Assembly (NCBI RefSeq): GCF_031951985.1
Contig: NZ_JAVLVU010000001.1
Coordinates: 1,736,001-1,800,000 of the forward strand
Direction of reading: 5' to 3'
Length of the DNA: 64,000 nucleotides
DNA from: Mucilaginibacter terrae
GTDB taxonomy: Bacteria; Bacteroidota; Bacteroidia; Sphingobacteriales; Sphingobacteriaceae
Position numbers and translations under genes: made by a program
Notes under the pieces: generated by a model
What the model was told of the DNA's origin: nothing
Database searches by the model: none
The model's input: the letters and a program-made list of their open reading frames with translations, nothing else
In this document: in pieces, positions 1 to 64,000 of the stretch
Layout of the letters: each line of letters starts with the position of its first letter
Position numbering within the stretch: position 1 is the stretch's first letter

Positions 1-7
1 GACAGTC

Positions 8-682
8 ATGAAAAGATGGATCATGATCGTTTTCGCCTCCCTGATGCTGCTTTTCGCAGGTAAACAAACGGAGGCCCAGGTTCCGGGCGCTGGACTGGTA
101 ACGGGCCTGATCAAAAGGGTCATCGTAGCGATGGACCTGAAGGTAAAGCAAATGCAAAACAAGGTCATCGGCTTACAGAATAAGCAGAAAGAGCTGGAGA
201 ATAAACTTTCACTGGGAAAGCTCAACGAAATCACCGGATGGCTGGATGAGGAGAAAGAACTGTACCGCTCCTATTACGATGAACTGGCGAGGGTAAAGTC
301 CATCCTATCGGATTATAAAATGGTCCGCCGGACGATTTCCCTTCAGGTGCAGCTCATCGGTGAGTATAAACGTGCCTGGGCTTTGTTCAGTCAGGACCGG
401 CATTTCCAGCCTGCTGAATTGCACTACATGGGAAACATCTATAACGGCATTCTGCGGGAAAGTGTAAAGAACCTGGATGAACTGGTGCTGGCCATCACCA
501 ATGCGCAGACCAGCATGAACGACGGTGAACGGCTGCGGCTGATCAGTCATGTTGCCGGCGCGTTGCAAACCAACCTCGATCACCTGCGACAGTTTAACGG
601 GCAAAATGCTGCGCTCAGCTACAACCGTTCACGCAACAGTGCGGAGCGGCAGCAGGTGCAGCGCTTATATGGATTAAGATAA
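8..682 (+). CDS. VirB5-like conjugal transfer protein (TraI family of Bacteroidota ICEs), paralog 1
   Basis: Secreted 224-residue protein with a signal peptide ending near residue 23 (FAGKQTEAQ) and a charged, probably coiled-coil segment at about 43-75. First of three consecutive genes whose products share a C-terminal module: a [MT]-x-[DG]-x-ERL motif followed about 45 residues later by a terminal LYG. In Bacteroidota conjugative elements proteins of this size just before TraJ are annotated TraI and are thought to be VirB5-like minor pilus or periplasmic components; the role is inferred. It is 12 bp upstream of the next gene and in the same operon as TraJ/K/M. Note this TraI is unrelated to the F-plasmid relaxase of that name. 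Confidence 0.75.
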   Translation: MKRWIMIVFASLMLLFAGKQTEAQVPGAGLVTGLIKRVIVAMDLKVKQMQNKVIGLQNKQKELENKLSLGKLNEITGWLDEEKELYRSYYDELARVKSILSDYKMVRRTISLQVQLIGEYKRAWALFSQDRHFQPAELHYMGNIYNGILRESVKNLDELVLAITNAQTSMNDGERLRLISHVAGALQTNLDHLRQFNGQNAALSYNRSRNSAERQQVQRLYGLR

Positions 683-694
683 AAAGGAGGAAAT

Positions 695-1339
695 ATGAAA
701 ACGAAGATTTTAATGGCAGCGATCCTGCTGTTGCTTGGAAATTACACCAGTAAAGCGCAAGGCCTTTCCGGGCTTTTTGGTCAGCAGGCAAAGAAGAGAA
801 AGATCATGATCGCCCAGATCGCCGCCCTTGCGGTGTACGACCGTCAACAGGTGGCCGGTTATCAGATTGACGACAACGGATTGAAGGAAGCCTATGCGCA
901 TAAAGATGATGAGTTCGCTGCCCACACTGCATATTATCAGTCCCTTGAAGAAATCAACCAGTCTACCGGTGCAGACGGGAAGAAAAAACAGCTGCTTAAA
1001 CTGCAGGCACAGGTCAACCAGGTTTTCAGCAGCGAAGTCAGCTGGCAGGAAAACCACCGTGAGCTCCGGCGTGATGAACTGGTCTACCTTAAAAAGGTCG
1101 CTGACGGGATGCGCGAAAAATGCGCAACCGACATCACAGAGATGCAGGGGCTCACTTCACGTGGCAAGCTGAGGATGACCGATGCGGAGCGGCTTGAGCG
1201 CCTGGATAAACTGGTGTCCGCGATGAAAGATAAGTATGCATTTGCCCTTTCGTTCACGGGCAAATGCCGGAAGCTGGCAACCGCCAGAGCGGGGCAGCGA
1301 AAAGACCAGGATAACCTGAAGAAACTATATGGGCATTGA
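695..1339 (+). CDS. VirB5-like conjugal transfer protein, paralog 2 (often labelled TerB family)
   Basis: 214-residue exported protein, signal peptide to about residue 21 (NYTSKAQ). A strong ribosome binding site (AAGGAGG, about 685-691) fixes the start. The C-terminal half carries MTDAERL near residue 166 and ends in LKKLYGH, matching the genes on either side. Homologues in ICEs of this type are sometimes labelled TerB-like tellurite resistance, but nothing else in the operon suggests tellurite, and a structural role in the conjugation machine is more plausible from context. The stop codon is 1 bp before the next start, implying translational coupling. Confidence 0.7.
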   Translation: MKTKILMAAILLLLGNYTSKAQGLSGLFGQQAKKRKIMIAQIAALAVYDRQQVAGYQIDDNGLKEAYAHKDDEFAAHTAYYQSLEEINQSTGADGKKKQLLKLQAQVNQVFSSEVSWQENHRELRRDELVYLKKVADGMREKCATDITEMQGLTSRGKLRMTDAERLERLDKLVSAMKDKYAFALSFTGKCRKLATARAGQRKDQDNLKKLYGH

Positions 1340-1340
1340 T

Positions 1341-1985
1341 ATGAAAAAAGTAATGTTTATGACACTGTTCATAGCAGCTATGACAGTGACAAATGCTTCC
1401 CGGCTGAAAGCGCAATCTGTTGCTGATGTCATCAAGGAACTGATGTTGGATTACCAGAAACTGGCGAACATGAAGAATACGCTCACCCACATGTATGATG
1501 GCTACGGTATCCTGAACAGGGGTTACAATGCCGTAAAAGGCGTATCCATGGAAAACTTCAGCTTGCATAAGGCATTTCTTGATGCAGAATTGCTGGTCAG
1601 TCCGGCGGTGCGGGCATACCCGCGAACTGGTGACATTATCCGCAATCAAAGCGATCTGCTCAAGGAGTACCGGTCGGTGAAACGAAGATCCGGCAGCAGT
1701 GACCTGCTGAGCTACCAGGAAAAGCGTTTTTCGGAACAGGTTTATGACAAGCTTACCCAAGCCAGTTCGGACAATATAGACGAGCTGGCCCGGGTCACCA
1801 CGGACAGCAAGTTGCGGATGACCGATGCCGAGCGGCTGGCGGCCATTGACCGGCTGTTCCTACAAAGCCAGGACCAGCTCAGTTACCTGCGCAAATTCAA
1901 TGAACAGATTATAAAGACCATCCGCCAGCGACAGGCTGCCGATTCGGAACGGGCGGCGCTTAGGACGTTGTACGGTATAAAATAA
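1341..1985 (+). CDS. VirB5-like conjugal transfer protein, paralog 3
   Basis: 214-residue secreted protein. The ATG at 1341 gives a clean signal peptide (MKKVMFMTLFIAAMTV, cleavage near the KAQ at residue 25); an ATG four codons upstream (1329) would overlap the previous gene and adds a non-hydrophobic start. The C-terminal region has MTDAERL and ends in LRTLYGIK, the module shared with the two preceding proteins. It is followed 5 bp later by TraJ. Like its neighbours it probably acts in the periplasm as part of the mating-pair apparatus. Family placement rests on position and shared motif rather than on catalytic residues. Confidence 0.72.
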   Translation: MKKVMFMTLFIAAMTVTNASRLKAQSVADVIKELMLDYQKLANMKNTLTHMYDGYGILNRGYNAVKGVSMENFSLHKAFLDAELLVSPAVRAYPRTGDIIRNQSDLLKEYRSVKRRSGSSDLLSYQEKRFSEQVYDKLTQASSDNIDELARVTTDSKLRMTDAERLAAIDRLFLQSQDQLSYLRKFNEQIIKTIRQRQAADSERAALRTLYGIK

Positions 1986-1990
1986 TTCTT

Positions 1991-3121
1991 ATGAAAAAGA
2001 TATTGTTCAGAAGCGCACTGCTGGCAGTGCCCGGGCTCCTATTGCCTGTATTTTGCCACGCTGAAGGCGTGGCCGACGATCTCCACGGTCTGCAAACTGT
2101 TCTGGCGCAGCTTTACGACCAGATGATGCCCTTATGCAGTGGCTTGATCGGCGTCGGGCGAGGCATTGCGGGCTTTGCCACACTTTGGTATATCGGTGCC
2201 AGGATCTGGAAGCATTTGGCGGCTGCCGAACCTGTCGATATCTATCCCTTGTTACGACCGTTCGCTATAGGATTCTGCATTGTGGCATTTCCGCTCGTAC
2301 TCGGGCTGATCAATGGTTTGCTGGAGCCGGTCGTTACGGCAACTAACGGGATGGTCAGGAATTCTAACGCATCGATCATGCGCCTGCTGGAAAGTGATCC
2401 CCAAAGTATACAGGAAGATGCAGTGGCTGGTGCAAGCACTGACCCTGACAAATGGTATCAGTACAGCCATCCGGATGGTGCTGGCGGTGACGGATCGCCG
2501 GGCAACCTGATCTCGGACGCCTTTTCCGGCTGGAGCATAAAGAACATGGCGCGGAAGTGGATCGCGGAGTTGCTCAATGTGCTTTTTGAAGCCGCTGCTT
2601 TGTGCCTTGATACGATCAGGACTTTCAAGCTGATCGTGCTTTCCATCCTGGGACCGCTCTGTTTCGGGCTCAGCGTTTTCGATGGGTTTCAGCACACCCT
2701 CAAGCAGTGGCTGGCCCGTTACATCAACGTTTTCATGTGGTTGCCTATCGCTAACATCTTCGGGGCGATCATTGCCAAGATCCAGGAGAACATGATCGCG
2801 CTTTCCCAATCCGGCGAACTTGGGGGAAATAGTTTTGGCAATACGAACACGGCCTATCTGATCTTCCTGCTGATCGCCATCGTAGGTTATTTTACCGTTC
2901 CCAGTATATCGAACTACATCATGAATGTCGGAGGCCACGCCTTGCTGGCGCGGACGAGTGCCCTGACCTCTATGGCCATGTCCTATGTCAGCGGGACGAT
3001 CATTAACCATGCGCAAAACAACGCAGGTTCCACGATCAGTAACAGCACAAACAGCAATAATCAACAGAATTTTCAGCAGGAACGCCTCTCGGGGAATTCC
3101 GCTAAAGACCAAAAAGCTTAA
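1991..3121 (+). CDS. traJ: Conjugative transposon protein TraJ (VirB6-like inner-membrane channel)
   Basis: 376-residue polytopic membrane protein. A signal-like N-terminus (residues 1-24) is followed by hydrophobic segments at about 51-73, 87-110, 200-230, 248-265 and 287-311, and the tail is Asn/Gln/Ser-rich and hydrophilic. This is the layout of TraJ of Bacteroidota conjugative transposons, thought to correspond to VirB6, the inner-membrane subunit of the type IV secretion system. It sits in the canonical place between the TraI-like genes and TraK. Long antisense open frames lie opposite it and are taken as coding shadows. Confidence 0.9.
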   Translation: MKKILFRSALLAVPGLLLPVFCHAEGVADDLHGLQTVLAQLYDQMMPLCSGLIGVGRGIAGFATLWYIGARIWKHLAAAEPVDIYPLLRPFAIGFCIVAFPLVLGLINGLLEPVVTATNGMVRNSNASIMRLLESDPQSIQEDAVAGASTDPDKWYQYSHPDGAGGDGSPGNLISDAFSGWSIKNMARKWIAELLNVLFEAAALCLDTIRTFKLIVLSILGPLCFGLSVFDGFQHTLKQWLARYINVFMWLPIANIFGAIIAKIQENMIALSQSGELGGNSFGNTNTAYLIFLLIAIVGYFTVPSISNYIMNVGGHALLARTSALTSMAMSYVSGTIINHAQNNAGSTISNSTNSNNQQNFQQERLSGNSAKDQKA

Positions 3122-3126
3122 TCGTT

Positions 3127-3744
3127 ATGTTTACTAAAGCCAAAAATATTGAAACCGCCTTCCGCCATGTGCGTGCGTTCACGATCGTGATCATTTGTGG
3201 GAGCCTGCTGGTCGCGGGAACAGCAGTTTACGCCTACCTAGGTAGCGTTACCAAGCTACAGAACCGTATCTATATCCTCTATGAGGGCAAGGTACTGGAA
3301 GCGACCGGCAGTAACCGGCGGGATGTGTTACTGATTGAAGCACAAGATCATATCAGGACATTCCACGAGCTCTTTTTCCGCCTGGAACCCGATGAGAAGT
3401 CCAACTCCCGGCATCTTCGCCGGGCCTTATACCTGATCGATGACTCCGGTAAGGAAGCTTACAAGAACTTTAAGGAAAGCAATTATTACGCGGGAATTGT
3501 GTCCAATAACATCAATCAAAAGCTGGAGGTGGACAGTGTGCAGGTAGATCTGCAACAGCAGCCCTACCACTTCAAATGCTTTGCGACACAGCAGATCGAA
3601 CGCACCTCCAGTACCGTAACACGGAGCCTGATCACCGAAGGAGAGTTGCGCAAGATCTCCAGCAGCGAGAACAACCCGCACGGCTTCCTCATCCAGCACT
3701 GGAAAACTTTGGAAAATAAGGACATCAGCATTAAAAATCAATAA
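3127..3744 (+). CDS. traK: Conjugative transposon protein TraK (VirB8-like)
   Basis: 205-residue protein with a short cytoplasmic N-terminus, one transmembrane helix at about 18-40 (TIVIICGSLLVAGTAVYAYL) and a periplasmic domain, the bitopic layout of VirB8-like assembly factors. The sequence resembles TraK of Bacteroidota conjugative transposons, including a RDVLLIEAQDHIRTFHELFF segment around residues 65-85. It starts 5 bp after TraJ. In many related operons a short TraL gene separates TraK and TraM; here only 19 bp do, so TraL is missing or encoded elsewhere. Confidence 0.9.
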   Translation: MFTKAKNIETAFRHVRAFTIVIICGSLLVAGTAVYAYLGSVTKLQNRIYILYEGKVLEATGSNRRDVLLIEAQDHIRTFHELFFRLEPDEKSNSRHLRRALYLIDDSGKEAYKNFKESNYYAGIVSNNINQKLEVDSVQVDLQQQPYHFKCFATQQIERTSSTVTRSLITEGELRKISSSENNPHGFLIQHWKTLENKDISIKNQ

Positions 3745-3763
3745 ACAAAAGGAGGAATCAAAG

Positions 3764-4897
3764 ATGAACAGTAAACCCATAACACCGCAGTTGCAGCGTC
3801 AAAGGAAACTGCTGCTGCTTTTGCCCGCTATCGCATTACCTTTTCTGACGCTATTGTTCTGGTCAATGAAAAGCAAGAACGACGATGCCGGACATGCCCA
3901 GTCCGCAGTAGTGGCCGGGCTGAACACGCATTTGCCAAGTGCGCACGTAAAGGATAGCGGATCGGTCGACAAGCTCAGCTTCTATGAGCAGGCGGATGCG
4001 GATGCCCGCAGGCGCAGCCAGGAACGGCAGCAGGATCCGTATTCCCGTACATCAGCAGACCCGCTTGACCATTCAGCGGGCATCACATTTAACAATGAAG
4101 TCCCCGCCCACCACCCCGGTAATGTAGAGCCGGGGTCAACTGCAGACGCGAATGAGCAAAAAATATATGCAAGGCTGAACAGCATCACGCAGGCCATGAA
4201 TAGGGAGCCGGAGCCGGTCATCCCCAAAAGAAACCTGCGAAAGGAATTCCGGAGCATGAGCGATGGAAATGCCGCCAGGCCGCAGGAAGACCCGGAGCTT
4301 AAACAAATGAACGCGATCATGGAGAAGCTGGTTCAGCTCCAACATCCCGAAACGGTCAAACCGGCTTCGCCCGTCGTCAATGCCGTGACCAGGCAGTTCC
4401 GGGCCATTCCTGCAATTATCGATGGAAAACAGCGGATCACCGATAACACGGTGATCAGAATGAAGCTGTTGGACAGTGCAACGGTTAATGGTCAGTTCTT
4501 CCGGAAAGGGCAACCGGTCTTCGCTGCGGGCATGTTTTCCAACCAACGCATGAAGCTTGACATCCGGTCCATTCATATTGGCAATGTGATCTATCCCGTT
4601 GACCTGACGGTATTTGACGCGGAGGATGGCCTGGAAGGGGTCAGTGTTCCGGACGCGGTCACCAATGACGCGCTGCGGAATGGTGCGACCACGGGGGTGC
4701 AGAGCATGGACCTGATGAATCTGGATCCTTCGCTATCAGCACAACTCGCGACGGCAGGCGTAAACACCGCCAAGGGGCTTTTCAGCAAGAAGGTCAAGCG
4801 AATTAAAGCAAAGTTACAGGACAAGCGTCCGATCCTGTTGCGCGTCAACCAACCGGTGCTTGTTCAGCAGGACGCAACGGAGACACCCAGGAGATAA
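3764..4897 (+). CDS. traM: Conjugative transposon protein TraM (VirB10-like)
   Basis: 377-residue protein with a strong ribosome binding site (AAGGAGG at about 3750). The N-terminal transmembrane helix is at about 18-34 (LLLLLPAIALPFLTLLFW), followed by a long charged/proline-containing periplasmic linker (about 40-200) and a C-terminal domain (from about 205) with the TraM-type segment VIRMKLLDSATVNG...GQPVFAAG. This is the shape of VirB10, which spans inner and outer membrane complexes. It is the last recognisable structural tra gene in the window; the TraN (VirB9-like) gene that normally follows is absent, its place being taken by a small protein of unknown role. Confidence 0.9.
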   Translation: MNSKPITPQLQRQRKLLLLLPAIALPFLTLLFWSMKSKNDDAGHAQSAVVAGLNTHLPSAHVKDSGSVDKLSFYEQADADARRRSQERQQDPYSRTSADPLDHSAGITFNNEVPAHHPGNVEPGSTADANEQKIYARLNSITQAMNREPEPVIPKRNLRKEFRSMSDGNAARPQEDPELKQMNAIMEKLVQLQHPETVKPASPVVNAVTRQFRAIPAIIDGKQRITDNTVIRMKLLDSATVNGQFFRKGQPVFAAGMFSNQRMKLDIRSIHIGNVIYPVDLTVFDAEDGLEGVSVPDAVTNDALRNGATTGVQSMDLMNLDPSLSAQLATAGVNTAKGLFSKKVKRIKAKLQDKRPILLRVNQPVLVQQDATETPRR

Positions 4898-4961
4898 CAA
4901 AGATTTATTCGTCCGACGGATAGCGTATCCCGAGGCATTCAACAAACATAATAGTACAACC

Positions 4962-5759
4962 ATGAACGAGAAAAATTATGACTACCTGAAAAATCAGATC
5001 AAATTTTCAGGTTTCGGCGAAGAGTTAGGTAATCAATTGAAAGAGAAGATCGGGGAACAGGCCGCGGCATTCAGCCTCCAGCATCAGACCAGGTTTGGAC
5101 AGGACGATGTCAGGTCGACCCTGCACTTCAGCCGCTCCAAGGAAAGCGACCTGTACTTTTTCAACAAGTATGATGTGGAGATCCAGAAAACGGGTCAGGA
5201 ACAGGTACTCAAGCAAACCTATTACGTTGGAAAGGAAAACAATCTGACGTTAAAAGAGCGTTACAATCAGCTTGACGGACGGGCTGTATTTAAGGAGTTC
5301 AATCGTTTGGAGCAGGTCGGCACGGGGCAGGATGCCAAATGGCAGGCCACGGATCAGACCTACAAAGCTTGGGTGGAACTAAACTTCAAAAACACTGACG
5401 ATCAGGGAAACTTCCTGTCCCGCAAACTTTTCTGGGATCATGAGAAAGCGCTTGATCGCTTTCCGATCAAGGAACTGGCAGATAACTATGAACGTAGCCG
5501 GTTGCTGGCATCGCTGGAGAAAGGCAATGTCCAAAGGGCCACTGCCACCATCGACGGGCAGGACATCAAAGTCCATATTGCTGCCAATCCGCAATTGAAG
5601 AGCTTCAATTTTTTTGATGCCAATTTACAAAAGCTGGAAGTAAAACCTGTTCAGCAGGAAAAGGAACAACAGCAACAAGCGGAGCGAAAGTCTGAGACGG
5701 TAAAACAGGCGGAGAACGAGCAAAAACAAGGCCGCAAAAAACAGGTCAAGATCTCCTAG
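4962..5759 (+). CDS. Conserved ICE-associated protein of unknown function
   Basis: 265-residue soluble protein beginning MNEKNYDYLKNQIKFSGFGE; an upstream in-frame ATG at 4860 lies inside traM and is unlikely. There is no signal peptide or membrane helix. The middle has the motif SDLYFFNKYDVEIQ and the last 45 residues are Gln/Glu/Lys-rich and probably disordered. Similar proteins are common next to mobilisation or transfer genes in Bacteroidota elements and are usually left unnamed; a relation to DUF3945-type proteins is possible but not certain. Cytoplasmic location suggests a role in DNA handling or regulation of transfer rather than the channel itself. Confidence 0.6.
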   Translation: MNEKNYDYLKNQIKFSGFGEELGNQLKEKIGEQAAAFSLQHQTRFGQDDVRSTLHFSRSKESDLYFFNKYDVEIQKTGQEQVLKQTYYVGKENNLTLKERYNQLDGRAVFKEFNRLEQVGTGQDAKWQATDQTYKAWVELNFKNTDDQGNFLSRKLFWDHEKALDRFPIKELADNYERSRLLASLEKGNVQRATATIDGQDIKVHIAANPQLKSFNFFDANLQKLEVKPVQQEKEQQQQAERKSETVKQAENEQKQGRKKQVKIS

Positions 5760-5761
5760 CT

Positions 5762-6046
5762 ATGGAGCCGCTAAGCCCGTTATGCCGGTTCTTTTCGGCA
5801 ATCAGAAAAGATGGACGGATCAGTATCACCCATATCGGCCTTTTCGCCGCTTTGCTGGAATCATGGTTGGAAAACGGCGCGCAGAATCCGCTGTGTGCAT
5901 ACAGCCATGAGGTGATGAAAATTGCCAAGATCTCTGCCCAGCGGACCTATCACCGCTGCATCCGTGACCTGCATGATTTCGGATACGTCCGTTACGAGCC
6001 GTCCTTTAAACGAAATGTTAGAAGTAAGGTGTTCCTGCTGCTTTAG
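5762..6046 (+). CDS. Small winged-helix DNA-binding protein, paralog 1
   Basis: 94-residue protein that starts 3 bp after the previous stop. The core (SHEVMKIAKISAQRTYHRCIRDLHDFGYVRYEPSF) has the form of a winged helix: helix, recognition helix around RTYHRCIRDL, then a beta wing. The same pattern (SRRKIMQLARIRSIVTYHKCIRELTAFGYITY) occurs in the gene at 6345-6638. Such proteins accompany excisionase-like genes in Bacteroidota ICEs and probably regulate excision, replication or transfer. A terminator hairpin overlaps its stop codon. Confidence 0.6.
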   Translation: MEPLSPLCRFFSAIRKDGRISITHIGLFAALLESWLENGAQNPLCAYSHEVMKIAKISAQRTYHRCIRDLHDFGYVRYEPSFKRNVRSKVFLLL

Positions 6047-6058
6047 CAGGAACGCCTT
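6026..6058 (+). terminator. Rho-independent terminator overlapping a stop codon
   Basis: Inverted repeat with 14-bp arms (6026-6039 and 6045-6058, one G-U-type mismatch), a 5-nt loop and a following T run. The TAG stop of the preceding gene (6044-6046) lies in the loop and right arm, so a terminating ribosome would cover the hairpin. It ends the tra transcript or attenuates read-through into the excisionase-like gene. Confidence 0.75.
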
Positions 6059-6072
6059 TTAAAGTGAGCAAG

Positions 6073-6348
6073 ATGAGTGTGGAATTAATGACAAAAGAAG
6101 ATCTTCAGCAGTTCCGGAACGACCTGCTGAGTGAGATCAGGCAAATACTTTCTGTTTTACCTGATAAACCAAAGGAATGGATCAAAAGTGCTGATGTCAA
6201 GCGATTGCTCAAAGTTTCTTCAGGAACTTTGGTGAACCTTCGCATCAGCGGACAGCTGAGCTTTTCCAAACTTGGCGGGACCTATTATTACCGTTACGCT
6301 GACCTTATCAAGATGATCGAAGGTTCAGTTAAGCCTTCGTTGCGATGA
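6073..6348 (+). CDS. Helix-turn-helix (HTH_17/excisionase-like) DNA-binding protein
   Basis: About 91 residues. The C-terminal half (EWIKSADVKRLLKVSSGTLVNLR...LSFSKLGGTYYYRYADLIKMIE) is the MerR/excisionase-type fold: 'ADVKRLL' helix, 'SGTLVNLR' recognition helix, then the wing that usually reads KxGxxxxYxxxDL. The N-terminus is helical and may dimerise. Start is uncertain: GTG at 6064, ATG at 6073 and ATG at 6088 are all in frame, none with a strong ribosome binding site. In Bacteroides elements such proteins regulate or direct excision, so this may be the element's recombination directionality factor, although it is 50 kb from the integrase. Confidence 0.8.
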   Translation: MSVELMTKEDLQQFRNDLLSEIRQILSVLPDKPKEWIKSADVKRLLKVSSGTLVNLRISGQLSFSKLGGTYYYRYADLIKMIEGSVKPSLR

Positions 6349-6638
6349 ACAGGCGGACGCTGACGATGCGCAGGCTTTACGCGGTCCTGTGTTCAGATGA
6401 CAGGATAACACCCTGGCATTTGGCCATCTGCATTGCAGTGTTGTTCCTTGGCCATCAGGACGGGAACAGCCAGGGCATCCAAACCAGCCGGAGAAAGATC
6501 ATGCAGCTTGCCCGCATCCGGAGCATTGTAACTTACCATAAATGCATCAGGGAGCTGACGGCATTTGGATACATCACGTATTGCCCGTCCTATCATCCGG
6601 CAAAAGGCAGCCTTATCGATCTTAAAATTGAGGATTAA
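6345..6638 (+). CDS. Small winged-helix DNA-binding protein, paralog 2
   Basis: 97-residue protein whose ATG overlaps the stop of the excisionase-like gene (ATGA), so the two are translationally coupled. It shares the TYHKCIREL..FGYI.Y core with the gene at 5762-6046 but is diverged elsewhere, indicating an old duplication flanking the excisionase gene. No enzyme motif is present. The likely role is DNA binding in control of the ICE. No clear terminator follows. Confidence 0.6.
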   Translation: MNRRTLTMRRLYAVLCSDDRITPWHLAICIAVLFLGHQDGNSQGIQTSRRKIMQLARIRSIVTYHKCIRELTAFGYITYCPSYHPAKGSLIDLKIED

Positions 6639-6788
6639 AAAACGGCAGGAACGATGCGTTCTAAGAACAGATCACCCTGATGACCTGCAACTCCCCCAGG
6701 GAAGGTGTCCCAGCGCGCAACAGCTGTGTGGCCAATGATTCGCGCTGTTGCTTTGAAAAGAGCCGGTGCGCCTCCGATACCTGGCCGT

Positions 6789-7394
6789 TCAGATCGAAAA
6801 GGTCAGGTCTAACACCTGGTCAATCGCTTTGATGATCTCCTGCCGGCCCTCGGGCGTGGAAAGGTCGACATCTGAGAACATCCCGCCGTTATGCCTGGTG
6901 TGCAGGATCGTATAATAGATGCCGCCAACCAGCAAGGCAGCGATAGCCCGGAAGTTAACGGCTTTATTTTTAAAGTGAGGGTCTGTCAACTCCAGCAGGG
7001 ATTTGCCCATTTCCTCCCGGGTATGATGGATACTGCGCATCAAATCGCTTTTGGCTGAGAGTTCCCAAAGGATGAGTTGTTGCATTTCCTGATCTTCATA
7101 AAAGTACAGGAACTGATTTTTGAGTATAGCTCCCAGCAGCTTTTTCAGATCTTGTACCTCCGCAGGGACGCTCAGTTCCCTGACGCCGTCGGCAAAGCGC
7201 ATCCAATAATCCGTATCCATCACATAAGCCTCGATCAGGCCATCCAGGTTCCCGAAGTACCGGTAGATCAATTTCTTATCGACCCCGGCAATACGGGCTA
7301 TCTTGTTCAAACCAAGACCTGCATACCCCTCCTTCTGAAATATCAGCCTGACCGTGTCGATCAGCTTTCGCTTCGTTTGTTCTTTATTTCTCAT
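6789..7394 (-). CDS. TetR/AcrR family transcriptional regulator
   Basis: 201-residue protein with an N-terminal TetR DNA-binding domain: RKLIDTVRLIFQKEGYAGLGLNKIARIAGVDKKLIYRYFGN at about residues 9-49, including the typical 'GVDKKLIYRYF' recognition helix. The remainder is the all-helical ligand-binding/dimerisation domain, with no recognisable ligand signature. It lies downstream of, and in the same orientation as, an SDR gene (121-bp gap) that it may control. No obvious palindromic operator was seen in the gap. Confidence 0.93.
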   Translation of the reverse strand: MRNKEQTKRKLIDTVRLIFQKEGYAGLGLNKIARIAGVDKKLIYRYFGNLDGLIEAYVMDTDYWMRFADGVRELSVPAEVQDLKKLLGAILKNQFLYFYEDQEMQQLILWELSAKSDLMRSIHHTREEMGKSLLELTDPHFKNKAVNFRAIAALLVGGIYYTILHTRHNGGMFSDVDLSTPEGRQEIIKAIDQVLDLTFSI

Positions 7395-7514
7395 CGATCA
7401 ATCCAGTTCTTGTATCATTTCGGCCATGCCCGCAATGAATAAGGTCAACGCTTATTCCTTACCAGCCACGCGGATGGGGCTGAAACCGCGCATACCAGAG
7501 CCATTCCTGCCTGA

Positions 7515-8306
7515 TCATAGGGTCGGGATCGTCCCACCGTCGATCACGTATTCAGTTCCTGTGAGGTAATTAGCCCGTGGTGAGACGAGGAAGCCGACCA
7601 GTTCCGCCACCTCTTCGGGTTCTACGGGCCTACCCATGGGAATACCCCCCAGCGAATCCATGACACTTTGTGTCGCGTCCTCCACCGTTGTGCCTGAGCT
7701 TTGTGCGATCCTTTCCATCATCCGCGTAGCCGCATCCGTTCTGATCCAGCCTGGCGAGACCGTTAGTACCCGGACACCCTTTGGGGAAACTTCCTTAGAT
7801 AAGCCCTTGCTATAGTTGATCAGGGCAGCCTTGGCGGCAGCGTAAGGCAAGGTCGATTCATACAGCGGCAAGGTTCCCTGTATCGATGCGATATGGATGA
7901 TGCAGCCCGCCGATCTTTCCAGCATGTGCGGGAGGAATTCCCGGTCTAACCGGACCGGCGCAAGCAGGTTGGCCTGGAGTGTTTCATCCCAATGCTGATC
8001 GGTCAATGCCTTAAAACCACCGCCTGGGGTAGCTGAACCACCCAGGTTGTTGATCAGGATATCGATACCCCCAAACGCTTCCCGGATGCGATCAGCAAGA
8101 TTCCGGGCGTCGCTTGCTTTCGTCAGGTCTGCGGCAATAAAGGTGGTACCGGGGGCTGGTACTTCCGGTTGGTTACGGGCAGTGACGATCACGCGGGCAC
8201 CCGCCTGCGCCAGCCGGAAGGCAATGGCCTTTCCGGTTCCTTTGGTTCCACCGGTGACCAATGCGGTCTTACCGGTCAGTTCGTTATTTAAATTCAATTG
8301 TTCCAT
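7515..8306 (-). CDS. SDR family oxidoreductase
   Basis: 263 residues from the ATG at 8306 (MEQLNLNNELTGKTALVTGG); an upstream in-frame start at 8360 would add 18 residues with no SDR similarity. Classical short-chain dehydrogenase: TGGTKGTGKA cofactor loop near residues 16-26, NNLGGS at about 90, catalytic Ser in 'IHIASIQG', YxxxK as YAAAK (about 160-164) and a terminal LTGTEYVIDGG segment. 'TARNQPE' after beta-2 suggests NADPH preference. Substrate unknown. Possibly repressed by the TetR gene downstream. Confidence 0.93.
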   Translation of the reverse strand: MEQLNLNNELTGKTALVTGGTKGTGKAIAFRLAQAGARVIVTARNQPEVPAPGTTFIAADLTKASDARNLADRIREAFGGIDILINNLGGSATPGGGFKALTDQHWDETLQANLLAPVRLDREFLPHMLERSAGCIIHIASIQGTLPLYESTLPYAAAKAALINYSKGLSKEVSPKGVRVLTVSPGWIRTDAATRMMERIAQSSGTTVEDATQSVMDSLGGIPMGRPVEPEEVAELVGFLVSPRANYLTGTEYVIDGGTIPTL

Positions 8307-8464
8307 AGTTTCTACTGTAGTTAGACAAAACTGATCGATACGGGTCCCATAAACAAGCATGGAAAAAAGATTCCTGCAGGGATAATTTTTGCCCTATCCC
8401 CGCGCAGTATAATTTGACCAGTGGTGAGCGATTTCTTACAGGAAACAGCTGCCAACGGCCTTCC

Positions 8465-8490
8465 ACGCTTCGCTCACGCCCTCGAAGCGT
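8465..8490 (-). terminator. Possible stem-loop terminator downstream of an SDR gene
   Basis: An 8-bp perfect inverted repeat (ACGCTTCG/CGAAGCGT) lies immediately after the stop of the minus-strand SDR gene ending at 8493. No T tract follows on the minus strand, so it may only protect the 3' end of the transcript. Confidence 0.35.
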
Positions 8491-8492
8491 CC

Positions 8493-9431
8493 TTAGATCC
8501 GGCCAACCACCGCATGGTTATCAGGTCTCAAGTCAAACCTGACACCGGTCAGCTCCTCACCGACCTTCCATAAACGCATGCCGGTCATCGGATCTTTGGC
8601 TACTGCGGGCACTTTGGCTGCGTGAGGTGCGCCTTTTAATTCGTTAAATCCGGAAGGTCCCCAATACGTACCATTCGTTGCCATCGGGTCAACTGCGGCA
8701 AGTAAAGATGGCAGCACCGCTTTATCCGGGGCATGCGATAATAAAGGGAACAAGACGTGCTTCAAAAAGAAACCGGTCGTGCGTTGCAGGTTGGTGTTCG
8801 ATCCCCCGGGATGGGCGGCGACAGCAATGGTCCTGGCATTCGCATCCACCAGCCGCTTCGCCAGCTCAAAGGAGAAGATCAGTTCCGCCAACTTACTTTG
8901 GCCATAAGCCTCCCATTTTTTATAAGGCTTCGATTTGCTGTGAAGATCATTAAAATCAATTTTTGCATTGTTTCCAGCTAAACTCGATACGGTGACGATC
9001 CTGGAGCTTTCAACGTCCTTCATCAGCGGGAACAGGAGTCCGGTTAGTGCAAAATGGCCCAGGTAATTGGTTCCGAACTGCAGTTCATAACCTTGCTTCG
9101 TTTGTGTGTACGGTGGTATCATCACGCCGGCATTATTGATCAGGATATCCAGTTTATCGTAAGCCTGCTGAAAGCTTGCAGCAAATTTGCGGACCGAATC
9201 CAGATCGGACAGGTCCAGTTCCATGACCGACAGATCTGCCTTTGGTACCAGTTGCAACAGCTTTTTCATTGCTTCGTTTCCCCTGTCGATGCTCCGGCAA
9301 GCCATGATCACGGTTGCCCCTTTTTGGGCCAATGCACGTGCACTTTCAAAGCCGATACCGGAATTAGCGCCGGTGATCAAAGCTATTCTTCCAGACTGAT
9401 CTGGGATCTGATTTTCTGTCCAATTTTTCAT
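8493..9431 (-). CDS. SDR family oxidoreductase (retinol-dehydrogenase-like)
   Basis: 312 residues. TGANSGIGFESARALAQKGA cofactor loop at about residues 20-39, ACRS after beta-2 (NADPH-type Arg), LINNAGVM at about 94-101, catalytic Ser in 'VTVSSLAG' and the YxxxK motif as YGQSK. The length and GTNYLGHFALTGLL segment resemble the retinol dehydrogenase/WW-oxidoreductase-like bacterial group; true substrate unknown. Its upstream region contains a tandem GGAAACA element that is also present, at the same distance, before the neighbouring AraC gene, so it is probably a target of that regulator. Confidence 0.93.
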   Translation of the reverse strand: MKNWTENQIPDQSGRIALITGANSGIGFESARALAQKGATVIMACRSIDRGNEAMKKLLQLVPKADLSVMELDLSDLDSVRKFAASFQQAYDKLDILINNAGVMIPPYTQTKQGYELQFGTNYLGHFALTGLLFPLMKDVESSRIVTVSSLAGNNAKIDFNDLHSKSKPYKKWEAYGQSKLAELIFSFELAKRLVDANARTIAVAAHPGGSNTNLQRTTGFFLKHVLFPLLSHAPDKAVLPSLLAAVDPMATNGTYWGPSGFNELKGAPHAAKVPAVAKDPMTGMRLWKVGEELTGVRFDLRPDNHAVVGRI

Positions 9432-9483
9432 TTTGTATTTCTTTTTATTTTCTTCTACAAAGAAAGCCCCTTCAACCCGCCGG

Positions 9484-9517
9484 AATGTTTCCGTAATGAG
9501 TTAGAGTGTTTCCAAAA
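9484..9517 (-). promoter_or_regulatory. Tandem AraC-type operator upstream of the SDR gene
   Basis: On the gene strand it reads as two GGAAACA copies starting 21 bp apart (plus-strand TGTTTCC at 9486-9492 and 9507-9513). The 34-bp block matches the block at 10515-10548 at 25 of 34 positions. It ends 52 bp from the SDR start codon. Two direct half-sites two helical turns apart are typical of AraC-family operators. Confidence 0.7.
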
Positions 9518-9546
9518 TGACAAAACCGGCGCAGGTCATCGTTTAT

Positions 9547-10461
9547 TCAATTAAATGAGGTGCGGAACTCCAATGGGGACAGATTGAGTTTCTTTTTAAA
9601 CAGCTTGTTCAGCGATTGCGGCCGCTCGAAGCCCAGTTCGTAGGCGATCTCGGCTACGGACAGGCTGGTTGTGCTGAGGAGTTCTTTAGCCTTGGCGATC
9701 AATTTCTCGTGAATATGTTGCTGCGCATTTTGCCCGGTAAGCGAACGGAGCATGTCGCTCAGGTATCTGGGGGACACGTTTAACTCCCCTGCCAGGTATT
9801 CTACCGTCGGCAAACCATGCTGAAGTGGTTTTTGCTGGTCGAAATAACTATTCAGTAATTGTTCCATCCTGGTAAGCAGATCGTGATTGACTGCTTTACG
9901 GGTGATAAACTGCCGTTTGTAAAAGCGCTGGCTATAGCTGAGCAAGACCTCCAGGTAAGAAACCAGCACATCCTGGCTCATCTCGTCAATGGACGTACTG
10001 AGCTCATTTTCGATATTGGTGAATAATCCTAAAATGATCGCTTTTTCACTTTCCGACAAATGCAAGGCTTCATATAGCTGGTAATCGAAGAAACCATATT
10101 TGCTGATGCTTTTACCCAATGGGTAGTTAAAAAGAAGGTCAGGGTGAAAAAAGATCGTTTTACCGGTATGGCTGTTGTGGCTCTCATAGGTTCCGATGAC
10201 CTGATTGGGTGCAGTGAAGATCATCCCGCCCTCATCAAAATCATAATATCCCTGGCCGTAACCCATTTTTCCATTAACCGCTTCTTTGTAGGAAAGGCCA
10301 TAGAACCGCATGCTGATCGACTTCGCTCCTTCCGCCGGACCGGACTTCAGCTGGTCGTTATCCACTAAACTTAATAAGGGGTGCTTCGGCCCGGGCAATC
10401 CCATGAGATGGTGCAGCTGGGATATGGAGTCTACCTTAAGTGTTGTTTGTTCCTTATTCAT
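9547..10461 (-). CDS. AraC family transcriptional regulator
   Basis: 304 residues. An N-terminal effector-sensing region (about 1-190) is followed by the two-helix-turn-helix AraC DNA-binding domain: first HTH in 'VEYLAGELNVSPRYLSDMLRSLTGQNAQQHIHEKLIAKAKELL', second in 'SVAEIAYELGFERPQSLNKLFKKKLNLSPLEFR'. Lies on the same strand as the SDR gene 115 bp downstream. Its own promoter region and that of the SDR gene share a tandem operator at equal spacing, so it probably autoregulates and controls the SDR. Ligand unknown; regulators with this neighbourhood often respond to reactive or aromatic compounds, which here is only conjecture. Confidence 0.94.
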   Translation of the reverse strand: MNKEQTTLKVDSISQLHHLMGLPGPKHPLLSLVDNDQLKSGPAEGAKSISMRFYGLSYKEAVNGKMGYGQGYYDFDEGGMIFTAPNQVIGTYESHNSHTGKTIFFHPDLLFNYPLGKSISKYGFFDYQLYEALHLSESEKAIILGLFTNIENELSTSIDEMSQDVLVSYLEVLLSYSQRFYKRQFITRKAVNHDLLTRMEQLLNSYFDQQKPLQHGLPTVEYLAGELNVSPRYLSDMLRSLTGQNAQQHIHEKLIAKAKELLSTTSLSVAEIAYELGFERPQSLNKLFKKKLNLSPLEFRTSFN

Positions 10462-10514
10462 ACCTTGAAAATTATTTGATCAAAACATCAAATCTAGCAC
10501 CTGACATACCGGTC

Positions 10515-10548
10515 AATGTGTCCAATTTGAGTTTAGTTGTTTCCAAAA
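10515..10548 (-). promoter_or_regulatory. Tandem AraC-type operator upstream of the AraC gene
   Basis: Plus-strand TGTGTCC (10517-10523) and TGTTTCC (10538-10544) start 21 bp apart, matching the element at 9484-9517 including the central TGAGTT and the trailing AAAA. It ends 53 bp from the regulator's start codon, implying autoregulation. The remaining 200 bp up to the glycosyltransferase stop (10760) shows no convincing gene. Confidence 0.7.
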
Positions 10549-10759
10549 CCACCGAAGCGCCCTGCTGCACAAATTTACGAAAATTAACACCGGGACCCGC
10601 ATGCAGCTTGGCAGAATGCGCCCCTGCACGAAGCGCGCCAGCCGTCCATGCAAGTGGTAAGTATCTACGCTGCCCGCACCTGCTGACGCGGTGTATCCGC
10701 ATTATGTTTGTATAACCCTATTACAGTTACCATGATCAAAGCCGCAAAACTTTTGGCGA

Positions 10760-12091
10760 TCAGGCATCATATTCCCAGGTCCGTGAGTTCGACAGCACTT
10801 CATGAATGGCTTCCACGACAAGTGCCTGTCCATCATAGTTCAGAAACTCCGCCGCGAGCCTGCTGACCGCTTTCTTATATTTCACATCGAGGAAGATCCG
10901 GTCAACCGCCTCCCGGACCTGGGCGGACGTGGGGTTCTCCGTTTGCAGATCGATACCCAGATCGAAATAGGCGATACGGGCACAAACCTCATTTTTTCCT
11001 TCATGAAGCCCGGCTGCCACCATGGGCAGCCCATACAATATTCCTAAAATCACACCACCATACCCACCGTTGGTCACATAGACATCAACATGGGGCATGA
11101 CCTGGTCGAAAGGAATAAAAGCTTCAATGATCACATTATCGGCGTTATATTTCTCCCTTAGCTTATCGGTATTATTGCCTGAAGTTGTCGCGATGATCAG
11201 CGTATCTGTTCCGGCAAAGGCATCGAGGGTTGGCTCCAGCAGTTTACGTGTGTCCAGTTCAATGGTCCCCTGCGTCACCAGTACAACCTTGTCATACCGA
11301 AGCAGTTTCTCATCGAACCACGGTTTGTTTTCCTGCGGATCTGGCCTGAACGGTAAAAGCCCACCGATGAAACGGATATTGGCACCTAAACGCTCCCGCG
11401 GGTATTCAAAGCCAGGAGATCCGATCTGAAGATAACGGTCAACAGACCTGATCAGGATATTTTCATAACTCAAGCCCGGGTAAGAAATATCAGCCTCGTT
11501 CAAAAGCGCTTGAAACAGGTCGCTCGATTCCTTGAATTTCTGCGGCATCTGCCGGTATAGTTCCGCATACCCGCTTTTTTCTTCATCATCTTTTGGCGGA
11601 TGCAGTCCCAGGCCATAGGGTGCGGTTTCCGGGGAGTCCTCTGCCAGGGGCACGACACCAATGCTGATCACCGGTATACCCAGATTGTGTTTGATAAAGG
11701 GAATGGCGGGGAAAAAGCTATCACAGATCAGCAGATCAAAAGGAAATACTTCGTGAAGCGCCCTAATGTCCTCATAATACAACTTCCCGTTGGTTGCATA
11801 GAGTGAACGGTACATATTCGACCGTTTAAGCGGGTCGTTAGTGGTAATCCCGGGCACCAGTTTCACAAGGTTACCGGCGTTCACTTCCGGTGCATTTATC
11901 AAGGCATAATAAGGGATGCCTAAACGTTCAATTCGATCCTTGTACAAACGTGATGCAAACCATCTTACATCGCAGCCAATACCCTGCAGAAATTTAGCGA
12001 TGCCGGTCAGCGGATTAAAGTGTCCGTCAGCAGGCAAGTTCGAAAACAGGATCGTTTTTCCCATTAAACTTTCTTTCAATAGATTTTCCAT
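10760..12091 (-). CDS. UDP-type glycosyltransferase (GT1/MGT family)
   Basis: 443 residues from ATG at 12091 (MENLLKESLMGKTILFSNLPADGHFNPL); an ATG at 12064 is also possible. GT-B fold enzyme: N-terminal 'ADGHFNPLTGIAKFL' with the conserved His of the macrolide/UGT family near residue 25, and a C-terminal donor-binding region with 'VTQGTIELDTRKLLEP', 'IIEAFIPFDQVMPHVDVYVTNGGYGGVILGILYGLPMVAAG'. The usual HGG..T of the signature is TNGGYGG here. Likely transfers a sugar from an NDP donor to a small hydrophobic acceptor; acceptor unknown. It is divergent from the lipoprotein gene at 12408 across a regulatory region rich in inverted repeats. Confidence 0.9.
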   Translation of the reverse strand: MENLLKESLMGKTILFSNLPADGHFNPLTGIAKFLQGIGCDVRWFASRLYKDRIERLGIPYYALINAPEVNAGNLVKLVPGITTNDPLKRSNMYRSLYATNGKLYYEDIRALHEVFPFDLLICDSFFPAIPFIKHNLGIPVISIGVVPLAEDSPETAPYGLGLHPPKDDEEKSGYAELYRQMPQKFKESSDLFQALLNEADISYPGLSYENILIRSVDRYLQIGSPGFEYPRERLGANIRFIGGLLPFRPDPQENKPWFDEKLLRYDKVVLVTQGTIELDTRKLLEPTLDAFAGTDTLIIATTSGNNTDKLREKYNADNVIIEAFIPFDQVMPHVDVYVTNGGYGGVILGILYGLPMVAAGLHEGKNEVCARIAYFDLGIDLQTENPTSAQVREAVDRIFLDVKYKKAVSRLAAEFLNYDGQALVVEAIHEVLSNSRTWEYDA

Positions 12092-12200
12092 AAGTTTCAA
12101 TTATCGTTACCGGATAAAAAAGTGCGTTGCCGGATCTGGCCGTCAGGGGCACTTAGTAGTCAATTACGATCGCAAGTTACCGGCGCAGTCTTGACAAGCC

Positions 12201-12362
12201 TATAGCCGAATGTGGGGGCAGTAGCATGGCTTTATTACAGGGAACGGGCATTTAATTAAGCTGATGAATTCTTGCTCAGGGCACGCACAGGATGATTTCA
12301 AATACCATAATATAGGCCCTTACCACATTCGGCTGGTGTATGCACAAATGTGGTAATTGTGC
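12201..12362. promoter_or_regulatory. Divergent intergenic region with inverted repeats and a TATAGCC element
   Basis: The 316-bp gap between the glycosyltransferase (minus) and lipoprotein (plus) holds TATAGCC-GAA-TGTGG at 12201-12215. A perfect 12-bp inverted copy of its core (CCACATTCGGCT) is at 12323-12334, and GCACAA-N9-TTGTGC at 12342-12362. A related TATAGCC element precedes the glycosidase gene at 13534 and the sensor-kinase gene, suggesting a shared regulator. No -7 box of the TANNTTTG type was assigned. Confidence 0.5.
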
Positions 12363-12407
12363 CCTGCCGCCAACGTCAGCACTTTTGTCCCGGAAAATTT
12401 AAAAACT

Positions 12408-13190
12408 ATGAAAAATCTATTCAAACCAATGATTGTGGCCGGGATAACCGCCATTATCTTCAGCAGCTGTGACAAAGATGACAACAACTATGGCGCACCG
12501 GAACATGAAACTGCCTTTGCCGTTACGCTCGCCGCCGGCGACAGTAGTGCGATCATCGGCAAAGTCAATTCATTCAGGGAGCGTGCAGGAAAAGTTATTA
12601 ATACGGTTCCCTCAGTGACGGGAGGCCGCCGGGAAATAAACTGGGATGGTGTTCCGGCAGATTTCTTAAGCCCATTGGCATTTCCGTTCGATTTTTTCAA
12701 CCCGACCTTGCAGTCTGCGCCGGATGCAAGAAAACGTGGTTTAGTCTACTTCCCTGAAAATGCATCGCTCTTGGTCAGCGACAAGAACTTTGCAGAGATC
12801 GACCCTGCTTTCGCTAATGAGTTCAAGGCCTTCAGTAAAAACAAGCTCTTCATCCCGAAGGGAACGAACGTATCCGAGGTACATTTCCAGGTTCCAGGGA
12901 CAACGACAAGCGCCTATGTAACGGCTTTCGGACTGATACTTTCTGATGTCGACCAGGATGAGTCCACGATAATCGAGGCCTATGAGGGCGATAAGCTGAT
13001 TGGCAGGGTCAAAGCCCAAAAGGCGGACAAAAAGTATTCTTTCGTAGGCTTTCAAACAACGACAAGGAAGATAACGAGGGTAAAGATCACAGCAGGAAAT
13101 ACTGCGATCGCAGCCGGAATTACTGATGGGGTCGAAAAGGATATCGTCGCGCTGGACGATTTCATCTACAGTGAACCCCGTGCCAATTAA
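12408..13190 (+). CDS. Surface lipoprotein of unknown function
   Basis: 260 residues from ATG at 12408. Lipoprotein signal with lipobox Cys near residue 23, followed by CDKDDNN, an acidic/lysine stretch like the Bacteroidota lipoprotein export signal, so surface exposure is likely. The rest looks like a beta-rich domain: 'GLVYFPENASLLVSD' and 'AYVTAFGLILSDVDQ', ending 'DIVALDDFIYSEP'. The C-terminal pattern (V-A-x-DDF-I-Y-x-EP) is familiar from secreted proteins of unknown function, including PEP-CTERM proteins. It may bind carbohydrate. It precedes the GH71/99-like glycosidase and probably belongs to the same polysaccharide module. Confidence 0.7.
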   Translation: MKNLFKPMIVAGITAIIFSSCDKDDNNYGAPEHETAFAVTLAAGDSSAIIGKVNSFRERAGKVINTVPSVTGGRREINWDGVPADFLSPLAFPFDFFNPTLQSAPDARKRGLVYFPENASLLVSDKNFAEIDPAFANEFKAFSKNKLFIPKGTNVSEVHFQVPGTTTSAYVTAFGLILSDVDQDESTIIEAYEGDKLIGRVKAQKADKKYSFVGFQTTTRKITRVKITAGNTAIAAGITDGVEKDIVALDDFIYSEPRAN

Positions 13191-13276
13191 TTACCCGGTC
13201 TGAACAGTCAGCGCACCGGCACAATTGTTTGAGGTCTGCAGCAGTATGACAAACAATACGGGTTAACATTTAAGAG

Positions 13277-13301
13277 AAGGCGGTGATCATTTCACCGCCT
13301 T
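13277..13301 (+). terminator. Rho-independent terminator after the lipoprotein gene
   Basis: Perfect 10-bp arms (AAGGCGGTGA / TCACCGCCTT), 5-nt loop, followed by TTATTTAT. It lies 87 bp after the stop codon. Confidence 0.85.
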
Positions 13302-13440
13302 TATTTATAAATATCAGTAATGCTTGTTCAGCCATTTTCCGGCAGCACTTACACTGCCAATTCAAGTATCAACCCTCATCAGGCACGCGCTGTACACCCT
13401 GGCAAAAGCTCTTTTGAAAACGGGGACATAGTCAGGACGA

Positions 13441-13460
13441 TATAGCCCATTGTGGGGCTA
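13441..13460 (+). promoter_or_regulatory. TATAGCC element upstream of the glycosidase gene
   Basis: TATAGCC-CAT-TGTGG at 13441-13455 matches the element at 12201 at 13 of 15 positions, and extends into a small dyad (TAGCCC-N6-GGGCTA, 13443-13460). It ends 73 bp before the ATG at 13534. The rest of the 343-bp gap 13191-13533 holds the terminator at 13277 and nothing else recognised. Confidence 0.45.
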
Positions 13461-13533
13461 ATTTACCAGAATAGGCCATAGCGACTGTTTAAATGTCACC
13501 GCATTTTTAAGGAGACATTTTTACGAATCACAA

Positions 13534-15258
13534 ATGACCTATTTAAAAACAAAAAAACGCTTGCGTTACGCTGTTCCGGCAGCATTGGCCCTTTTTGCAG
13601 TCGCTTGCGCAAAAGCGCCGGGCATTGACGCGCATCAGACCGGAAACCTGTCCAATAAATCCCGGCTGTTGGCCTCCCCGGTTGGTGACGTTGTCGGTAA
13701 AACGATCGTCGGATACCAGGGATGGTTCGCCGCAGCAGGTGACGGGCAACCAGGCGGGAAGAACTGGTGGTGGCACTGGACGGAGAACTGGAATGCCCTC
13801 CCCTCTAATAATGACAAGGCATTATGGGCGTGGCCGGATGTACGGGATTATGACAAGACCTATCAGACCGGCTACCCTGCGCTCAATAACGGTAACCCGG
13901 CGAAGTTATATTCCTGCGTAGACCAGCAAACGGTAACGATGCAATTTCAGTGGATGCAGGAGAACGGTATTGACGGCGCTGCATTGCAGCGCTTCAATCC
14001 TACCGGAGAGGAAGGGCCTTTAAGGGACCGGGCAGCGCAGAACGTGCGTACAGCTGCGGAAGCAACCGGCCGCAAGTTCTATATTATGTACGATGCAACG
14101 GACTGGGTGAATATGCAAATGGAGATGAAAAACGACTGGACCAGCAAAATGAAGGGATTCACATCATCAAACGCTTATGCGCGCCAAAACGGGAAACCGG
14201 TCGTAGCGATCTGGGGGTTCGGTTATGACGACAACCATCACCCATGGACCGCAGCCGTTTGCCTGGATGTCGTTAACTGGTTCAAAGCGCAGGGCTGCTA
14301 CGTGATCGGCGGCGTTCCGCGCGAATGGCGGTTTGCGAGCGGTGACCGCGCAAGCTTTGCAAACGTTTACAAAGCCTTTGACATGTTGTCGCCATGGCTT
14401 GTCGGCGCTGTGAACAATGTAGGTGATGCAGACAGGATCTACAATGACTTTATCGTAGGCGACGCGGCTTATTGCAAGGCTAACCAAATCGATTACCAAC
14501 CCTGCGTATTACCGGGTGGCCTGGGCCAGCGGGCGCACGGCGACCTGATGTGGAGGATGTTCTATAATGCGATACGGGCCGGAAGCCAGGGCCTTTACAT
14601 ATCGATGTACGACGAGTACAATGAAGGCAATCAGATCGCGAAGACCGCCCCGACAAAGGCATGGCTTCCCGCCGGTTCCAGGTACGAAGCCCTCGATAAT
14701 GACGGTGTATTCTGCACCTCCGATTACTATCTCCGGTTGACGCGCGACGGAAACCGGATGCTCAAAGGGATGATTCCGCTTACGGCATTGCGTCCGACGA
14801 TACCGGGAATTGATTATATCGAGACTTGCGATCAGCTTACCGGTTGGAGCTCTGCGAATGCGCTGTCTGTGGTCACTAATGGCCGAAAACAGGGCGACGG
14901 CTTCCTGCGGTCAACGGGCTCCGGTACAGATGATTTCAGTAAGGTCATCACCCCGGCATTGAACAGCGGCGCTACCCCCGCGACAGGAAGGTTACAATTC
15001 TGGTATTATGTATCTGATGTTACCCGTCTCAGCGGTGAGGACCAGATCGAAATCGGCAGCGGCGGAGGACCCGACAGGGATGAGTACAGCTGGTCTATCG
15101 GTCCGCTGACCAATGGCTGGAACCTGATCTCAAAACCATTATCGGCTGCGGTCAGAACCGGCAATCCTAACCTAAATGCGATCAACTGGTTGCGGGTCTA
15201 TCATTATAAGAATGGCAGTGTCACCACTGGTCTGGACGGCATTCAGATCATTCCCTGA
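13534..15258 (+). CDS. Glycoside hydrolase family 71/99-like lipoprotein
   Basis: 574 residues. N-terminal lipoprotein signal (lipobox Cys in 'ALFAVACAKAP', near residue 25). The catalytic region from about residue 55 begins VVGKTIVGYQGWFAA and contains WWWHW, 'MQENGIDGAALQRF', 'FYIMYDATDW' and 'GLYISMYDEYNEGNQI', features of bacterial proteins annotated GH71/99-like xylosidase/arabinosidase. Acidic residues in the last motif and in 'DGAALQRF' are candidate catalytic or binding positions. The C-terminal 140 residues (from 'YIETCDQLTGWSS') look like a carbohydrate-binding-type beta sandwich. Probably cleaves an external glycan; the exact linkage cannot be told. Confidence 0.85.
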   Translation: MTYLKTKKRLRYAVPAALALFAVACAKAPGIDAHQTGNLSNKSRLLASPVGDVVGKTIVGYQGWFAAAGDGQPGGKNWWWHWTENWNALPSNNDKALWAWPDVRDYDKTYQTGYPALNNGNPAKLYSCVDQQTVTMQFQWMQENGIDGAALQRFNPTGEEGPLRDRAAQNVRTAAEATGRKFYIMYDATDWVNMQMEMKNDWTSKMKGFTSSNAYARQNGKPVVAIWGFGYDDNHHPWTAAVCLDVVNWFKAQGCYVIGGVPREWRFASGDRASFANVYKAFDMLSPWLVGAVNNVGDADRIYNDFIVGDAAYCKANQIDYQPCVLPGGLGQRAHGDLMWRMFYNAIRAGSQGLYISMYDEYNEGNQIAKTAPTKAWLPAGSRYEALDNDGVFCTSDYYLRLTRDGNRMLKGMIPLTALRPTIPGIDYIETCDQLTGWSSANALSVVTNGRKQGDGFLRSTGSGTDDFSKVITPALNSGATPATGRLQFWYYVSDVTRLSGEDQIEIGSGGGPDRDEYSWSIGPLTNGWNLISKPLSAAVRTGNPNLNAINWLRVYHYKNGSVTTGLDGIQIIP

Positions 15259-15283
15259 TCACCCTCCCCCCTTTAGGTTCGCA

Positions 15284-15302
15284 GCCCACAGTTTTGGCTA
15301 TA
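15284..15302 (-). promoter_or_regulatory. Variant TATAGCC element between glycosidase and esterase genes
   Basis: On the minus strand it reads TATAGCC-N5-TGTGGGC, two bases longer in the spacer than the copies at 12201 and 13441 and in the opposite orientation to the esterase gene that starts at 15419. Part of a possible shared regulon; weaker than the other copies. Confidence 0.3.
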
Positions 15303-15418
15303 GCATACCGGACCTCCGGTCAGGATATTTGAAGTGAGATGATGAGCGACAAAGATGCTGATCGTCCCGGTGGCAGGTGAATAAATCCAAATAAAAAATC
15401 CCACAAAACAACAAAACT

Positions 15419-16174
15419 ATGAAAAAGCAAACAAGCATTTTATTACTGGCATTAGCTGCGGCTTTCAGCGCATGTAAGAAAGACGCTGCCACGGCCCAAA
15501 GCGGCAGCGAAACCGGCAACCTGGCGACGACCTCGTTAGCGAACGCCCGGAACACGCCTGGCGTGATCGTAATCATTGGTGCATCGACGGCCGCAGGGTC
15601 CGGTGCAACACCGATCGATTCTTCATGGGTGAACCGGTTACGATCAGAAACCGCCGGAAACCCGGTGCCGCTTAAATATATCAACCTGGCCAAGGGCGGA
15701 TATACCAGCTACGAAGGTATGCCAACCGGGTTTGTCAAAAGCGGCCGGCCGGCACCGGATACCGCACGCAATATCACAAAAGCGCTTTCTTATCACCCGA
15801 GCCTGGTCATGATCACCTTCCCAAGCAATGACATCGCAAAAGGATATGCATCGGACGAAGTGGTGAACAACTATGCAGCGATAGTCCGTAAACTGGATTC
15901 GGCCAAAGTTCCCTACATCTTGTTTGGAACGCAACCCAGGGACTTTACTGACGCCACCCGACGCGTCGCGCTGAAGGATCTGAACGATAGGCTGGCCTCG
16001 ATCTATGGAAATAAGGCCAATGATTATTTCGGTCGACTAGACACGACCGACTATAAGATCAAAGGGTCACTAGCGGCTGGCGATGGTGTCCACCTCAACA
16101 ACAAAGGACATTACGTCGTACTTCTCTCCGTTAAGAACCATCCGGTATTCCGGGCAACATTACAAGGTAAGTAA
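15419..16174 (+). CDS. SGNH/GDSL-type hydrolase lipoprotein
   Basis: 251 residues. Lipoprotein signal with lipobox 'AAFSACKKDAA' (Cys near residue 19; lysines after it suggest surface export). SGNH blocks are visible: block I 'IIGASTAAGSG' (nucleophile Ser near 54 in a GAS rather than GDS context), block II Gly in 'NLAKGGYTS', block III Asn in 'TFPSNDIAKG', block V 'DGVHLNNKGH' with the Asp-x-x-His pair. Such esterases remove acetyl groups from polysaccharides. With the preceding glycosidase it suggests breakdown of an acetylated glycan. Confidence 0.9.
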   Translation: MKKQTSILLLALAAAFSACKKDAATAQSGSETGNLATTSLANARNTPGVIVIIGASTAAGSGATPIDSSWVNRLRSETAGNPVPLKYINLAKGGYTSYEGMPTGFVKSGRPAPDTARNITKALSYHPSLVMITFPSNDIAKGYASDEVVNNYAAIVRKLDSAKVPYILFGTQPRDFTDATRRVALKDLNDRLASIYGNKANDYFGRLDTTDYKIKGSLAAGDGVHLNNKGHYVVLLSVKNHPVFRATLQGK

Positions 16175-16239
16175 TCCGCCAAAAACCCGCCACCGGGTCT
16201 ATCAACAGTCATGGACCTCAATTGGATCAAGTACCACAG

Positions 16240-16274
16240 ATCCGTCATCCTGCTACATGGATGACGGATTTTTT
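16240..16274 (+). terminator. Rho-independent terminator after the esterase gene
   Basis: Perfect 11-bp arms (ATCCGTCATCC / GGATGACGGAT), 8-nt loop and a T6 run. It also separates the plus-strand module from the minus-strand response regulator. Confidence 0.9.
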
Positions 16275-16336
16275 GCTCCAGGGAAATATTAAGTATCGAA
16301 CCGCTTGTTGAAATTTATATACCTCGCCGCCGCATC

Positions 16337-16978
16337 TTAAACGATACGCTGCTTGATCGCTTTGGCAACTACTTCCGTAAGCGACGCCACATGTAATTTG
16401 TCGTAGATTTTTTTTACGTGTCCTCTGACCGTTTCATAGCTGATGTTTAACTGAGCGGCGATCATCTTATAGCTTAGCCCATTGACGATCAGCAAAAGCA
16501 CCTCCTTTTCCTTGTTTGAAAGATTATATTCCTCCGTTGACTGGGCGCGTATTTCTTTTGAATGATAGATCATATTCAACACTTTTCGCGCCACCCATGG
16601 GGTCATCGGAGATCCGCCTGAATGCGTTTCTTTGATTGCAAGGGTAACATTTTTCAGCGCATTTTTCAATATGTATCCGGAGGCTCCCGCTTTCAGGGAA
16701 TCGAAGATCTTTTCTTCATCCTCGAAAACGGTTTGTATGATCACCGCCACCGCGGGCATCTGCGCTTTGATCAGCCGCACGGCCTCAATGCCGTTCATGC
16801 CCGGCATTTCGATATCCATGAGTACAACGTCCGGTTTACTTAAAAGGAGTTTATCCACGCAATTCCTGGCATCGGGATAGATACCCACCACCTCCAGTTC
16901 CGGGTCCGTGTTCAACATCAAAATGATGCTATTCCTGATGTTCTTGTTGTCATCAAATATGGCTACTCTTATACGCAT
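16337..16978 (-). CDS. NarL/LuxR-type response regulator
   Basis: 213 residues. Receiver domain (1-120) with the acidic pair D9/D10, phosphoacceptor D55 in 'VVLMDIEMPG', switch residues in 'QTVFEDEE' and Lys in 'GYILKNA'. The C-terminal LuxR-type HTH (about 148-213) includes 'LSNKEKEVLLLIVNGLSYKMIAAQLNISYETVRGHVKKIYDKL'. Directly downstream of a sensor kinase (gap 21 bp), so the two form a two-component pair. The close paralog at 24777 shares the ASLTEVVAKAI ending. Likely targets are the neighbouring glycosidase, esterase and lipoprotein genes. Confidence 0.95.
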   Translation of the reverse strand: MRIRVAIFDDNKNIRNSIILMLNTDPELEVVGIYPDARNCVDKLLLSKPDVVLMDIEMPGMNGIEAVRLIKAQMPAVAVIIQTVFEDEEKIFDSLKAGASGYILKNALKNVTLAIKETHSGGSPMTPWVARKVLNMIYHSKEIRAQSTEEYNLSNKEKEVLLLIVNGLSYKMIAAQLNISYETVRGHVKKIYDKLHVASLTEVVAKAIKQRIV

Positions 16979-16999
16979 ACCTTTATAGTTTATTCATTT

Positions 17000-19900
17000 T
17001 TAAGGAATAAAATTCATCCCATAGAGCGGCTTTTTGAACCAAAGCCTGATCGTTGTGCCCATCCCGGGCTGGGAATTGAATTGAACAGTGGCACCCATTT
17101 CCGCTGCCCTGCTGTAAATATTGCCAAGGCCATTACGATCCGTTCCGATCTGCCCAACTTTATCCCCGGGGTCAAATCCGGCCCCATCATCCGCCACCAT
17201 TAACCCTGTAAGATGATCGACTCCGTCAATGACAGCCCTGATACGTTGGCACCCTGAATGCTTTACCGCATTGTTGATCGCCTCTTTCAAGATCAGGTAA
17301 AGGTTCTTTCTGGTTGGCATATCAACGTTTGCCGACCCGAGGGTGGGATGAAAGTCAAGTTCAAACCGGATGCCCTTGGCGTTGCAAAGTGGCTCCGCAT
17401 AGTTTTTAACGCGGTGAAAAACACGCTGCAAGAGGTCATTCTTTGGATTGATGGCCCAGACGATATCGCTCATTTCCGAAATGGTCTCGCCGCAAGTGTC
17501 GCTGATGATACTCAGCAAGTCATTTAATTGGGAAACATCCCCTTTAAGGCTGTACTTTTTGGCGACCTCGCTATACAGCGCGATACTACTTAAGGTGGAT
17601 CCAATCTGATCATGCAGATCCTGGGCAATATTGTTACGGATCCTTTGCTGCGCCAAAAGACCGTCGATCCGGTTGCGGTAAAATGCAAAACAGATACCGC
17701 AGACAGACACAACGAGCAGCCCGATGAACCAGCTTGTGAGCCAAAAGGGCGGATCAATGACGATGTGCAGGACCGACTCCCTGGTTGCCGATTGCCCTTT
17801 CCAGTTCGTTGCAGTCACCCTGAACGTATATTCACCACTCCTAAGATTAGCATACTCTGCAAAATTTCGCTTACCGGATGCTATCCAGACCTTATCAAAC
17901 CCCTCAAGCATGTAGGAATACCGCAGGTTGTCCCCGCTGTATTCGGGGGCAGAAAATTCAATTTTTATGCTGTTACGGGCGTAGTTGAGTTTGATTGGCC
18001 CCCTGTAAAGCAGATCATTGAAAGAGGTTTGAAAGACCTTGAAATCGGTAAAATAAATCGGAGGATCATGCCGTATCTTCGCGACCCGTGCAGGATCAAA
18101 CGTGATAAAATAGTTCCTTCCCGCAGCATAAACCGTACCTTCTCCGTCCTGATACAGATAGCCCGATAATCCGCTTGTATGCTGTATTTCGGGGATGTCG
18201 TAACAACTGTACACCCGGTCCGGGGTGCAATACCGGTGAACATGTCCGTTACATAACATCCAAAGGTTCTTTTGCTGGTCCAGGAGCATACCTTCTGTCA
18301 AGTTACTGGACTCCTGGAGATGTTTGAATTGCTGGGTCTTTACGGAAAAGTAACTGACGCCGCCACCATAGGTACTGATCCATAGATTGCCATTTGCGTC
18401 TTCCTTGATGTCAAAAACATCATTGTTGCTTAAAGAATCACGACTCCCGGGTGCGGTGGACAAATACCTTATCCGTTCCCGCCTGCCGGACCACCATCCA
18501 AGTCCGTTTTTGGAAGTCGCTAAAAGTATATCGTTATTCCTTTTTCGATAAAACAGCCGGATGAGGTTATCCGTGACATTATACCTTGACAAGATCTGTT
18601 TTACGGTATCCTCCCTGGACACCCATTGTTGGGTCTTGAGATCATAGTAAGTTAAAAAATGCCCATAAGGCGAGACCAAAAGTACCGGATGCCCATCCAG
18701 TGTATCCCGGATGACGGAAACGACCCTGGAACCGATGAGCTTTTTCATGACCGGGTCCTTCCCCGTATTGGGGAGCGGTGTAAGCTTATTATCCTTAAGG
18801 TCAAATAAAAACAAAGTATAGTCTGTTCCGATAAAGAAGCGGTTGTCCTTATCCTGAAAGAACTTGGTCACCGCCAGTGCTTGTCCTTTATAAACCAAGG
18901 GGATATGGAGCAGCTTGGACTTACCTGGTGTTTTGACAAAGATCCCCTGGTTCGTTCCGATCAGTAGCCTTCCACCGCTCTCTTTAAAGAAGTCATAGAT
19001 CATAACTTCCTGGTGATCGAAGGAGATTTTATGGAACTCAAATGGTTTAAATAACGGGTTATAAACGCTCACGCCGTTCTCCGTCCCAATCCACATTGTT
19101 CCGTCTTTTCCGGCATATACCACATTAGCGTGGTCGTCACCTAAGCTACCCATAACAAATTGGTCATGTTTGAGCATTCTTACCGAGCCGTCCTGCCCGT
19201 TATAGATGACGAGCCCGGTCTGCTTACCCGCCATCCAGATCTGGTGCTCACTATCTTCCGCGAAAGACAGGTAATCATCCGGTGGGAGGTGCGCCATCCG
19301 TAATTTCTTTTGGAAATGCTTGTCCGGATGCCCCTGGCTGTCCCAACGGTATACGGTTTTGTCCCAGCTCGCTATCCAGGTATTCCTGCTACTGTCCATG
19401 AAGATATCGGTGATACTCACATGCGGAAGCTTCGCATATAGATCATCGTAAGCATTATCATATTTGTAATGCAGATCCCGCGTATTGATCTTCAGTAATC
19501 CACCGCCCGCCCTGCCGACGAGCAATGTGTCTGCTTTGGTCATGGCAAGTGTGTAGATACATCGCGTACCAAGGGCAACCGGGGTATCGAACTTTTCAGT
19601 GGTCTTGTTGAACCGCACCGTATAATGGGCTGAAGTAGCCAGCCAGAGATTACCAAACCGGTCTTCCGCAATTTTGTTAATGCTGTTTTCCGGGATGCCT
19701 TCTCTGCCTGCGCCACGAAAGCGGTATTGCTTAAACTGGGAACCCGGTGCAAGACGGTAGTCGTACTTGGTCATTCCGCCATCTTGTGTCGCAATCCAAA
19801 GGATGCCGTCGTTATCTTCATGAAGGTCTTTGATGATATTACCTGACAGGGTGTGGATGGATCCCGGCGAATACCGGTAGGTTACCATATAGCGGCCATC

Positions 19901-20080
19901 ATAACGGTTCAGCCCATCCTCTGTCCCAAACCAGACAAAACCGCGGCGATCCTGCAATATGCAATTGACCTTTTTGTGTGAAAGGCCATGCTCCACATTG
20001 ATCTGCTTAAAATAAATATCCGCAGCCCTGGCAAAAAAAGGTTGCCCTATAATGAACAGGAGCAATATCCAATATTTCAT
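17000..20080 (-). CDS. Two-component sensor histidine kinase with beta-propeller and Y_Y_Y sensor
   Basis: About 1026 residues from ATG at 20080, which begins a signal peptide (MKYWILLLFIIGQPFFARA); ATG at 20092 is equally possible, and the open frame extends to 20224 without a good start. The periplasmic part contains repeated two-component-propeller motifs (for example 'DRRGFVWFGTEDGLNRYDG', 'EDANGNLWISTYGGGV'), then a Y_Y_Y domain ('YSYMLEGFDKVWI...LRSGEYTFRVTATN'). One membrane helix is at about 779-801, a HisKA_3 dimerisation domain has H823 in 'QDLHDQIGS', and a HATPase domain has 'EAINNAVKH' and 'DDGAGFDPGD'. Unlike many Bacteroides glycan sensors it lacks fused receiver and AraC domains; the NarL-type partner is the next gene. 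Confidence 0.93.
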   Translation of the reverse strand: MKYWILLLFIIGQPFFARAADIYFKQINVEHGLSHKKVNCILQDRRGFVWFGTEDGLNRYDGRYMVTYRYSPGSIHTLSGNIIKDLHEDNDGILWIATQDGGMTKYDYRLAPGSQFKQYRFRGAGREGIPENSINKIAEDRFGNLWLATSAHYTVRFNKTTEKFDTPVALGTRCIYTLAMTKADTLLVGRAGGGLLKINTRDLHYKYDNAYDDLYAKLPHVSITDIFMDSSRNTWIASWDKTVYRWDSQGHPDKHFQKKLRMAHLPPDDYLSFAEDSEHQIWMAGKQTGLVIYNGQDGSVRMLKHDQFVMGSLGDDHANVVYAGKDGTMWIGTENGVSVYNPLFKPFEFHKISFDHQEVMIYDFFKESGGRLLIGTNQGIFVKTPGKSKLLHIPLVYKGQALAVTKFFQDKDNRFFIGTDYTLFLFDLKDNKLTPLPNTGKDPVMKKLIGSRVVSVIRDTLDGHPVLLVSPYGHFLTYYDLKTQQWVSREDTVKQILSRYNVTDNLIRLFYRKRNNDILLATSKNGLGWWSGRRERIRYLSTAPGSRDSLSNNDVFDIKEDANGNLWISTYGGGVSYFSVKTQQFKHLQESSNLTEGMLLDQQKNLWMLCNGHVHRYCTPDRVYSCYDIPEIQHTSGLSGYLYQDGEGTVYAAGRNYFITFDPARVAKIRHDPPIYFTDFKVFQTSFNDLLYRGPIKLNYARNSIKIEFSAPEYSGDNLRYSYMLEGFDKVWIASGKRNFAEYANLRSGEYTFRVTATNWKGQSATRESVLHIVIDPPFWLTSWFIGLLVVSVCGICFAFYRNRIDGLLAQQRIRNNIAQDLHDQIGSTLSSIALYSEVAKKYSLKGDVSQLNDLLSIISDTCGETISEMSDIVWAINPKNDLLQRVFHRVKNYAEPLCNAKGIRFELDFHPTLGSANVDMPTRKNLYLILKEAINNAVKHSGCQRIRAVIDGVDHLTGLMVADDGAGFDPGDKVGQIGTDRNGLGNIYSRAAEMGATVQFNSQPGMGTTIRLWFKKPLYGMNFIP

Positions 20081-20217
20081 ATCATTAACCATTATCGGAA
20101 CCAAAGGACCGGTCAGACTGGGCCGCGCAGGCTTCCTTTTGTTAGCAACCTCAAAGTATCCGTTGCAAAGGTATTTATCCCCAATCCACGAAGAGTCAGC
20201 CAAATGTTGTTGACCGC

Positions 20218-20249
20218 ATACCAATAATGGCTATATGAATACCAGTAAT
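20218..20249 (-). promoter_or_regulatory. Direct repeat and TATAGCC element upstream of the sensor kinase
   Basis: Two 11-bp repeats (minus strand ATTACTGGTAT and ATTATTGGTAT, one mismatch) start 21 bp apart at 20218 and 20239. TATAGCC-ATTAT-TGG lies between and over them (20221-20235). Direct repeats two helical turns apart suit a dimeric response regulator, so this may be autoregulation. The rest of the 313-bp gap 20081-20393 holds a candidate minus-strand -7 box (TACCTTTG, 20166-20173) and nothing else recognised. Confidence 0.4.
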
Positions 20250-20393
20250 TTTTAGCGTCGGCTGATCCGGCTCTTCCGGACCCGGTCCTGTCCTCAATCA
20301 AGACTTAGGACCATCTGACTCCTGCGAAGAAAGTCAGGTTGATCAGCGGATGCGCAATTGTTTAAAGAAGCAGGTTGCCAAAACCATAGCAAG

Positions 20394-21183
20394 CTAGCTG
20401 ATCGCTACCTCAGAAGGTGTCTTTCCGAACTCCTTTTTGAACGCGAAAGAGAAGTGAGAAAGATCTTCAAAGCCTACTTCCAGATATACTTCATTCGGGT
20501 TTTTGATTTTGCGTCCGGATTTTGAAGTAAGCTTCATCCAGGCGCTTTTTTTTGAGCCAGTTTCCCGGGTTCGTCCCAAACGTCTTTTGAAAATCCCGCT
20601 TAAAGGTAGACAGGCTTCTTCCGGTGAGGAATGCAAAGCGATCCAGGCTGACATTGAACCGGAAGTTCGTGTTCATAAACTCTTCCAGATCAATTTTATC
20701 AGGAATGCCGAAGTTAAAGAAGACGCTGGCCAGGTCAGGTTGCGACTTCAATAAGATCAGCAACAGTTCTTCGCGTTTAATGTCTGCAAAAGTCTTATCA
20801 AGCTGCCGGTTGCCATGATAATAGGGTTCCAGCGATTGGATATAGCTTTTTAATAATTCGTTTTCCTTGATAAACAGAAATGAATCGCCATTTCCGGACG
20901 GCTTGACGTCGTAGGAATGGCGATTCACAAACTGTTTTAGAAATGTCTCATCAAGGGTAATGATGATCTTTTCAAATTGATCATGCTCCCGGTACTTCGT
21001 ATAGCGGATCAGGTGATTTTTCCGGGCGATGAAGTAATCGCCCGGTCGCATAGCATAGCGCTTACTTCCGTCATAGGCCAACATCGTGCCTTTAAGAAGA
21101 AACATAAAGAAATGTTCCGGGATAAATTGCTCCGGCGATATCTCGGGACCTAAATAACAGGAATGAATGCTATTCATGCTCAA
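20394..21183 (-). pseudogene. Frameshifted AraC family regulator
   Basis: Reading frame 1 (21183 to 20491) encodes the sensing domain and first HTH ('RFAFLTGRSLSTFKRDFQKTFGTNPGNWLKKKRLDEAYFKI'); the second HTH ('EVYLEVGFEDLSHFSFAFKKEFGKTPSEVAIS') is in another frame and ends at 20394. Aligned with the intact paralog at 37451-38269, the gap between the two parts is 28 nt where 27 are expected, so one base has been gained at about 20494-20512, in short G/T runs. It is either a real inactivation or a sequencing error. The gene follows the reductase gene by 31 bp and was probably its co-transcribed autoregulator. Confidence 0.85.
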
Positions 21184-21214
21184 ATTTAATACTTAACTTC
21201 ATTCAGGAAAGAAC

Positions 21215-22174
21215 TCACGCCACAGTGCTGTCCACACTTGCTAAGATTGCCTCCTCTTTACTTCTTGGTTGCCAGCCTAAAATGTCCACAGCCTTTCTAT
21301 TAGACATTTGCGTATACATCTCCGGTTGGGTTGGTTTCATTTCAGCAATGCGATCCGCCTTTTGGGGACGTTCTGTTTTGATCAGCTGTGCGACATCATA
21401 AAAGCTTACTGCCCCATCCGAGGTTGCCAGAAAACGTTGCCCTCTGGCTTCCGGGTGCAACATGGCTTTGATGTGAATACCGGCCACATCACGCACGTCA
21501 ACTATTCCAAACGTGAAAGCCGGGCTTTCCGTAACCGTGCCTTCCAAGATCGCTTTAATGACACCTTCATAGGAGGCCGGGTAGATATCTCCGATGACCG
21601 GACCGAAGATACCAACGGGGTTGATAACGCTCAACTCCATGTCGCCACCCTCCTTCCTGATAAATTCCCAGGCCGCTTTTTCAGCGATCGTTTTCGACTT
21701 GATATAAGGCGCGACGGAAGCGTTCTCATCCGTCCAATCCTCTTCTGTAAATGTATGACCTTTACGATCTGCACCATAACCGATCGCAGCGAAAGATGAT
21801 GTAAGTACGACCCGCTTCACCCCACTCAGTTTAGCAACCTTCAGCACCCTTAATGAGCCGTCCCTGGCAGGGATGATCAGATCATTTTCGTCCTCAGGTT
21901 CAACCAATGGAAAGGGAGATGCCACATGCAGGACATAATCACAACCTTCCGTGGCCTCGTTCCAGCCTTTATCGGCTGTCAAGTCAGCCTCGAAAAAATG
22001 CAGGTCCTGCAGTTCCGTTATGCCGCCTTTTGCTAAGGCGCTTATGATATTTTCTTTTTTGGAAAGGGAACGCAGCGTCGTATGAACGGTATAGCCCTGT
22101 TGCAGGAGTTGTAAAATGGTATGAATTCCCACGAATCCACTTCCGCCTGTTACTAATACTTTTTTATTTTTCAT
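21215..22174 (-). CDS. NAD(P)-dependent epimerase/reductase (dihydroflavonol-reductase-like, extended SDR)
   Basis: 319 residues from ATG at 22174 (MKNKKVLVTGGSGFVGIHTILQLL); upstream in-frame starts have no similarity to the family. Cofactor loop GGSGFVG at residues 9-15, 'TLRS' after beta-2, 'HVASPFPL', catalytic Ser in 'VVLTSSFAAIGYG', and the YxxxK motif as YIKSK in 'APYIKSKTIAEKAAW'. These are hallmarks of the aldehyde/dihydroflavonol-reductase subgroup that reduces carbonyls with NADPH. First gene of an operon with the AraC gene and preceded by the tandem TGAC-box operator. Confidence 0.92.
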   Translation of the reverse strand: MKNKKVLVTGGSGFVGIHTILQLLQQGYTVHTTLRSLSKKENIISALAKGGITELQDLHFFEADLTADKGWNEATEGCDYVLHVASPFPLVEPEDENDLIIPARDGSLRVLKVAKLSGVKRVVLTSSFAAIGYGADRKGHTFTEEDWTDENASVAPYIKSKTIAEKAAWEFIRKEGGDMELSVINPVGIFGPVIGDIYPASYEGVIKAILEGTVTESPAFTFGIVDVRDVAGIHIKAMLHPEARGQRFLATSDGAVSFYDVAQLIKTERPQKADRIAEMKPTQPEMYTQMSNRKAVDILGWQPRSKEEAILASVDSTVA

Positions 22175-22226
22175 GGTCTGAATTTTAAATGTACAGGCAA
22201 AATTCAGCATTAAAACCCGAGTTCGT

Positions 22227-22265
22227 TTTGTTGTGAAGGTCAAATTTGCTTTGTTGTACGGGTCA
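22227..22265 (-). promoter_or_regulatory. Tandem TGAC-box operator, copy 1 (reductase-AraC operon)
   Basis: On the minus strand: TGAC-N6-AACAAA, spacer GCAAATT, TGAC-N6-AACAAA. The two half-sites start 23 bp apart. The same 39-bp architecture occurs at 37332-37370 and 47003-47041. It ends 52 bp from the reductase start codon. The rest of the gap up to the next plus-strand gene (22266-22570) has no other recognised feature. Confidence 0.75.
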
Positions 22266-22570
22266 TCTTTTTAAGGCAACTTCATTCGATAGCTGGTTGC
22301 CTCCCCTCCACCGTTCGAGCTTAGCCGTTGAACCTGAGCGTATTGCAACCGGACCTCTCTCAATCACTACCCTGGTCAAATTTGCAGACCGAACCAACAG
22401 CTTGAAATGCGGTCCCAAAAATTCTTGATTTTTTTTCGCGCCCGCCGAACTTTCGTATGAGTTACGGCATCATTACTCATATTTAACAATGTTAACTTAT
22501 GAACAAACAAAATTTCAAGCGAAGCATGGGTTCGGATACTACCGGCACCCGTAGGAGATCAGGAAAAAAG

Positions 22571-23659
22571 ATGACAAAAACTTTCAAGGGGATCAACCTG
22601 CTCTGTTGCTGTCTGCTAATGACCACGGTATCGACGGCCTCCTGCAGCAAGGAAGCAGATATTGCGGCTAATGGGCGCAATGACTACTTTAAACCCGACT
22701 CCGGTGTCCAGACCGGCGGTGCAAAGCTCATACCTGTCAAAACGGCGAAAGGAACATTCAACGTATGGACCAAAAGAGTGGGCAATAATCCCAAGATCAA
22801 GGTACTGATCCTGTCTGGCGGCCCCGGCGCGAGTTCTGAATACCTGGAATGCATGGATAGCTTTTTCCCACGGGAAGGGATTGAATACATTTACTATGAC
22901 CAATTGGCAACCGGACGCTCTGATAATCCGAAAGACACTGCGTTATTTGACCTGGGAAGGAGTGTTGAAGAGGTGGAGCAAGTACGAAAAGCGCTAAATC
23001 TGAATGCTGACAACTTTTATCTGTACGGGCATTCATGGGGCGGTATCGCTGCCATGGAATATGCGCTTAAATATCAGCAGAACCTGAAGGCGCTGATCGT
23101 GTCAGATATGATGTCGAGTGCTGCCGACTATAACCGATATGCCAACGACGTGTTAGCGAAACAGATCAACCCTGACGTATTAAAAGAGATCAGGGCGATC
23201 GAAGCCAAGGGAGATTTTGAAAATCCCCGCTATATGGAATTGCTCGTTCCGCATTTTTATGCCAAGTTCATTTGCCGTATTCCGGTCGAACAATGGCCGG
23301 AGCCATTGAACCGTGCTTTCGGAAAGATCAACCATGATTTTTACACCATCATGCAGGGACCAAGTGAGTTCGGGCTGCGGGGAAAATTGACCGGCTGGGA
23401 TATCAAGGCGAAGTTGCCAGGCATAACGGTCCCCGTACTGACCATTGGTGCCAGATATGACACCATGGATCCCGATCATATGAAATGGATCGCTTCGCAA
23501 GTTAAGCACGGCAGTTTCCTGTATTGCCCAAATGGCAGCCATATGTGCTTCTACGATGATCAGCAGGTTTACTTTCAGGGTCTGATCCAATTCATCAAAG
23601 CCATTGATTCCGGAAAGCAAGCGTTATCGTTCAATTCGTCATCAACAAAGGCACATTAA
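22571..23659 (+). CDS. Proline iminopeptidase-like alpha/beta hydrolase lipoprotein
   Basis: 362 residues from ATG at 22571, chosen because AGGA (22561-22564) is suitably placed and it gives a compact signal peptide with lipobox Cys in 'VSTASCSKEAD'; ATG at 22499 would add 24 polar residues. Alpha/beta hydrolase of the S33 peptidase type: oxyanion-region 'LSGGPGASSEYLE', nucleophile elbow GHSWGG, Asp in 'GARYDTMDPDHM', His in 'GSHMCFYDDQ'. It would hydrolyse N-terminal residues from peptides, or act as an esterase, anchored in an envelope membrane. It overlaps the next hydrolase by 1 bp. Confidence 0.92.
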   Translation: MTKTFKGINLLCCCLLMTTVSTASCSKEADIAANGRNDYFKPDSGVQTGGAKLIPVKTAKGTFNVWTKRVGNNPKIKVLILSGGPGASSEYLECMDSFFPREGIEYIYYDQLATGRSDNPKDTALFDLGRSVEEVEQVRKALNLNADNFYLYGHSWGGIAAMEYALKYQQNLKALIVSDMMSSAADYNRYANDVLAKQINPDVLKEIRAIEAKGDFENPRYMELLVPHFYAKFICRIPVEQWPEPLNRAFGKINHDFYTIMQGPSEFGLRGKLTGWDIKAKLPGITVPVLTIGARYDTMDPDHMKWIASQVKHGSFLYCPNGSHMCFYDDQQVYFQGLIQFIKAIDSGKQALSFNSSSTKAH

Positions 23660-24657
23660 TGAAAAGCTACCGATTTATGCAAGCTATAAAATTCATGACG
23701 GCGGTCTTGTTATGCCTGGTGTTAACGTCGACTCCCGCATTATCATCAACCCAGGCTGTACTTGAAAAAACTAACCTAAGCAACATGGAAGAGGGTGAAC
23801 ACTATGCGGACGTCAATGGCGTCCGCCTGCATTATTATGTCAGGGGGCATAAGCGTCCTGTCCTGCTCGTCCCCTCTCCGGGCTGGGGCGTAAATGTTAA
23901 CTATTTGATACCGATCCGTGTTTTTGAAAGGCATTTCACGGTTGTTTACGTTGATACGAGGCTCAGCGGAAAATCCTCCGGTCCGGCTGATGCTAGCCAA
24001 TATACGGAAGCGCACTTCATCGGCGATATCGAAGCGATGCGAAAACACCTGGGATTAGTGAAATTTTCCCTGGCGGGGCATTCGGCTTCCGGGCACCTTG
24101 TGTTAGCCTACGCCCTAGAACATGGGAAGAACCTGACAGCGCTGATCACCATCGATGCCATTGTTGCCCGCGACAGTCTTCGTGCCGCTGAGATGAAAGG
24201 GCGGATCGACAAAAAAGCGCAGGAGCCGTACTATAAGGCGCATCCTGCGATATACCGTAAAGCTTATGAACAGTTCTATGGCTTAAGCGGCAAAGAAGCA
24301 TCACTAAAACAACAGCTCATGACGTACGGATATTTCTATTTGTACGAACCATCAAAGGCACCTGCCCTGATCTCGCAGCTAAGCTTCAATGATACGGTAA
24401 ACACTTATACGGATCAGGCAGGCTATACCACGCAGAACCTTTTGCCTGAATTGCCCAGGATCACGGTGCCGACCTTGATCGTTTCCGGTGATGATGACTT
24501 TATTTGCGATCCTTTAACGCAGGCGACCCGCATGCATGGAAAGATCATCAATTCCAAGCTTTTGATCATCAAACAAAGCGGGCACTTTCCTTGGGTGGAA
24601 CAACCGCAACAGTTTGATTTTGCATGTGAGCAATGGTTACGGGGGCTTCGTTTATAA
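23659..24657 (+). CDS. Secreted alpha/beta hydrolase
   Basis: 332 residues. N-terminal signal peptide (hydrophobic 10-30, cleavage near 'ALSSTQA'). Alpha/beta hydrolase fold: 'VPSPGWGVN' in the HG-like position, 'VDTRLSGKS', nucleophile elbow GHSASG, Asp in 'VSGDDDFICDP', His in 'KQSGHFPWVEQP'. The ATG overlaps the preceding TAA by one base (TAATG), so the two hydrolases are translationally coupled. Substrate unknown; pairing with a proline iminopeptidase-like enzyme suggests peptide or ester turnover in the periplasm. Confidence 0.9.
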   Translation: MKSYRFMQAIKFMTAVLLCLVLTSTPALSSTQAVLEKTNLSNMEEGEHYADVNGVRLHYYVRGHKRPVLLVPSPGWGVNVNYLIPIRVFERHFTVVYVDTRLSGKSSGPADASQYTEAHFIGDIEAMRKHLGLVKFSLAGHSASGHLVLAYALEHGKNLTALITIDAIVARDSLRAAEMKGRIDKKAQEPYYKAHPAIYRKAYEQFYGLSGKEASLKQQLMTYGYFYLYEPSKAPALISQLSFNDTVNTYTDQAGYTTQNLLPELPRITVPTLIVSGDDDFICDPLTQATRMHGKIINSKLLIIKQSGHFPWVEQPQQFDFACEQWLRGLRL

Positions 24658-24703
24658 AGTTATCGAAACACCTTATTTCCCGGTACCCGGTTGACCAATC
24701 CTT

Positions 24704-24733
24704 GCCGGTAATGCTGATGCCAGCATTACCGGC
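24704..24733 (+). terminator. Stem-loop terminator after the hydrolase pair
   Basis: Perfect 13-bp arms (24704-24716 and 24721-24733), tetraloop ATGC, then a short TTT. It lies 47 bp after the hydrolase stop and before the response-regulator gene. Confidence 0.7.
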
Positions 24734-24776
24734 TTTCAGCTGAATAAACCATTAATCTTACGCCATTCCATGACCT

Positions 24777-25427
24777 ATGAAAACAAAGATTATTATTTTC
24801 GAACAAGACAAGTCTTTCCTCAGTACGATCTCGCAAATCCTAAAGACCGACCCGACCCTGGAAGTTGTGGGTGAGTTCCCGGAAGCAGCAGGTTGTCTGG
24901 AAAAAGTGATCCGGTACAATGCAGATATCGTTTTATTGGATATCGAAACAAAAGGAACCGGAATCGATATGATCACCGCCCTGAACAGCGAATTACCCCA
25001 TGTTCAAATACTTGTTCAAACAAGTGCGGACGATGAAATGATGATCGTTCAATGCATCAAGGCGGGGGCCGCAGGTTACCTCCGGAAAGCTGATCTAACC
25101 AGCAAATTAATTACCAGTATCAGTGAGCTAAGAAATGGTGGAGCGCCTATAAGCAGCGAGATCTCGCGGAAAGTCCTGAACATCATCTACCGCTCGCCTG
25201 ACCTTAAATCCATGCAGCCCCAGCCCGAAAATTGCTATAACCTGACCGCAAAGGAAAAAGAGGTTCTAAGCAATATTGTCAATGGGCTGAGCCACAAAAT
25301 GATCGCGGCTGACATGAGGATCCGCTATGATACGGTCCGCAATCATGTAAAGAAAATTTATGAGAAGCTTAATGTAGCTTCACTAACAGAGGTTGTCGCC
25401 AAAGCGATCTATCAGGAGATCGTTTAA
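24777..25427 (+). CDS. NarL/LuxR-type response regulator, orphan, atypical acidic pocket
   Basis: 216 residues, paralog of the regulator at 16337 along its whole length. The phosphoacceptor D55 is kept in 'IVLLDIETKG', but the usual acidic pair is E9-Q10 ('IIFEQDKS') and the loop after D55 lacks the M-P-G motif. The C-terminal HTH is intact ('LTAKEKEVLSNIVNGLSHKMIAADMRIRYDTVRNHVKKIYEKL'). No kinase gene is adjacent. It may respond to the kinase at 17000, compete with the first regulator at shared sites, or work without phosphorylation. Confidence 0.92.
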   Translation: MKTKIIIFEQDKSFLSTISQILKTDPTLEVVGEFPEAAGCLEKVIRYNADIVLLDIETKGTGIDMITALNSELPHVQILVQTSADDEMMIVQCIKAGAAGYLRKADLTSKLITSISELRNGGAPISSEISRKVLNIIYRSPDLKSMQPQPENCYNLTAKEKEVLSNIVNGLSHKMIAADMRIRYDTVRNHVKKIYEKLNVASLTEVVAKAIYQEIV

Positions 25428-25492
25428 GGCATTCATTTTAACCGGGTAAATCATTCGTGATCCACCCATCCTACCGGGATCTCAATTAGCGG

Positions 25493-25538
25493 CCGACCCC
25501 ATCAAATGATAAATGTTACTGTCATTTGATGGGGTCGG
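25493..25538 (+). terminator. Rho-independent terminator after the response regulator
   Basis: Perfect 17-bp arms (25493-25509 and 25522-25538) with a 12-nt loop and a following TTGTTT. Very strong stem. Confidence 0.85.
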
Positions 25539-25695
25539 TTGTTTAAAGGGTATTGCCTGCTGCTTCAAGGTTGATTCGCAGTGACCGGCGACGGCTTCCC
25601 GTTCGTCGATTACCTATGATAAGCGACCAACAGCATGGCTGCCGGCTCCTTACCCATCGCCGCGGTTATCCGTTCACCTCGTTGGCAAGGCACGC

Positions 25696-26163
25696 TTACT
25701 GCTGGGCAGGATGGGAAGATTTACGGAGATCGACGTTAAAAACTTCATCATCCGGCAAAACGCACAAACTATCAGTCTCTATCATATAGGCAATAGTTCC
25801 ATGTACCACAGCATGCCTTGACCTGAGGCGGATCTTCTGCTCGAACGTTGCCTCCTGATTAAAGTAAGCAAGCCTCATTCTAAAGAGGTCACTATAAATA
25901 ACTGTGGGCTGGCTTTCTTTGATGCCACCAACTAACTCAAATTGTGTTGATGGTAAAAAGGATATCCGGGTCGGGATCGGGCCGCCCTCAGGTACGGTCG
26001 TCGAGTAGATCAAGCATTCCGGGCCTATCTCTGCCCTGATCCTGAGCGTAGCTTCGTCCCCGTGGCGTTCAACAACTGAATATGACCAGGTTACCTGCGT
26101 TTGTGCCGATACGCCAATACCGCAAAGCAGAAGCGACAAGGTCAGGATGATACATTTTTTCAT
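25696..26163 (-). CDS. Stand-alone DsbD alpha-domain-like secreted protein
   Basis: 155 residues. Signal peptide to about residue 20 (GIGVSAQ). The mature part follows the pattern of the N-terminal domain of DsbD: 'VTWSYSVVER', 'ECLIYSTTVPEGGPIPTRISF', 'GIKESQP', 'RLAYFNQEATFEQKI', 'HGTIAYMIETDSLCVLPDDEVFNVDL'. DsbD normally carries two cysteines in the YMxC...C segment for passing electrons; only one is visible here, plus one in 'PECLIYS', so redox activity is doubtful. Single-gene unit at the end of the minus strand before the ECF sigma gene. Confidence 0.75.
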   Translation of the reverse strand: MKKCIILTLSLLLCGIGVSAQTQVTWSYSVVERHGDEATLRIRAEIGPECLIYSTTVPEGGPIPTRISFLPSTQFELVGGIKESQPTVIYSDLFRMRLAYFNQEATFEQKIRLRSRHAVVHGTIAYMIETDSLCVLPDDEVFNVDLRKSSHPAQQ

Positions 26164-26409
26164 AGCGTGTATATTGGTGAACTACAAAATAACGTACCCG
26201 GGAAGATGATCCCTACAGCCGGAATAGAGGGTTTTTAATACCCAAAATGGGGATGGAGCTGGCGTAGCTGTTGTATCGATCCGCCTCTTGAAAAATAATT
26301 GGAGTCAACAGAACAGCCCCCGGTCGCAACTGGCGGCCATAACCGCAAAAGTGCAGGCTAAGCGAGCGTTCAGTAAAGCTTTTGAGTCGGTGCAGGCCTG
26401 TAAGAACCG

Positions 26410-27399
26410 TTACGAATAACTGCTTCCCACTTGCAAGTCAGGCCTCGGCGCGTGATAAAGTTTAAGACGCTTCATGGACCTGTCGTCTCTTTCTATAACG
26501 ACCAGGGACCCCGGCGGGCAATGAGTGGGATGCTCTTCGGAATTGCTGAACCGGATCCGCATCACAGAGATCTCCCCGGATGTGATGCATCCCGAGACAT
26601 GCTCGATGCCGCTTCCATGTTCCAGGTCGTCATAGATGGAGGCAATGAACTTATCTTTTCCGTGCAACCGCTTTCCACTGGTCAGTACCATCTCGAGCTC
26701 ACCGTTAAGATGGCGGTCCAGTTCACGGAACGCAGCACCATCCTGATGTATTGCAGGCATCAATTCTTTATAATACCGGTTCCATTGCCGCGACCTTTCC
26801 ACTTCAATGCCTGGATCTATTTTGTCGATGTGCCACTGTTTTACCAATTCGGCCTTTCCGGCACTTAGCCGGCTCCTAACCGTTCCTACCGGAATGTCCA
26901 AAACTTCGGCGATCTGGGCGTAGCTGTTATAAGCACTAAAATACCTTAAAATCAAGGGCTGTTTCAGAACCGGGGAAATGTTGGCGAGTGAGGCGTATAG
27001 GTGGTCTCTTTCCTCAAGGCTTTCAATGTGCCGCTCAATACTGTCTTCTACGGGTTCGAAATTTTGCGTTCCGTAAGGAACCTCAGCTTTTGATCTCATT
27101 TTCCGCATGAGCTGATAGCAGCTGTTCAGGGTTATGCGTTTGAGCCATGGCCGGATGGCATTGATGTCCCGAAGTTGATGAAACTTCAAATAAGCGGTGA
27201 TCAGTGCATCCTGGATGGCATCATCCGCACGTTCATAGCCGCATATTCTTAAAGCAATGGCAAATAGTTCTGCCCTGTACTGATCGCAGGCAGCGGCAAA
27301 GAGCTGGTGATCGCCAGGGGCGGCAGACGGTGACGTCTGCTGTTCAGCAACATCAATTGGGTCTCTCAAAATAAGTTTGCTCTCCGTATCGGGTGACAT
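26410..27399 (-). CDS. ECF RNA polymerase sigma factor with C-terminal SnoaL-like domain
   Basis: 329 residues. Sigma region 2 is at about 35-100 ('YRAELFAIALRICGYERADDAIQDALITAYLKF'), region 4 at about 135-190 ('QPLILRYFSAYNSYAQIAEVLDIPVGTVRSRLSAGKAEL'). The last 120 residues ('LMPAIHQDGAAFRELDRHL...MVLTSGKRLHGKDKFIASIYDDL') look like an NTF2/SnoaL-type domain, as in ECF groups where the C-terminal extension acts in place of an anti-sigma factor. Divergent from the SusCD-linked sigma gene. Its target promoters are unknown. Confidence 0.88.
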   Translation of the reverse strand: MSPDTESKLILRDPIDVAEQQTSPSAAPGDHQLFAAACDQYRAELFAIALRICGYERADDAIQDALITAYLKFHQLRDINAIRPWLKRITLNSCYQLMRKMRSKAEVPYGTQNFEPVEDSIERHIESLEERDHLYASLANISPVLKQPLILRYFSAYNSYAQIAEVLDIPVGTVRSRLSAGKAELVKQWHIDKIDPGIEVERSRQWNRYYKELMPAIHQDGAAFRELDRHLNGELEMVLTSGKRLHGKDKFIASIYDDLEHGSGIEHVSGCITSGEISVMRIRFSNSEEHPTHCPPGSLVVIERDDRSMKRLKLYHAPRPDLQVGSSYS

Positions 27400-27746
27400 T
27401 TAATTCCTTGAACTTTTCCCATCGGTAACGCTCCCCTTTCCCGAATATTATATTGTTCCTGTCATTTATGATCCGCTGACACTCCAAAAATAATGGCCGT
27501 CGTGTGGCATATACCCTCGCCGGAGCAACCTACCGATCTTTCAAAACACCGGCCGGGGCATCAACCTATGGCACCGGATAAAGGCCTTTGGCCCAAAGAC
27601 AAAATCCCGGCAGGACAGGGTATCAGGCCCGTTCAGCCAAAAATTAATGTTTAGACTTGACCGGACCATTAAGGTTCGGTACTTCGAAAGCATAAGATTT
27701 AATATTATTTTAACCTTCGTCGAAAAAGTATTACTTTTCATCTTAA
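27400..27746. other. Divergent intergenic region between two ECF sigma genes
   Basis: About 350 bp, AT-rich near the plus-strand start. TATTACTTTTC just before 27747 is a weak match to the -7 box. No gene, strong hairpin or repeat was seen. Both sigma genes must be transcribed from here. Confidence 0.5.
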
Positions 27747-28331
27747 ATGACAAAGGAAGTGCCATTAGCAGATGAAGAATTGGTCGAACGCCTCAGGCAG
27801 AGCGACCAGTCTGCTTACGCGACCATCTTTCAGAAATATAATACCCTTCTTTTTGCACATGCCTATAAGAAGCTTCAGGACAAAAATGAGGCCCAGGATC
27901 TGGTTCAGGAAATATTTTTGTCGCTTTGGAAGAACCGCGAACATGCGCAGATCGATAATCTCATGGCCTACTTATTTACGGCGGTCCGCTATAAGTTCTT
28001 CAACATCATTTCTCATAAGCAGGTCGAAGCAAAGCATTTGGAATCCTTGCGTAACTTTGTCGGAAGCGAGACACCTATCGCTGATTATCTTGTCCGGGAA
28101 CGCATTTTCATGGAACTTATCGAACACGAGATCAGTTTACTTCCACCCCGGATGCGCCTGGTGTTCCAAATGAGCCGGAAGCAACATCTTTCACACAAAG
28201 AAATAGCTTTAGAATTAGGCATTTCGGAACAAACGGTAACAGATCAGATCAAAAAAGCCTTAAAAATACTACGACCGCGTCTTAGCATGCTCTGTTATGT
28301 CGCTTTGACGATCGAATTGTGCCATAATTAA
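27747..28331 (+). CDS. ECF sigma factor (FecI/SusCD-associated)
   Basis: 194 residues, the size of Bacteroidota FecI-like sigma factors. Region 2: 'YATIFQKYNTLLFAHAYKKLQDKNEAQDLVQEIFLSLWKNRE' (about 24-65); region 4: 'LPPRMRLVFQMSRKQHLSHKEIALELGISEQTVTDQIKKALKIL' (about 132-176). Followed by a FecR-type anti-sigma gene (84-bp gap), SusC and SusD, so it should drive the SusCD locus when its anti-sigma factor receives an outer-membrane signal. Confidence 0.95.
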   Translation: MTKEVPLADEELVERLRQSDQSAYATIFQKYNTLLFAHAYKKLQDKNEAQDLVQEIFLSLWKNREHAQIDNLMAYLFTAVRYKFFNIISHKQVEAKHLESLRNFVGSETPIADYLVRERIFMELIEHEISLLPPRMRLVFQMSRKQHLSHKEIALELGISEQTVTDQIKKALKILRPRLSMLCYVALTIELCHN

Positions 28332-28415
28332 TTTTTTTTGTAAAAATATTCTTTTCGACATCCCCCTTTCTGCAACTTTAGATGACATGGTAGATATAAA
28401 AGGTAAAACTTTGAT

Positions 28416-29537
28416 ATGCCAAAGCCAGACGAGTTAGAATTAATTAGAAAATACCAGGACGGAACTGCCAGTGAAGAAGAAAAAGCTTTACTGGAAACCT
28501 GGTATTTACACTATAACCAGCAGGAAGACAACCAGCTTTCAGAAAGTGAATATCAAGCCATATCGGCGGATATCTGGAAGAATCTGGACCATGCTTCAAG
28601 ACCTGCGGTCATTCGGAGGTTGAACTGGAGCAAGCTGGCGATAGCAGCCGCTATCCTATTATTCATAACCATCGGTACTTATTTCTACGTGAACAAGCCC
28701 TACAACAGGACACCACAGCAAATGGCTCAAAATATCATGCCGGGTGGCGATGCTGCTTACCTTACCTTATCTGATGGAAAGGTCATCGTGCTGAACAAGC
28801 GCAATATTGGCGACCTGGCAAATGAAGCGGGGGTTACGATCAAAAAGACCACACCTGGGGAATTGATTTACGAGGCCGACCTACAGGCTGAGGGCGTAAC
28901 GGCTGAAAAGAATACGATCACCACGCCGAATGGTGGGCAGTATACGGTCATCCTTTCGGATGGAACAAAGATTTGGCTCAACGCTGGTTCTTCCCTCACC
29001 TTCCCTTCAAGGTTCACGGGAGATTTCAGGGAAGTAGACCTTAAAGGCGAGGGCTATTTCGAAGTGGCGAAGGACAGCTCCCATCCATTTCACGTACTTG
29101 CCGGCGGGCAAGAGATCAGCGTCCTCGGCACACACTTTAATGTCAGTGCCTATTCCGATGAGCCGTCTATCCGCACCACCCTCGTGGAAGGATCGGTTAA
29201 GGTAACGCATCATGGGCAAAGTTTCATGCTATCTCCTAATGACCGGGTTACGGATCAACGTAAAGATGGCCATCTGAGGCTTGAACACGGGATAGATGCT
29301 GACGAGGACATCGCCTGGAAATCGGGAAGGTTCTACTTCAATAATACCGCTGTATCTACCGTATTAAGACAGGTTGGCCGCTGGTATAACTTAGACATCG
29401 TATACGAGGGGAAAGTGCCCGGGGATTTCCTGAGTGGATCCATGTCCCGTAACCAGGACCTTTCCCAGGTGGCCAAGCTGCTTGCATTGACCGGTATAAA
29501 ATTCAGAATAGAAGGGAGGAAACTTATCGTTCAGTAA
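28416..29537 (+). CDS. FecR family anti-sigma factor
   Basis: 373 residues: cytoplasmic sigma-binding N-terminus (1-70, 'LIRKYQDGTASEEEKALLETWY'), one transmembrane helix at about 76-92 ('LAIAAAILLFITIGTYFYV'), then the periplasmic FecR domain ('TPNGGQYTVILSDGTKIWLNAGSSLTFPSRF...VDLKGEGYFEVAKD...GTHFNVSAY') and the C-terminal DUF4974-type signalling domain from about 300. It relays signal from the TonB-dependent receptor SusC next door to the sigma factor. Length and layout are normal for the family. Confidence 0.96.
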   Translation: MPKPDELELIRKYQDGTASEEEKALLETWYLHYNQQEDNQLSESEYQAISADIWKNLDHASRPAVIRRLNWSKLAIAAAILLFITIGTYFYVNKPYNRTPQQMAQNIMPGGDAAYLTLSDGKVIVLNKRNIGDLANEAGVTIKKTTPGELIYEADLQAEGVTAEKNTITTPNGGQYTVILSDGTKIWLNAGSSLTFPSRFTGDFREVDLKGEGYFEVAKDSSHPFHVLAGGQEISVLGTHFNVSAYSDEPSIRTTLVEGSVKVTHHGQSFMLSPNDRVTDQRKDGHLRLEHGIDADEDIAWKSGRFYFNNTAVSTVLRQVGRWYNLDIVYEGKVPGDFLSGSMSRNQDLSQVAKLLALTGIKFRIEGRKLIVQ

Positions 29538-29597
29538 ATCGCACCTGCCCATTACGATCCGCGGCGAGGCCGTAGATTTCAGGTTCGCAAAAAAAAA

Positions 29598-29623
29598 CCG
29601 GAATGTGTTGACGCACAATCCGG
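29598..29623 (+). terminator. Stem-loop between anti-sigma and susC-like genes
   Basis: Arms CCGGAATGTG / CACAATCCGG (one mismatch) with a 6-nt loop, preceded by A8 and followed by AATAATTTT. A bidirectional terminator or attenuator separating the sigma/anti-sigma unit from susC is plausible. Confidence 0.55.
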
Positions 29624-29695
29624 CAATAATTTTGGGAACTGGTTACAACTATTGATTCTCTCTAAGCTTATTTCCAACCCAAAACATACAAAAGT

Positions 29696-32600
29696 ATGCA
29701 AATTTTTACTTCCAGTAAGCCGGACATCCCCTGCGTCCGGTTAAAAAAACTCCTTTTGGTTATGAAATTAACCTTCATGCTCATTTTCGCCTGCCTTCTC
29801 CAGGTAAGCGCCGCAAGTTACGGACAGCGGATCAATCTGAATGAGAAGAATATTTCCTTTGATAAACTCCTGAAAAAGCTCGAAAAGCAAAGTGGATATT
29901 CGATCTTATACAATACGAATATTCTAACGGATATCCCGCTGGTCAACGTCGATATCAGACAAGCGACAATAACGGAAGTGCTTGACAGATGCCTGCTCAA
30001 TAAACCGCTTGACTACGTGATCATCGATAAAAGCATCGTGATACAACGGAAGCCGGGAATGCCGGTCGGAAAGCCTGCCGACATGCTGATCAAAGGACAG
30101 GTCGTCGATGAGAAAAACCTGCCGCTACCTGGCGTTACGATCAAACTCAAAGATGGCAATAATGTCTGGGTTACGGATGCCGATGGCCGGTTTACCGCAT
30201 TGGTCAACGGAAAGGACCCCGTCCTGATCTTTAGCCACGTGTCGTTTCAAGCCCAGGAGGTCAAAGCAATGGATCTTATTCGAATGGCAAAAGATGATCA
30301 AGCTGTTGTTATCATGAAAGCGGTTACAAGCGTATTGGATCAGGTACAGGTCATTGCCTACGGGCAAACAAGTAAACGGCTGAATCCTGGAAACGTCGTA
30401 TCGATCACGGCTAAGGATATTGAACATAATCCGGTAACCAACGTGCTGGAAGCGCTGCAAGGGCGGGTTCCAGGTATGTTCATCCAGCAAAACTCGGGCG
30501 TTGTCGGCGGCAGCTTCGACATCCGGATCCGGAACGCAAAAAACTTCACCTCCCAATCACCGCTCTACACATCAAACCAACCACAGCCCCTGATCATATT
30601 GGACGGCGTTAGCATACCTTCCGGTACGCTCCCACAGTTACTGACGGGTGCCTCCGGGGCCGCATTGTCCTTTGCCGGTGGGAACGCGCTGAACTATCTC
30701 AATCCGAATGATGTTGAAAGTATCGAAGTGTTAAAGGATGCGGATGCGACAGCCATTTATGGTGCAAGGGGTGCTTATGGCGTGATCATTATCAACACCA
30801 AAAAAGCAAAGCCCGGTCCGCCGAGTTTAAACGTCAATGTATACAGCGGGGTATCGGTGAAAGGAACTGCCCCGCAACTACTTAATACGCCCTCCTATCT
30901 CGACATGCGTCGCGAGGCCTTCCGGAATGACGGAACGAATCCGGGCAGCTTCGACAACGACCTGAATGGCCAGTATGAGCTGAACAAATACACAGATTGG
31001 AAGAAATTCTTTATTGGTAATGCTGCTTTAAATACCAAGGCGGATGCGAATTACAGCGGCGGATCTGAACTTATGGGCTACAAGATCAATGCGGGTTATC
31101 ATAATCAGCAGAACGTCATCCGCGGAAAAGGATCTGCGCGCGATGGGGAGGTCGGCCTCTCTTTAAACATCCGTACACCGGACAGGAAGCTGAATTTGGG
31201 CATCCAGGCCAATTACGCCAATGCCATTAATGACATGCTTTCCTATAACCTGGACCGGTTGCTGCTCACAGCGCCGAACGCGCCGGACGTGTTGCTGCCC
31301 GACGGTAGTATAAACTGGGCACTGGCTGACAACCCGGCCAGACTTTTACAAACCATTTACCGCAACAAAGTGTCCAATTTGCAGGCGAGTGCCAACCTCA
31401 ACTATAATTTATTACCGGGGTTAAGCTTAACGGGTACTGCCGCCTATAATGAGCAAAACTCTAATGAACTGTCAGCAACGCCCTCTACCTATTTTCCACC
31501 TACCGCTGCGTTTGCGCAATCAACTGCGAGCATATTCAACCATTATAATATCCGTAGTATAACGGTCACTTCTTACGCACACTATAATAACAGATTGGGC
31601 AAAGGTGACCTCGACGTAAAAGTAGGCGGGGAAATCAATGACCGCCTGGCTTTAACAAACAGTATCTCTGGCTCAAACTTCAGCTCTGATGCTTTAATTT
31701 CCAATCCGGCGGCAGGCAGCAATCCCCCGACGGTAACTTACAACTCGATACCGTTCAGGTCACTGGGTTTGTTCGCCGTCATCAAATATACGTGGGACAA
31801 TAAATACATTATTGACCTGAACGGCCGGAGGGACGGGTCAAGCCGCTTTGGTCCGGACAGGCGCTTTGGCAATTTTGGATCAGTTGGCGCAGCATGGATC
31901 ATCAGCGAAGAAAGATGGTTCAAAAGCGTTCTTCCTTTCATCAGCTTCACAAAACTTAGAGGTAGTACCGGTACAGTTGGTGGAGACGCAATTTCAGATT
32001 ATGCCTGGCTCAATTCTTATACCGTGTTAGCTAATGGCTACGCCGGAAAGGGATCTGTTCAAAACCAACTGTTAGCCAATCCTGATCTCGCGTGGGAAAA
32101 GAACAGAAGATCCGAGATTGGTCTGGAGTTAGGGCTGTTCAAAGACCGTCTTGTTCTGGAGGCCGACTATTATTACAATAAGGCGAGCAATCAGCTACTC
32201 GCGCAGCCGCTACCCTCTACGACCGGTTTTAAAACATTTGCTATAAACTCCGACGCCGTGATCCAAAACACCGGCTGGGAAGCGATCGTGTCAGCGAAAG
32301 TGCTAACCACGGGAAAATTACACTGGAATACACGGTTCAATGTGACCTTACCGAAAAGCAAACTCCTGCGTTTGCCCAATTATCCGACCGGCACGCTCAA
32401 CAACTTCGTTCTGGGAAGATCGACGAGCGGCATTTTGCTTTATGATTATGCCGGTGTGAACCCGGCGACGGGCAATTATCAATTTACCAATGCAGCGGGT
32501 TTAAAGGCAGATTATGCGCTGTCCGGCTCAGGAAGTTTGAACAGTGCCAAAGATAAAACGGCATTCGTTGACCTCAATCCCAAGTTTTACGGCGGGTTGG

Positions 32601-33061
32601 AAAACACATTTAGTTATAACCGGCTGTCCTTAAGTTTCTTTTTTACGTTCACTAAACGAACCGGACAGAGCTTCCTCGGTCAGCAAACGATTTACCCGGG
32701 AACTTTGATGACTAATATTCCGCTATCTGTATACGATCAACGTTGGCAAAAGCCGGGTGGTGTAACAAAAGTTCCCCGGTTAAGCGCAGGAATTTTAGCT
32801 GCGTCATCCCAATCTTTCTTTAACCAGAGTACAGGCGCGTATGAGGATGCTACTTACGCCAGGCTGCAAAACCTGAATTTCAGTTGGGAGCTTCCTCCGC
32901 TGTTAGCGAGAAAGATCGGTTCGAAGCGGGCTAGCGTATTTCTGCAGGGCCAGAACCTCCTCACGATTTCCAAGTATGGGGACGTTGATCCTGAAAGCCT
33001 GAGTGCAAGCAGATTGGCTCCGCTAAAAATTTTTACTGCTGGCTTTAACGTAACCTTTTAA
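29696..33061 (+). CDS. SusC/RagA-type TonB-dependent outer-membrane transporter
   Basis: 1121 residues. The N-terminal extension before the signal peptide (MKLTFMLIFACLLQVSA, from residue 23) is common in this family, so the upstream ATG is kept. After the signal come an STN domain (about 45-120, 'FDKLLKKLEKQSGYSILYNTNILTDIPLVNVD'), which lets the receptor signal to FecR, a CarboxypepD-reg-like domain ('IKGQVVDEKNLPLPGVTIKLKDG', about 130-210), the plug ('LEALQGRVPGMFIQQNSGVVGG', 'DATAIYGARGAYGVIIINTKK') and the barrel. It imports oligosaccharides or peptides with SusD. The partner metalloprotease downstream favours a peptide or glycoprotein substrate. Confidence 0.97.
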   Translation: MQIFTSSKPDIPCVRLKKLLLVMKLTFMLIFACLLQVSAASYGQRINLNEKNISFDKLLKKLEKQSGYSILYNTNILTDIPLVNVDIRQATITEVLDRCLLNKPLDYVIIDKSIVIQRKPGMPVGKPADMLIKGQVVDEKNLPLPGVTIKLKDGNNVWVTDADGRFTALVNGKDPVLIFSHVSFQAQEVKAMDLIRMAKDDQAVVIMKAVTSVLDQVQVIAYGQTSKRLNPGNVVSITAKDIEHNPVTNVLEALQGRVPGMFIQQNSGVVGGSFDIRIRNAKNFTSQSPLYTSNQPQPLIILDGVSIPSGTLPQLLTGASGAALSFAGGNALNYLNPNDVESIEVLKDADATAIYGARGAYGVIIINTKKAKPGPPSLNVNVYSGVSVKGTAPQLLNTPSYLDMRREAFRNDGTNPGSFDNDLNGQYELNKYTDWKKFFIGNAALNTKADANYSGGSELMGYKINAGYHNQQNVIRGKGSARDGEVGLSLNIRTPDRKLNLGIQANYANAINDMLSYNLDRLLLTAPNAPDVLLPDGSINWALADNPARLLQTIYRNKVSNLQASANLNYNLLPGLSLTGTAAYNEQNSNELSATPSTYFPPTAAFAQSTASIFNHYNIRSITVTSYAHYNNRLGKGDLDVKVGGEINDRLALTNSISGSNFSSDALISNPAAGSNPPTVTYNSIPFRSLGLFAVIKYTWDNKYIIDLNGRRDGSSRFGPDRRFGNFGSVGAAWIISEERWFKSVLPFISFTKLRGSTGTVGGDAISDYAWLNSYTVLANGYAGKGSVQNQLLANPDLAWEKNRRSEIGLELGLFKDRLVLEADYYYNKASNQLLAQPLPSTTGFKTFAINSDAVIQNTGWEAIVSAKVLTTGKLHWNTRFNVTLPKSKLLRLPNYPTGTLNNFVLGRSTSGILLYDYAGVNPATGNYQFTNAAGLKADYALSGSGSLNSAKDKTAFVDLNPKFYGGLENTFSYNRLSLSFFFTFTKRTGQSFLGQQTIYPGTLMTNIPLSVYDQRWQKPGGVTKVPRLSAGILAASSQSFFNQSTGAYEDATYARLQNLNFSWELPPLLARKIGSKRASVFLQGQNLLTISKYGDVDPESLSASRLAPLKIFTAGFNVTF

Positions 33062-33071
33062 GCATTGTAAC

Positions 33072-34523
33072 ATGAAATACTTCTATTCACCTCTTATCGT
33101 TTTCATCGCCGCGGGTATTGTGATGCTTGCCGCTGGCGGATGCAATAAATATCTCGACGTTCCTTTGCCTGTCAACAGGATCACAGGCGATGCCGCTTTC
33201 ATAAGCGACGCTGCAACGTCCAGTGTAGTAACAGGACTGATCCAACAAATTTCCCAGGCAGGTTATACCGCCGGTTCCACCGGAGTTGGTTACACCACCG
33301 CACTTTACGCAGATGAAACGCAAAACCTGAACCCGGCAATCCTCAGTAATGCCTTGTTCTACGCCAATGGGCTGAATACATCTTCGCCTTCCGGTACTAC
33401 GCAATGGACTGCGATCTATCAACAGCTCTATCAGGTCAACCTTGCTATCGAAAAAATCAGTAGCGGAACTGGTACTTTATCTTATCGAAATCAATGGCTT
33501 GGCGAGTCTTATTTCCTGCGGGGATACCTCCTTTGGATCTTGACCAACTTATATGGTGATGCCCCCATGCCTCTGACCTCAAACTTCGAGTTAAACAGGA
33601 CGATCGCGAACAGTCCGCAGGCCAGTCTTTATTCACAGATCATTAAGGACCTTAAAATGGCCCAAACCCTTTTGACTGTAGATTATAAAGACGGATACGG
33701 CGCAGCGACCACAGACCGAAGCAGACCAAATCAACTTGCTGTGCGCGCCATGTTAGCACGTGTCTATTTATATCAGCAGGACTGGGCGAATGCAGAAGCA
33801 GAAGCAACAAGTGTGATCAGCGCTGCAAATTACCAGTTAGTTCCGCTTAGTCAAGCGTTTCTGATCAATAACAAGGAAGCCGTTTGGAGCTTTGCCACGC
33901 TGACGGGTTCTACCACCGTGGTCAGCGAATATACTTTGTATAACAATGCGATGCCAGCGGTCATCCCGGCGGGCAGGCAACTCACCTCCTACGGTGTCAA
34001 TGCAGCGATGAGCACCGACCTCGTCAATGCCTTTGAGCCCGGTGATAATCGTTTGCAGAACTGGGTACGCCAGACCACTGTGCCAGCCACAGCAACCGCC
34101 CCAGCGCTCACGTATTATTTCCCCAATAAGTATAAAGCTTCAGCTGTTGGAACGGAGCATAACGTGGTATTGCGACTAGCCGAAGCCTACCTGATAAGGG
34201 CGGAAGCCAGGGCCCAGCAAAACAACCTGACAGGCGGCCAGGATGATTTGAACGCGGTCCGGCAGCGTGCAGGACTTGGCCTGCTAAAGCCCGCTTCGCC
34301 GGAGCTGCTTGTTGCGGCAATACTGAAAGAGCGGCGGACAGAACTATTCACAGAATTCGGTCATCGCCTGTTCGACCTGCGCAGAACAGGTACGCTCAAT
34401 ACGGTGATGAATGCCTACGCCCCTGTAAAAGGCGGTAGTTGGAGTGCTTACAAACAATACTGGCCGAGACCTGCTGAAGATTTACAGACTAATCCTAATA
34501 TCCAGCAGACCCCTGGCTATTAA
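33072..34523 (+). CDS. SusD/RagB-type outer-membrane lipoprotein
   Basis: 483 residues. Lipoprotein signal with lipobox 'MLAAGGCNKYLDVP' (Cys near 24). Typical SusD features: CNKYLDV start, 'WLGESYFLRGYLLWILTNLYGDAPM' and 'LRLAEAYLIRAEARAQQNNLTGGQDDLNAVRQRAGL', and the end 'LFTEFGHRLFDLRRTG...YWPRPAEDLQTNPNIQQTPGY'. It forms the lid of the SusC transporter and binds substrate at the cell surface. It starts 11 bp after susC and is co-transcribed with it. Confidence 0.97.
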   Translation: MKYFYSPLIVFIAAGIVMLAAGGCNKYLDVPLPVNRITGDAAFISDAATSSVVTGLIQQISQAGYTAGSTGVGYTTALYADETQNLNPAILSNALFYANGLNTSSPSGTTQWTAIYQQLYQVNLAIEKISSGTGTLSYRNQWLGESYFLRGYLLWILTNLYGDAPMPLTSNFELNRTIANSPQASLYSQIIKDLKMAQTLLTVDYKDGYGAATTDRSRPNQLAVRAMLARVYLYQQDWANAEAEATSVISAANYQLVPLSQAFLINNKEAVWSFATLTGSTTVVSEYTLYNNAMPAVIPAGRQLTSYGVNAAMSTDLVNAFEPGDNRLQNWVRQTTVPATATAPALTYYFPNKYKASAVGTEHNVVLRLAEAYLIRAEARAQQNNLTGGQDDLNAVRQRAGLGLLKPASPELLVAAILKERRTELFTEFGHRLFDLRRTGTLNTVMNAYAPVKGGSWSAYKQYWPRPAEDLQTNPNIQQTPGY

Positions 34524-34620
34524 CTGCCAGGATCATCAAAACATTTTCAATGACAGGACTTCCCCTCCCCATTTTGGTTGGGGCTGGGAATTCACTGCCA
34601 TAACGCAACTACATCAAGAT

Positions 34621-37158
34621 ATGATCATGACTCATAAAGCCCTTAAGATATATACGGCATTCATTTGCGCTGTGCTCCTGCTGAACATAGGTCAGGCATT
34701 TGCGCAAAAAGCACCTTCGAAAGCTGGCAGTACTACCATGCCGAAGGACTCGATCAAAGAAAAAAGCCTGGCAACAGCCGTTGCCACGGCAAAACCGGTT
34801 TCTCCAAAACCTTTCAAAGATGTTATTCCGGCGACGGCGAAGACAATGCACGGATTTTTTAAAGTGCACCTGGTAGCCGATAAGTATTTTTTAGAGATCC
34901 CAGACACCTTGTTAAAAAGGGACATACTTATCGTAAACCGGCAGGATCAGGCTCCGGCCGGGTTTCGTCTGCCCTTCGGATTATCAAGCTTTGCGGGAGA
35001 TCAAATGGGTGAATCTGTCATCCAGATAGAAAAAATTCCGGGCGAGAAACTGGCGATCAAATCAATTCTCTTCAAGGAAAGGGCTTTGGATACCACTGAA
35101 AATGGTCTGGGCAAATTGCTGGTCAAAAGTAATGTTCAATCCATACAGGGAACGTTCGCCATCAAAGCGTTTAACTTTGAACGCCATAGCAGCATCATTG
35201 AGGTTACCGATTTTATTAATGGCGACAATGCCATCTTTAGCATCAATGACCCACTTCCAAAAAGCTTCCTGGGCAGTCTCATTGCAGATCGTTCTTTCAT
35301 TGAAGATATAAAGGCCTTTCCGGACAACATCGAGATCAAAACCGTCAAAACATTTAACCTCAAGCCGACTGGCCAAATACCCGGTAAACCCGTAACCTTC
35401 CAATTGAATAGCTCTGTCATCCTGTTACCGAAAAATCCCATGCGGCCCAGGGTGGCAGATCCCCGTGTCGGGTTTTTCTCGAACGTCTATGACGATTTTG
35501 ATGCGAATATGTATGGTGTCTCTACAAAGGCATTCATATGGCGATGGAGGTTAGAGCCTAAGCCTGCAGACCTGGACCGGTATCGTAAGGGCGAACTGGT
35601 CGAACCACAAAAGCCGATCGTCATTTACATCGATCCCTTAACCCCTAAAAAATGGGTTCCCTACCTAAAGCAAGGTATTGAAGATTGGCAGGTGGCCTTT
35701 GAAAAAGCAGGTTTCAAAAACGCCATTATCGCAAAAGACGCGCCGCTGAATGACTCGACCTGGAGCATCGATGATGCCCGTCATTCGGTTTTGGTTTACA
35801 AACCCTCTGCCGTGTTCAATGCGATGGGCCCCAGCATTAAAGATCCACGAAGCGGCGAAATTTTGGAAACGCATATCAACTGGCATCATAGCGTGATGAC
35901 CTTGCTGCAAAGCTGGTATACAATACAGGCAGGTGCCATTGATCCACGGGTAAGGAGACCGGACCTTGACGAACATTTAATGGGGGAACTGGTGAGATTC
36001 GTTTCCTCGCATGAGGTTGGTCATACTTTGGGTCTCATGCACAACTTCGGCGCTTCTTCAACCGTTCCGGTTGCGAACCTCCGTAATAAAGCATGGGTAG
36101 AAGCGCATGGACATACGCCATCGATCATGGATTATGCCCGCTTCAATTATGTTGCCCAGCCGGAAGATCAAATCAGTGAAAAAGGCATTTACCCGCGCAT
36201 CGGTGATTACGACAAGTGGGCTATAGAATGGGGATACAAATATTTTCCTGATATTTCCAATGCTACTGAGGAGCATAAGATCCTCAATGATTTGGTCGTT
36301 GACAAATTAAAATCCGGAAAGCAATATTTCTACGGCAGCCAGGTTGATCCGCTGACCAACGACCTGTCCTATTCACAGAATTTCGACCCCAGGGATCAAA
36401 CGGAAGACCTGGGTGACGATGCCATGCTGGCGGGTTCCTACGGTATAAAGAATTTGAAACGCATCAAACCTCATCTTGTCGAGTGGATGCGCAAACCCGC
36501 AGAGAACTATGACAGGGCTTCCTTAATGTATAAGGAGCTAATCTCGCAGTTTCAGCGTTACATGGGGCATGTTTTAAAGAACATAGGCGGTATTTACACA
36601 ACCCCTGTTACGGCAGACCAGCCTGGACCCGCCTTCACCGTCGTTCCAAAAGCCATACAAAAGCGGGCGATGCAATTTTTGAATGAGCAACTTTTTAAAA
36701 CCCCGGACTGGCTGATAGACGGGAAACTTTATAGTGTGTCCAAATGTGACTTTAGCATGGTCACTAAAGTGCAGGAACAAATTTTAGCCGTCCTGTTGAA
36801 CCCTCAAAGACTGTCCTTGCTCAACAGTGAGGAAAAGAATTTCCCCGGCCAGGCTTATACGGTCGATGCGCTGCTGACTGACCTGGGTAACGGAATATTT
36901 GCGGAAATTCCTGCCCGCAAAAGCATAACGGTTTACAGGCGGGACCTGCAAAAGGCCTACGTTCAGCTGCTCACATTATACGTCAGCAAGAATACCGGTG
37001 ATGATACCGATGTATCTTCGCTACTCAAAGCGCATTTGAAAAAACTTGCATCAGTTACAAAAACAGCGATCGGGCGTTCGCCTGACCGAATGACGAAATA
37101 TCACCTGGCAGATATTGCCGGGCGTCTGGAGAATGCCTTGAAGCCCTCCGGTAAGTAA
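34621..37158 (+). CDS. Zinc-dependent metalloprotease (DUF5117/DUF5118 type)
   Basis: 845 residues from ATG at 34621 (MIMTHKALKIYTAFICAVLLL, a signal peptide to about residue 28); the frame is open back into susD but that part is not plausible. Zinc site HEVGHTLGLMH at residues 464-474 (His464, Glu465, His468) is the extended HExxHxxGxxH metzincin-type motif. The region before it ('YIDPLTPKKWVPYLKQGIEDWQVAFEKAGFKNAI') and after ('SIMDYARFNYVAQPEDQI') match this Bacteroidota family. The 97-bp gap after susD suggests co-expression. It would degrade protein to peptides for import by the SusCD pair. Confidence 0.93.
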   Translation: MIMTHKALKIYTAFICAVLLLNIGQAFAQKAPSKAGSTTMPKDSIKEKSLATAVATAKPVSPKPFKDVIPATAKTMHGFFKVHLVADKYFLEIPDTLLKRDILIVNRQDQAPAGFRLPFGLSSFAGDQMGESVIQIEKIPGEKLAIKSILFKERALDTTENGLGKLLVKSNVQSIQGTFAIKAFNFERHSSIIEVTDFINGDNAIFSINDPLPKSFLGSLIADRSFIEDIKAFPDNIEIKTVKTFNLKPTGQIPGKPVTFQLNSSVILLPKNPMRPRVADPRVGFFSNVYDDFDANMYGVSTKAFIWRWRLEPKPADLDRYRKGELVEPQKPIVIYIDPLTPKKWVPYLKQGIEDWQVAFEKAGFKNAIIAKDAPLNDSTWSIDDARHSVLVYKPSAVFNAMGPSIKDPRSGEILETHINWHHSVMTLLQSWYTIQAGAIDPRVRRPDLDEHLMGELVRFVSSHEVGHTLGLMHNFGASSTVPVANLRNKAWVEAHGHTPSIMDYARFNYVAQPEDQISEKGIYPRIGDYDKWAIEWGYKYFPDISNATEEHKILNDLVVDKLKSGKQYFYGSQVDPLTNDLSYSQNFDPRDQTEDLGDDAMLAGSYGIKNLKRIKPHLVEWMRKPAENYDRASLMYKELISQFQRYMGHVLKNIGGIYTTPVTADQPGPAFTVVPKAIQKRAMQFLNEQLFKTPDWLIDGKLYSVSKCDFSMVTKVQEQILAVLLNPQRLSLLNSEEKNFPGQAYTVDALLTDLGNGIFAEIPARKSITVYRRDLQKAYVQLLTLYVSKNTGDDTDVSSLLKAHLKKLASVTKTAIGRSPDRMTKYHLADIAGRLENALKPSGK

Positions 37159-37183
37159 TGGTTAATAGTTAGTGATCGATAAG

Positions 37184-37210
37184 ACGCCGTGCCGAAAGGC
37201 CGGCGTTTTT
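37184..37210 (+). terminator. Rho-independent terminator after the metalloprotease
   Basis: Stem ACGCCG/CGGCGT plus GCC/GGC with one bulged T, a GAAA tetraloop, then T5. It ends the SusCD-protease transcript 25 bp after the stop. Confidence 0.85.
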
Positions 37211-37331
37211 AATGGCGAAAAAATCATTCGACGGTCGAAGGATCCGGAGCGTTGGTCAGAAACGTTTTCGGCGTACCAAAGATTGGAAGATACTATTCAG
37301 TCAATTATCCTTCTACGTTCGCTTGTTAAAG

Positions 37332-37370
37332 TGACAGAAAGAACAAAGCAAAATTGACCATTTAAACAAA
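37332..37370 (+). promoter_or_regulatory. Tandem TGAC-box operator, copy 2 (AraC gene)
   Basis: TGAC-N6-AACAAA, spacer GCAAAAT, TGAC-N6-AACAAA, half-sites 23 bp apart, same strand as the AraC gene and ending 80 bp before its ATG. Matches the elements at 22227 and 47003 in gene orientation. Confidence 0.75.
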
Positions 37371-37450
37371 GCAAAGCGACTCACAAATGTCTAACTTAGT
37401 AATCAATTTGCGTTCAATACCTGTACCGGCTATATATTGAGAATTAAAAA

Positions 37451-38269
37451 ATGGCAATTCAAAAACCCTTTCCGTTTGCGCAGATGATCTGGACCGTCGT
37501 TGAGGACAAGTTCTTTAAAGATGAGATCATCCTGGAATTTCATTCCTTTGTACGCATCATTTCCGGCGAAATGAAGGTGGTTCAGGCAGACCGGTCTTAC
37601 ATCTTCGGCCCGGGAAGTACGCTTCTTTTCCCCCGCAACCAGCTATCGGCAGTGATCAAGCAACCCAAAGATGGCGAGCCATATAAAGCTGTGGTGCTTG
37701 GTTTGACATTGGAGCGCCTGAAAACATTCTACGCCAAGCACAAGCCCGTATTCTGTGCTGCTGCCAATCATCAGGTGAGGATATTTGACGGCCACCCGCT
37801 GCTGGAAAGCTTTTTTGCCTCATTGATGCCTTATTTTGACCTGGAGCAAAAACTTCCGGAGAGTGTGTCGTCGCTTAAAGTAGAGGAAGCCATCGCTATC
37901 CTTCGCTTTATCGACCCTGGCACAGATAACCTTTTGGCTGACTTTTCAGAACCTGGAAAAATCAATCTGGCGGAGTTTATGAACAAGCATTACATGTTCA
38001 ATATGCCAATGGAGAAATTCGGCTATCTGACAGGACGCAGTTTATCCACTTTCAGCCGTGATTTCAAGAAATCTTTCCGGATCACGCCTCAAAAATGGCT
38101 TACCCGGAAGCGGCTGGAATTAGCCCATTATCAGATCGCGGAAAAGCACAGGAAAGCTGTTGACGTGTATCTGGAAACCGGCTTTGAAAACCTTTCCCAT
38201 TTTTCTTATGCATTTAAAAAGCATTTTGGTTACGCCCCGACCGAATTGCCAGGGAGACACGCGGTATAA
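37451..38269 (+). CDS. AraC family transcriptional regulator
   Basis: 272 residues. N-terminal cupin-like sensing domain (about 1-150, 'FHSFVRIISGEMKVVQADRSYIFGPGSTLLFPRNQLSAV') and C-terminal AraC domain: first HTH 'MEKFGYLTGRSLSTFSRDFKKSFRITPQKWLTRKRLELAH', second 'KAVDVYLETGFENLSHFSYAFKKHFGYAP'. It is the intact paralog of the frameshifted gene at 20394-21183. Its promoter carries the tandem TGAC box also found at two other loci; with the paralog broken, it is the best candidate for reading all three. Next gene in the same direction is the GH92 glycosidase, 127 bp on. Confidence 0.95.
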   Translation: MAIQKPFPFAQMIWTVVEDKFFKDEIILEFHSFVRIISGEMKVVQADRSYIFGPGSTLLFPRNQLSAVIKQPKDGEPYKAVVLGLTLERLKTFYAKHKPVFCAAANHQVRIFDGHPLLESFFASLMPYFDLEQKLPESVSSLKVEEAIAILRFIDPGTDNLLADFSEPGKINLAEFMNKHYMFNMPMEKFGYLTGRSLSTFSRDFKKSFRITPQKWLTRKRLELAHYQIAEKHRKAVDVYLETGFENLSHFSYAFKKHFGYAPTELPGRHAV

Positions 38270-38396
38270 ACATTTATCATGACAGCAATATTGAGCCATT
38301 CCCCGCAGCCCCGATAGACAAGGAAATTTAGGTCGTCGACCTAACTTCACAATGTTCAAATTTTGGTCCTTTAGCTAACCATCACAACGATCTGCT

Positions 38397-41300
38397 ATGA
38401 AATATCTTCCTTTTTTAGTTTCCGCCATGCTGAGCCTTGTATTTTCAATTGCGCAAGCGCAAAATACCGTTTGGAAAATTGGCGAAGCTGATGATAGCAG
38501 TGCCGGTCTGGCCCTGGCACCCAATAAATACGCTCATTTTCTGGATCATGATTTTGGTTGGGAAGACAGGTATTTCCTGATAGGCTATTCAAACCCGGCT
38601 ACCGACTGGCCCTATGCCCTGCCCGGCCCTAAAGATGGCTGGGGCGGAACAGGACCAACATCGGGCGTACGGTCTAACTCACTTAACATACTTTTCGGGT
38701 TAGAAAATGCGCCTGTTAAGGGCAAATATAGTTTTGAGATTTCTTTTGCAGGGATACACAGCAAGTTTCCGCCTTTGCTGAAGGTGCTTATCAACGGAAG
38801 ATCATATAAATATCGTTTGCCTAAACGCTACAATGATAAGGCCATAGAAGGTGATACCACCGGGTACGTTACATTCACCTATGCTATACCTTTTACCGAT
38901 AGCCTGCTAAAAAAAGGCGGCAACGAAATTCAGCTGACCACGCTTGATGGTTCGTGGTTGATGTTTGACCAGGTAAGGCTGCAAGGCCCCGTTGGTGTAA
39001 AACTCATCAAACCAAAGGATTTTTTTGTGCGCGAAGTAAAAGTGGCTGCCTATGAAATGGTTAATAACGGCAAACGCTACCAACCGCTGCTTGTTGATGT
39101 GCAGCACCTTACAGGCAAACCCAAACTTACGGTCAAGCTTGATGGCAAACAGCTATTTGCGCAACAACTTGATTCGGCACGTTACCAGTTCGAAGTACTT
39201 ATGCCTGCTGTTAGCAGCGCAAAAACAAGCAAATATGAGATACTTAAAAACGGGGTGGTGATACAAACCGGAAGCGTACAACGTTCGCCGAAGGCCTTGT
39301 TTACTTATGCCGATTATGCCAACACCACTATGGGAACAGGCCATTCGCGTTGGATGATAGCGCCGGGGCCGTGGATGCCCTTTAGTATGGTAAAGATCAG
39401 TCCGGACAACCAGAATTCGGGCTGGTCGGCCGGGTACGACCCGATACATGAGAGTATTGGCACCTTCAGCCATATACACGAGTGGACAATGGCCGCGCTG
39501 GGCACCTTCCCTACCAGCGGGACTTTAAAAACCCGTATTGGCGATGAAAGCGACAAGGGTGATGGCTACCGTTCTAAAATTGATAAATCAACCGAAAAAG
39601 CACCCGTTGGCTATTATTCGGTTTTATTAACTGATCATAATATTAAAGCCGAATTAACTGCCACTACCAGGTGCAGCTTTCAGCGATATACTTATCCCAA
39701 AGGTATTCAGCAGCGCGTAATGGTGGATTTGAAAGTGCCGGCTGAATACGATTATCAGCTGAAAAATGTCTCCCTTAAACAAACTGCCGACAACCGTTTA
39801 GAAGGCTACAGCGAGCAATTTAGCAAGGATGTCTGGTCGGGCATAAACCAGGAATACACTGTGCACTTTGTGATGGAGTTTAACCGTCCTATTAAACAGT
39901 TCGGCACTTGGGTAAATGATGATATCTCCGAAAAAAGTATTGATGCCATAGCAAGCCCGAAGTTTGCCGGCGCTTTTGTGGAATTTGATGAAAGCAAAGG
40001 CACTGTAGTGCAGGTACGCACCGGAATATCCTTAGTAAGCATTGAAAACGCCGCTAAAAATTTGAACGAAGAAGTAACCGTTCCCTTCGGCTGGAGTTTC
40101 GACAAAGTACATAATGCCCATCGCGATGCCTGGAACAAGCTGTTTGCCCGTTTACAGGTAAACACTAACGATTACCGTGAAAAGATGCGCTTTTACACCA
40201 ACATGTACCGTGCGCTCGCCAGTCGTAATACCTGGAGCGATATTGACGGCCGCTGGGTTGACGCATCGAAAAAAGTGCAGCAGTTTACCGATAAAACTTC
40301 AGTTGCTTTGGGTTGCGATGCTTTTTGGAATACCTTTTGGAACCTGAACCAGTTTTGGAACATGGTTACGCCCGAATGGTCGTCAAAATGGGTAAAATCA
40401 CAACTGGCCATGTATGATGCCGACGGCTGGCTGGCCAAAGGCCCGGCGGGTATGAATTACATCCCGGTAATGGTTGCCGAGCATGAGATACCATTAATTG
40501 TTGGGGCCTACCAGATGGGCATACGCGATTTTGATGCCGAAAAAGCATTTGCCGCCGCCTATAAAATGCAAACAACACCGGCACAACGCGTTGGCAAAGC
40601 GGGCCATGCCGGTAACGACGACCTGGTAACCTACCTTGAACATAAATATGTGCCCTATGATAAGGGACGCTTTTCAAACAGTTTGGAATACAGTTTTGAC
40701 GACTGGACGGTATCGCAATTTGCTAAGGCACTGGGCAAACAGAAAGAGTTTGAACAGTTTAAAGAACGCGGCAACTACTGGCGCAATGTTATTGATAAAG
40801 AAACAGGGTATGCACGTTTGAAAAAATCAGACGGTAGCTGGATGCCGGGGTTCGATCCGTTCAAATCGGGCGCTAACGAGCATTATGTTGAGGGTAATGC
40901 CTGGCAGCTAACTTATTTTGTACCGCAGGATGTACCGGCACTGGCCAATACAATTGGGGTTGACAAGTTTACCGAACGCCTGTCGTGGGGATTTACAGAG
41001 AGTGATAAACTACGCTTCAACGCCCCCGGCGACCAGTATTGGGATTACCCGGTTATACAGGGCAACCAGCAGTCTATGCATTTCGCATTTCTGTTTAACT
41101 GGATGAAAAAACCATGGCTAACCCAGCGCTGGAGCCGCACCATTGTCGATCGATTTTATGGTTACGGCGCGTCAAACGCTTACCTGGGTGATGAAGACCA
41201 GGGACAAATGAGCGCCTGGTTTATAATGAATGCAATAGGACTTTTCCAGACCGATGGAGGCACCCATACGCAACCCATATATGAAATTGGCAGCCCTATT

Positions 41301-41540
41301 TTCTCAAAAATAACTATTGGTCTGGGCAGGCAATATGGTCGCGGAAAAAGCTTTACCATTGTAGCCAAAAACGCATCGAGAACCAATAAATATGTGCAGC
41401 AGGCGGTGCTGAACGGCAAGCTATTGAATAACTTCTGGTTCCCGGCACAGGAATTATTGAAAGGCGGCGAACTGGTGTTAACCATGGGTGATAAACCAAA
41501 TACGAATTGGGGGGTGGGTGCTTTGCCGAAACGTGATTAA
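38397..41540 (+). CDS. GH92-family alpha-mannosidase-like glycoside hydrolase with N-terminal beta-sandwich domain
   Basis: 1047 residues. Signal peptide to about 21 (SIAQAQ). Residues about 25-205 ('WKIGEADDSSAGLALAP...LMFDQVRLQGP') resemble the rhamnogalacturonate-lyase-type beta-sandwich domain; the GH92 body follows. HYVEGNAWQ places the likely general acid at E832, and GDEDQGQMSAW gives D932/D934 as the base/Ca region, both typical of GH92. The usual GNEP-type motif reads GNQQSMH here, so subsite specificity may differ. GH92 enzymes are calcium-dependent exo-alpha-mannosidases on N-glycans or mannan. Codon use looks more AT-leaning than the neighbouring ICE genes, suggesting separate acquisition. 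Confidence 0.9.
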   Translation: MKYLPFLVSAMLSLVFSIAQAQNTVWKIGEADDSSAGLALAPNKYAHFLDHDFGWEDRYFLIGYSNPATDWPYALPGPKDGWGGTGPTSGVRSNSLNILFGLENAPVKGKYSFEISFAGIHSKFPPLLKVLINGRSYKYRLPKRYNDKAIEGDTTGYVTFTYAIPFTDSLLKKGGNEIQLTTLDGSWLMFDQVRLQGPVGVKLIKPKDFFVREVKVAAYEMVNNGKRYQPLLVDVQHLTGKPKLTVKLDGKQLFAQQLDSARYQFEVLMPAVSSAKTSKYEILKNGVVIQTGSVQRSPKALFTYADYANTTMGTGHSRWMIAPGPWMPFSMVKISPDNQNSGWSAGYDPIHESIGTFSHIHEWTMAALGTFPTSGTLKTRIGDESDKGDGYRSKIDKSTEKAPVGYYSVLLTDHNIKAELTATTRCSFQRYTYPKGIQQRVMVDLKVPAEYDYQLKNVSLKQTADNRLEGYSEQFSKDVWSGINQEYTVHFVMEFNRPIKQFGTWVNDDISEKSIDAIASPKFAGAFVEFDESKGTVVQVRTGISLVSIENAAKNLNEEVTVPFGWSFDKVHNAHRDAWNKLFARLQVNTNDYREKMRFYTNMYRALASRNTWSDIDGRWVDASKKVQQFTDKTSVALGCDAFWNTFWNLNQFWNMVTPEWSSKWVKSQLAMYDADGWLAKGPAGMNYIPVMVAEHEIPLIVGAYQMGIRDFDAEKAFAAAYKMQTTPAQRVGKAGHAGNDDLVTYLEHKYVPYDKGRFSNSLEYSFDDWTVSQFAKALGKQKEFEQFKERGNYWRNVIDKETGYARLKKSDGSWMPGFDPFKSGANEHYVEGNAWQLTYFVPQDVPALANTIGVDKFTERLSWGFTESDKLRFNAPGDQYWDYPVIQGNQQSMHFAFLFNWMKKPWLTQRWSRTIVDRFYGYGASNAYLGDEDQGQMSAWFIMNAIGLFQTDGGTHTQPIYEIGSPIFSKITIGLGRQYGRGKSFTIVAKNASRTNKYVQQAVLNGKLLNNFWFPAQELLKGGELVLTMGDKPNTNWGVGALPKRD

Positions 41541-41871
41541 TTTTAAGGTTTAGATTTTCGTTATCAGACAACTGCATCATAAACCAACTTAGGCTTGATG
41601 ACGTCCTGAAAATGCGCCCTTAGACCGTGCCTAGGAATGGAAGTTTTATATGGCTAAAAAGCACGACCGGCGATTATAAATAGTTCCGATTAACGTTCCA
41701 AAAGGCTAAGGATTGATCGAAATGACATTCAGGACATATTTAGATACCTTCGCAAATGGAATATCAGCACAGATCTGGCTATTAAATAGACAAATAAGGG
41801 GATGTTTTAGTAGTTACCTAGCCGCTAGTTTTGGTCTGCTAACACGAAGTTGAACAACGCTTAAAATCCTT
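41541..41871. other. Intergenic region without recognised gene
   Basis: About 330 bp between the GH92 and cytochrome genes. AT-rich, stop codons in all frames I could follow, no strong hairpin or repeat. It presumably contains the promoter for the cytochrome c gene at 41872. Confidence 0.5.
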
Positions 41872-42462
41872 ATGAAAAAAGTCTTTTATTTGTCCATAGT
41901 TGCTTTGATCGTACCTGCAACCCTCCTATTCTCCTGCGGTGAACCTGCAAAGGGCAACAAGTCAGGTGTCGCAGTTTTGCAGAAGAACAGCCTTGTGGAC
42001 CGGGGCAAATATCTGGTTACTACGATCGGGTGCAACGACTGCCACTCTCCAAAGAGCCTCGGGCCGAACGGCCCGGAGATTATTACCAACAGGATGCTGT
42101 CAGGCTACCCGGATATCCGTCCCTTACCAAAATTCCCGGAGGATGTTTTGAAAAAGGGACTTGTGGTGATGAGTGGGGACTTGACTGCGGCGGCAGGTCC
42201 ATGGGGTACATCCTTTGCAGCCAATTTAACCCCTGATGATACCGGAATTGGTAATTGGACAGAAGCTCAATTTAAAAATGCGCTTACTCATGGTAAATTT
42301 AAGGGTTTGGACGGGAGTCGCACGCTTATGCCGCCGATGCCGTGGCAGAACTACACCCACATGAACGATGGTGATATCAAAGCGATATTTGCTTACTTAA
42401 AGTCCATTCCGGCAGTCAAAAACATTGTGCCTCCATACCGCCCAGCAAAACGCTCATCATAA
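41872..42462 (+). CDS. Membrane-anchored monoheme cytochrome c
   Basis: 196 residues. Lipoprotein signal with lipobox 'TLLFSCGEPAKG' (Cys near 22). One heme-binding CxxCH (CNDCH, near residues 54-58) and a distal 'LMPPMPWQNYTHMND' segment with candidate Met ligands. 'RGKYLVTTIGCNDCHSPK' and 'DGDIKAIFAYLKSIP' are typical of class I cytochromes that accompany dehydrogenases. It would carry electrons at the periplasmic side of a membrane. No partner dehydrogenase is adjacent, so its donor is unknown. Confidence 0.9.
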   Translation: MKKVFYLSIVALIVPATLLFSCGEPAKGNKSGVAVLQKNSLVDRGKYLVTTIGCNDCHSPKSLGPNGPEIITNRMLSGYPDIRPLPKFPEDVLKKGLVVMSGDLTAAAGPWGTSFAANLTPDDTGIGNWTEAQFKNALTHGKFKGLDGSRTLMPPMPWQNYTHMNDGDIKAIFAYLKSIPAVKNIVPPYRPAKRSS

Positions 42463-42490
42463 ATAAGCAATTGAGCAGTGCTATGATACA

Positions 42491-42524
42491 AACCAAAAGC
42501 CGCTCTAATTTGCGGCTTTTGGTT
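42491..42524. terminator. Bidirectional terminator between convergent genes
   Basis: Perfect 13-bp arms (AACCAAAAGCCGC / GCGGCTTTTGGTT), 8-nt loop, A-rich left and T-rich right flanks. It serves the cytochrome gene and the convergent ene-reductase gene. Confidence 0.9.
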
Positions 42525-42535
42525 TTGCAGTCACA

Positions 42536-43648
42536 TCAGGTGGCCGGGTTGACACTATAGGCCGGATAATCTGCAAACCCATTTGCCCCTCCTGAATAAA
42601 ACGTATTGGTATCAGGGGCAGACAATGGCCAATGGTTTCTGATCCGCTCGACCAGGTCTGGATTGGCAATAAAGTCCGTAGCGAAAGATACGAGGTCGCA
42701 TTTTCCCTGTTCGATCATTATCTCGGCACTGTCTGCGTTTAATCCAAGATTCGCCATTATCGTTCCGGTATACTTGCTGCGAAACCACCCGTAGAAGTTT
42801 TCGTGCCAAGCCGAAACCGCTGTGTTTTCAAGTGAAACCCGTGGCCCCACAAGTTCAATAAATGCCAGACCATAGTTGGTAAGTTTTTGAAGTATAAACT
42901 CGAATGTGTCAACGGTATCATCATCCGGCCCAATGATACCATGATTAAAAGCTGCGGGTGTGAATTTTATACCAACTGTGTTTGGTGGGAATACTTCGTT
43001 AAGGGCGTCCAGTATCTCGAATAAAATGCGGCACCTGTTCGCTACGCTTCCTCCATATTCATCGGTTCGAATATTGGTCGCAGCGCTTAAGAACTGCGGT
43101 ATCAATGTAAAAAGTTGCGCGTGCAACTCAATACCATCAAAACCCGCTTGTTTGGCATTTAGCGCGGCCTGTCTGAATTGGCCGACTGTAGCTTTAATCG
43201 CATCGATCGTATAGGCCCTGGGTTTAAGTGTCGGGGTAAACCCTGTTGGAATATAAACATTTTCCATTGGGTTGACCGCGGAAGGGCCAAATGGCAAATC
43301 ACCGTTAAGGTAATAGGGATGCGATACAGCGCCGGAATGCACAAGCTGTACAAAGATCTTGCCGCCGCTGTCATGTACCCTTTCGGTCACTTGCTTCCAG
43401 CCCTCGACCTGTCCGGCAGTATAAATCCCAGGTATATTAAGATACCCAACGGCCTGTTGACTAACCCAAACGCTTTCCGTCAATATTAGCCCTGCACTTG
43501 CCCGTTGTCCATAATACTCGGCATGTAGCGGCGTAGGTGCCATGGCCTCGTTTGTTGCTCGCGCGCGGGTCATCGAAGCCATTACAATCCTGTTCGCCAG
43601 TTGGACGCTCCCTAAATTGTATCCCGTGAATAAATGATTATGTTCCAT
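42536..43648 (-). CDS. Old yellow enzyme family ene-reductase (NemA-like)
   Basis: 370 residues. FMN-dependent TIM barrel: 'LANRIVMASMTRARATNEAMAPTPLHAEYYGQRASAGLILTE' at the N-terminus, 'FVQLVHSGAVSHP' (phosphate/substrate His region), 'FRQAALNAKQAGFDGIELHAQLFTLIPQFLSAATNIRTDEYGGSVANRCRILFEI' and 'DLVSFATDFIANPDLVERI'. The usual H-GAN/H-GAH pair is HAQ, so the ligand-contact residue after the His differs. It reduces activated C=C bonds or nitro compounds using NAD(P)H. Divergent from an HxlR-type regulator, a common arrangement for electrophile-inducible reductases. Confidence 0.94.
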   Translation of the reverse strand: MEHNHLFTGYNLGSVQLANRIVMASMTRARATNEAMAPTPLHAEYYGQRASAGLILTESVWVSQQAVGYLNIPGIYTAGQVEGWKQVTERVHDSGGKIFVQLVHSGAVSHPYYLNGDLPFGPSAVNPMENVYIPTGFTPTLKPRAYTIDAIKATVGQFRQAALNAKQAGFDGIELHAQLFTLIPQFLSAATNIRTDEYGGSVANRCRILFEILDALNEVFPPNTVGIKFTPAAFNHGIIGPDDDTVDTFEFILQKLTNYGLAFIELVGPRVSLENTAVSAWHENFYGWFRSKYTGTIMANLGLNADSAEIMIEQGKCDLVSFATDFIANPDLVERIRNHWPLSAPDTNTFYSGGANGFADYPAYSVNPAT

Positions 43649-43712
43649 TTCTTTTTAGGGCAAATCTCAAAGGAAACAGAACAGCCTGCAATAAGGGACA
43701 ATGCAATCCTTT

Positions 43713-43763
43713 GGGGAAAATATTTTCCCCTGTGGTATGGAATTGTTCCTATACCTATTTTTG
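43713..43763. promoter_or_regulatory. Palindromic operator and -7 box between ene-reductase and HxlR genes
   Basis: GGGGAAAATATTTTCCCC at 43713-43730 is a perfect 18-bp palindrome centred in the 135-bp divergent gap. A TANNTTTG box (TATTTTTG, 43756-43763) lies 20 bp before the HxlR ATG. The palindrome is the likely binding site of the HxlR dimer; no clear -33 element was seen. Confidence 0.55.
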
Positions 43764-43783
43764 TATCTCAAAATCTATCGCTC

Positions 43784-44158
43784 ATGTATGAAAAGAAGAT
43801 CCCCTTACCACTGGAGTGTGGTCTCACCATGACCAAAGAGATTTTAGGTGGTAAATGGAAACCTAATTTACTCCTTGCTATTTCTTTGGGAATCAAGCGG
43901 CCAAGCGATCTGCAAAGAGCGATCCCACACTCAACTAAGCGGGTTTTGAATCTTCAGCTGAAAGAACTGGAAGAGTTCAGGGTCATCACCAAACAGATTT
44001 ACCACCAGTTGCCGCCAAAAGTGGAGTACTTTCTTACAGATATTGGTGAATCACTACTACCCATACTGAAATCGATGGATGACTGGGGAAACCGAAACAG
44101 GGCAGTTATTGAGGCAGTTATCATCAATCGGAATGCTGCTGAGACGGAAGAACATTAA
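43784..44158 (+). CDS. HxlR family transcriptional regulator
   Basis: 124 residues from ATG at 43784 (MYEKKIPLPLECGLTMTKEILGGKWKPNLLLAI); the frame is open further upstream, but that overlaps the divergent promoter. HxlR core: a Cys at residue 12 (redox- or electrophile-sensitive in several HxlR/DUF24 proteins), 'ILGGKWKPNLLLAISLGIKRPSDLQRAIPHSTKRVLNLQLKELEEFRVITKQIYHQLPPKVEYFLTDIG', i.e. winged helix plus wing. Probably represses the ene-reductase divergently encoded next to it and responds to the same reactive compounds. Confidence 0.93.
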   Translation: MYEKKIPLPLECGLTMTKEILGGKWKPNLLLAISLGIKRPSDLQRAIPHSTKRVLNLQLKELEEFRVITKQIYHQLPPKVEYFLTDIGESLLPILKSMDDWGNRNRAVIEAVIINRNAAETEEH

Positions 44159-44301
44159 TTATCTACAGCTGGAAAATCAATGATTGATGTCGGCTTGAAT
44201 TGAAGATTTCATCAACTAATTCTGTCCATTTATGGCTATATTTAGGGTTGATTGCCTTTGTATCAATGTATCATAGAACATTGGTAAAATACTAATCTCC
44301 C

Positions 44302-45426
44302 ATGATCAACAGATTCGATTATTCATCATTCGCCCGCCGTTTCGCCTTTCGATTTCCGTTTTATAGTTACGTCGGTACGCAGGTCTCCTTTTGGACGGCG
44401 GCTAATATCTTCATTGGCACCATTCTTCATTTTCATTCAAAGTTCATAGAAGAGGTGTATGGTGTTCCAATTAAAGGTGAAATATCACACACCTTAGTAG
44501 CTGCTATTTTTCAGGGCATATTTTATGGGATGATTCTTGGCACGACAGAGTTCTATCTGGAGAAATATTATCTCAGAAGGATGCCATTGGGCAAGATCAT
44601 TTTGCTTAAAGCAGTTTTATCGCTGTTCGTGAGCCTGATCATTCTTGGCCTGTTGTCAGCGACACCGGTTGATTTCAATATTCCGTCGATGATCCCAGGT
44701 CATACCGTTCTTGAAAACCACAAACCCTGGAGGTTCATCTTCTACCAGTTCATCATATTCTATTCAGTATTAACGCTGTTGATCAGCTTTATAAATCAGG
44801 TCAACAAGAAGTACGGACCAGGTATCATTTTACCGATGTTGTTTGGAAAGTACCGTGAGCCGGTAGAAGAGAATAGGATCTTTATGTTTATGGACCTGAA
44901 ATCCTCAACGACGATTGCTGAGGTGCTGGGTCATTTAAAGTATAGTTCCTTCATCAGGGATAGCTTCCACGATATTAACCAGCTGCTGACTACTTATAAT
45001 GCGGAAGTCTATCAATATGTCGGCGATGAAATGGTTCTGAGTTGGAAAGTTGACAAGATGATATCCTATCGCGCGTGCGTTGAATTTTTCTTTGCCTGCA
45101 AAGACCTGTTCAAAAACCGTTACGATTACTACCATAGCAATTATGGTTTTTTTCCTAAGTTCAAGGCCGGTTTGCATATGGGGCTAGTTACGGCGGTTGA
45201 GATCGGCGATGTTAAGCGGGACATCGCCTATCATGGAGACACGATCAATACGACCGCAAGAATACAAAGTGTCTGCAATAAATTCGCTAAAGATCTGCTT
45301 ATTTCGTCCGTTCTCCTGGAGAAAATAGGCCAACAGAACCAGCTAATTACCGAGTTTATGGGATCAATTCAACTGAAGGGAAAACTAACTGATATAGCAA
45401 TACTCAGTATTGAACGGCGCTCGTAA
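44302..45426 (+). CDS. Membrane-bound class III adenylate/guanylate cyclase
   Basis: 374 residues. The N-terminal half has about four membrane segments (roughly 25-45, 65-85, 105-125, 150-170). The cyclase domain spans about 200-372: metal-binding Asp in 'FMFMDLKSSTTIAE' and second Asp in 'YQYVGDEMVLSW', 'AGLHMGLVTAVEIGD', 'YHGDTINTTARIQ'. The 'VGDEMV' motif and 'NTTARIQ' (Asn and Arg transition-state residues) point to an active enzyme. Nucleotide specificity cannot be settled. No regulator or cNMP-binding protein is adjacent. Confidence 0.92.
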   Translation: MINRFDYSSFARRFAFRFPFYSYVGTQVSFWTAANIFIGTILHFHSKFIEEVYGVPIKGEISHTLVAAIFQGIFYGMILGTTEFYLEKYYLRRMPLGKIILLKAVLSLFVSLIILGLLSATPVDFNIPSMIPGHTVLENHKPWRFIFYQFIIFYSVLTLLISFINQVNKKYGPGIILPMLFGKYREPVEENRIFMFMDLKSSTTIAEVLGHLKYSSFIRDSFHDINQLLTTYNAEVYQYVGDEMVLSWKVDKMISYRACVEFFFACKDLFKNRYDYYHSNYGFFPKFKAGLHMGLVTAVEIGDVKRDIAYHGDTINTTARIQSVCNKFAKDLLISSVLLEKIGQQNQLITEFMGSIQLKGKLTDIAILSIERRS

Positions 45427-45561
45427 ACATTGATTTTTTATACCGGGTAACCTTGCGATCAACGCTGGCCTTTAATGTCAGAATTAAAGGCTATCTGCAA
45501 TTTATTGAGCTTGCTGTATTACGCTATCCGGTTGGAGGGAAAGAGTAGGGTTGCTCTCAAC

Positions 45562-45593
45562 AAAAACCACACCCGCCGGCGGGTGTGGTTTTT
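45562..45593. terminator. Bidirectional terminator between convergent genes
   Basis: A 32-bp perfect palindrome (16-bp arms, AAAAACCACACCCGCC and its complement) followed by TTTTGTTTTT on the plus strand; the A-rich left side serves the minus-strand monooxygenase unit. Confidence 0.9.
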
Positions 45594-45598
45594 TGTTT

Positions 45599-45970
45599 TT
45601 ATTTGCTCACTGCTTGACCGTAAGAGAAGAATCTTCCTGCCTCCACACCCTGCTTCATGCCTTTCATAAAATGGGATGAATATGCCCCAAGTAATTCCAG
45701 ACGATCGATTTTCCAGTCTACCTTATATTTTTCGGAAAGCGGTTTGATCAGTTCCAAGTGCGCTAAAAATGCCGATTCATTAACATAAGCTTCCACTATT
45801 AAGCATTGAAATGTTTCCGGGTCATAGTAGCATTCATGCGTAAGTACTTTCTCCGGCCCTTCGTTTGCAACAATTTCTCTGGTTTCAAGAACCATTTGTT
45901 TGAAGACTTCCCAGTCGTTTGGATTGACCGTCGCGGCGGCATTTAGTCGCACTATCGATTGATTTGACAT
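45599..45970 (-). CDS. Antibiotic biosynthesis monooxygenase (ABM)-type protein
   Basis: 123 residues, ferredoxin-like fold of the ABM/YgiN type: 'VRLNAAATVNPNDWEVFKQMVLETREIVANEGPEKVLTHECYYDPETFQCLIVEAYVNESAFLAHLE'. YgiN-like proteins act on quinones without cofactors. It follows the quinone oxidoreductase gene by 10 bp in the same operon, which supports a shared role in quinone or electrophile handling. Expression probably comes from the TGAC-box promoter upstream of that gene. Confidence 0.85.
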   Translation of the reverse strand: MSNQSIVRLNAAATVNPNDWEVFKQMVLETREIVANEGPEKVLTHECYYDPETFQCLIVEAYVNESAFLAHLELIKPLSEKYKVDWKIDRLELLGAYSSHFMKGMKQGVEAGRFFSYGQAVSK

Positions 45971-45980
45971 TTTAAATTGA

Positions 45981-46955
45981 TTAAGGGGTTACGATAATTT
46001 TGCCAACGGCGTTTTTTGTTTGAATGATCGCGTGGGCTTTAGGCATGTCTTCTAATGGGAAGGTATGCGAAATATGGGTCCTGACCTCGCCAGAGGATAG
46101 CAAGCGGCCAATGGATTCAAGGTCCTGCTCGTAGGTCGGGTTCGGGCTAACGTTCACGCGCAAAACAGCCACTTCCTTTTCTGCCCTTGCTTGCTCAACA
46201 AAGACGGGGTCGGGATATATTACGAGGCTTAACAACGTTCCTCCCGGCTTTAACGATCGGAGTGACCGTTCAAGATGTTTATCATCATCACTCCATACCG
46301 TATCATGAACAAGGTCTGCATCCTTTACCAAGTCTTCGAATCGCTGTGTTTGGTAGTCGATAAATTCGTCAGCACCTAAACTCAATACAAACTCACGATT
46401 TTGGCCCGAAGCAACGCCAATCACATAAGCTCCAAAATGTTTGGCGAACTGTACCGCGAAGTGTCCTACGCCTCCGGATGCGCCATGAATGATGACCTTA
46501 TCACCCTTTTTGATTTCCCCTACGTTTACGATCGAAACCCAAGCGGTCAATGCGGACATAGTTGCACCGGCAGCTTCCTTAAAGCTGACGTTGGCAGGCT
46601 TCATTACCATTTCGGTTTCGGGCGCTGCTACATATTCCGCATAAGCGTTTGCCTGGCCAACAAATTTGAAATTGCCGAAAACTTCATCGCCCTTTTTAAA
46701 CTTAGTAACGGCCCGACCTGCTTCTGTAACAATACCGGCAACATCCCAACCTAAGATAATATGCTCTTCTGTTCCTTTGTAGGAATACACCCAGTTCAGG
46801 GCCTCTTTGGTCCTTCTTACAAAGGCATCTACAGGATTAATACTAATAGCCTTTACTTGTACCAATACTTCATTGTCTTTTATTTGCGGCACAGGCACAT
46901 CTGCCAATACCAGATTCTCGGGTCCCCCGATCTCTTTTAAAACTATTGCTCTCAT
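45981..46955 (-). CDS. Zinc-independent MDR-family quinone oxidoreductase
   Basis: 324 residues from ATG at 46955 (MRAIVLKEIGGPENLVLADVPVPQIKDNEVLVQV); the open frame extends 7 codons upstream. Medium-chain reductase: GroES-like N-domain, Rossmann domain with 'VIIHGASGGVGHFAVQFAKHFGAYVIGVAS', 'LGADEFIDYQ' and 'HDTVWSDDDK'. Structural-zinc cysteines are absent, as in the QOR branch. It reduces quinones or enones with NADPH. First gene of an operon with the ABM monooxygenase, and under the third tandem TGAC box. Confidence 0.93.
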   Translation of the reverse strand: MRAIVLKEIGGPENLVLADVPVPQIKDNEVLVQVKAISINPVDAFVRRTKEALNWVYSYKGTEEHIILGWDVAGIVTEAGRAVTKFKKGDEVFGNFKFVGQANAYAEYVAAPETEMVMKPANVSFKEAAGATMSALTAWVSIVNVGEIKKGDKVIIHGASGGVGHFAVQFAKHFGAYVIGVASGQNREFVLSLGADEFIDYQTQRFEDLVKDADLVHDTVWSDDDKHLERSLRSLKPGGTLLSLVIYPDPVFVEQARAEKEVAVLRVNVSPNPTYEQDLESIGRLLSSGEVRTHISHTFPLEDMPKAHAIIQTKNAVGKIIVTP

Positions 46956-47002
46956 TATGTAATTATTATGAAACAAATGTAGATGGGATTAAGCGGGGGC
47001 GT

Positions 47003-47041
47003 TTTGTTTAAAACGTCAACTTTACTTTGTTTAAATAGTCA
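47003..47041 (-). promoter_or_regulatory. Tandem TGAC-box operator, copy 3 (quinone oxidoreductase operon)
   Basis: Minus strand: TGAC-TATTTA-AACAAA, spacer GTAAAGT, TGAC-GTTTTA-AACAAA, half-sites 23 bp apart. It ends 47 bp from the start codon; a TACATTTG -7 box lies between (46974-46981). Same layout as copies at 22227 and 37332. Confidence 0.75.
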
Positions 47042-47043
47042 AT

Positions 47044-47728
47044 CAGAAGTCTAAGACTTCAAGCGGAAATGATGAACATTGCACTCGAAGAGCGCATCAT
47101 TGTATATGCTCCCTGCGGTGGTTTTGGCTAGGTAGGCTCATACAGCAGCGTACTAGGCAGCGGAAGGTTCTGAATAAATTTTTCAATCCCAAAAAAGAGC
47201 AAACGAAAAAGATGTCGATCAATATAGGAATGACCATCTTGCTTCCGGAGCAGGTTGCGCACAAAAATTAAGGCCGTTAACCGGTCACTTCAAGATGCGC
47301 ATGTGTGGTATAAAACGCATTAATAAGGTAGGCGTAAAAGTAACGACAAGCCCTTAAGCTGGGAATAAGATCTAATAGTGCAGCTATTGATCAACGACTC
47401 CATATACGCGATAAGCTTTACTACCTTCACCAGGTTCAATTTTATTGAATTTAAATTTAATTGCTGAAATAGTAAATCACTACAGCGCGCTGATAAGGAT
47501 CTATTATAGCATGGACCTCAGGAATATCATAAAGTCAGCAATCGCAATATTGCGATACTAACTTGCAAGGCTTAAGAAAATGGGATATTCACGAAGAGCA
47601 GAATAGGTCAGCACTGCGCTAATAGCCACCGTATATCCTGCCCGGATTGCCAATCTGCAATACAAGTTGCATTGAGCATTACTAAGCCTGTTATCATGCT
47701 TCGTAATCAGCGAAATAGCGATTACTAC
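47044..47728. other. Long gene-free region
   Basis: About 690 bp with frequent stops in all frames. A short open stretch near 47175-47270 (NKFFNPKKEQTKKMSINIG...) could be a decayed gene but matches nothing I recognise. A perfect 16-bp palindrome ATCGCAATATTGCGAT is at 47541-47556. No RNA gene was identified. Composition shifts to AT-rich from here, so this may be a junction between two acquired segments. Confidence 0.4.
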
Positions 47729-48085
47729 TTAGAAGATGTATGGAATATAAATGATCGTGGCGCATATCACGGCAAACAAGCAAATGATCAGCACGGCGCC
47801 TGAAGCAATATCCTTTACCTGCCCGATAAGCGAATCCTGTTCCTTAGTTACGCGGTCGGCCAGCTTTTCGATGGCCGTATTGAAAAGTTCTGCCATCCAG
47901 GCTAAGCCAATCAGCATAAGCGTGATGAGCCATGCCGTGCGATCGACGTTAAGCAGGCTGTTTGTCAGAATCACCGCAATAGCGGCAACAAAGTGGAAGA
48001 TCATGTTGGGTTCGTTACGAAACGCCAACCAAATCCCGTTAACGGAATACCGGTAGCCCGCCAAATGTTTTTTAATGATATTCAT
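47729..48085 (-). CDS. Diacylglycerol/undecaprenol kinase family protein (DgkA-type)
   Basis: 118 residues, the usual size for this integral membrane kinase. Three hydrophobic segments are visible, with the catalytic motif 'WMAELFNTAIEKLADRV' (Glu and the E-x-x-N-T-A-I-E pattern) and 'QVKDIASGAVLI' (K-D-x-A-x-A/G-A-V). It phosphorylates diacylglycerol or undecaprenol at the inner membrane. Last gene of a four-gene operon with a membrane protein, a methyltransferase and a DoxX-type protein, implying lipid metabolism. Confidence 0.93.
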   Translation of the reverse strand: MNIIKKHLAGYRYSVNGIWLAFRNEPNMIFHFVAAIAVILTNSLLNVDRTAWLITLMLIGLAWMAELFNTAIEKLADRVTKEQDSLIGQVKDIASGAVLIICLFAVICATIIYIPYIF

Positions 48086-48092
48086 GCCGCTT

Positions 48093-48596
48093 CTATTTAA
48101 AAACGTGTGCTAAGTAAACGATGCCGTAACTGATAAAACAGACCAGCGTCTTTGAGTTTAACGAAGTAAATATATGCTGCTTTTCCTCTTTCGGGTTGAA
48201 ACCGTAACAGCCAGGCAGCCAAAACAAAATCGACATGCCAATGTCCATCCAATCAAAACGGCCATTAGTTACATGGGTCATTTGCAATATCTCTAACGAA
48301 AGGCAAAACAGTAATGGCATATAAAGGCAGTTGAAGCGCCTGCCGAATATTATAAAGTGGTAGGTTTTAGAAGTTAGTGTAATGCAAAATATCCATAAAC
48401 CTTCGGGTAATGAATATACCACTACATTATTTAAAGGCAGCGTGTTTACAACAACCGCTTTTATGTGTGTATACGCCTCAACCGAAATCAGCCAAACCAA
48501 AAGCTGGTTCACCAAGGTCTTTTCTGTTCGGTAAAACAAATAGATAAACAGGCTTATAAGCAGCGCTGTAGTTATTAAAGCATATTGCTTTCTCAT
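48093..48596 (-). CDS. Integral membrane protein, possibly VanZ-like
   Basis: 167 residues with about four membrane segments ('ITTALLISLFIYLFY', 'LPEGLWIFCITLTS', 'CLYMPLLFCLSLEILQM', 'LVCFISYGIVYLAHVF'). The pattern 'LPLLFCLSLEILQMTHVTNGRFDWMDIGMSILFW' has the Glu...Gln...R..D..D spacing of VanZ-like proteins, but similarity is weak. It overlaps the preceding methyltransferase gene by 4 bp (ATGA), so translation is coupled. Function unknown; context is lipid modification. Confidence 0.65.
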   Translation of the reverse strand: MRKQYALITTALLISLFIYLFYRTEKTLVNQLLVWLISVEAYTHIKAVVVNTLPLNNVVVYSLPEGLWIFCITLTSKTYHFIIFGRRFNCLYMPLLFCLSLEILQMTHVTNGRFDWMDIGMSILFWLPGCYGFNPKEEKQHIFTSLNSKTLVCFISYGIVYLAHVFK

Positions 48597-49183
48597 GGTT
48601 TTTGGTAAATAAGCAGTTTAAAATACGATGCGACACCCAGGTTGATCTGCTTTCTTAATTCGAATTTTTCTATTGCCGGTATATCCTCTATGCGGAAGAT
48701 CGATTTAAAATGAAGAAGCTTAGCGATCTGTCGGAGGCTGTGGTCAACGTACCTAAGCCAATTATCCGTTGTAAAATGATTGAGGATAAATATTTGCCCG
48801 CCGGGTTTCAATACGCGGTAAGCTTCTGTTAATAGCAGCTGCGGGTTATCTACAACTGCAATAACATGCGATAGTACGATGTAATCAAATTCCTCGTCAC
48901 TGAACTGAATCGCTTCGCCGCTCATTTCTAAAAGACTAACATTACCGAACCTGTTTTTGCGGGCGATCTTCAGCATCGTTGCGGAGGTGTCAATACCTGT
49001 AATTTCATGTTTTTTATAGTGCTTAAAGTGTACCCCGTTCCCCACGCCAATCTCCAGCAACTTGCCATTAGGCATAGCATTAACTTCTTTAAACAGTATG
49101 GTTTTTTGAGGTTTCAGAAATACATCTACAATAGGATACAGGAAGGAAAAGTAATTGTAAAAGGCAGCGGTTTTTCTATTCAT
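48593..49183 (-). CDS. Class I SAM-dependent methyltransferase (PmtA/UbiE-like)
   Basis: 196 residues. Motif I 'LLEIGVGNGVHFKHYKKHEITGIDTSATMLKIAR' (SAM binding), motif IV 'FDYIVLSHVIAVV', post-motif 'LTEAYRVLKPGGQIFILNHF'. The N-terminal 'FYNYFSFLYPIVD' and overall size resemble phosphatidylethanolamine N-methyltransferases of the PmtA group. With a diacylglycerol kinase in the same operon, a phospholipid substrate is likely, but a quinone is possible. Confidence 0.88.
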   Translation of the reverse strand: MNRKTAAFYNYFSFLYPIVDVFLKPQKTILFKEVNAMPNGKLLEIGVGNGVHFKHYKKHEITGIDTSATMLKIARKNRFGNVSLLEMSGEAIQFSDEEFDYIVLSHVIAVVDNPQLLLTEAYRVLKPGGQIFILNHFTTDNWLRYVDHSLRQIAKLLHFKSIFRIEDIPAIEKFELRKQINLGVASYFKLLIYQKP

Positions 49184-49207
49184 CTTATTAAAGCGGCGAG
49201 TTGCATC

Positions 49208-49915
49208 CTATTTTTTTTGTTTTAGAGCGCGTTCGTAATCGTCTAAACTCTTATCCAAATCCTGCCCGTTTTTGTGTATCGATTCGCAGAATACCTTACA
49301 CGCTTCCGGGATCTCGCTATCGTCGCACTGTGTTTCGCAATCAACCTGCGTATTGCGTGGCATAAGTTTGTATAAGTGCGTAACGGTGAAGCCAACGGCC
49401 AAAAAGGTAGCGATAACCACGGCGAGGAATAGTTTTGGAAAGCGGTTATTCTGCGCCGGCTGAATGAACGGAGGGTTATTGAACGGGAAAATATATTTAA
49501 TCCTTTCGTAATGCCAGCAGAGCAGGTATACGCAGGCAATAACCATTAAGGGCGCCGTAAGTAAGGAGCCTTCAAACCTAACCGCGAACGAAAGGGTACA
49601 AATATTCAGGATGATGGGCAAATAGAGCAATGTACCAAGTACGACGGTACGTGGAATGAGCAATAACATGGCGGCCAGTACTTGTGCATAGCCAATAAAA
49701 GTGTAATAATAACCCGTATGGTGCAGCGCTTCGAGGTAGTGGCCCATTGGTTGATTATTATGCAGATCGGTAAAGCGCTCCCCGATGATCTTTACATATC
49801 CTGCGGGTAAAAACCCCGCAGCAAGCGCCAATCGGGTAAATGTTGTGAAATAGCGCATCCATCTGTTGGCTCTGGCCCTATAGTGCAGGGCTTCTAATTT
49901 TACAGCTAAATTCAT
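49208..49915 (-). CDS. DoxX-type membrane protein with twin CX3C periplasmic tail
   Basis: 235 residues with four DoxX-like membrane segments (about 25-45, 70-92, 95-115, 118-135), an extra helix at about 160-182 ('LFLAVVIATFLAVGFTVTHLY') and a hydrophilic tail holding CETQC, eight residues, then CKVFC. Two CX3C motifs suggest a disulfide-linked helical hairpin outside the membrane. DoxX proteins often support redox enzymes. It is the first gene of the lipid operon, 24 bp before the methyltransferase. Role of the cysteine tail is unknown. Confidence 0.8.
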   Translation of the reverse strand: MNLAVKLEALHYRARANRWMRYFTTFTRLALAAGFLPAGYVKIIGERFTDLHNNQPMGHYLEALHHTGYYYTFIGYAQVLAAMLLLIPRTVVLGTLLYLPIILNICTLSFAVRFEGSLLTAPLMVIACVYLLCWHYERIKYIFPFNNPPFIQPAQNNRFPKLFLAVVIATFLAVGFTVTHLYKLMPRNTQVDCETQCDDSEIPEACKVFCESIHKNGQDLDKSLDDYERALKQKK

Positions 49916-49925
49916 ATTTAAAAGT

Positions 49926-49942
49926 ACTTTGCATTACAAAGT
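49926..49942 (-). promoter_or_regulatory. Palindromic operator upstream of the DoxX operon
   Basis: ACTTTG-CATTA-CAAAGT, perfect 6-bp arms, 10 bp upstream of the DoxX start codon. The position, overlapping where a promoter start or ribosome binding site would be, suits a repressor. No regulator is encoded in the operon. Confidence 0.4.
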
Positions 49943-50018
49943 TATAAAACAGATTGACATTTCAAACTATATTAAATAGTCCGTATCATTTTACGGGGCA
50001 GTCTGACATAGCTGAACG

Positions 50019-50618
50019 ATGAATTTTTTCGTTAAGCACAAGTTATTTTTGAAATATTTTTCACGATTAGTAAGGTTTAAGAATGTCAAAGTCAGCTTAA
50101 TTACAGGTAATACAGAACAGGTAGAGGAAGCTTTGTTAAATAAGGAGATCGATCTGGGTATCATAGAAGGCATCAACCGTAACCCCCAGATCAGTTACCA
50201 GGAGTTTTTAAGAGATGAGATGGTGCTGGTAACTGCCACGTCCAATACCACGATCAGAAAAGATGTTATCAAGCCTGATGAGTTAAAAAACTTCCCGCTT
50301 TTATTGCGCGAACAAGGTTCGGGATCCCTGGATGTTGTAAAGCTTGCGTTAAAACAACACAACCTTAAGCTTTCAGACCTTCAGGTCGAAATGAAGCTGG
50401 GTAATACTGAAAGCATTAAATCGTATCTCACCGAAAGCAATTGCCTTGCTTTTCTTTCTGTACATGCCGTTCTGAAGGAGTTAAAAGCTAACGAATTTAA
50501 GGTCATTGATATTAAAGGCGTTTCCATTGAACGAGCTTTCTATCTCATAAACATCCATGGCCAGCCTGGCCAACTGTCGGAGTTATTTGTCAGGTTTGCT
50601 GCCAAACTTCAGCAATAG
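50019..50618 (+). pseudogene. LysR-type regulator remnant lacking its DNA-binding domain
   Basis: 199 residues that match only the substrate-binding half of LysR regulators: 'NVKVSLITGNTEQVEEALLNKEIDLGIIEG', 'DEMVLVTATSNTT', 'FPLLLREQGSGSLDVVKLAL', 'KLGNTESIKSYLTESNCLAFLSVHAVLKEL'. The N-terminal winged helix (about 80-90 residues) is missing, and no remnant was found in the 100 bp upstream, so the gene is 5'-truncated. The first 20 residues are not LysR-like. A free-standing effector-binding protein is possible but less likely. Confidence 0.75.
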
Positions 50619-50664
50619 CTGAAAAGATTAAGCCTGTTTACCGGATGTAATCTTACCACTCGTG

Positions 50665-51081
50665 TTATTCTTTCTTAAGGCGCTGTAAAAGTTTGTCTTT
50701 TAATTCTTTGATAGTGCCTTCCTTGTCGGTTTTTATTTTTTTGAGCACCTGCTCCGCGCCTGGAGGATTGTATTTTGATCCCCAGATCATCAGTTCAACA
50801 ATTGCCGGGATAAGATCAATACCTTTCTCTGTGAGACTATAGATAAACTTATTCTTCTTTTCTGCTGATACTTCAGATTTTATGAATCCGTTTGCTTCTA
50901 ACAGCTTAAGCCGGTCTGCAAGGATATTGGTAGCGATCTTTTCATCAGAAGTCAGAAAATCACCGTAACTGGTTTTGTTGGTAAATATCAGATCCCTTAA
51001 GATTAATAATACCCATTTGTCGCCTATATAATCCAAAGAAAACGATACAGGGCAATCTGATCTATGCTGAATTTCTTTCAT
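50665..51081 (-). CDS. HxlR family transcriptional regulator
   Basis: 138 residues. Cys at residue 10 in 'RSDCPVSFSLDYIGDKWVLLILRDLIFTNKTSYGDFL', winged helix 'ATNILADRLKLLEANGFIKSEVSAEKKNKFIYSLTEKGIDLIPAIVELMIW'. Conserved N-terminal Cys is the electrophile/redox sensor in characterised HxlR/DUF24 members. Divergent from an SDR gene across a 107-bp gap that contains two inverted-repeat operators around a promoter, so autorepression plus SDR repression is likely. Confidence 0.93.
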   Translation of the reverse strand: MKEIQHRSDCPVSFSLDYIGDKWVLLILRDLIFTNKTSYGDFLTSDEKIATNILADRLKLLEANGFIKSEVSAEKKNKFIYSLTEKGIDLIPAIVELMIWGSKYNPPGAEQVLKKIKTDKEGTIKELKDKLLQRLKKE

Positions 51082-51103
51082 GACATTAAAATGTTAAATA
51101 ATG

Positions 51104-51155
51104 CTTGCAAAGTGCAAGTTAATTGATTTACCTTTGTTTACTTGCAAATAGCAAG
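51104..51155 (+). promoter_or_regulatory. HxlR operator pair bracketing the SDR promoter
   Basis: CTTGCA-AAG-TGCAAG (51104-51118) and CTTGC-AAATA-GCAAG (51141-51155) share the same arms, centres 37 bp apart. Between them is a Bacteroidota-type promoter: TTG (51106-51108), 20 bp, TACCTTTG (51129-51136). One operator covers the -33 element and the other the expected start point, so bound protein would block RNA polymerase. Confidence 0.75.
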
Positions 51156-51188
51156 CAAATTTAAATATAATATTAGAATATAAAAGTC

Positions 51189-51935
51189 ATGGAATTAACA
51201 AAGAAAACAGTATTAGTAACGGGTGGTGGTTCAGGAATTGGTTATGCAACCGCAATGCTTTTAATTAAAAAAGGCAACCAAGTAATCATCACCGGCCGTA
51301 ATGCAGAGAAGCTGGACAAAGCCGCTAAAGAACTAGGCGTAGATTACATTGTTGGAGATTTGACCGATGCAGATTCAGTTGCCAGCCTTGTTAAAAAATT
51401 GGAAGCTGATTACAGCGATCTGAGCGTGCTAATTAATAATGCTGGTGTAGGTTTTGTTTATAAGCTGGGTGAGAGTGCAAACGCAGTTGAAAAAGCGAGG
51501 CAAGAGTTTGAGACTAACTATTTTGCCCCCGTTAGATTGACAGAATTGTTATTACCGCTATTGAAGAAACAGCCGGAAGCAGCCATTGTCAATATAACTT
51601 CTAACGTAGCGTTCCATCCGTTGGTAGTGCTACCAACTTACTCAGATGCTAAAACAGCGTTACATTCCCATTCTGTAGCGCTGCGCTTAACCTTATCTGC
51701 CGATACCAATATAAAAATCTTTGAGGTAATGCCTTCACTGATCAATACAGATGCCACTAAAGATATGGGTGGTGAGCAGCATGGTTTACCTCCGGAAGTA
51801 GCAGCCCAGGAAATTTATAATGGTATAAACGAAGACCGTTACGAAATATTTGTAGGTGAAGCTGGTCAGCAATATGCAGACTATTTGACTGATCCAAATG
51901 CAGCCGTTGCAAAATTCAATCAGGGACTTTATTAA
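51189..51935 (+). CDS. SDR family oxidoreductase (DltE-like)
   Basis: 248 residues. Cofactor loop TGGGSGIGYA (10-19), ITGRN after beta-2, 'VLINNAGVGF' near 85, Ser in 'VNITSNVAF', YxxxK as YSDAK. The overall sequence is like the DltE/YqjQ-type short-chain dehydrogenases often controlled by divergent HxlR regulators. Substrate unknown, probably an aldehyde or ketone. Expressed from the promoter bracketed by HxlR operators. Confidence 0.93.
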   Translation: MELTKKTVLVTGGGSGIGYATAMLLIKKGNQVIITGRNAEKLDKAAKELGVDYIVGDLTDADSVASLVKKLEADYSDLSVLINNAGVGFVYKLGESANAVEKARQEFETNYFAPVRLTELLLPLLKKQPEAAIVNITSNVAFHPLVVLPTYSDAKTALHSHSVALRLTLSADTNIKIFEVMPSLINTDATKDMGGEQHGLPPEVAAQEIYNGINEDRYEIFVGEAGQQYADYLTDPNAAVAKFNQGLY

Positions 51936-51948
51936 TTATAAAATCCCA

Positions 51949-51982
51949 AGCAAATGCTGTTCTTGATGAAACAGCATTTGCT
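51949..51982 (+). terminator. Stem-loop terminator after the SDR gene
   Basis: Perfect 13-bp arms (AGCAAATGCTGTT / AACAGCATTTGCT) with an 8-nt loop, 13 bp after the stop. No long T run follows. Confidence 0.7.
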
Positions 51983-52009
51983 GATAATATCAATCATAAC
52001 ATTACTATT

Positions 52010-52956
52010 ATGTCAGACAGAAGAGATTTTATCAAGCAAACCGGCCTGCTATCAATGGCTGGTATTATAGGAGTAAATCAGCTTGCTAATGCTGAAACGA
52101 CTGGCAAGGTTTATGCATCTACGCGATCAAAATGGGCAGATGGCTCAAGGCTGGTGGTGTCTGCCACCATGCTGTTTGAAGCAGGCGGGCAACCCGATAA
52201 TGCACCAAGTCCATTTCCGCCCAACATGAAACCAGGTTACAAAGATTTACCCGCAGCCACCTGGTACGAATATGGTTACAAAGAAGGTATCCCCCGCATG
52301 CTGGACAACTGGGATAAATTAGGCATCAAGGTAACAACTCACATGGTAGGTTCAGCCGTTTTAAAGAATCCAGTTTTGGCCAAGGAGATTGTAGATCGTG
52401 GGCACGAGGCATCGCCACGGAATGACTTGGAAAGATGAATATGATATGTCTTATGACGAGGAAAAAAAATTCATTAAAGACGGTATAGATGCGATAAAAG
52501 AAAGTAACCGGGCAAACCGCAGTCGGTTATAACGCCAATTTCCTTCGCCGCAGTGAAAACACGCTGAAAATATTGCAGGAGTTGGGATGTATTTATCATA
52601 TTGATGACTTGAGCCGGGACGAACCTTTTATTGTAAAAGTCAATCAAAAAGATTTTGCTGTTGTTCCGTACACTGTTCGTAATAACGATCTGGGGATGAT
52701 AGAGCTAAAAAACTTCTCGCCAGATCAATATATCACACAGATCAAGATGGAGTTCGATCAGCTTTATGAAGAGGCAGCAATAAAACGCAGGCAACTCTCC
52801 TTAACTTTTCATGACCGCGTTAGTGGTACGCCTCAGATGGTAAAAGCTGCCACGGAGTTAATTAAGTATATGCAGAAGCATCCCGGCGTTTCATTTAAAC
52901 GCAAAGACGAAATAGCTGAAATGACGCTAAAAGATCCGACAAGTCTGCGCGAGTAA
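52010..52956 (+). pseudogene. Polysaccharide deacetylase (NodB/PuuE-like), twice frameshifted
   Basis: Starts with a Tat-type signal (SDRRDFIKQTGLLSMAGI) and continues as a NodB-like deacetylase/allantoinase-type protein ('WYEYGYKEGIPRMLDNWDKLGIKVTTHMVG...IVDRGHEA'). Frame is lost at 52415-52416 (one extra C; 'HGMTWKDEYDMSYDEEKKF' continues in the next frame) and again at 52506-52507 (one extra A; 'TGQTAVGYNANFLRRSENTLKILQELGC' follows). The third part runs to 52956 with 'RQLSLTFHDRVSGTPQMVKAATELIKYM'. Two single-base insertions either inactivate the gene or reflect sequencing errors. Without them it is a normal exported deacetylase of about 315 residues. Confidence 0.85.
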
Positions 52957-53059
52957 TTTCGCACATAAAGTTGACAGCTGCTCATTTGAGTAGCCTTTAA
53001 CGCTATTGGGCATCAACAATATTTACTGCCGCTTTTTTAAAAAACTTAATTGAATCATT

Positions 53060-53935
53060 ATGTCAAAAATATTAGTAACAGGAGTTACAGGTAAAATTGG
53101 AAGAGGAACGGTTAAACAACTGTTGAAAAAGGGTGTTCCAGCAAACGAGATTATAGGTCTATCCCGAAAAAAAGATGGACTTGGTGATCTGATTGCTAAG
53201 GGTTTTGAAATCCGAATTGGCGATTACTTCGATTATGATTCTTTATTACATGCTTTTAAAGGCGTTGATAAAATAATGCTTACGAGTGCAGTTGCTTTTT
53301 CAGATCGGTTTACTCAACATTATAACGTAATTACGGCGGCACGCCAGGCTGGTGTAAAGCATGTAGTGTATATGTCGATCATGCGCAAAGAAGGTTCAGG
53401 CCGTGTAATGCCGGAAATTACGGAATCAGATCTGTTTACTGAACAAGTACTTAAATCATCAGGGATTGGTTATACTGTTGTGTACCACCCTCCGTTTATA
53501 GATGTTCTTTCTCTTTATTACGATGCGGATCCCTTTCAAAATGGGATCCTTGTTCCGGCAGGCAACGGAAAAATGGCACCTGCAACCAGGGACGAGCTTG
53601 CGGAAGCACATGCCGAAATACTTTCCACAGCAGGACACGAAATGAAAACCTACTCGTTAGGCGGCAGCGAAGCCATCTCATTTGCCGACATCGCTAAAAC
53701 ACTTACAGATGTTACCGGAAAGCCGGTACCCTTTTCGACCATCACAACTGAAGCATACATTGACGATTTAGTTGCAAAAGGGATGCCTCAAAAGGTCGCA
53801 GAATTTTTGATGAATTGGGTAGTTTCTATTGAAGAAGGTGAATTCGGGCATCAGTCGGGCGATTTAGAACGACTGATAGCGAGGAGAGCAACAAATTTTA
53901 AAGACTATGTTAAAGTTAACTCCTTAAATACTTAG
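53060..53935 (+). CDS. NmrA-family NAD(P)H-binding reductase (QorB-like)
   Basis: 291 residues. N-terminal 'ILVTGVTGKIGRGTVKQLLKKG' (GxxGxxG), 'GLSRKKDG', 'RIGDYFDYDSLLHAFKGVDKIMLTSAV', 'AARQAGVKHVVYMSIM' and 'TRDELAEAHAEILST'. These match NmrA-like atypical SDRs such as quinone oxidoreductase QorB, which use NADPH to reduce quinones. No catalytic Tyr motif is expected. Single-gene unit after the broken deacetylase. Adds another reductase to the cargo. Confidence 0.9.
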   Translation: MSKILVTGVTGKIGRGTVKQLLKKGVPANEIIGLSRKKDGLGDLIAKGFEIRIGDYFDYDSLLHAFKGVDKIMLTSAVAFSDRFTQHYNVITAARQAGVKHVVYMSIMRKEGSGRVMPEITESDLFTEQVLKSSGIGYTVVYHPPFIDVLSLYYDADPFQNGILVPAGNGKMAPATRDELAEAHAEILSTAGHEMKTYSLGGSEAISFADIAKTLTDVTGKPVPFSTITTEAYIDDLVAKGMPQKVAEFLMNWVVSIEEGEFGHQSGDLERLIARRATNFKDYVKVNSLNT

Positions 53936-54311
53936 TTATTAGGATATCAATTAGCAGGACTGACTTGGGAAAAAACGGGTTATCATAGTTTCACTTTTCT
54001 TTTTTTGCTAAACAAGCTCAAAACATTGTTGTCTTACTATAGCTTAATCAAGACTTAGCTAAACAGAACATCGATTTTTTATAGTGTTATTGGCTTCAAT
54101 ATCTCACGAAAATTTTATATCAGGGATTAAAAACGCGAATGCCGGACCTATGTTATATGCCGTTCGATTCACGTAACCATTTATGGCATCCCTAGATAAA
54201 AATGCTTTAACGTAGAGAAATCTTTTTACGCTGTCTTTGTTGACATCATGCAGTAAGCAATATATATGGCTTTTCGTTAAATAATCAGAATTTTGCCGAG
54301 CCGTATTAACA
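53936..54311. other. Intergenic region without a recognised gene
   Basis: About 375 bp, AT-rich, between convergent genes. A 75-codon open frame on the minus strand (54104-54331) overlaps the nuclease gene's end, begins with TTG and matches nothing I know; I do not call it. A poly-T tract at about 53998-54007 may end the reductase transcript. Confidence 0.4.
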
Positions 54312-55352
54312 TCATAAAAGGCTGTCCTCAATTTGAGCGATAGTTGGAAAGCTGTCTTTTAAATTGTCCGGCACTAAATGAGTAATTTGGTATTCCGCGA
54401 CACCAATCGGATTTTTAACGCCTTTCAACGCATATTCGGTAATTACTTTATTCTTTTCTTTACATATTAAGATACCAATTGCAGGCAAATCCAAATTGTG
54501 CTTTAATTGACTATCAACCGCGTTTAGATAAAAATTAAGTTTACCGGCATATTCAGGAATAAACTTACCGGTTTTCAGTTCAATAACTACAAAACAGCGA
54601 AGCTTTAAATGGTAAAATAACAGATCAATAAAGAAATTTTCACCTCCGACCGTTAAAGGATATTGACGGCCCACATAGCTAAAGCCGCGTCCCAACTCCA
54701 TCAATAATTTAGTCATTTGACTAACTAAGCCATTCTCAAGATCCCTTTCTGAATGAAGGGTTGCTATACTCAAAAAATCAAATTTATAAGGATCTTTAAA
54801 TACTTCTTGGGCCAGGTCATTTTGCATTGAATCCAAGGTTGCAGAAAAATTCGTAGTAGCAGCCCCGCGGCGGCTAAACAATCGCCCTTCAATTTGATGC
54901 ACAAGTACATTCCTGCTCCATCCGTTTCTGACTGCCTCAGCAATATAAAAGTATCGTTCTTCAATATTTTTGATCTTATCCAACAGCGTGATGTGATGAT
55001 ACCAGGGTAATTGTGCAAGTGGCGCTTGCACAATTTGACCCCTTTCCTGAATTTGTGCAGGCGGCGCTTGCACAAATTCGGGATACGCTTCTGCGAAGGC
55101 CCGCATATATTTGAGGTTCCTTGGTGAAATCCCTTTCATATCCGGATAAAGCGAACTAAGATCTCTGGCGAGACGGTCAATGACTTTAGCGCCCCACCCC
55201 TCCTGCCGTTGCTTGACTAAAATGTTATAACCTATTTTCCAGTACAATTCTAAAAGTTGGCTATTGACGGTCAAGGCCACTTTTAATTTGGCTCTTTCTA
55301 TTTCACTTCTGAGATCATTCAAAAGTAAATCATAGTTTTTTTCTTTATTCAT
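54312..55352 (-). CDS. YhcG/DUF1016 family PDDEXK nuclease
   Basis: 346 residues from ATG at 55352, fixed by a strong ribosome binding site (GAGGAGG). N-terminal DUF1016 domain ('INSQLLELYWKIGYNIL'-like, here 'VNSQLLELYWKIGYNILVKQRQEGWGAKVIDRLARDL') and C-terminal PDDEXK nuclease domain: 'FFIDLLFYHLKLRCFVVIELKTGKF' with Asp and the E-L-K active-site pair. Such proteins are frequent on mobile elements and may act in DNA repair or defence. In the middle, 'QAPPAQ' and 'QAPLAQ' are encoded by two palindromic DNA repeats. 15 bp downstream of the integrase and same strand. Confidence 0.88.
   Translation of the reverse strand: MNKEKNYDLLLNDLRSEIERAKLKVALTVNSQLLELYWKIGYNILVKQRQEGWGAKVIDRLARDLSSLYPDMKGISPRNLKYMRAFAEAYPEFVQAPPAQIQERGQIVQAPLAQLPWYHHITLLDKIKNIEERYFYIAEAVRNGWSRNVLVHQIEGRLFSRRGAATTNFSATLDSMQNDLAQEVFKDPYKFDFLSIATLHSERDLENGLVSQMTKLLMELGRGFSYVGRQYPLTVGGENFFIDLLFYHLKLRCFVVIELKTGKFIPEYAGKLNFYLNAVDSQLKHNLDLPAIGILICKEKNKVITEYALKGVKNPIGVAEYQITHLVPDNLKDSFPTIAQIEDSLL
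55009..55078. repeat. Two tandem palindromic repeats inside the nuclease gene
   Basis: Copy A (55009-55035): AATTGTGCAAG-TGGCG-CTTGCACAATT, 11-bp perfect arms. Copy B (55050-55078): 10-bp arms AATTTGTGCA / TGCACAAATT around a GGCGGCGCT core. They are 14 bp apart and encode the QAP(P/L)AQ repeats in frame. They resemble an in-frame duplicated palindromic element. Confidence 0.65.
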
Positions 55353-55367
55353 CAACTTCCTCCTCAA

Positions 55368-56627
55368 TCAAATATTATTAGTTAATATCTGGTCCTCAGT
55401 TATAAATTTGCTTTTCGCAAGCCGTTTTTTCAAAGTATCCATGTCTTCACTGACCTTGACAGCGAGAACTTTTGCGTAATGTTGGGTTTGCCTTAATGAT
55501 TTATGACCCATCATTTTACTGATTGATTCCATCGGCACGTTGTTGGCCAGCGTTACTGTTGTTGCAAAAGTATTTCGTGCCATTTTAGAACTTAATTCTT
55601 TGTCGACGTCACAACGGTCAGCAAGTTCCTTTAAGTAGGAGTTATACTTTTGATTACTCAAAACCGGAAGTAGCATGTCCTTGATTATGCAATCATCATC
55701 ATCCTCATATTTTGAAAGGATCTTCTGCGTGATGGGCAACAATGGGATGAAGGCCGGGGTTCCCGTTTTTTGCCTGTTTTTATAGATTCTCAACTCCCCT
55801 TTTGAATCAATATTGACCTCTGAACGTTTCAGTTGCTTGACGTCGATAAAAGACAAACCCGTAAAACAGCAAAAGATGAAAACGTCACGTACACGAGACA
55901 ATCGCGCGTTAGTTAGCTTTTTAGCTGCAATTGCCTGAAGTTCTTCCTTATTCAAATAAATGGTTTCAACCTCTTCACGACCCATTGGGAATTTGGTAAA
56001 AGGATCACCGGTCAGCCAACCATTGTCGACACAATCCAACACGATCTTTTTCATGTTGGCAATATTTTTTAATGCAGAATTATGGTTAAGGCCCTTGTTG
56101 ATCCTGTACCAATTGTACAACCGTTTGATAAATGCCAGGTCGAGCGAAAGTATATTGATATCAGTGCAACTATATTCTTTTTTAAGAAACTGCAGGGTAT
56201 GCTTATAGGTAGTATTGAAATTCGTGCAGGTGCCGTTTGAAACACCTTTACCGACCATTGCCTCTAAATCTTCATTATGCTTACGGAATAGCGACATCAG
56301 CATCCATTGTCTTTGCTCCGTTCCAGATAGTAGGTCACGGATTGCCATAGCCGTGACTACCTTGCCTTTTTCAATCAGTTGTTTTCTTGCCTCATAAGCC
56401 TTGTTCTGCAAAACATCCAGGTAAGTGTTAAGTGCCCTTGCGTCCTCTTTAGTCCCTGAAGCACGATTGCTCCTCACATTCCAGCGGGATGGCTCCCAGG
56501 AACGTTTAGCTGACAACTCTTTTTCGATGCCGTCTACAGTGATACGAAGGTAAACCGGCATCTCGCCGCCTTTGTAGTTTTTTGGTCGCTTTAAATAGGT
56601 TAAAAGACCGAAGCTTTTTTCTAACAT
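55368..56627 (-). CDS. Tyrosine recombinase/integrase (IntDOT-like)
   Basis: 419 residues. Arm-binding/SAM-like N-terminus (from 'GLLTYLKRPKNYKGGEMPVYLRITVDG'), core-binding domain (about 112-215) and catalytic domain (about 220-400). Catalytic positions: Ser259 (TGLS) where most recombinases have Arg I, as in the CTnDOT integrase; K287; K348-x-x-R351 where H-x-x-R is usual; H375 (GHKS) and nucleophile Y384 (HYAKV). It would catalyse integration and excision of the element at the tRNA-Ser gene 250 bp away. Gene is oriented away from the tRNA, so transcription of int runs inward. Confidence 0.93.
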   Translation of the reverse strand: MLEKSFGLLTYLKRPKNYKGGEMPVYLRITVDGIEKELSAKRSWEPSRWNVRSNRASGTKEDARALNTYLDVLQNKAYEARKQLIEKGKVVTAMAIRDLLSGTEQRQWMLMSLFRKHNEDLEAMVGKGVSNGTCTNFNTTYKHTLQFLKKEYSCTDINILSLDLAFIKRLYNWYRINKGLNHNSALKNIANMKKIVLDCVDNGWLTGDPFTKFPMGREEVETIYLNKEELQAIAAKKLTNARLSRVRDVFIFCCFTGLSFIDVKQLKRSEVNIDSKGELRIYKNRQKTGTPAFIPLLPITQKILSKYEDDDDCIIKDMLLPVLSNQKYNSYLKELADRCDVDKELSSKMARNTFATTVTLANNVPMESISKMMGHKSLRQTQHYAKVLAVKVSEDMDTLKKRLAKSKFITEDQILTNNI

Positions 56628-56706
56628 AACGATAGATTTTATGGTGAATAAATATCGAAATGCAATAGAAAAATGTCAAGATGTTCATGGAGTGAACATC
56701 TTGTCT

Positions 56707-56787
56707 ATCAATACTTTACGGCACTTTGGGTGAGTCATTCACCCCGAGGGGTAGGTGACTACACGAATGACTCACCCAAATATTGAT
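56707..56787. repeat. Nested inverted repeats between integrase and tRNA (putative attachment-site region)
   Basis: Perfect 16-bp arms TTTGGGTGAGTCATTC (56725-56740) and its complement (56765-56780), 24-bp centre. Outer arms ATCAATA (56707-56713) and TATTGAT (56781-56787). The left arm itself begins GGGTGA-GTCAT-TCACCC (56728-56744), and ACCCC-GA-GGGGT lies at 56741-56752. This is the expected place for integrase or directionality-factor binding sites. Confidence 0.6.
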
Positions 56788-56821
56788 GCTTTTTGAACAT
56801 TTTGCACAATGCCTAAAAGCA

Positions 56822-56857
56822 CAAAAGCCTGTAAATCAATCGATTTACAGGCTTTTG
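56822..56857 (-). terminator. Rho-independent terminator of tRNA-Ser
   Basis: Perfect 16-bp arms (CAAAAGCCTGTAAATC / complement, 56822-56837 and 56842-56857), loop 4 nt, 20 bp downstream of the tRNA 3' end. On the minus strand the stem ends in TTTTG. It could also terminate int antisense transcripts. Confidence 0.8.
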
Positions 56858-56877
56858 TTGTTGTTTGTTATCACTAT

Positions 56878-56967
56878 TGGCGGTGAGGGAGGGATTCGAA
56901 CCCTCGGTACAGTTTCCCGTACGTCAGTTTAGCAAACTGATCCTTTCGGCCTCTCAGGCACCTCACC
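56878..56967 (-). tRNA. tRNA-Ser (anticodon GCT)
   Basis: 90-nt class II tRNA on the minus strand. Acceptor stem GGTGAGG / CCTCACC, discriminator G and encoded CCA (56878-56880), anticodon stem-loop CAGTT-TGCTAAA-CTG with GCT, a long variable arm, and the T-loop GGTTCGAATCC. The 3' end faces the integrase and ICE, as expected for a tRNA attachment site. The gene is intact, restored by the element's own copy of the 3' end. Confidence 0.95.
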
Positions 56968-57052
56968 GGTTATTTTTAGAACAATCTGTCTTCCGTTTGG
57001 GATTGCAAATATAGCAATTGAAGTTATGTGTCAAAAAAAAATTTCAGGTATT

Positions 57053-59116
57053 TTAATAATCTATCCGCACATGGTAAATACTCATCAGCATGCGTTTAAA
57101 TATACTTTTTATAGTTTCAATATCTTTTAATGTAATGTCGCTGTCTTTCAGTTGATTCTGATTCAGTTTGTAGTTCACAATGCGATCAACCAGGTCGCTG
57201 ATGGATTGCTGGTCGGGTTCTTTGAGTGAGCGTGAGGCAGCCTCAACTGAATCGGCCAGCATCAAAACACCGGTCTCTTTAGAGAAAGGAATAGGCCCGG
57301 GATAGCGGAAAATGTTCTCATCAATGAATTTTTCGGGGAAGTTTTTCAGGAACGACTGGTAAAAATAATCTACCCGGGTATTACCATGGTGGGTACGGAT
57401 GAAGTTGATGATGGCATCGGGTAGGTTTGCCTTTTGCGCCATCTCCACCCCTTTTCGTACGTGACTGATGATAATCTGCGCACTCTCTTCATACGAGAGT
57501 TTATCATGCGGATTAAAACCTGCTGTTTGGTTCTCAATAAAGTAAAGCGGATTTTCCATCTTACCAATATCATGGTATAAGGCCCCTGCCCTAACCAGCA
57601 GTGCGTTGCCTCCTATGCTGTAAATGGCATTCTCGGCCAGGTTGGCCACCTGTAACGAGTGCTGGAATGTTCCTGGTGCTTTAAAAGCCATTTCGCGCAG
57701 TATCGCGGCGTTGGTATTAGTAAGCTCAATAAGGGTAAGATCAGACGTGATACCAAACACCTTTTCGAACGCGTAAATAAGCGGGTAAGCCAGCAAAGTA
57801 AGCATCACACTCACCACAAACGGAAAGAACTCAACCCACTCAATAGTGGTAACATCGCCTTCGCGTATAAATGATATACCCAAAAACGAGATAAGGTAGG
57901 TTAACGTAATAATTAAGGCCGAAGTAAGAAACTGTCCCCTGCGCAACAAGTTTTTAATACTATAAATAGATACCATGCCCGCAGTAATTTCATAAAAGGC
58001 AAACTCGAAGCTGTTAGGCACATAAAAACCGGCAATCATTATTACCAGCAAATGAATATTCAGCGCCAAACGGGTATCAAACAGTATGCGGATAATGATA
58101 GGTACAATACAGTAAGGTATGTAATACAGGTTGGGCAACTGCACACTTATAGCCCACGAAAGTGTGGCCAGCATGGCTGTAATAACCAACAATATAAGCC
58201 CCACAAGGCGGTTATCATGGTAAATATCTTTACGGAAGAGATACAGAAACACGATAAGCAGCGTAACCGTTAACCCAACCAGTAAAAATTGCCCTAATGA
58301 TACCAGTTTACGGTCGCCGTTAAGGCGGGCACTATCTTCAAAATACTTTTTGTATGACAAGAGCTTTTGGTAAACTTCATCATTAATTACAGCGCCCTTA
58401 GTAATAATTACCTCATCCTTTTGCACCATACCCAGCGTTAACGATATATTATCTAAAGCATCGCGCTTTAAGCGGTTGGTGAGCTTATCATCGTAAACCA
58501 AATTGTTTTGCAGGCGGTTTTGCAATATATCGAGCATAAAAGCCCGGTTTATGTTCAAAAGATTAAGTTCCTGCTCAAAGTAACCAATAGCTTTTTCTTT
58601 AGTGTAAAGCCCTGAGGTGTTTTTATTGGTCGATACATTTTTGCTTACAACGGTTATGTTGTAGTTTTCGTCGGCAGGTTGGTCTTTAATGCCGGGAGTA
58701 AGCAAACCCGTGCTGTACACTTTATTAAGCAATACTTTACCGGCTTCAATGTAGCGAGGCTTCAGTTTTTCAGGTATACCGGCAGTAGTCCATTTCAGGT
58801 TCAGGTCGTCTATAAAACCTTGTATCTGCTGGTCTTGCATGTCGGGCTTTAGCTGGTAAACCGGCGATATATTTTTAAGAGCATCGGCCTGGTCGCGTTC
58901 CAGTTCGGCTGAGGTTTTGAGTATGGCAAAGGCATGCGGGGCAACCAGTTCTTTTTGGTTCCATACGCGGCCCTTTTCAAACTCGTACCTAAATTTAGTT
59001 TGCTTGGGCAATGCCACTATGATCAGGAACACGCTGGCGAGTATCATGATAAATTTTACCAAAACAGCGTATTTACGCAGTAAAGCTTTTTGCCTCGAAA
59101 TACTAAATTTTGCCAT
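57053..59116 (-). CDS. 7TM-HD family phosphohydrolase (PgpH-like)
   Basis: 687 residues. One N-terminal membrane helix (about 15-40), a large extracytoplasmic 7TMR-HDED region (about 45-275), a seven-helix membrane block (about 280-455) and a C-terminal HDIG domain with 'HSLQVANLAENA...RAGALYHDIGKMENP' and 'IINFIRTHHGNTRVDYFY'. This is the PgpH layout; such enzymes hydrolyse cyclic di-AMP. Housekeeping chromosomal gene directly beyond the tRNA. Its downstream end is 85 bp from the tRNA. Confidence 0.95.
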   Translation of the reverse strand: MAKFSISRQKALLRKYAVLVKFIMILASVFLIIVALPKQTKFRYEFEKGRVWNQKELVAPHAFAILKTSAELERDQADALKNISPVYQLKPDMQDQQIQGFIDDLNLKWTTAGIPEKLKPRYIEAGKVLLNKVYSTGLLTPGIKDQPADENYNITVVSKNVSTNKNTSGLYTKEKAIGYFEQELNLLNINRAFMLDILQNRLQNNLVYDDKLTNRLKRDALDNISLTLGMVQKDEVIITKGAVINDEVYQKLLSYKKYFEDSARLNGDRKLVSLGQFLLVGLTVTLLIVFLYLFRKDIYHDNRLVGLILLVITAMLATLSWAISVQLPNLYYIPYCIVPIIIRILFDTRLALNIHLLVIMIAGFYVPNSFEFAFYEITAGMVSIYSIKNLLRRGQFLTSALIITLTYLISFLGISFIREGDVTTIEWVEFFPFVVSVMLTLLAYPLIYAFEKVFGITSDLTLIELTNTNAAILREMAFKAPGTFQHSLQVANLAENAIYSIGGNALLVRAGALYHDIGKMENPLYFIENQTAGFNPHDKLSYEESAQIIISHVRKGVEMAQKANLPDAIINFIRTHHGNTRVDYFYQSFLKNFPEKFIDENIFRYPGPIPFSKETGVLMLADSVEAASRSLKEPDQQSISDLVDRIVNYKLNQNQLKDSDITLKDIETIKSIFKRMLMSIYHVRIDY

Positions 59117-59169
59117 CCAAACTCTTTATAATCAAATATACCCCATTTTTATGCTTTGAGGCTAATAGC

Positions 59170-59191
59170 TGCAATTATAGTGTAAATTGCA
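59170..59191. promoter_or_regulatory. Inverted repeat in the divergent promoter region
   Basis: TGCAATT-N8-AATTGCA lies 54 bp upstream of the HD-phosphohydrolase start and 72 bp before the plus-strand gene at 59263. It may be a regulator site or only an AT-rich dyad. Confidence 0.3.
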
Positions 59192-59262
59192 ACAATTATA
59201 CAGCATAAGCGTTTGTTTAAATAATTAGCGCTGCGCACATTTAAACCAGTTTTATACCTGTA

Positions 59263-60183
59263 ATGAAACGTATTTGGCTAATTATATGGTTATTAATTGC
59301 CTGCCTGTGCAAACCAGCATTGGCACAGCGCTTTAACACGCCCGACCAGCTCAACCAGCTGCGCCCCCTGCAAGACAGCCTTAAGCGGCTTGGCTACCAG
59401 ATGTTTAATAACGAAAACGATCTGGAGCGCAAAAACGCCAACTATAATTTTATACGCACCCTGGTTAAAGCGCTTAAGGTGCCTAACTCATATGCCTTTA
59501 ATTTCGATTCGTTAAAAACCATCAGCATACTGCGATCGCCCGATAATAAGTTTCGCATACTTACCTGGTACAACATGAATGAGGATGGTAGCTATCGCTT
59601 TTTCGGCACTATTCAAATGAACACGGGCGGCAAGCTGCTGCTTTATCCTTTAGAAGATTATTCGGCGTTTATTAAAAACCCCGAAGACTCGGTAGTTAAT
59701 AACAAGAAATGGTTTGGCGCGCAGTATTACAAAATAATTGCGGTAGGTACTATAAATCCATATTATGTTTTATTAGGATGGAAAGGCCATACGGTAAAAT
59801 CAACCAAAAAAGTTATCGAGGCATTATCCTTTAAAAAAACCGAACCTACCTTTGGGATGCCGGTATTTCAGGGTAACAAAAAAACACGTAACCGTATAGT
59901 TTTTGAGTATAACCGGCAGGCATCAATGCTGTTACGCTATGTACCCGAGCAGGATATAATTGTTTTTGACCACCTTGCCCCCCCCGATGATAAAATGAAA
60001 ATGCAGCCCGACAGGTACGGCCCTGATCTAACCTACGATGGGTACAAACTCACCAACGGCAAGTGGATGTATAAGGATAACCTTGACATGCGCAACATAC
60101 CCGCCCCTGATGATGTGGACATTGTTGATCCTAAAAAGCAGGCTTTGAAGGACAGGAGCTTGGTACCCGTAAGAAAAAATTAA
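59263..60183 (+). CDS. Conserved secreted protein of unknown function (Bacteroidota)
   Basis: 306 residues. Signal peptide to about residue 21 (LIACLCKPALAQ). Mature protein is a single soluble domain with 'LPLQ..LKRLGYQMFN', 'SPDNKFRILTWYNMNEDGSYRFFGTIQMN' and 'YNRQASMLLRYVPEQDIIVFDHLAPPDDKM'; C-terminus is Pro/Asp-rich. I recognise it only as a protein family seen in this phylum next to PgpH-like genes. Periplasmic or outer-surface location likely. Divergent from the HD-phosphohydrolase gene. Confidence 0.8.
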   Translation: MKRIWLIIWLLIACLCKPALAQRFNTPDQLNQLRPLQDSLKRLGYQMFNNENDLERKNANYNFIRTLVKALKVPNSYAFNFDSLKTISILRSPDNKFRILTWYNMNEDGSYRFFGTIQMNTGGKLLLYPLEDYSAFIKNPEDSVVNNKKWFGAQYYKIIAVGTINPYYVLLGWKGHTVKSTKKVIEALSFKKTEPTFGMPVFQGNKKTRNRIVFEYNRQASMLLRYVPEQDIIVFDHLAPPDDKMKMQPDRYGPDLTYDGYKLTNGKWMYKDNLDMRNIPAPDDVDIVDPKKQALKDRSLVPVRKN

Positions 60184-60287
60184 AAATCGTCGTACTGTTT
60201 TAAAGTCCTTCGATTGTTCGTTATCAGCTCCATTTACAATAACGCTTTTTCTTCCAATGTTTAATTTATGTTAAGATTTACATAAGG

Positions 60288-60320
60288 TTTGAACAGAGGC
60301 ACACCCTATGCTTACATTTG
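60288..60320 (+). promoter_or_regulatory. Bacteroidota-type promoter
   Basis: TTTG (60288-60291), 21 bp, TACATTTG (60313-60320), matching the -33 TTTG / -7 TANNTTTG consensus. It lies 22 bp before the ATG of the small protein at 60343. Confidence 0.65.
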
Positions 60321-60342
60321 CACATTCTTCTTATTAAACATT

Positions 60343-60666
60343 ATGGATTTTAACGTAGCTACGCTGGAAGCAGCAGATCATATTATTCACTTTCATTATT
60401 ACGAAACGCTGGTAGCAAACAACGCCGACCAGGACTTATTGAAAATTAAAAACAAGTATGCCGAACACCTGGCTATATTTTTCCCTGAAATATCATTCCG
60501 CAACAACGAAAGTCAGCTTATACCGCTTCCGCATTTATACGAGTTGATCTTGAATAAGCTTAAAGGAATGAAATCAGGAGACATTCACCTCCTAATTGAA
60601 CGTTTAGAGAAAGATGCAAAGAAAATAAGGAAATTTTACAAGGCTCAGTTAGCCAATTCAAAGTAG
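60343..60666 (+). CDS. Small conserved cytoplasmic protein of unknown function
   Basis: 107 residues from ATG at 60343; the open frame starts 18 codons upstream, but that part overlaps the promoter. All-helical, charged ('LEAADHIIHFHYYETLVANNADQDLLKIKNKYAEHLAIFFPEISF...IHLLIERLEKDAKKIRKFYKAQL'), with no known motif. No signal or membrane segment. Probably a chromosomal protein specific to the phylum. Own promoter and its own strong terminator make it a single-gene unit. Confidence 0.75.
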   Translation: MDFNVATLEAADHIIHFHYYETLVANNADQDLLKIKNKYAEHLAIFFPEISFRNNESQLIPLPHLYELILNKLKGMKSGDIHLLIERLEKDAKKIRKFYKAQLANSK

Positions 60667-60672
60667 CATCAT

Positions 60673-60723
60673 ATTTTGATGAGCATCCATGCATAGCAAG
60701 TATGTTTGGATGCTCATCAAAAT
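60673..60723 (+). terminator. Long stem-loop downstream of the small protein gene
   Basis: Perfect 17-bp arms (ATTTTGATGAGCATCCA and complement, 60673-60689 and 60707-60723) with a 17-nt loop, 7 bp after the stop. The rest of the gap to 61003 is AT-rich with no other feature recognised. Confidence 0.7.
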
Positions 60724-61003
60724 ACATCCCTTTATTAGCTATTATTGCTATAAAAGTGCCTCTTAAATTCCCGGCATAGTCGCTGCAAATTAAATTCGCC
60801 GTTTCTCCCCTATCAATGCTTAGCTAAACCATTAACATAACTGTAAGTCAATACAATATTCTCAAAACCAGCCAACATATATTTGGCAAGTGTGAGTAAT
60901 ACGTATATTAGCCGCTTTTAATGTTGCAACTTGTAAAGATTTCAACACAACATTCGGTTTTAGACGATAAATGCTATTTTAGAAAAATTTTAATTTTAAA
61001 ACT

Positions 61004-62485
61004 ATGGTTCAGGATACCCTTGCAGTTAAAGAAGAACACGTAAAACCTCAATACCCTAAAGGTATACCTTACATCATAGGCAACGAAGCTGCCGAGCGTT
61101 TCAGCTTTTATGGTATGCGCTCTATACTGGTTACTTTTTTAGTAGCTCAATTTTTCATACCGCAAGGCTTCAACCAAACTGTAGCTGATGCTAAAGCAAA
61201 CGAAATATCACACATCTTTGTAGCACTTGCCTATGCCATGCCGGTTGTTGGAGCCTTGGCCGCTGATTGGTTTTTTGGGAAATTTAGAGTAATATTTTAT
61301 GTATCTATAGTTTATTGCATTGGTCATTTAATGTTAGCATTGTATGATGATAATCTCACCGGCTTTCAAATTGGCTTAATTATAATTGCTATTGGGGCAG
61401 GCGGCATCAAATCATGCGTATCTGCAAACGTAGGCGATCAGTTTGATAAGAGTAACCAAAGCCTTATGTCAAAAGTATATGGCTGGTTTTATTTTTCTAT
61501 TAACGCAGGTTCGGTATTTGCTAACATTGCCATTCCTTATATTAATAAACATTATGGTGCTAAATGGGCATTTGGTATACCGGGCATATTAATGGCTCTT
61601 GCAACAATCATATTTTTTTTAGGGCGCAAAAAAATGATTAAAATGCCCCCCTCTGGTGTTAACCGCAATAATTTTCTATTTATATCGGTATATTCATTAT
61701 TTAATATCAGAAAAAAGAAAAAAGGTGAATCCTTATTGGATGTTGCCAAACAAAAATTCGACCCCGAAAAGGTAGAAGGGATTAAAGCCGTATGGCGCGT
61801 AATGGCAATATTTGCATTTGTGCCCATTTTTTGGGCCATGTGGGACCAATGCTTGTCTGAATGGGTTTTACAAGCCACAAAACTTGAGATGTTACATCTT
61901 AATTTAATATTTTGGAATATTGAAGTTTTACCTGAGCAAGTACAAACCGCTAATCCTATTTTCCTGTTATCATTCATTCCAATCTTTAACTATGGAATTT
62001 ATCCTCTTCTTGATAAAATTGGTATAAAAACTACGCCACTTCGCCGTTTTGGATTCGGATTGTTCTTAACCGGAGTGTCCTTTGTGATCATTGCTTTAAT
62101 ACAAGAAAAAGTAGATGCCGGGCAACATCCTTCAACTTGGTGGCAAATTTTAGCCTATATGGTATTAGCTGCGGGCGAAACACTGGTATCAATCACTGGA
62201 TTGGAGTACGCTTACACACAATCTCCAAAATCAATGAAAAGCACTATGTCTGCCATATGGCTGTTTACAGTTGCATTGGGCAATACCTTTGTTGCTTATG
62301 TACAAAACAGCATTTCACATAAAGGCTTTTTCTCAAGATATGTTGGCGCCGATTTTTACTGGTTTTTTGTAGTACTGCTTGCTGCATTTTTAGTGGTTTA
62401 CTTATTTGTATCGCCTCGTATTAAAGAACGCAATTATGTTACCGAAGACGAGAATAAGGTAGCTGCCGAAACTACCAACTTATAG
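61004..62485 (+). CDS. POT-family proton-dependent oligopeptide transporter
   Basis: 493 residues with 12-14 membrane helices. POT/PTR signatures: 'NEAAERFSFYGMRSILV' (the ExxERFxYYG-type motif, proton coupling and substrate site) near residues 27-43, and 'GWFYFSINAGSVFANIAIPYI' (PTR2 second motif, FYxxINxG) near 160-180. It imports di- and tripeptides with protons across the inner membrane. Ordinary chromosomal gene ending with a good terminator. Confidence 0.96.
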   Translation: MVQDTLAVKEEHVKPQYPKGIPYIIGNEAAERFSFYGMRSILVTFLVAQFFIPQGFNQTVADAKANEISHIFVALAYAMPVVGALAADWFFGKFRVIFYVSIVYCIGHLMLALYDDNLTGFQIGLIIIAIGAGGIKSCVSANVGDQFDKSNQSLMSKVYGWFYFSINAGSVFANIAIPYINKHYGAKWAFGIPGILMALATIIFFLGRKKMIKMPPSGVNRNNFLFISVYSLFNIRKKKKGESLLDVAKQKFDPEKVEGIKAVWRVMAIFAFVPIFWAMWDQCLSEWVLQATKLEMLHLNLIFWNIEVLPEQVQTANPIFLLSFIPIFNYGIYPLLDKIGIKTTPLRRFGFGLFLTGVSFVIIALIQEKVDAGQHPSTWWQILAYMVLAAGETLVSITGLEYAYTQSPKSMKSTMSAIWLFTVALGNTFVAYVQNSISHKGFFSRYVGADFYWFFVVLLAAFLVVYLFVSPRIKERNYVTEDENKVAAETTNL

Positions 62486-62504
62486 CATTTAACAACTTTT
62501 AACT

Positions 62505-62536
62505 AAAAGCAGGACGCTAACAATCGTCCTGCTTTT
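62505..62536 (+). terminator. Rho-independent terminator after the transporter
   Basis: Perfect 12-bp arms (AAAAGCAGGACG / CGTCCTGCTTTT), loop 8 nt, then GTTTTTT. Located 20 bp after the stop. Confidence 0.92.
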
Positions 62537-62596
62537 GTTTTTTAAGGGGCGAAATACGTACTTTTGCCGCTCTTACTTTTTTGAAACTGTAATTAC

Positions 62597-63331
62597 GTGC
62601 CCGATAGCATAGTCATCATACCCACTTATAACGAGAAAGAAAACATTGAACGCATGATACGTAAAGTGTTTTCGCTTCCGCATGATTTTCATTTATTGAT
62701 AATTGATGATGGCTCGCCCGATGGTACCGGCGCACTTGTAAAAGGTTTACAGCCAGAGTTTCCGGGCAAATTATTTATTGAAGAGCGCCAGGGCAAACAA
62801 GGCTTGGGCACAGCCTACATACATGGCTTTAAATGGTGTATAGCCCATAAGTACGATTACATTTTTGAGATGGATGCCGATTTTTCGCACAACCCCAATG
62901 ACTTGCTGCGCCTGCGCGAAGCTTGTGTGGAGGGTGCTGATATGTCGGTTGGCTCGCGGTACGTAAAAGGCGTTAACGTAGTTAACTGGCCCATGAGCCG
63001 TGTATTGATGAGCTATTATGCATCGATGTATGTGCGCATTATTACCGGTATAAATTTGCATGATTCTACCGCCGGATTTGTGTGCTACAAACGCAAGGTA
63101 TTAGAAACCATCAGGCTTGATAAAATTAAGTTTGTAGGTTACGCTTTCCAGATTGAAATGAAATACACCACCATTAAGCATGGCTTTAAAGTGGTTGAAA
63201 TTCCCATCATATTTACCGACCGTACCGAGGGCACATCCAAAATGTCTACCGGCATTTTTAAGGAGGCTTTCTTTGGTGTTATACAAATGCGCATTAACAG
63301 CATTTTCCGCAAATACCCTGAAGGGGACTGA
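62597..63331 (+). CDS. Family 2 glycosyltransferase, polyprenol-phosphate mannosyltransferase-like
   Basis: 244 residues from a GTG start at 62597 (no closer ATG before the conserved 'IVIIPTYNEKENIERMIRKVF'). GT2 motifs: 'IDDGSPDGTG' (nucleotide binding), 'MDADFSHNP' (DxD-type metal site), 'GSRYVKGVNVVNWPMSR' (QXXRW-equivalent region). Lacks C-terminal membrane helices, so it resembles soluble Dpm1-type polyprenol monophosphomannose synthases. It supplies lipid-linked mannose for envelope glycans. Chromosomal. Confidence 0.92.
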   Translation: MPDSIVIIPTYNEKENIERMIRKVFSLPHDFHLLIIDDGSPDGTGALVKGLQPEFPGKLFIEERQGKQGLGTAYIHGFKWCIAHKYDYIFEMDADFSHNPNDLLRLREACVEGADMSVGSRYVKGVNVVNWPMSRVLMSYYASMYVRIITGINLHDSTAGFVCYKRKVLETIRLDKIKFVGYAFQIEMKYTTIKHGFKVVEIPIIFTDRTEGTSKMSTGIFKEAFFGVIQMRINSIFRKYPEGD

Positions 63332-63580
63332 CAGGATCTTGTCAGTGTTCAAGGTGTTCAACTGCGTTTCCGTCAATGTGATACTAACGTTAAATACGTT
63401 TCATGAAATACTTGATTGAATACCACAGAAAACGAAGACTTTCGGACAATTTCGCGGTTTCAGAAGAGAAAAATAAAGAGGAATAAGGCAAGTAGCCGAT
63501 AGCCGGCCCCGCTCCCAAACCTTCGCTCTTCGATCCTTTTAATCTTGCTTGAAATAAATAAATTGCTAAATTTGTTGGCA

Positions 63581-64000
63581 ATGAACGAGAATTTAGATCC
63601 GGCAGCCGAGCGCTTAAGCACCACCGAACGCGATATTGAAAAAGTATTGCGGCCGCAGGCTTTTGAAGATTTTACCGGGCAGGATAAAATTCTGGCTAAC
63701 CTGCGTGTATTTGTTCAGGCCGCCCGCTTACGCGGCGAATCATTAGACCACGTTTTGCTGCACGGCCCTCCGGGCCTGGGCAAAACCACCCTCTCGCACA
63801 TTATAGCTAATGAGATGGGCGTGGGTATTAAAATTACCTCGGGCCCGGTGTTGGATAAACCCGGCGACCTGGCCGGTTTGCTTACCAACCTCGAACCCGG
63901 CGATATTCTGTTCATTGATGAAATTCACCGTTTAAGCCCGCTGGTTGAGGAGTACCTGTACTCGGCCATGGAGGATTTTAAGATAGATATTATGCTGGAG
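63581..64000 (+). CDS. ruvB: Holliday junction branch-migration helicase RuvB, 5' part
   Basis: 140 codons to the window edge. Starts [25 protein letters not shown]; Walker A '[11 protein letters not shown]' (about 66-76), Walker B '[10 protein letters not shown]' (about 114-123) and sensor-proximal '[12 protein letters not shown]' are all present. RuvB is the hexameric AAA+ motor that moves Holliday junctions with RuvA. C-terminal part lies beyond the window. A TAAATTTG box at 63567-63574 is close to the ATG and may be coincidental. Confidence 0.97.

Follow-up and report, generated by a model that had tools for sequence, protein, structure and literature searches.

A probable tandem 39-bp operator joined to a -7-box-like element before reductase and ExsA_N-type AraC genes in Mucilaginibacter terrae and related bacteria

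To our knowledge, few operators of AraC-type regulators have been defined letter by letter in Bacteroidota. SoxS, MarA and RamA, which have no regulatory domain, bind as single monomers. According to PMC8262776, YqhC of Escherichia coli, a regulator of the AraC-N type, binds in the promoter region upstream of an aldehyde-reductase operon, yqhD-dkgA. The promoters controlled by ExsA of Pseudomonas aeruginosa, as outlined in PMC4552939 and PMC7303211, contain two ExsA sites bound head to tail, one lying over -35 and the other upstream, with 21–22 bp between -35 and -10. For Bacteroidota, PMC7366714 describes sigma-ABfr promoters with the -7 element TAnnTTTG. A prior description of an operator such as the one reported here was not found in listings of a mostly open-access literature.

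In the 64-kb window, that is, the whole stretch of M. terrae DNA analyzed, a pattern search for TGAC-N6-AACAAA-N7-TGAC-N6-AACAAA returned three copies with no mismatches, in each of which the half-sites are arranged head to tail with a period of 23 bp. Operator 1 (22227..22265, minus strand; half-sites TGACCCGTACAACAAA at 22250-22265 and TGACCTTCACAACAAA at 22227-22242) is of the flavour associated with the regulator AraC 20491, while operator 2 (37332..37370, plus strand; TGACAGAAAGAACAAA at 37332-37347 and TGACCATTTAAACAAA at 37355-37370) and operator 3 (47003..47041, minus strand; TGACTATTTAAACAAA at 47026-47041 and TGACGTTTTAAACAAA at 47003-47018) score as 37451-type, after AraC 37451. They are situated 52, 80 and 47 bp upstream of the ATG of a reductase gene, of the gene for AraC 37451 and of a quinone oxidoreductase (QOR) gene, respectively. 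An earlier note on this DNA had given the coordinates, strands, spacer and 23-bp period of the three elements, all of which were reproduced by the exact search. The note had also staked its claim on the pattern being rarer in shuffled sequence and had proposed a search of this and related genomes. When up to three mismatches were allowed, the window contained 3 matches vs. a mean of 0.02 in 100 shuffles, none of which reached 3, and the same three elements were the only matches in the whole 5.49 Mb genome (reversed control, 0). At the family level, 49 exact tandem sites were detected in 45 of 399 genomes, compared to a single match to the reversed control.

A feature missed by the earlier note is that, in all three window operators, the second half-site is followed exactly 21 bp on by an element resembling the Bacteroidota -7 box, NAnnTTTG: GAATTTTG for operator 1 (22198..22205, minus strand), TAACTTAG for operator 2 (37392..37399, plus strand; one mismatch) and TACATTTG for operator 3 (46974..46981, minus strand), the distance being counted from the proximal AACAAA. 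Operator 2 is atypical, with this imperfect box and a long leader of 80 bp. Among the 49 family sites, NAnnTTTG was found at offset 21 exactly in 42 (38 of 45 distinct sequences) and with at most one mismatch in 48, and the remaining 59 offsets combined yielded only 7 exact occurrences. The stricter TAnnTTTG of sigma-ABfr is exact at operator 3 and has one mismatch at operators 1 and 2; at +21 it was exact in 16/49 sites and present with no more than one mismatch in 43/49. These operators thus resemble promoters of the primary sigma factor, sigma-ABfr, in having a -7 element at a fixed place, but differ from them in that the -33 TTTG is missing: its place is occupied by the proximal AACAAA, which the search pattern itself demands, and TTTG was found within the next 8 bases in 0/49 sites. 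An ATG followed 42–62 bp downstream of the site in 69/76 operator–gene pairs.

Tandem half-sites 23 bp apart, the proximal one over -33, and a -7 box at +21 correspond at the sequence level to the layout of ExsA promoters, and the composite likely works in the same way. It differs from the ExsA system in relying on a Bacteroidota -7 box as core promoter and in that its targets are reductases, whereas ExsA targets secretion genes. The half-site letters of ExsA presumably differ from those of the element as well. Judging from this geometry and the habit of the family, activation is the likely mode of control. A repressor, bound over the -33 region and blocking RNA polymerase until an inducer frees the promoter, would be compatible with the overlap of the proximal half-site with -33. 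We consider it improbable, since, with AACAAA replacing -33 and no TTTG in the next 8 bases at any of the 49 sites, little promoter would be left to repress. Further, contact with polymerase is suggested both by the fixed 21 bp to the -7 box (48/49) and by two Bacillota in which a sigma-A-like -10 stands instead of the -7 box with the centre position kept, and ExsA, which has the same layout, is an activator. In the activator model, the -33 position would be held by the proximal half-site, so that the promoter would need an activator, and the operator would accommodate an ExsA_N-type AraC as two molecules in tandem, which likely activate the reductase genes behind it.

The survey covered two samples of about 400 genomes with more than 20 named genera. 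Composite sites with at most one mismatch numbered 84 in 73/400 genomes, with 0 in the control. In a set of 51 sites, an AraC gene started within 4.5 kb downstream in 47. Starting instead from AraC similarity, for which the best 80 of 565 confirmed loci were analyzed, a composite site over the 99% shuffle level was present in 70 of these 80 loci; none over that level was found in the other 10, and a stricter finder detected none in 19/80. A search of the genus gave 21 sites in 18/149 genomes, of which seven (L004, L005, L008, L009, L016, L017 and L019) were left out afterwards, most of them being within coding DNA or close to it. As far as the sequences go, many related bacteria have the composite in front of genes for SDR-type reductases, which are in turn linked to genes for AraC proteins of the ExsA_N type. 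Chance matches to the pattern do exist, as one of the 49 (L089) falls within a coding region and has no -7 box. It is nevertheless extremely improbable that the element as such arose by chance, belongs to a mobile repeat or serves another factor: the family-scale controls gave counts of only 1 and 0, the flanks vary while the position before genes is fixed, and co-variation with AraC is concentrated at one helix residue (see below). A chance or repeat origin was rejected on the shuffle, whole-genome and family-scale controls.

With regard to the regulators, AraC 37451 (37451..38269, plus strand) comprises an ExsA_N regulatory domain and two helix-turn-helix (HTH) motifs, with a predicted HTH1 recognition helix at residues 198-209 that includes S199 and S202. 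AraC 20491 (20491..21183, minus strand) also has an ExsA_N domain, carries lysine at the residue-202 position and is frameshifted near 20497, which puts its second HTH out of frame. Both proteins exceed the ExsA_N (PF22200) cut-off of 27 bits, with 51.9 bits for AraC 37451 and 97.1 bits for AraC 20491. For the AraC/XylS domain HTH_18 (cut-off 33.6 bits), AraC 37451 scored 65.6 bits, with the helices predicted, and AraC 20491 only 20.7 bits over a domain shortened by the frameshift. The earlier note's view that one of two paralogous AraC copies is broken agrees with an alignment to an intact relative, of which frame -2 covers residues 1-229 and frame -3 covers residues 198-260, and with the 31% identity between the two proteins. 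Such diverged paralogues likely act as separate regulators, with the operator existing in two corresponding flavours. PF22200 is common to AraC 37451 and ExsA, and the crystal structure of the ExsA regulatory domain (4zua) matched by profile (1.9e-6) and by fold (TM 0.77 of target), although the fold search placed CsvR, ToxT and Rns, all full-length, above 4zua by E-value. Among the curated NCBIfam AraC equivalogs (RhaS, FtrA, SoxS and others), none was assigned to AraC 37451, the best being RhaS at 44.3 bits vs. a cut-off of 288, and we do not claim for it membership in ExsA proper, with ExsC-ExsD-ExsE control. The double HTH domain is the same as that of the SoxS/MarA/RamA class, of which SoxS (7w5w) and RamA (7bef) matched the profile. 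Residues 199 and 202 would presumably align with the base-contacting Trp42 and Gln45 of MarA. The pairing of an AraC-type regulator with a reductase operon recalls YqhC by description; we know of no operator common to YqhC and the AraC 37451 class.

The first gene behind operator 1 encodes an NAD-dependent epimerase/SDR-type reductase (21215..22174, minus strand; Pfam Epimerase, 6e-24), whose start at 22174 was picked by homology over an upstream alternative ATG at 22210. Behind operator 3 lie a zinc-type QOR (45981..46955, minus strand; Pfam ADH_zinc_N_2 and ADH_N; nearest NCBIfam quinone_pig3, under its cut-off) and, as second gene, a small partner protein (45599..45970, minus strand). The earlier note had called the latter a monooxygenase, for which there was no acceptable Pfam match and no NCBIfam match; a structure prediction (pLDDT 77), however, placed its fold nearest to that of antibiotic-biosynthesis-monooxygenase (ABM) proteins, with 3kkf at 3.1e-6. 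The ABM-type gene was dropped as a wide marker because it was found in only 1/395 class genomes, M. terrae itself.

In Fibrisoma and in two further genomes, G455 and G360, AraC 37451, the QOR and the ABM-type protein all have orthologues that are clustered behind such operators, the three compact clusters having been reached via AraC similarity (L096) and the operator pattern (L231 and L233); the AraC gene of G360 had no operator immediately upstream in this search. On the basis of these clusters, operators 2 and 3 very likely form a single regulon under AraC 37451. The AraC regulon over several reductases envisaged in the earlier note is strongly supported for operators 2 and 3, while operator 1 fits the 20491 flavour better. 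Its half-sites scored 18.6 and 24.2 bits as 20491-type vs. 16.2 and 19.2 bits as 37451-type, in a comparison that favours the 20491 score because identical half-sites were removed from the 37451 set only, and its base 5 (C,C) goes with the lysine of AraC 20491 and not with the serine of AraC 37451. Operator 1 was thus likely built for the neighbouring AraC 20491, and AraC 37451 may have taken it over, as Fibrisoma suggests.

That all three operators are today one working AraC 37451 regulon, the loss of AraC 20491 having handed over operator 1, is a real possibility, if one we lean slightly against. In Fibrisoma, the reductase (72% identical), the AraC protein (70%) and the QOR (73%), each with such an operator, are encoded within about 6 kb; the composite pattern matched just these three operators there, and a search with 20491-type AraC gave the 37451 orthologue only, in a record whose completeness is not given. 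Operator 1 is also intact despite its broken neighbour, and S202 may tolerate any base 5. The Fibrisoma reductase operator, however, retains C,C, and its half-sites reached 7.6 and 14.8 bits under the 37451-type model vs. 15.5 and 15.2 under the 20491-type one, in the same direction as operator 1 itself. Because of the flavour of operator 1, a single regulator for all three sites is kept as a rival and not adopted. The 20491-type half-sites, the base-5 match to lysine and the frameshift would likewise suit an orphan operator, with AraC 20491 as sole reader, a recent frameshift and a reductase now silent or basal. We are rather more doubtful of this alternative, given that operator 1 shows no decay and that Fibrisoma pairs a like operator with a regulator of the 37451 type, the search there having detected none of the 20491 type. 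Our preferred reading is that AraC 37451 likely drives operators 2 and 3, its own gene included, and that operator 1, likely made for AraC 20491, is now left to AraC 37451 if to anything. Operator 1 would then clearly exemplify an operator that has survived the loss of its regulator, AraC 20491.

Co-variation between regulator and operator was analyzed in 77 AraC ORFs, non-redundant at 85%, that remained from 132, of which 112 had a site scoring at least 15 and 110 of these were long enough. For base 5 of both half-sites, AraC residue 202 was the top column, exceeding shuffles by 0.97 and 0.91 of 1.3 bits, and the runner-up reached only 0.43 and 0.36 bits. K202 was paired with C,C in 51/51 pairs, including the AraC 20491 pair of the window. 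In all 17 pairs with N202, base 5 was A, G or T and C was absent, and R202 went with G,G in four pairs and with T,T in two. A held-out set of 33 loci, 28 with AraC and site and 18 at <85% identity to the first set once 10 redundant ones were dropped, again showed C,C with K202 in 16/16 pairs, although with 16 K and 2 I at residue 202 it probes lysine only. Residue 202 lies within the predicted helix of the first HTH and tracks base 5 closely; it probably reads this base. On a tree of 188 branches, residue 202 and base 5 switch on 5 and 4 branches, 4 of them shared, so that independent switches behind the base-5 code are few. Further, the code fails to predict operators 2 and 3: no other regulator in the set has a serine like S202 of AraC 37451, and base 5 of its presumed operators is A, C, T and G.

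In the proposed mechanism, each half-site would consist of two blocks about one helical turn apart, the variable block (TGANN; phylum-wide YGRNN) likely being read by HTH1 and the invariant AACAAA by HTH2. Base 5 is the predicted contact of residue 202, and bases 1 and 3 are predicted to be influenced by residue 199. A reactive carbonyl or a quinone is a candidate inducer that fits the enzymes. The reading as a whole, namely a composite promoter with a tandem ExsA_N-type AraC activator, a residue-202 contact, operators 2 and 3 under AraC 37451 and operator 1 from AraC 20491, appears to us well founded. From the letters of the DNA alone, it would define a regulator family together with its promoter grammar and a candidate protein–DNA contact, and regulon prediction for a common class of reductase switches would become possible. 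More tentatively, and with the balance tilted against it, residue 202, and more weakly 199, could form a readable code for a phylum-wide operator (K to C, N to A, R to G/T), operator 1 could be under capture by a serine paralogue without a base-5 contact, and the module could have crossed to Bacillota, its -7 box giving way to a sigma-A extended -10 with an unchanged centre. If so, the regulon of a regulator could be read off its own sequence, and the 64-kb window would show a specificity code evolving.

In the proximal half-site, bases 1 and 3 had residue 199 as their top column (z 11–14), which was not steadily so in the distal one; T199 and G3 switch on 6 and 14 branches, with 3 shared only. 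Base 4, which is C in all three window sites and was considered as a specificity letter from the TGAC, TGAG, TGAA and TGAT flavours, was dropped, as no AraC column was a consistent reader of it and most of the top columns belonged to the N-terminal domain. When shuffles were stratified, residue 198 led for the distal copy (z 5.9–6.9), not the proximal one. Elsewhere in the M. terrae genome, no operator was found for the AraC paralogue L095, and a fourth operator of the class, with the TGAG flavour and a 22-bp period, is located upstream of another paralogue (L094).

The three 39-bp tandem elements that an earlier note had placed in the window, referred to here as operators 1, 2 and 3 (22227-22265, reverse strand; 37332-37370, forward strand; 47003-47041, reverse strand), were recovered as exact matches at those positions, and their number (three vs. 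0.02 expected) bore out its judgement that they are very unlikely to occur by chance. The search of the whole genome that it had proposed (5,485,925 bases, up to 3 mismatches) yielded no copies beyond the same three. The distance to the start codon was 52 bp for operator 1 (reductase, 21215-22174, reverse strand), 80 bp for operator 2 (AraC 37451, 37451-38269, forward strand) and 47 bp for operator 3 (quinone oxidoreductase, QOR, 45981-46955, reverse strand).

The search of related genomes, likewise proposed in that note, was performed with the looser pattern TGA-N7-AACAAA-N7-TGA-N7-AACAAA and returned 49 tandem sites in 45 of 399 family genomes vs. one match for the reversed control. The sites were fetched as loci, except for the window's three, which were taken from the window sequence. 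This search made no demand for a -7 box; the motif NAnnTTTG was present exactly 21 bp past the second AACAAA in 42 of the 49 sites, and in 48 with at most one mismatch (38/45 and 44/45, respectively, counted on distinct downstream sequences), with seven exact matches summed over the other 59 offsets. The corresponding bases at the window's three sites are GAATTTTG, TAACTTAG and TACATTTG. The Bacteroidota promoter -7 box consensus is TAnnTTTG (PMC7366714), and we assign NAnnTTTG at +21, by its sequence, to this box. The only site lacking it (L089, at most one mismatch) is probably a chance match, since it falls within coding sequence. Employed as a single 68-bp pattern with at most one mismatch, the composite of tandem half-sites and -7 box gave 84 sites in 73 of 400 genomes, those listed all being of the same family, and none in the control. 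A start codon was located 42-62 bp downstream of the operator in 69 of 76 pairs, the first gene was mostly a short-chain dehydrogenase (adh_short match in 59/73), and an AraC gene started within 4.5 kb downstream at 47 of the 51 sites inspected. Judged at the level of sequence, the composite element is real, widespread and well defined.

A fourth operator of this class was observed in the same genome (L094, G000:C1), with TGAG flavour, a 22-bp period and the -7 box TACCTTTG; it stands ahead of a gene of SDR size and of its own AraC gene, the latter at 5422473, about 1.1 kb downstream. An operator was also looked for at the paralogue L095 (1722158), where none was seen.

We also searched with an AraC alignment, selecting 80 named loci (the best 80 of 565) on protein similarity alone. 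These were mostly from Bacteroidota (Fibrisoma, Pedobacter, Chryseobacterium, Chitinophaga, Dyadobacter, Flavobacterium, Mucilaginibacter and others). With a site matrix trained on 40 family sites, 70 of the 80 loci had a composite site scoring above the 99% level of shuffled sequence, and a stricter finder restricted to the region upstream of AraC detected one in 61. The half-site consensus, TGAC-N6-AACAAA in the window, broadened to YGRN-N6-AACAAA, with a period of 23 bp in 92 and of 22 bp in 20 of 112 pairs.

For 77 non-redundant regulator-operator pairs, we then calculated the mutual information of AraC columns (numbered as in AraC 37451) with half-site bases. Residue 202 tracked base 5 far above all other columns in both half-sites: K202 was paired with C,C in 51/51 cases and R202 with G,G (four) or T,T (two), and all 17 N202 regulators lacked C at this base, having either A or some mixture of A, G and T; of the residues seen once, H202 had A,A, Q202 had C,C and S202 had A,C. 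Confining the shuffling of operators to groups of related regulators left residue 202 in first place (z 13 to 17), and in 18 held-out pairs K202 occurred with C,C in 16/16, the remaining two being I202 with A,A. A tree of 95 regulators places changes of the lysine state on five branches and changes of the C,C state on four, all four shared; the coincidence thus amounts to only four independent switches. Residue 199 tracked bases 1 and 3, strongly in the proximal half-site (z 11 to 14) and less steadily in the distal one; for base 4, residue 198 ranked first for the distal copy only. Residues 199 and 202 both fall in the predicted recognition helix (198-209) of the first helix-turn-helix motif (HTH1), and, like AACAAA in the operators, the HTH2 stretch hardly varies, suggesting that the two motifs divide the half-site between them, HTH1 recognising its variable block and HTH2 its constant block. 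The outcome is a testable, predicted one-residue code at position 202. The period also varied with this residue (22 bp in 6/6 R, 8/17 N and 2/51 K among the 77 pairs), an association that may reflect ancestry.

ExsA promoters carry a pair of head-to-tail sites, of which one covers the -35, and their -35 and -10 are 21-22 bp apart (PMC4552939, PMC7303211). The composite operator shares this layout, with a fixed gap to the -7 box in place of the -10. AACAAA sits at the -33 place, where the pattern itself demands it, and TTTG was found in the next 8 bases in 0/49 sites. Together, these features suggest that the regulator would activate by substituting for the -33 contact. The target enzymes comprise reductases, QOR, aldehyde dehydrogenases and an ABM-type protein (45599-45970, reverse strand), among whose fold matches is PA0709, described as glyoxal-induced in PMC12274486. 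From the nature of these targets, a reactive carbonyl or quinone is a fair guess for the inducer.

Among 394 genomes of the family to which Cohnella lupini, a member of Bacillota, belongs, two also had the SDR and AraC module with its tandem operator (operators at 3700-3767 in C. lupini L100, and starting at 3389 on the reverse strand in L256, G1155). Both have TGATACAAT in place of the -7 box, with the same centre; this sequence is close to the sigma-A extended -10 consensus. These copies would constitute a natural test of activation by -33 replacement. Since their AraCs are 91% identical, they likely trace to a single event.

With regard to the window's own regulators, AraC 37451 is whole and carries S199 and S202. 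AraC 20491 (20491-21183, reverse strand), located behind the reductase gene, has a lysine at the 202 position and is frameshifted before the end of HTH2, in line with the earlier claim that one regulator copy is broken. Both half-sites of operator 1 carry C at base 5. This operator scored better as 20491-type, and operators 2 and 3 as 37451-type, in a comparison of small sets with identical half-sites removed from the 37451 set only. Operator 1 was therefore likely built for AraC 20491. A TGACC-flavour operator in another genome (L088, G357) precedes a reductase matching over only 100 residues; an AraC behind it was looked for and not found, and it is perhaps another orphan.

The units scattered over 25 kb in the window are clustered in Fibrisoma montanum (L096) and in genomes G455 (L231) and G360 (L233), with orthologue identities, respectively, of 70, 69 and 65% for AraC 37451, 73, 69 and 69% for QOR, and 69, 44 and 45% for the ABM-type protein. 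Counted with up to 3 mismatches, operators precede AraC, QOR-ABM and the reductase in L096; QOR, ABM and AraC in L231; and QOR, ABM and a second QOR paralogue in L233, where the AraC gene lies two genes further behind that paralogue and no operator was found directly before it. A composite-pattern search of the Fibrisoma genome returned the same three operators and no others, and a search with a 20491-type AraC (E ≤ 1e-10) found the 37451 orthologue alone. As the Fibrisoma reductase operator retains C,C with a 37451-type protein as the sole regulator of the class found there, it is plausible that AraC 37451 has taken over operator 1.

Two further window genes, an SDR gene (8493-9431) and an AraC-like gene (9547-10461), are matched by homologues (56% and 49%) that lie within the Fibrisoma cluster, adjoining the orthologues of the reductase, AraC 37451 and QOR; thus, everything from 8 to 47 kb may be that cluster in dispersed form. 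An ORF beside the Fibrisoma cluster (L096, 9091-9390) resembles a transposase and might be relevant to the cluster's mobility. Finally, the neighbouring ORFs at 52010-52438 and 52573-52956 of the window look like pieces of a single broken polysaccharide deacetylase gene, judging by a Pfam search of the former, which matched this family.
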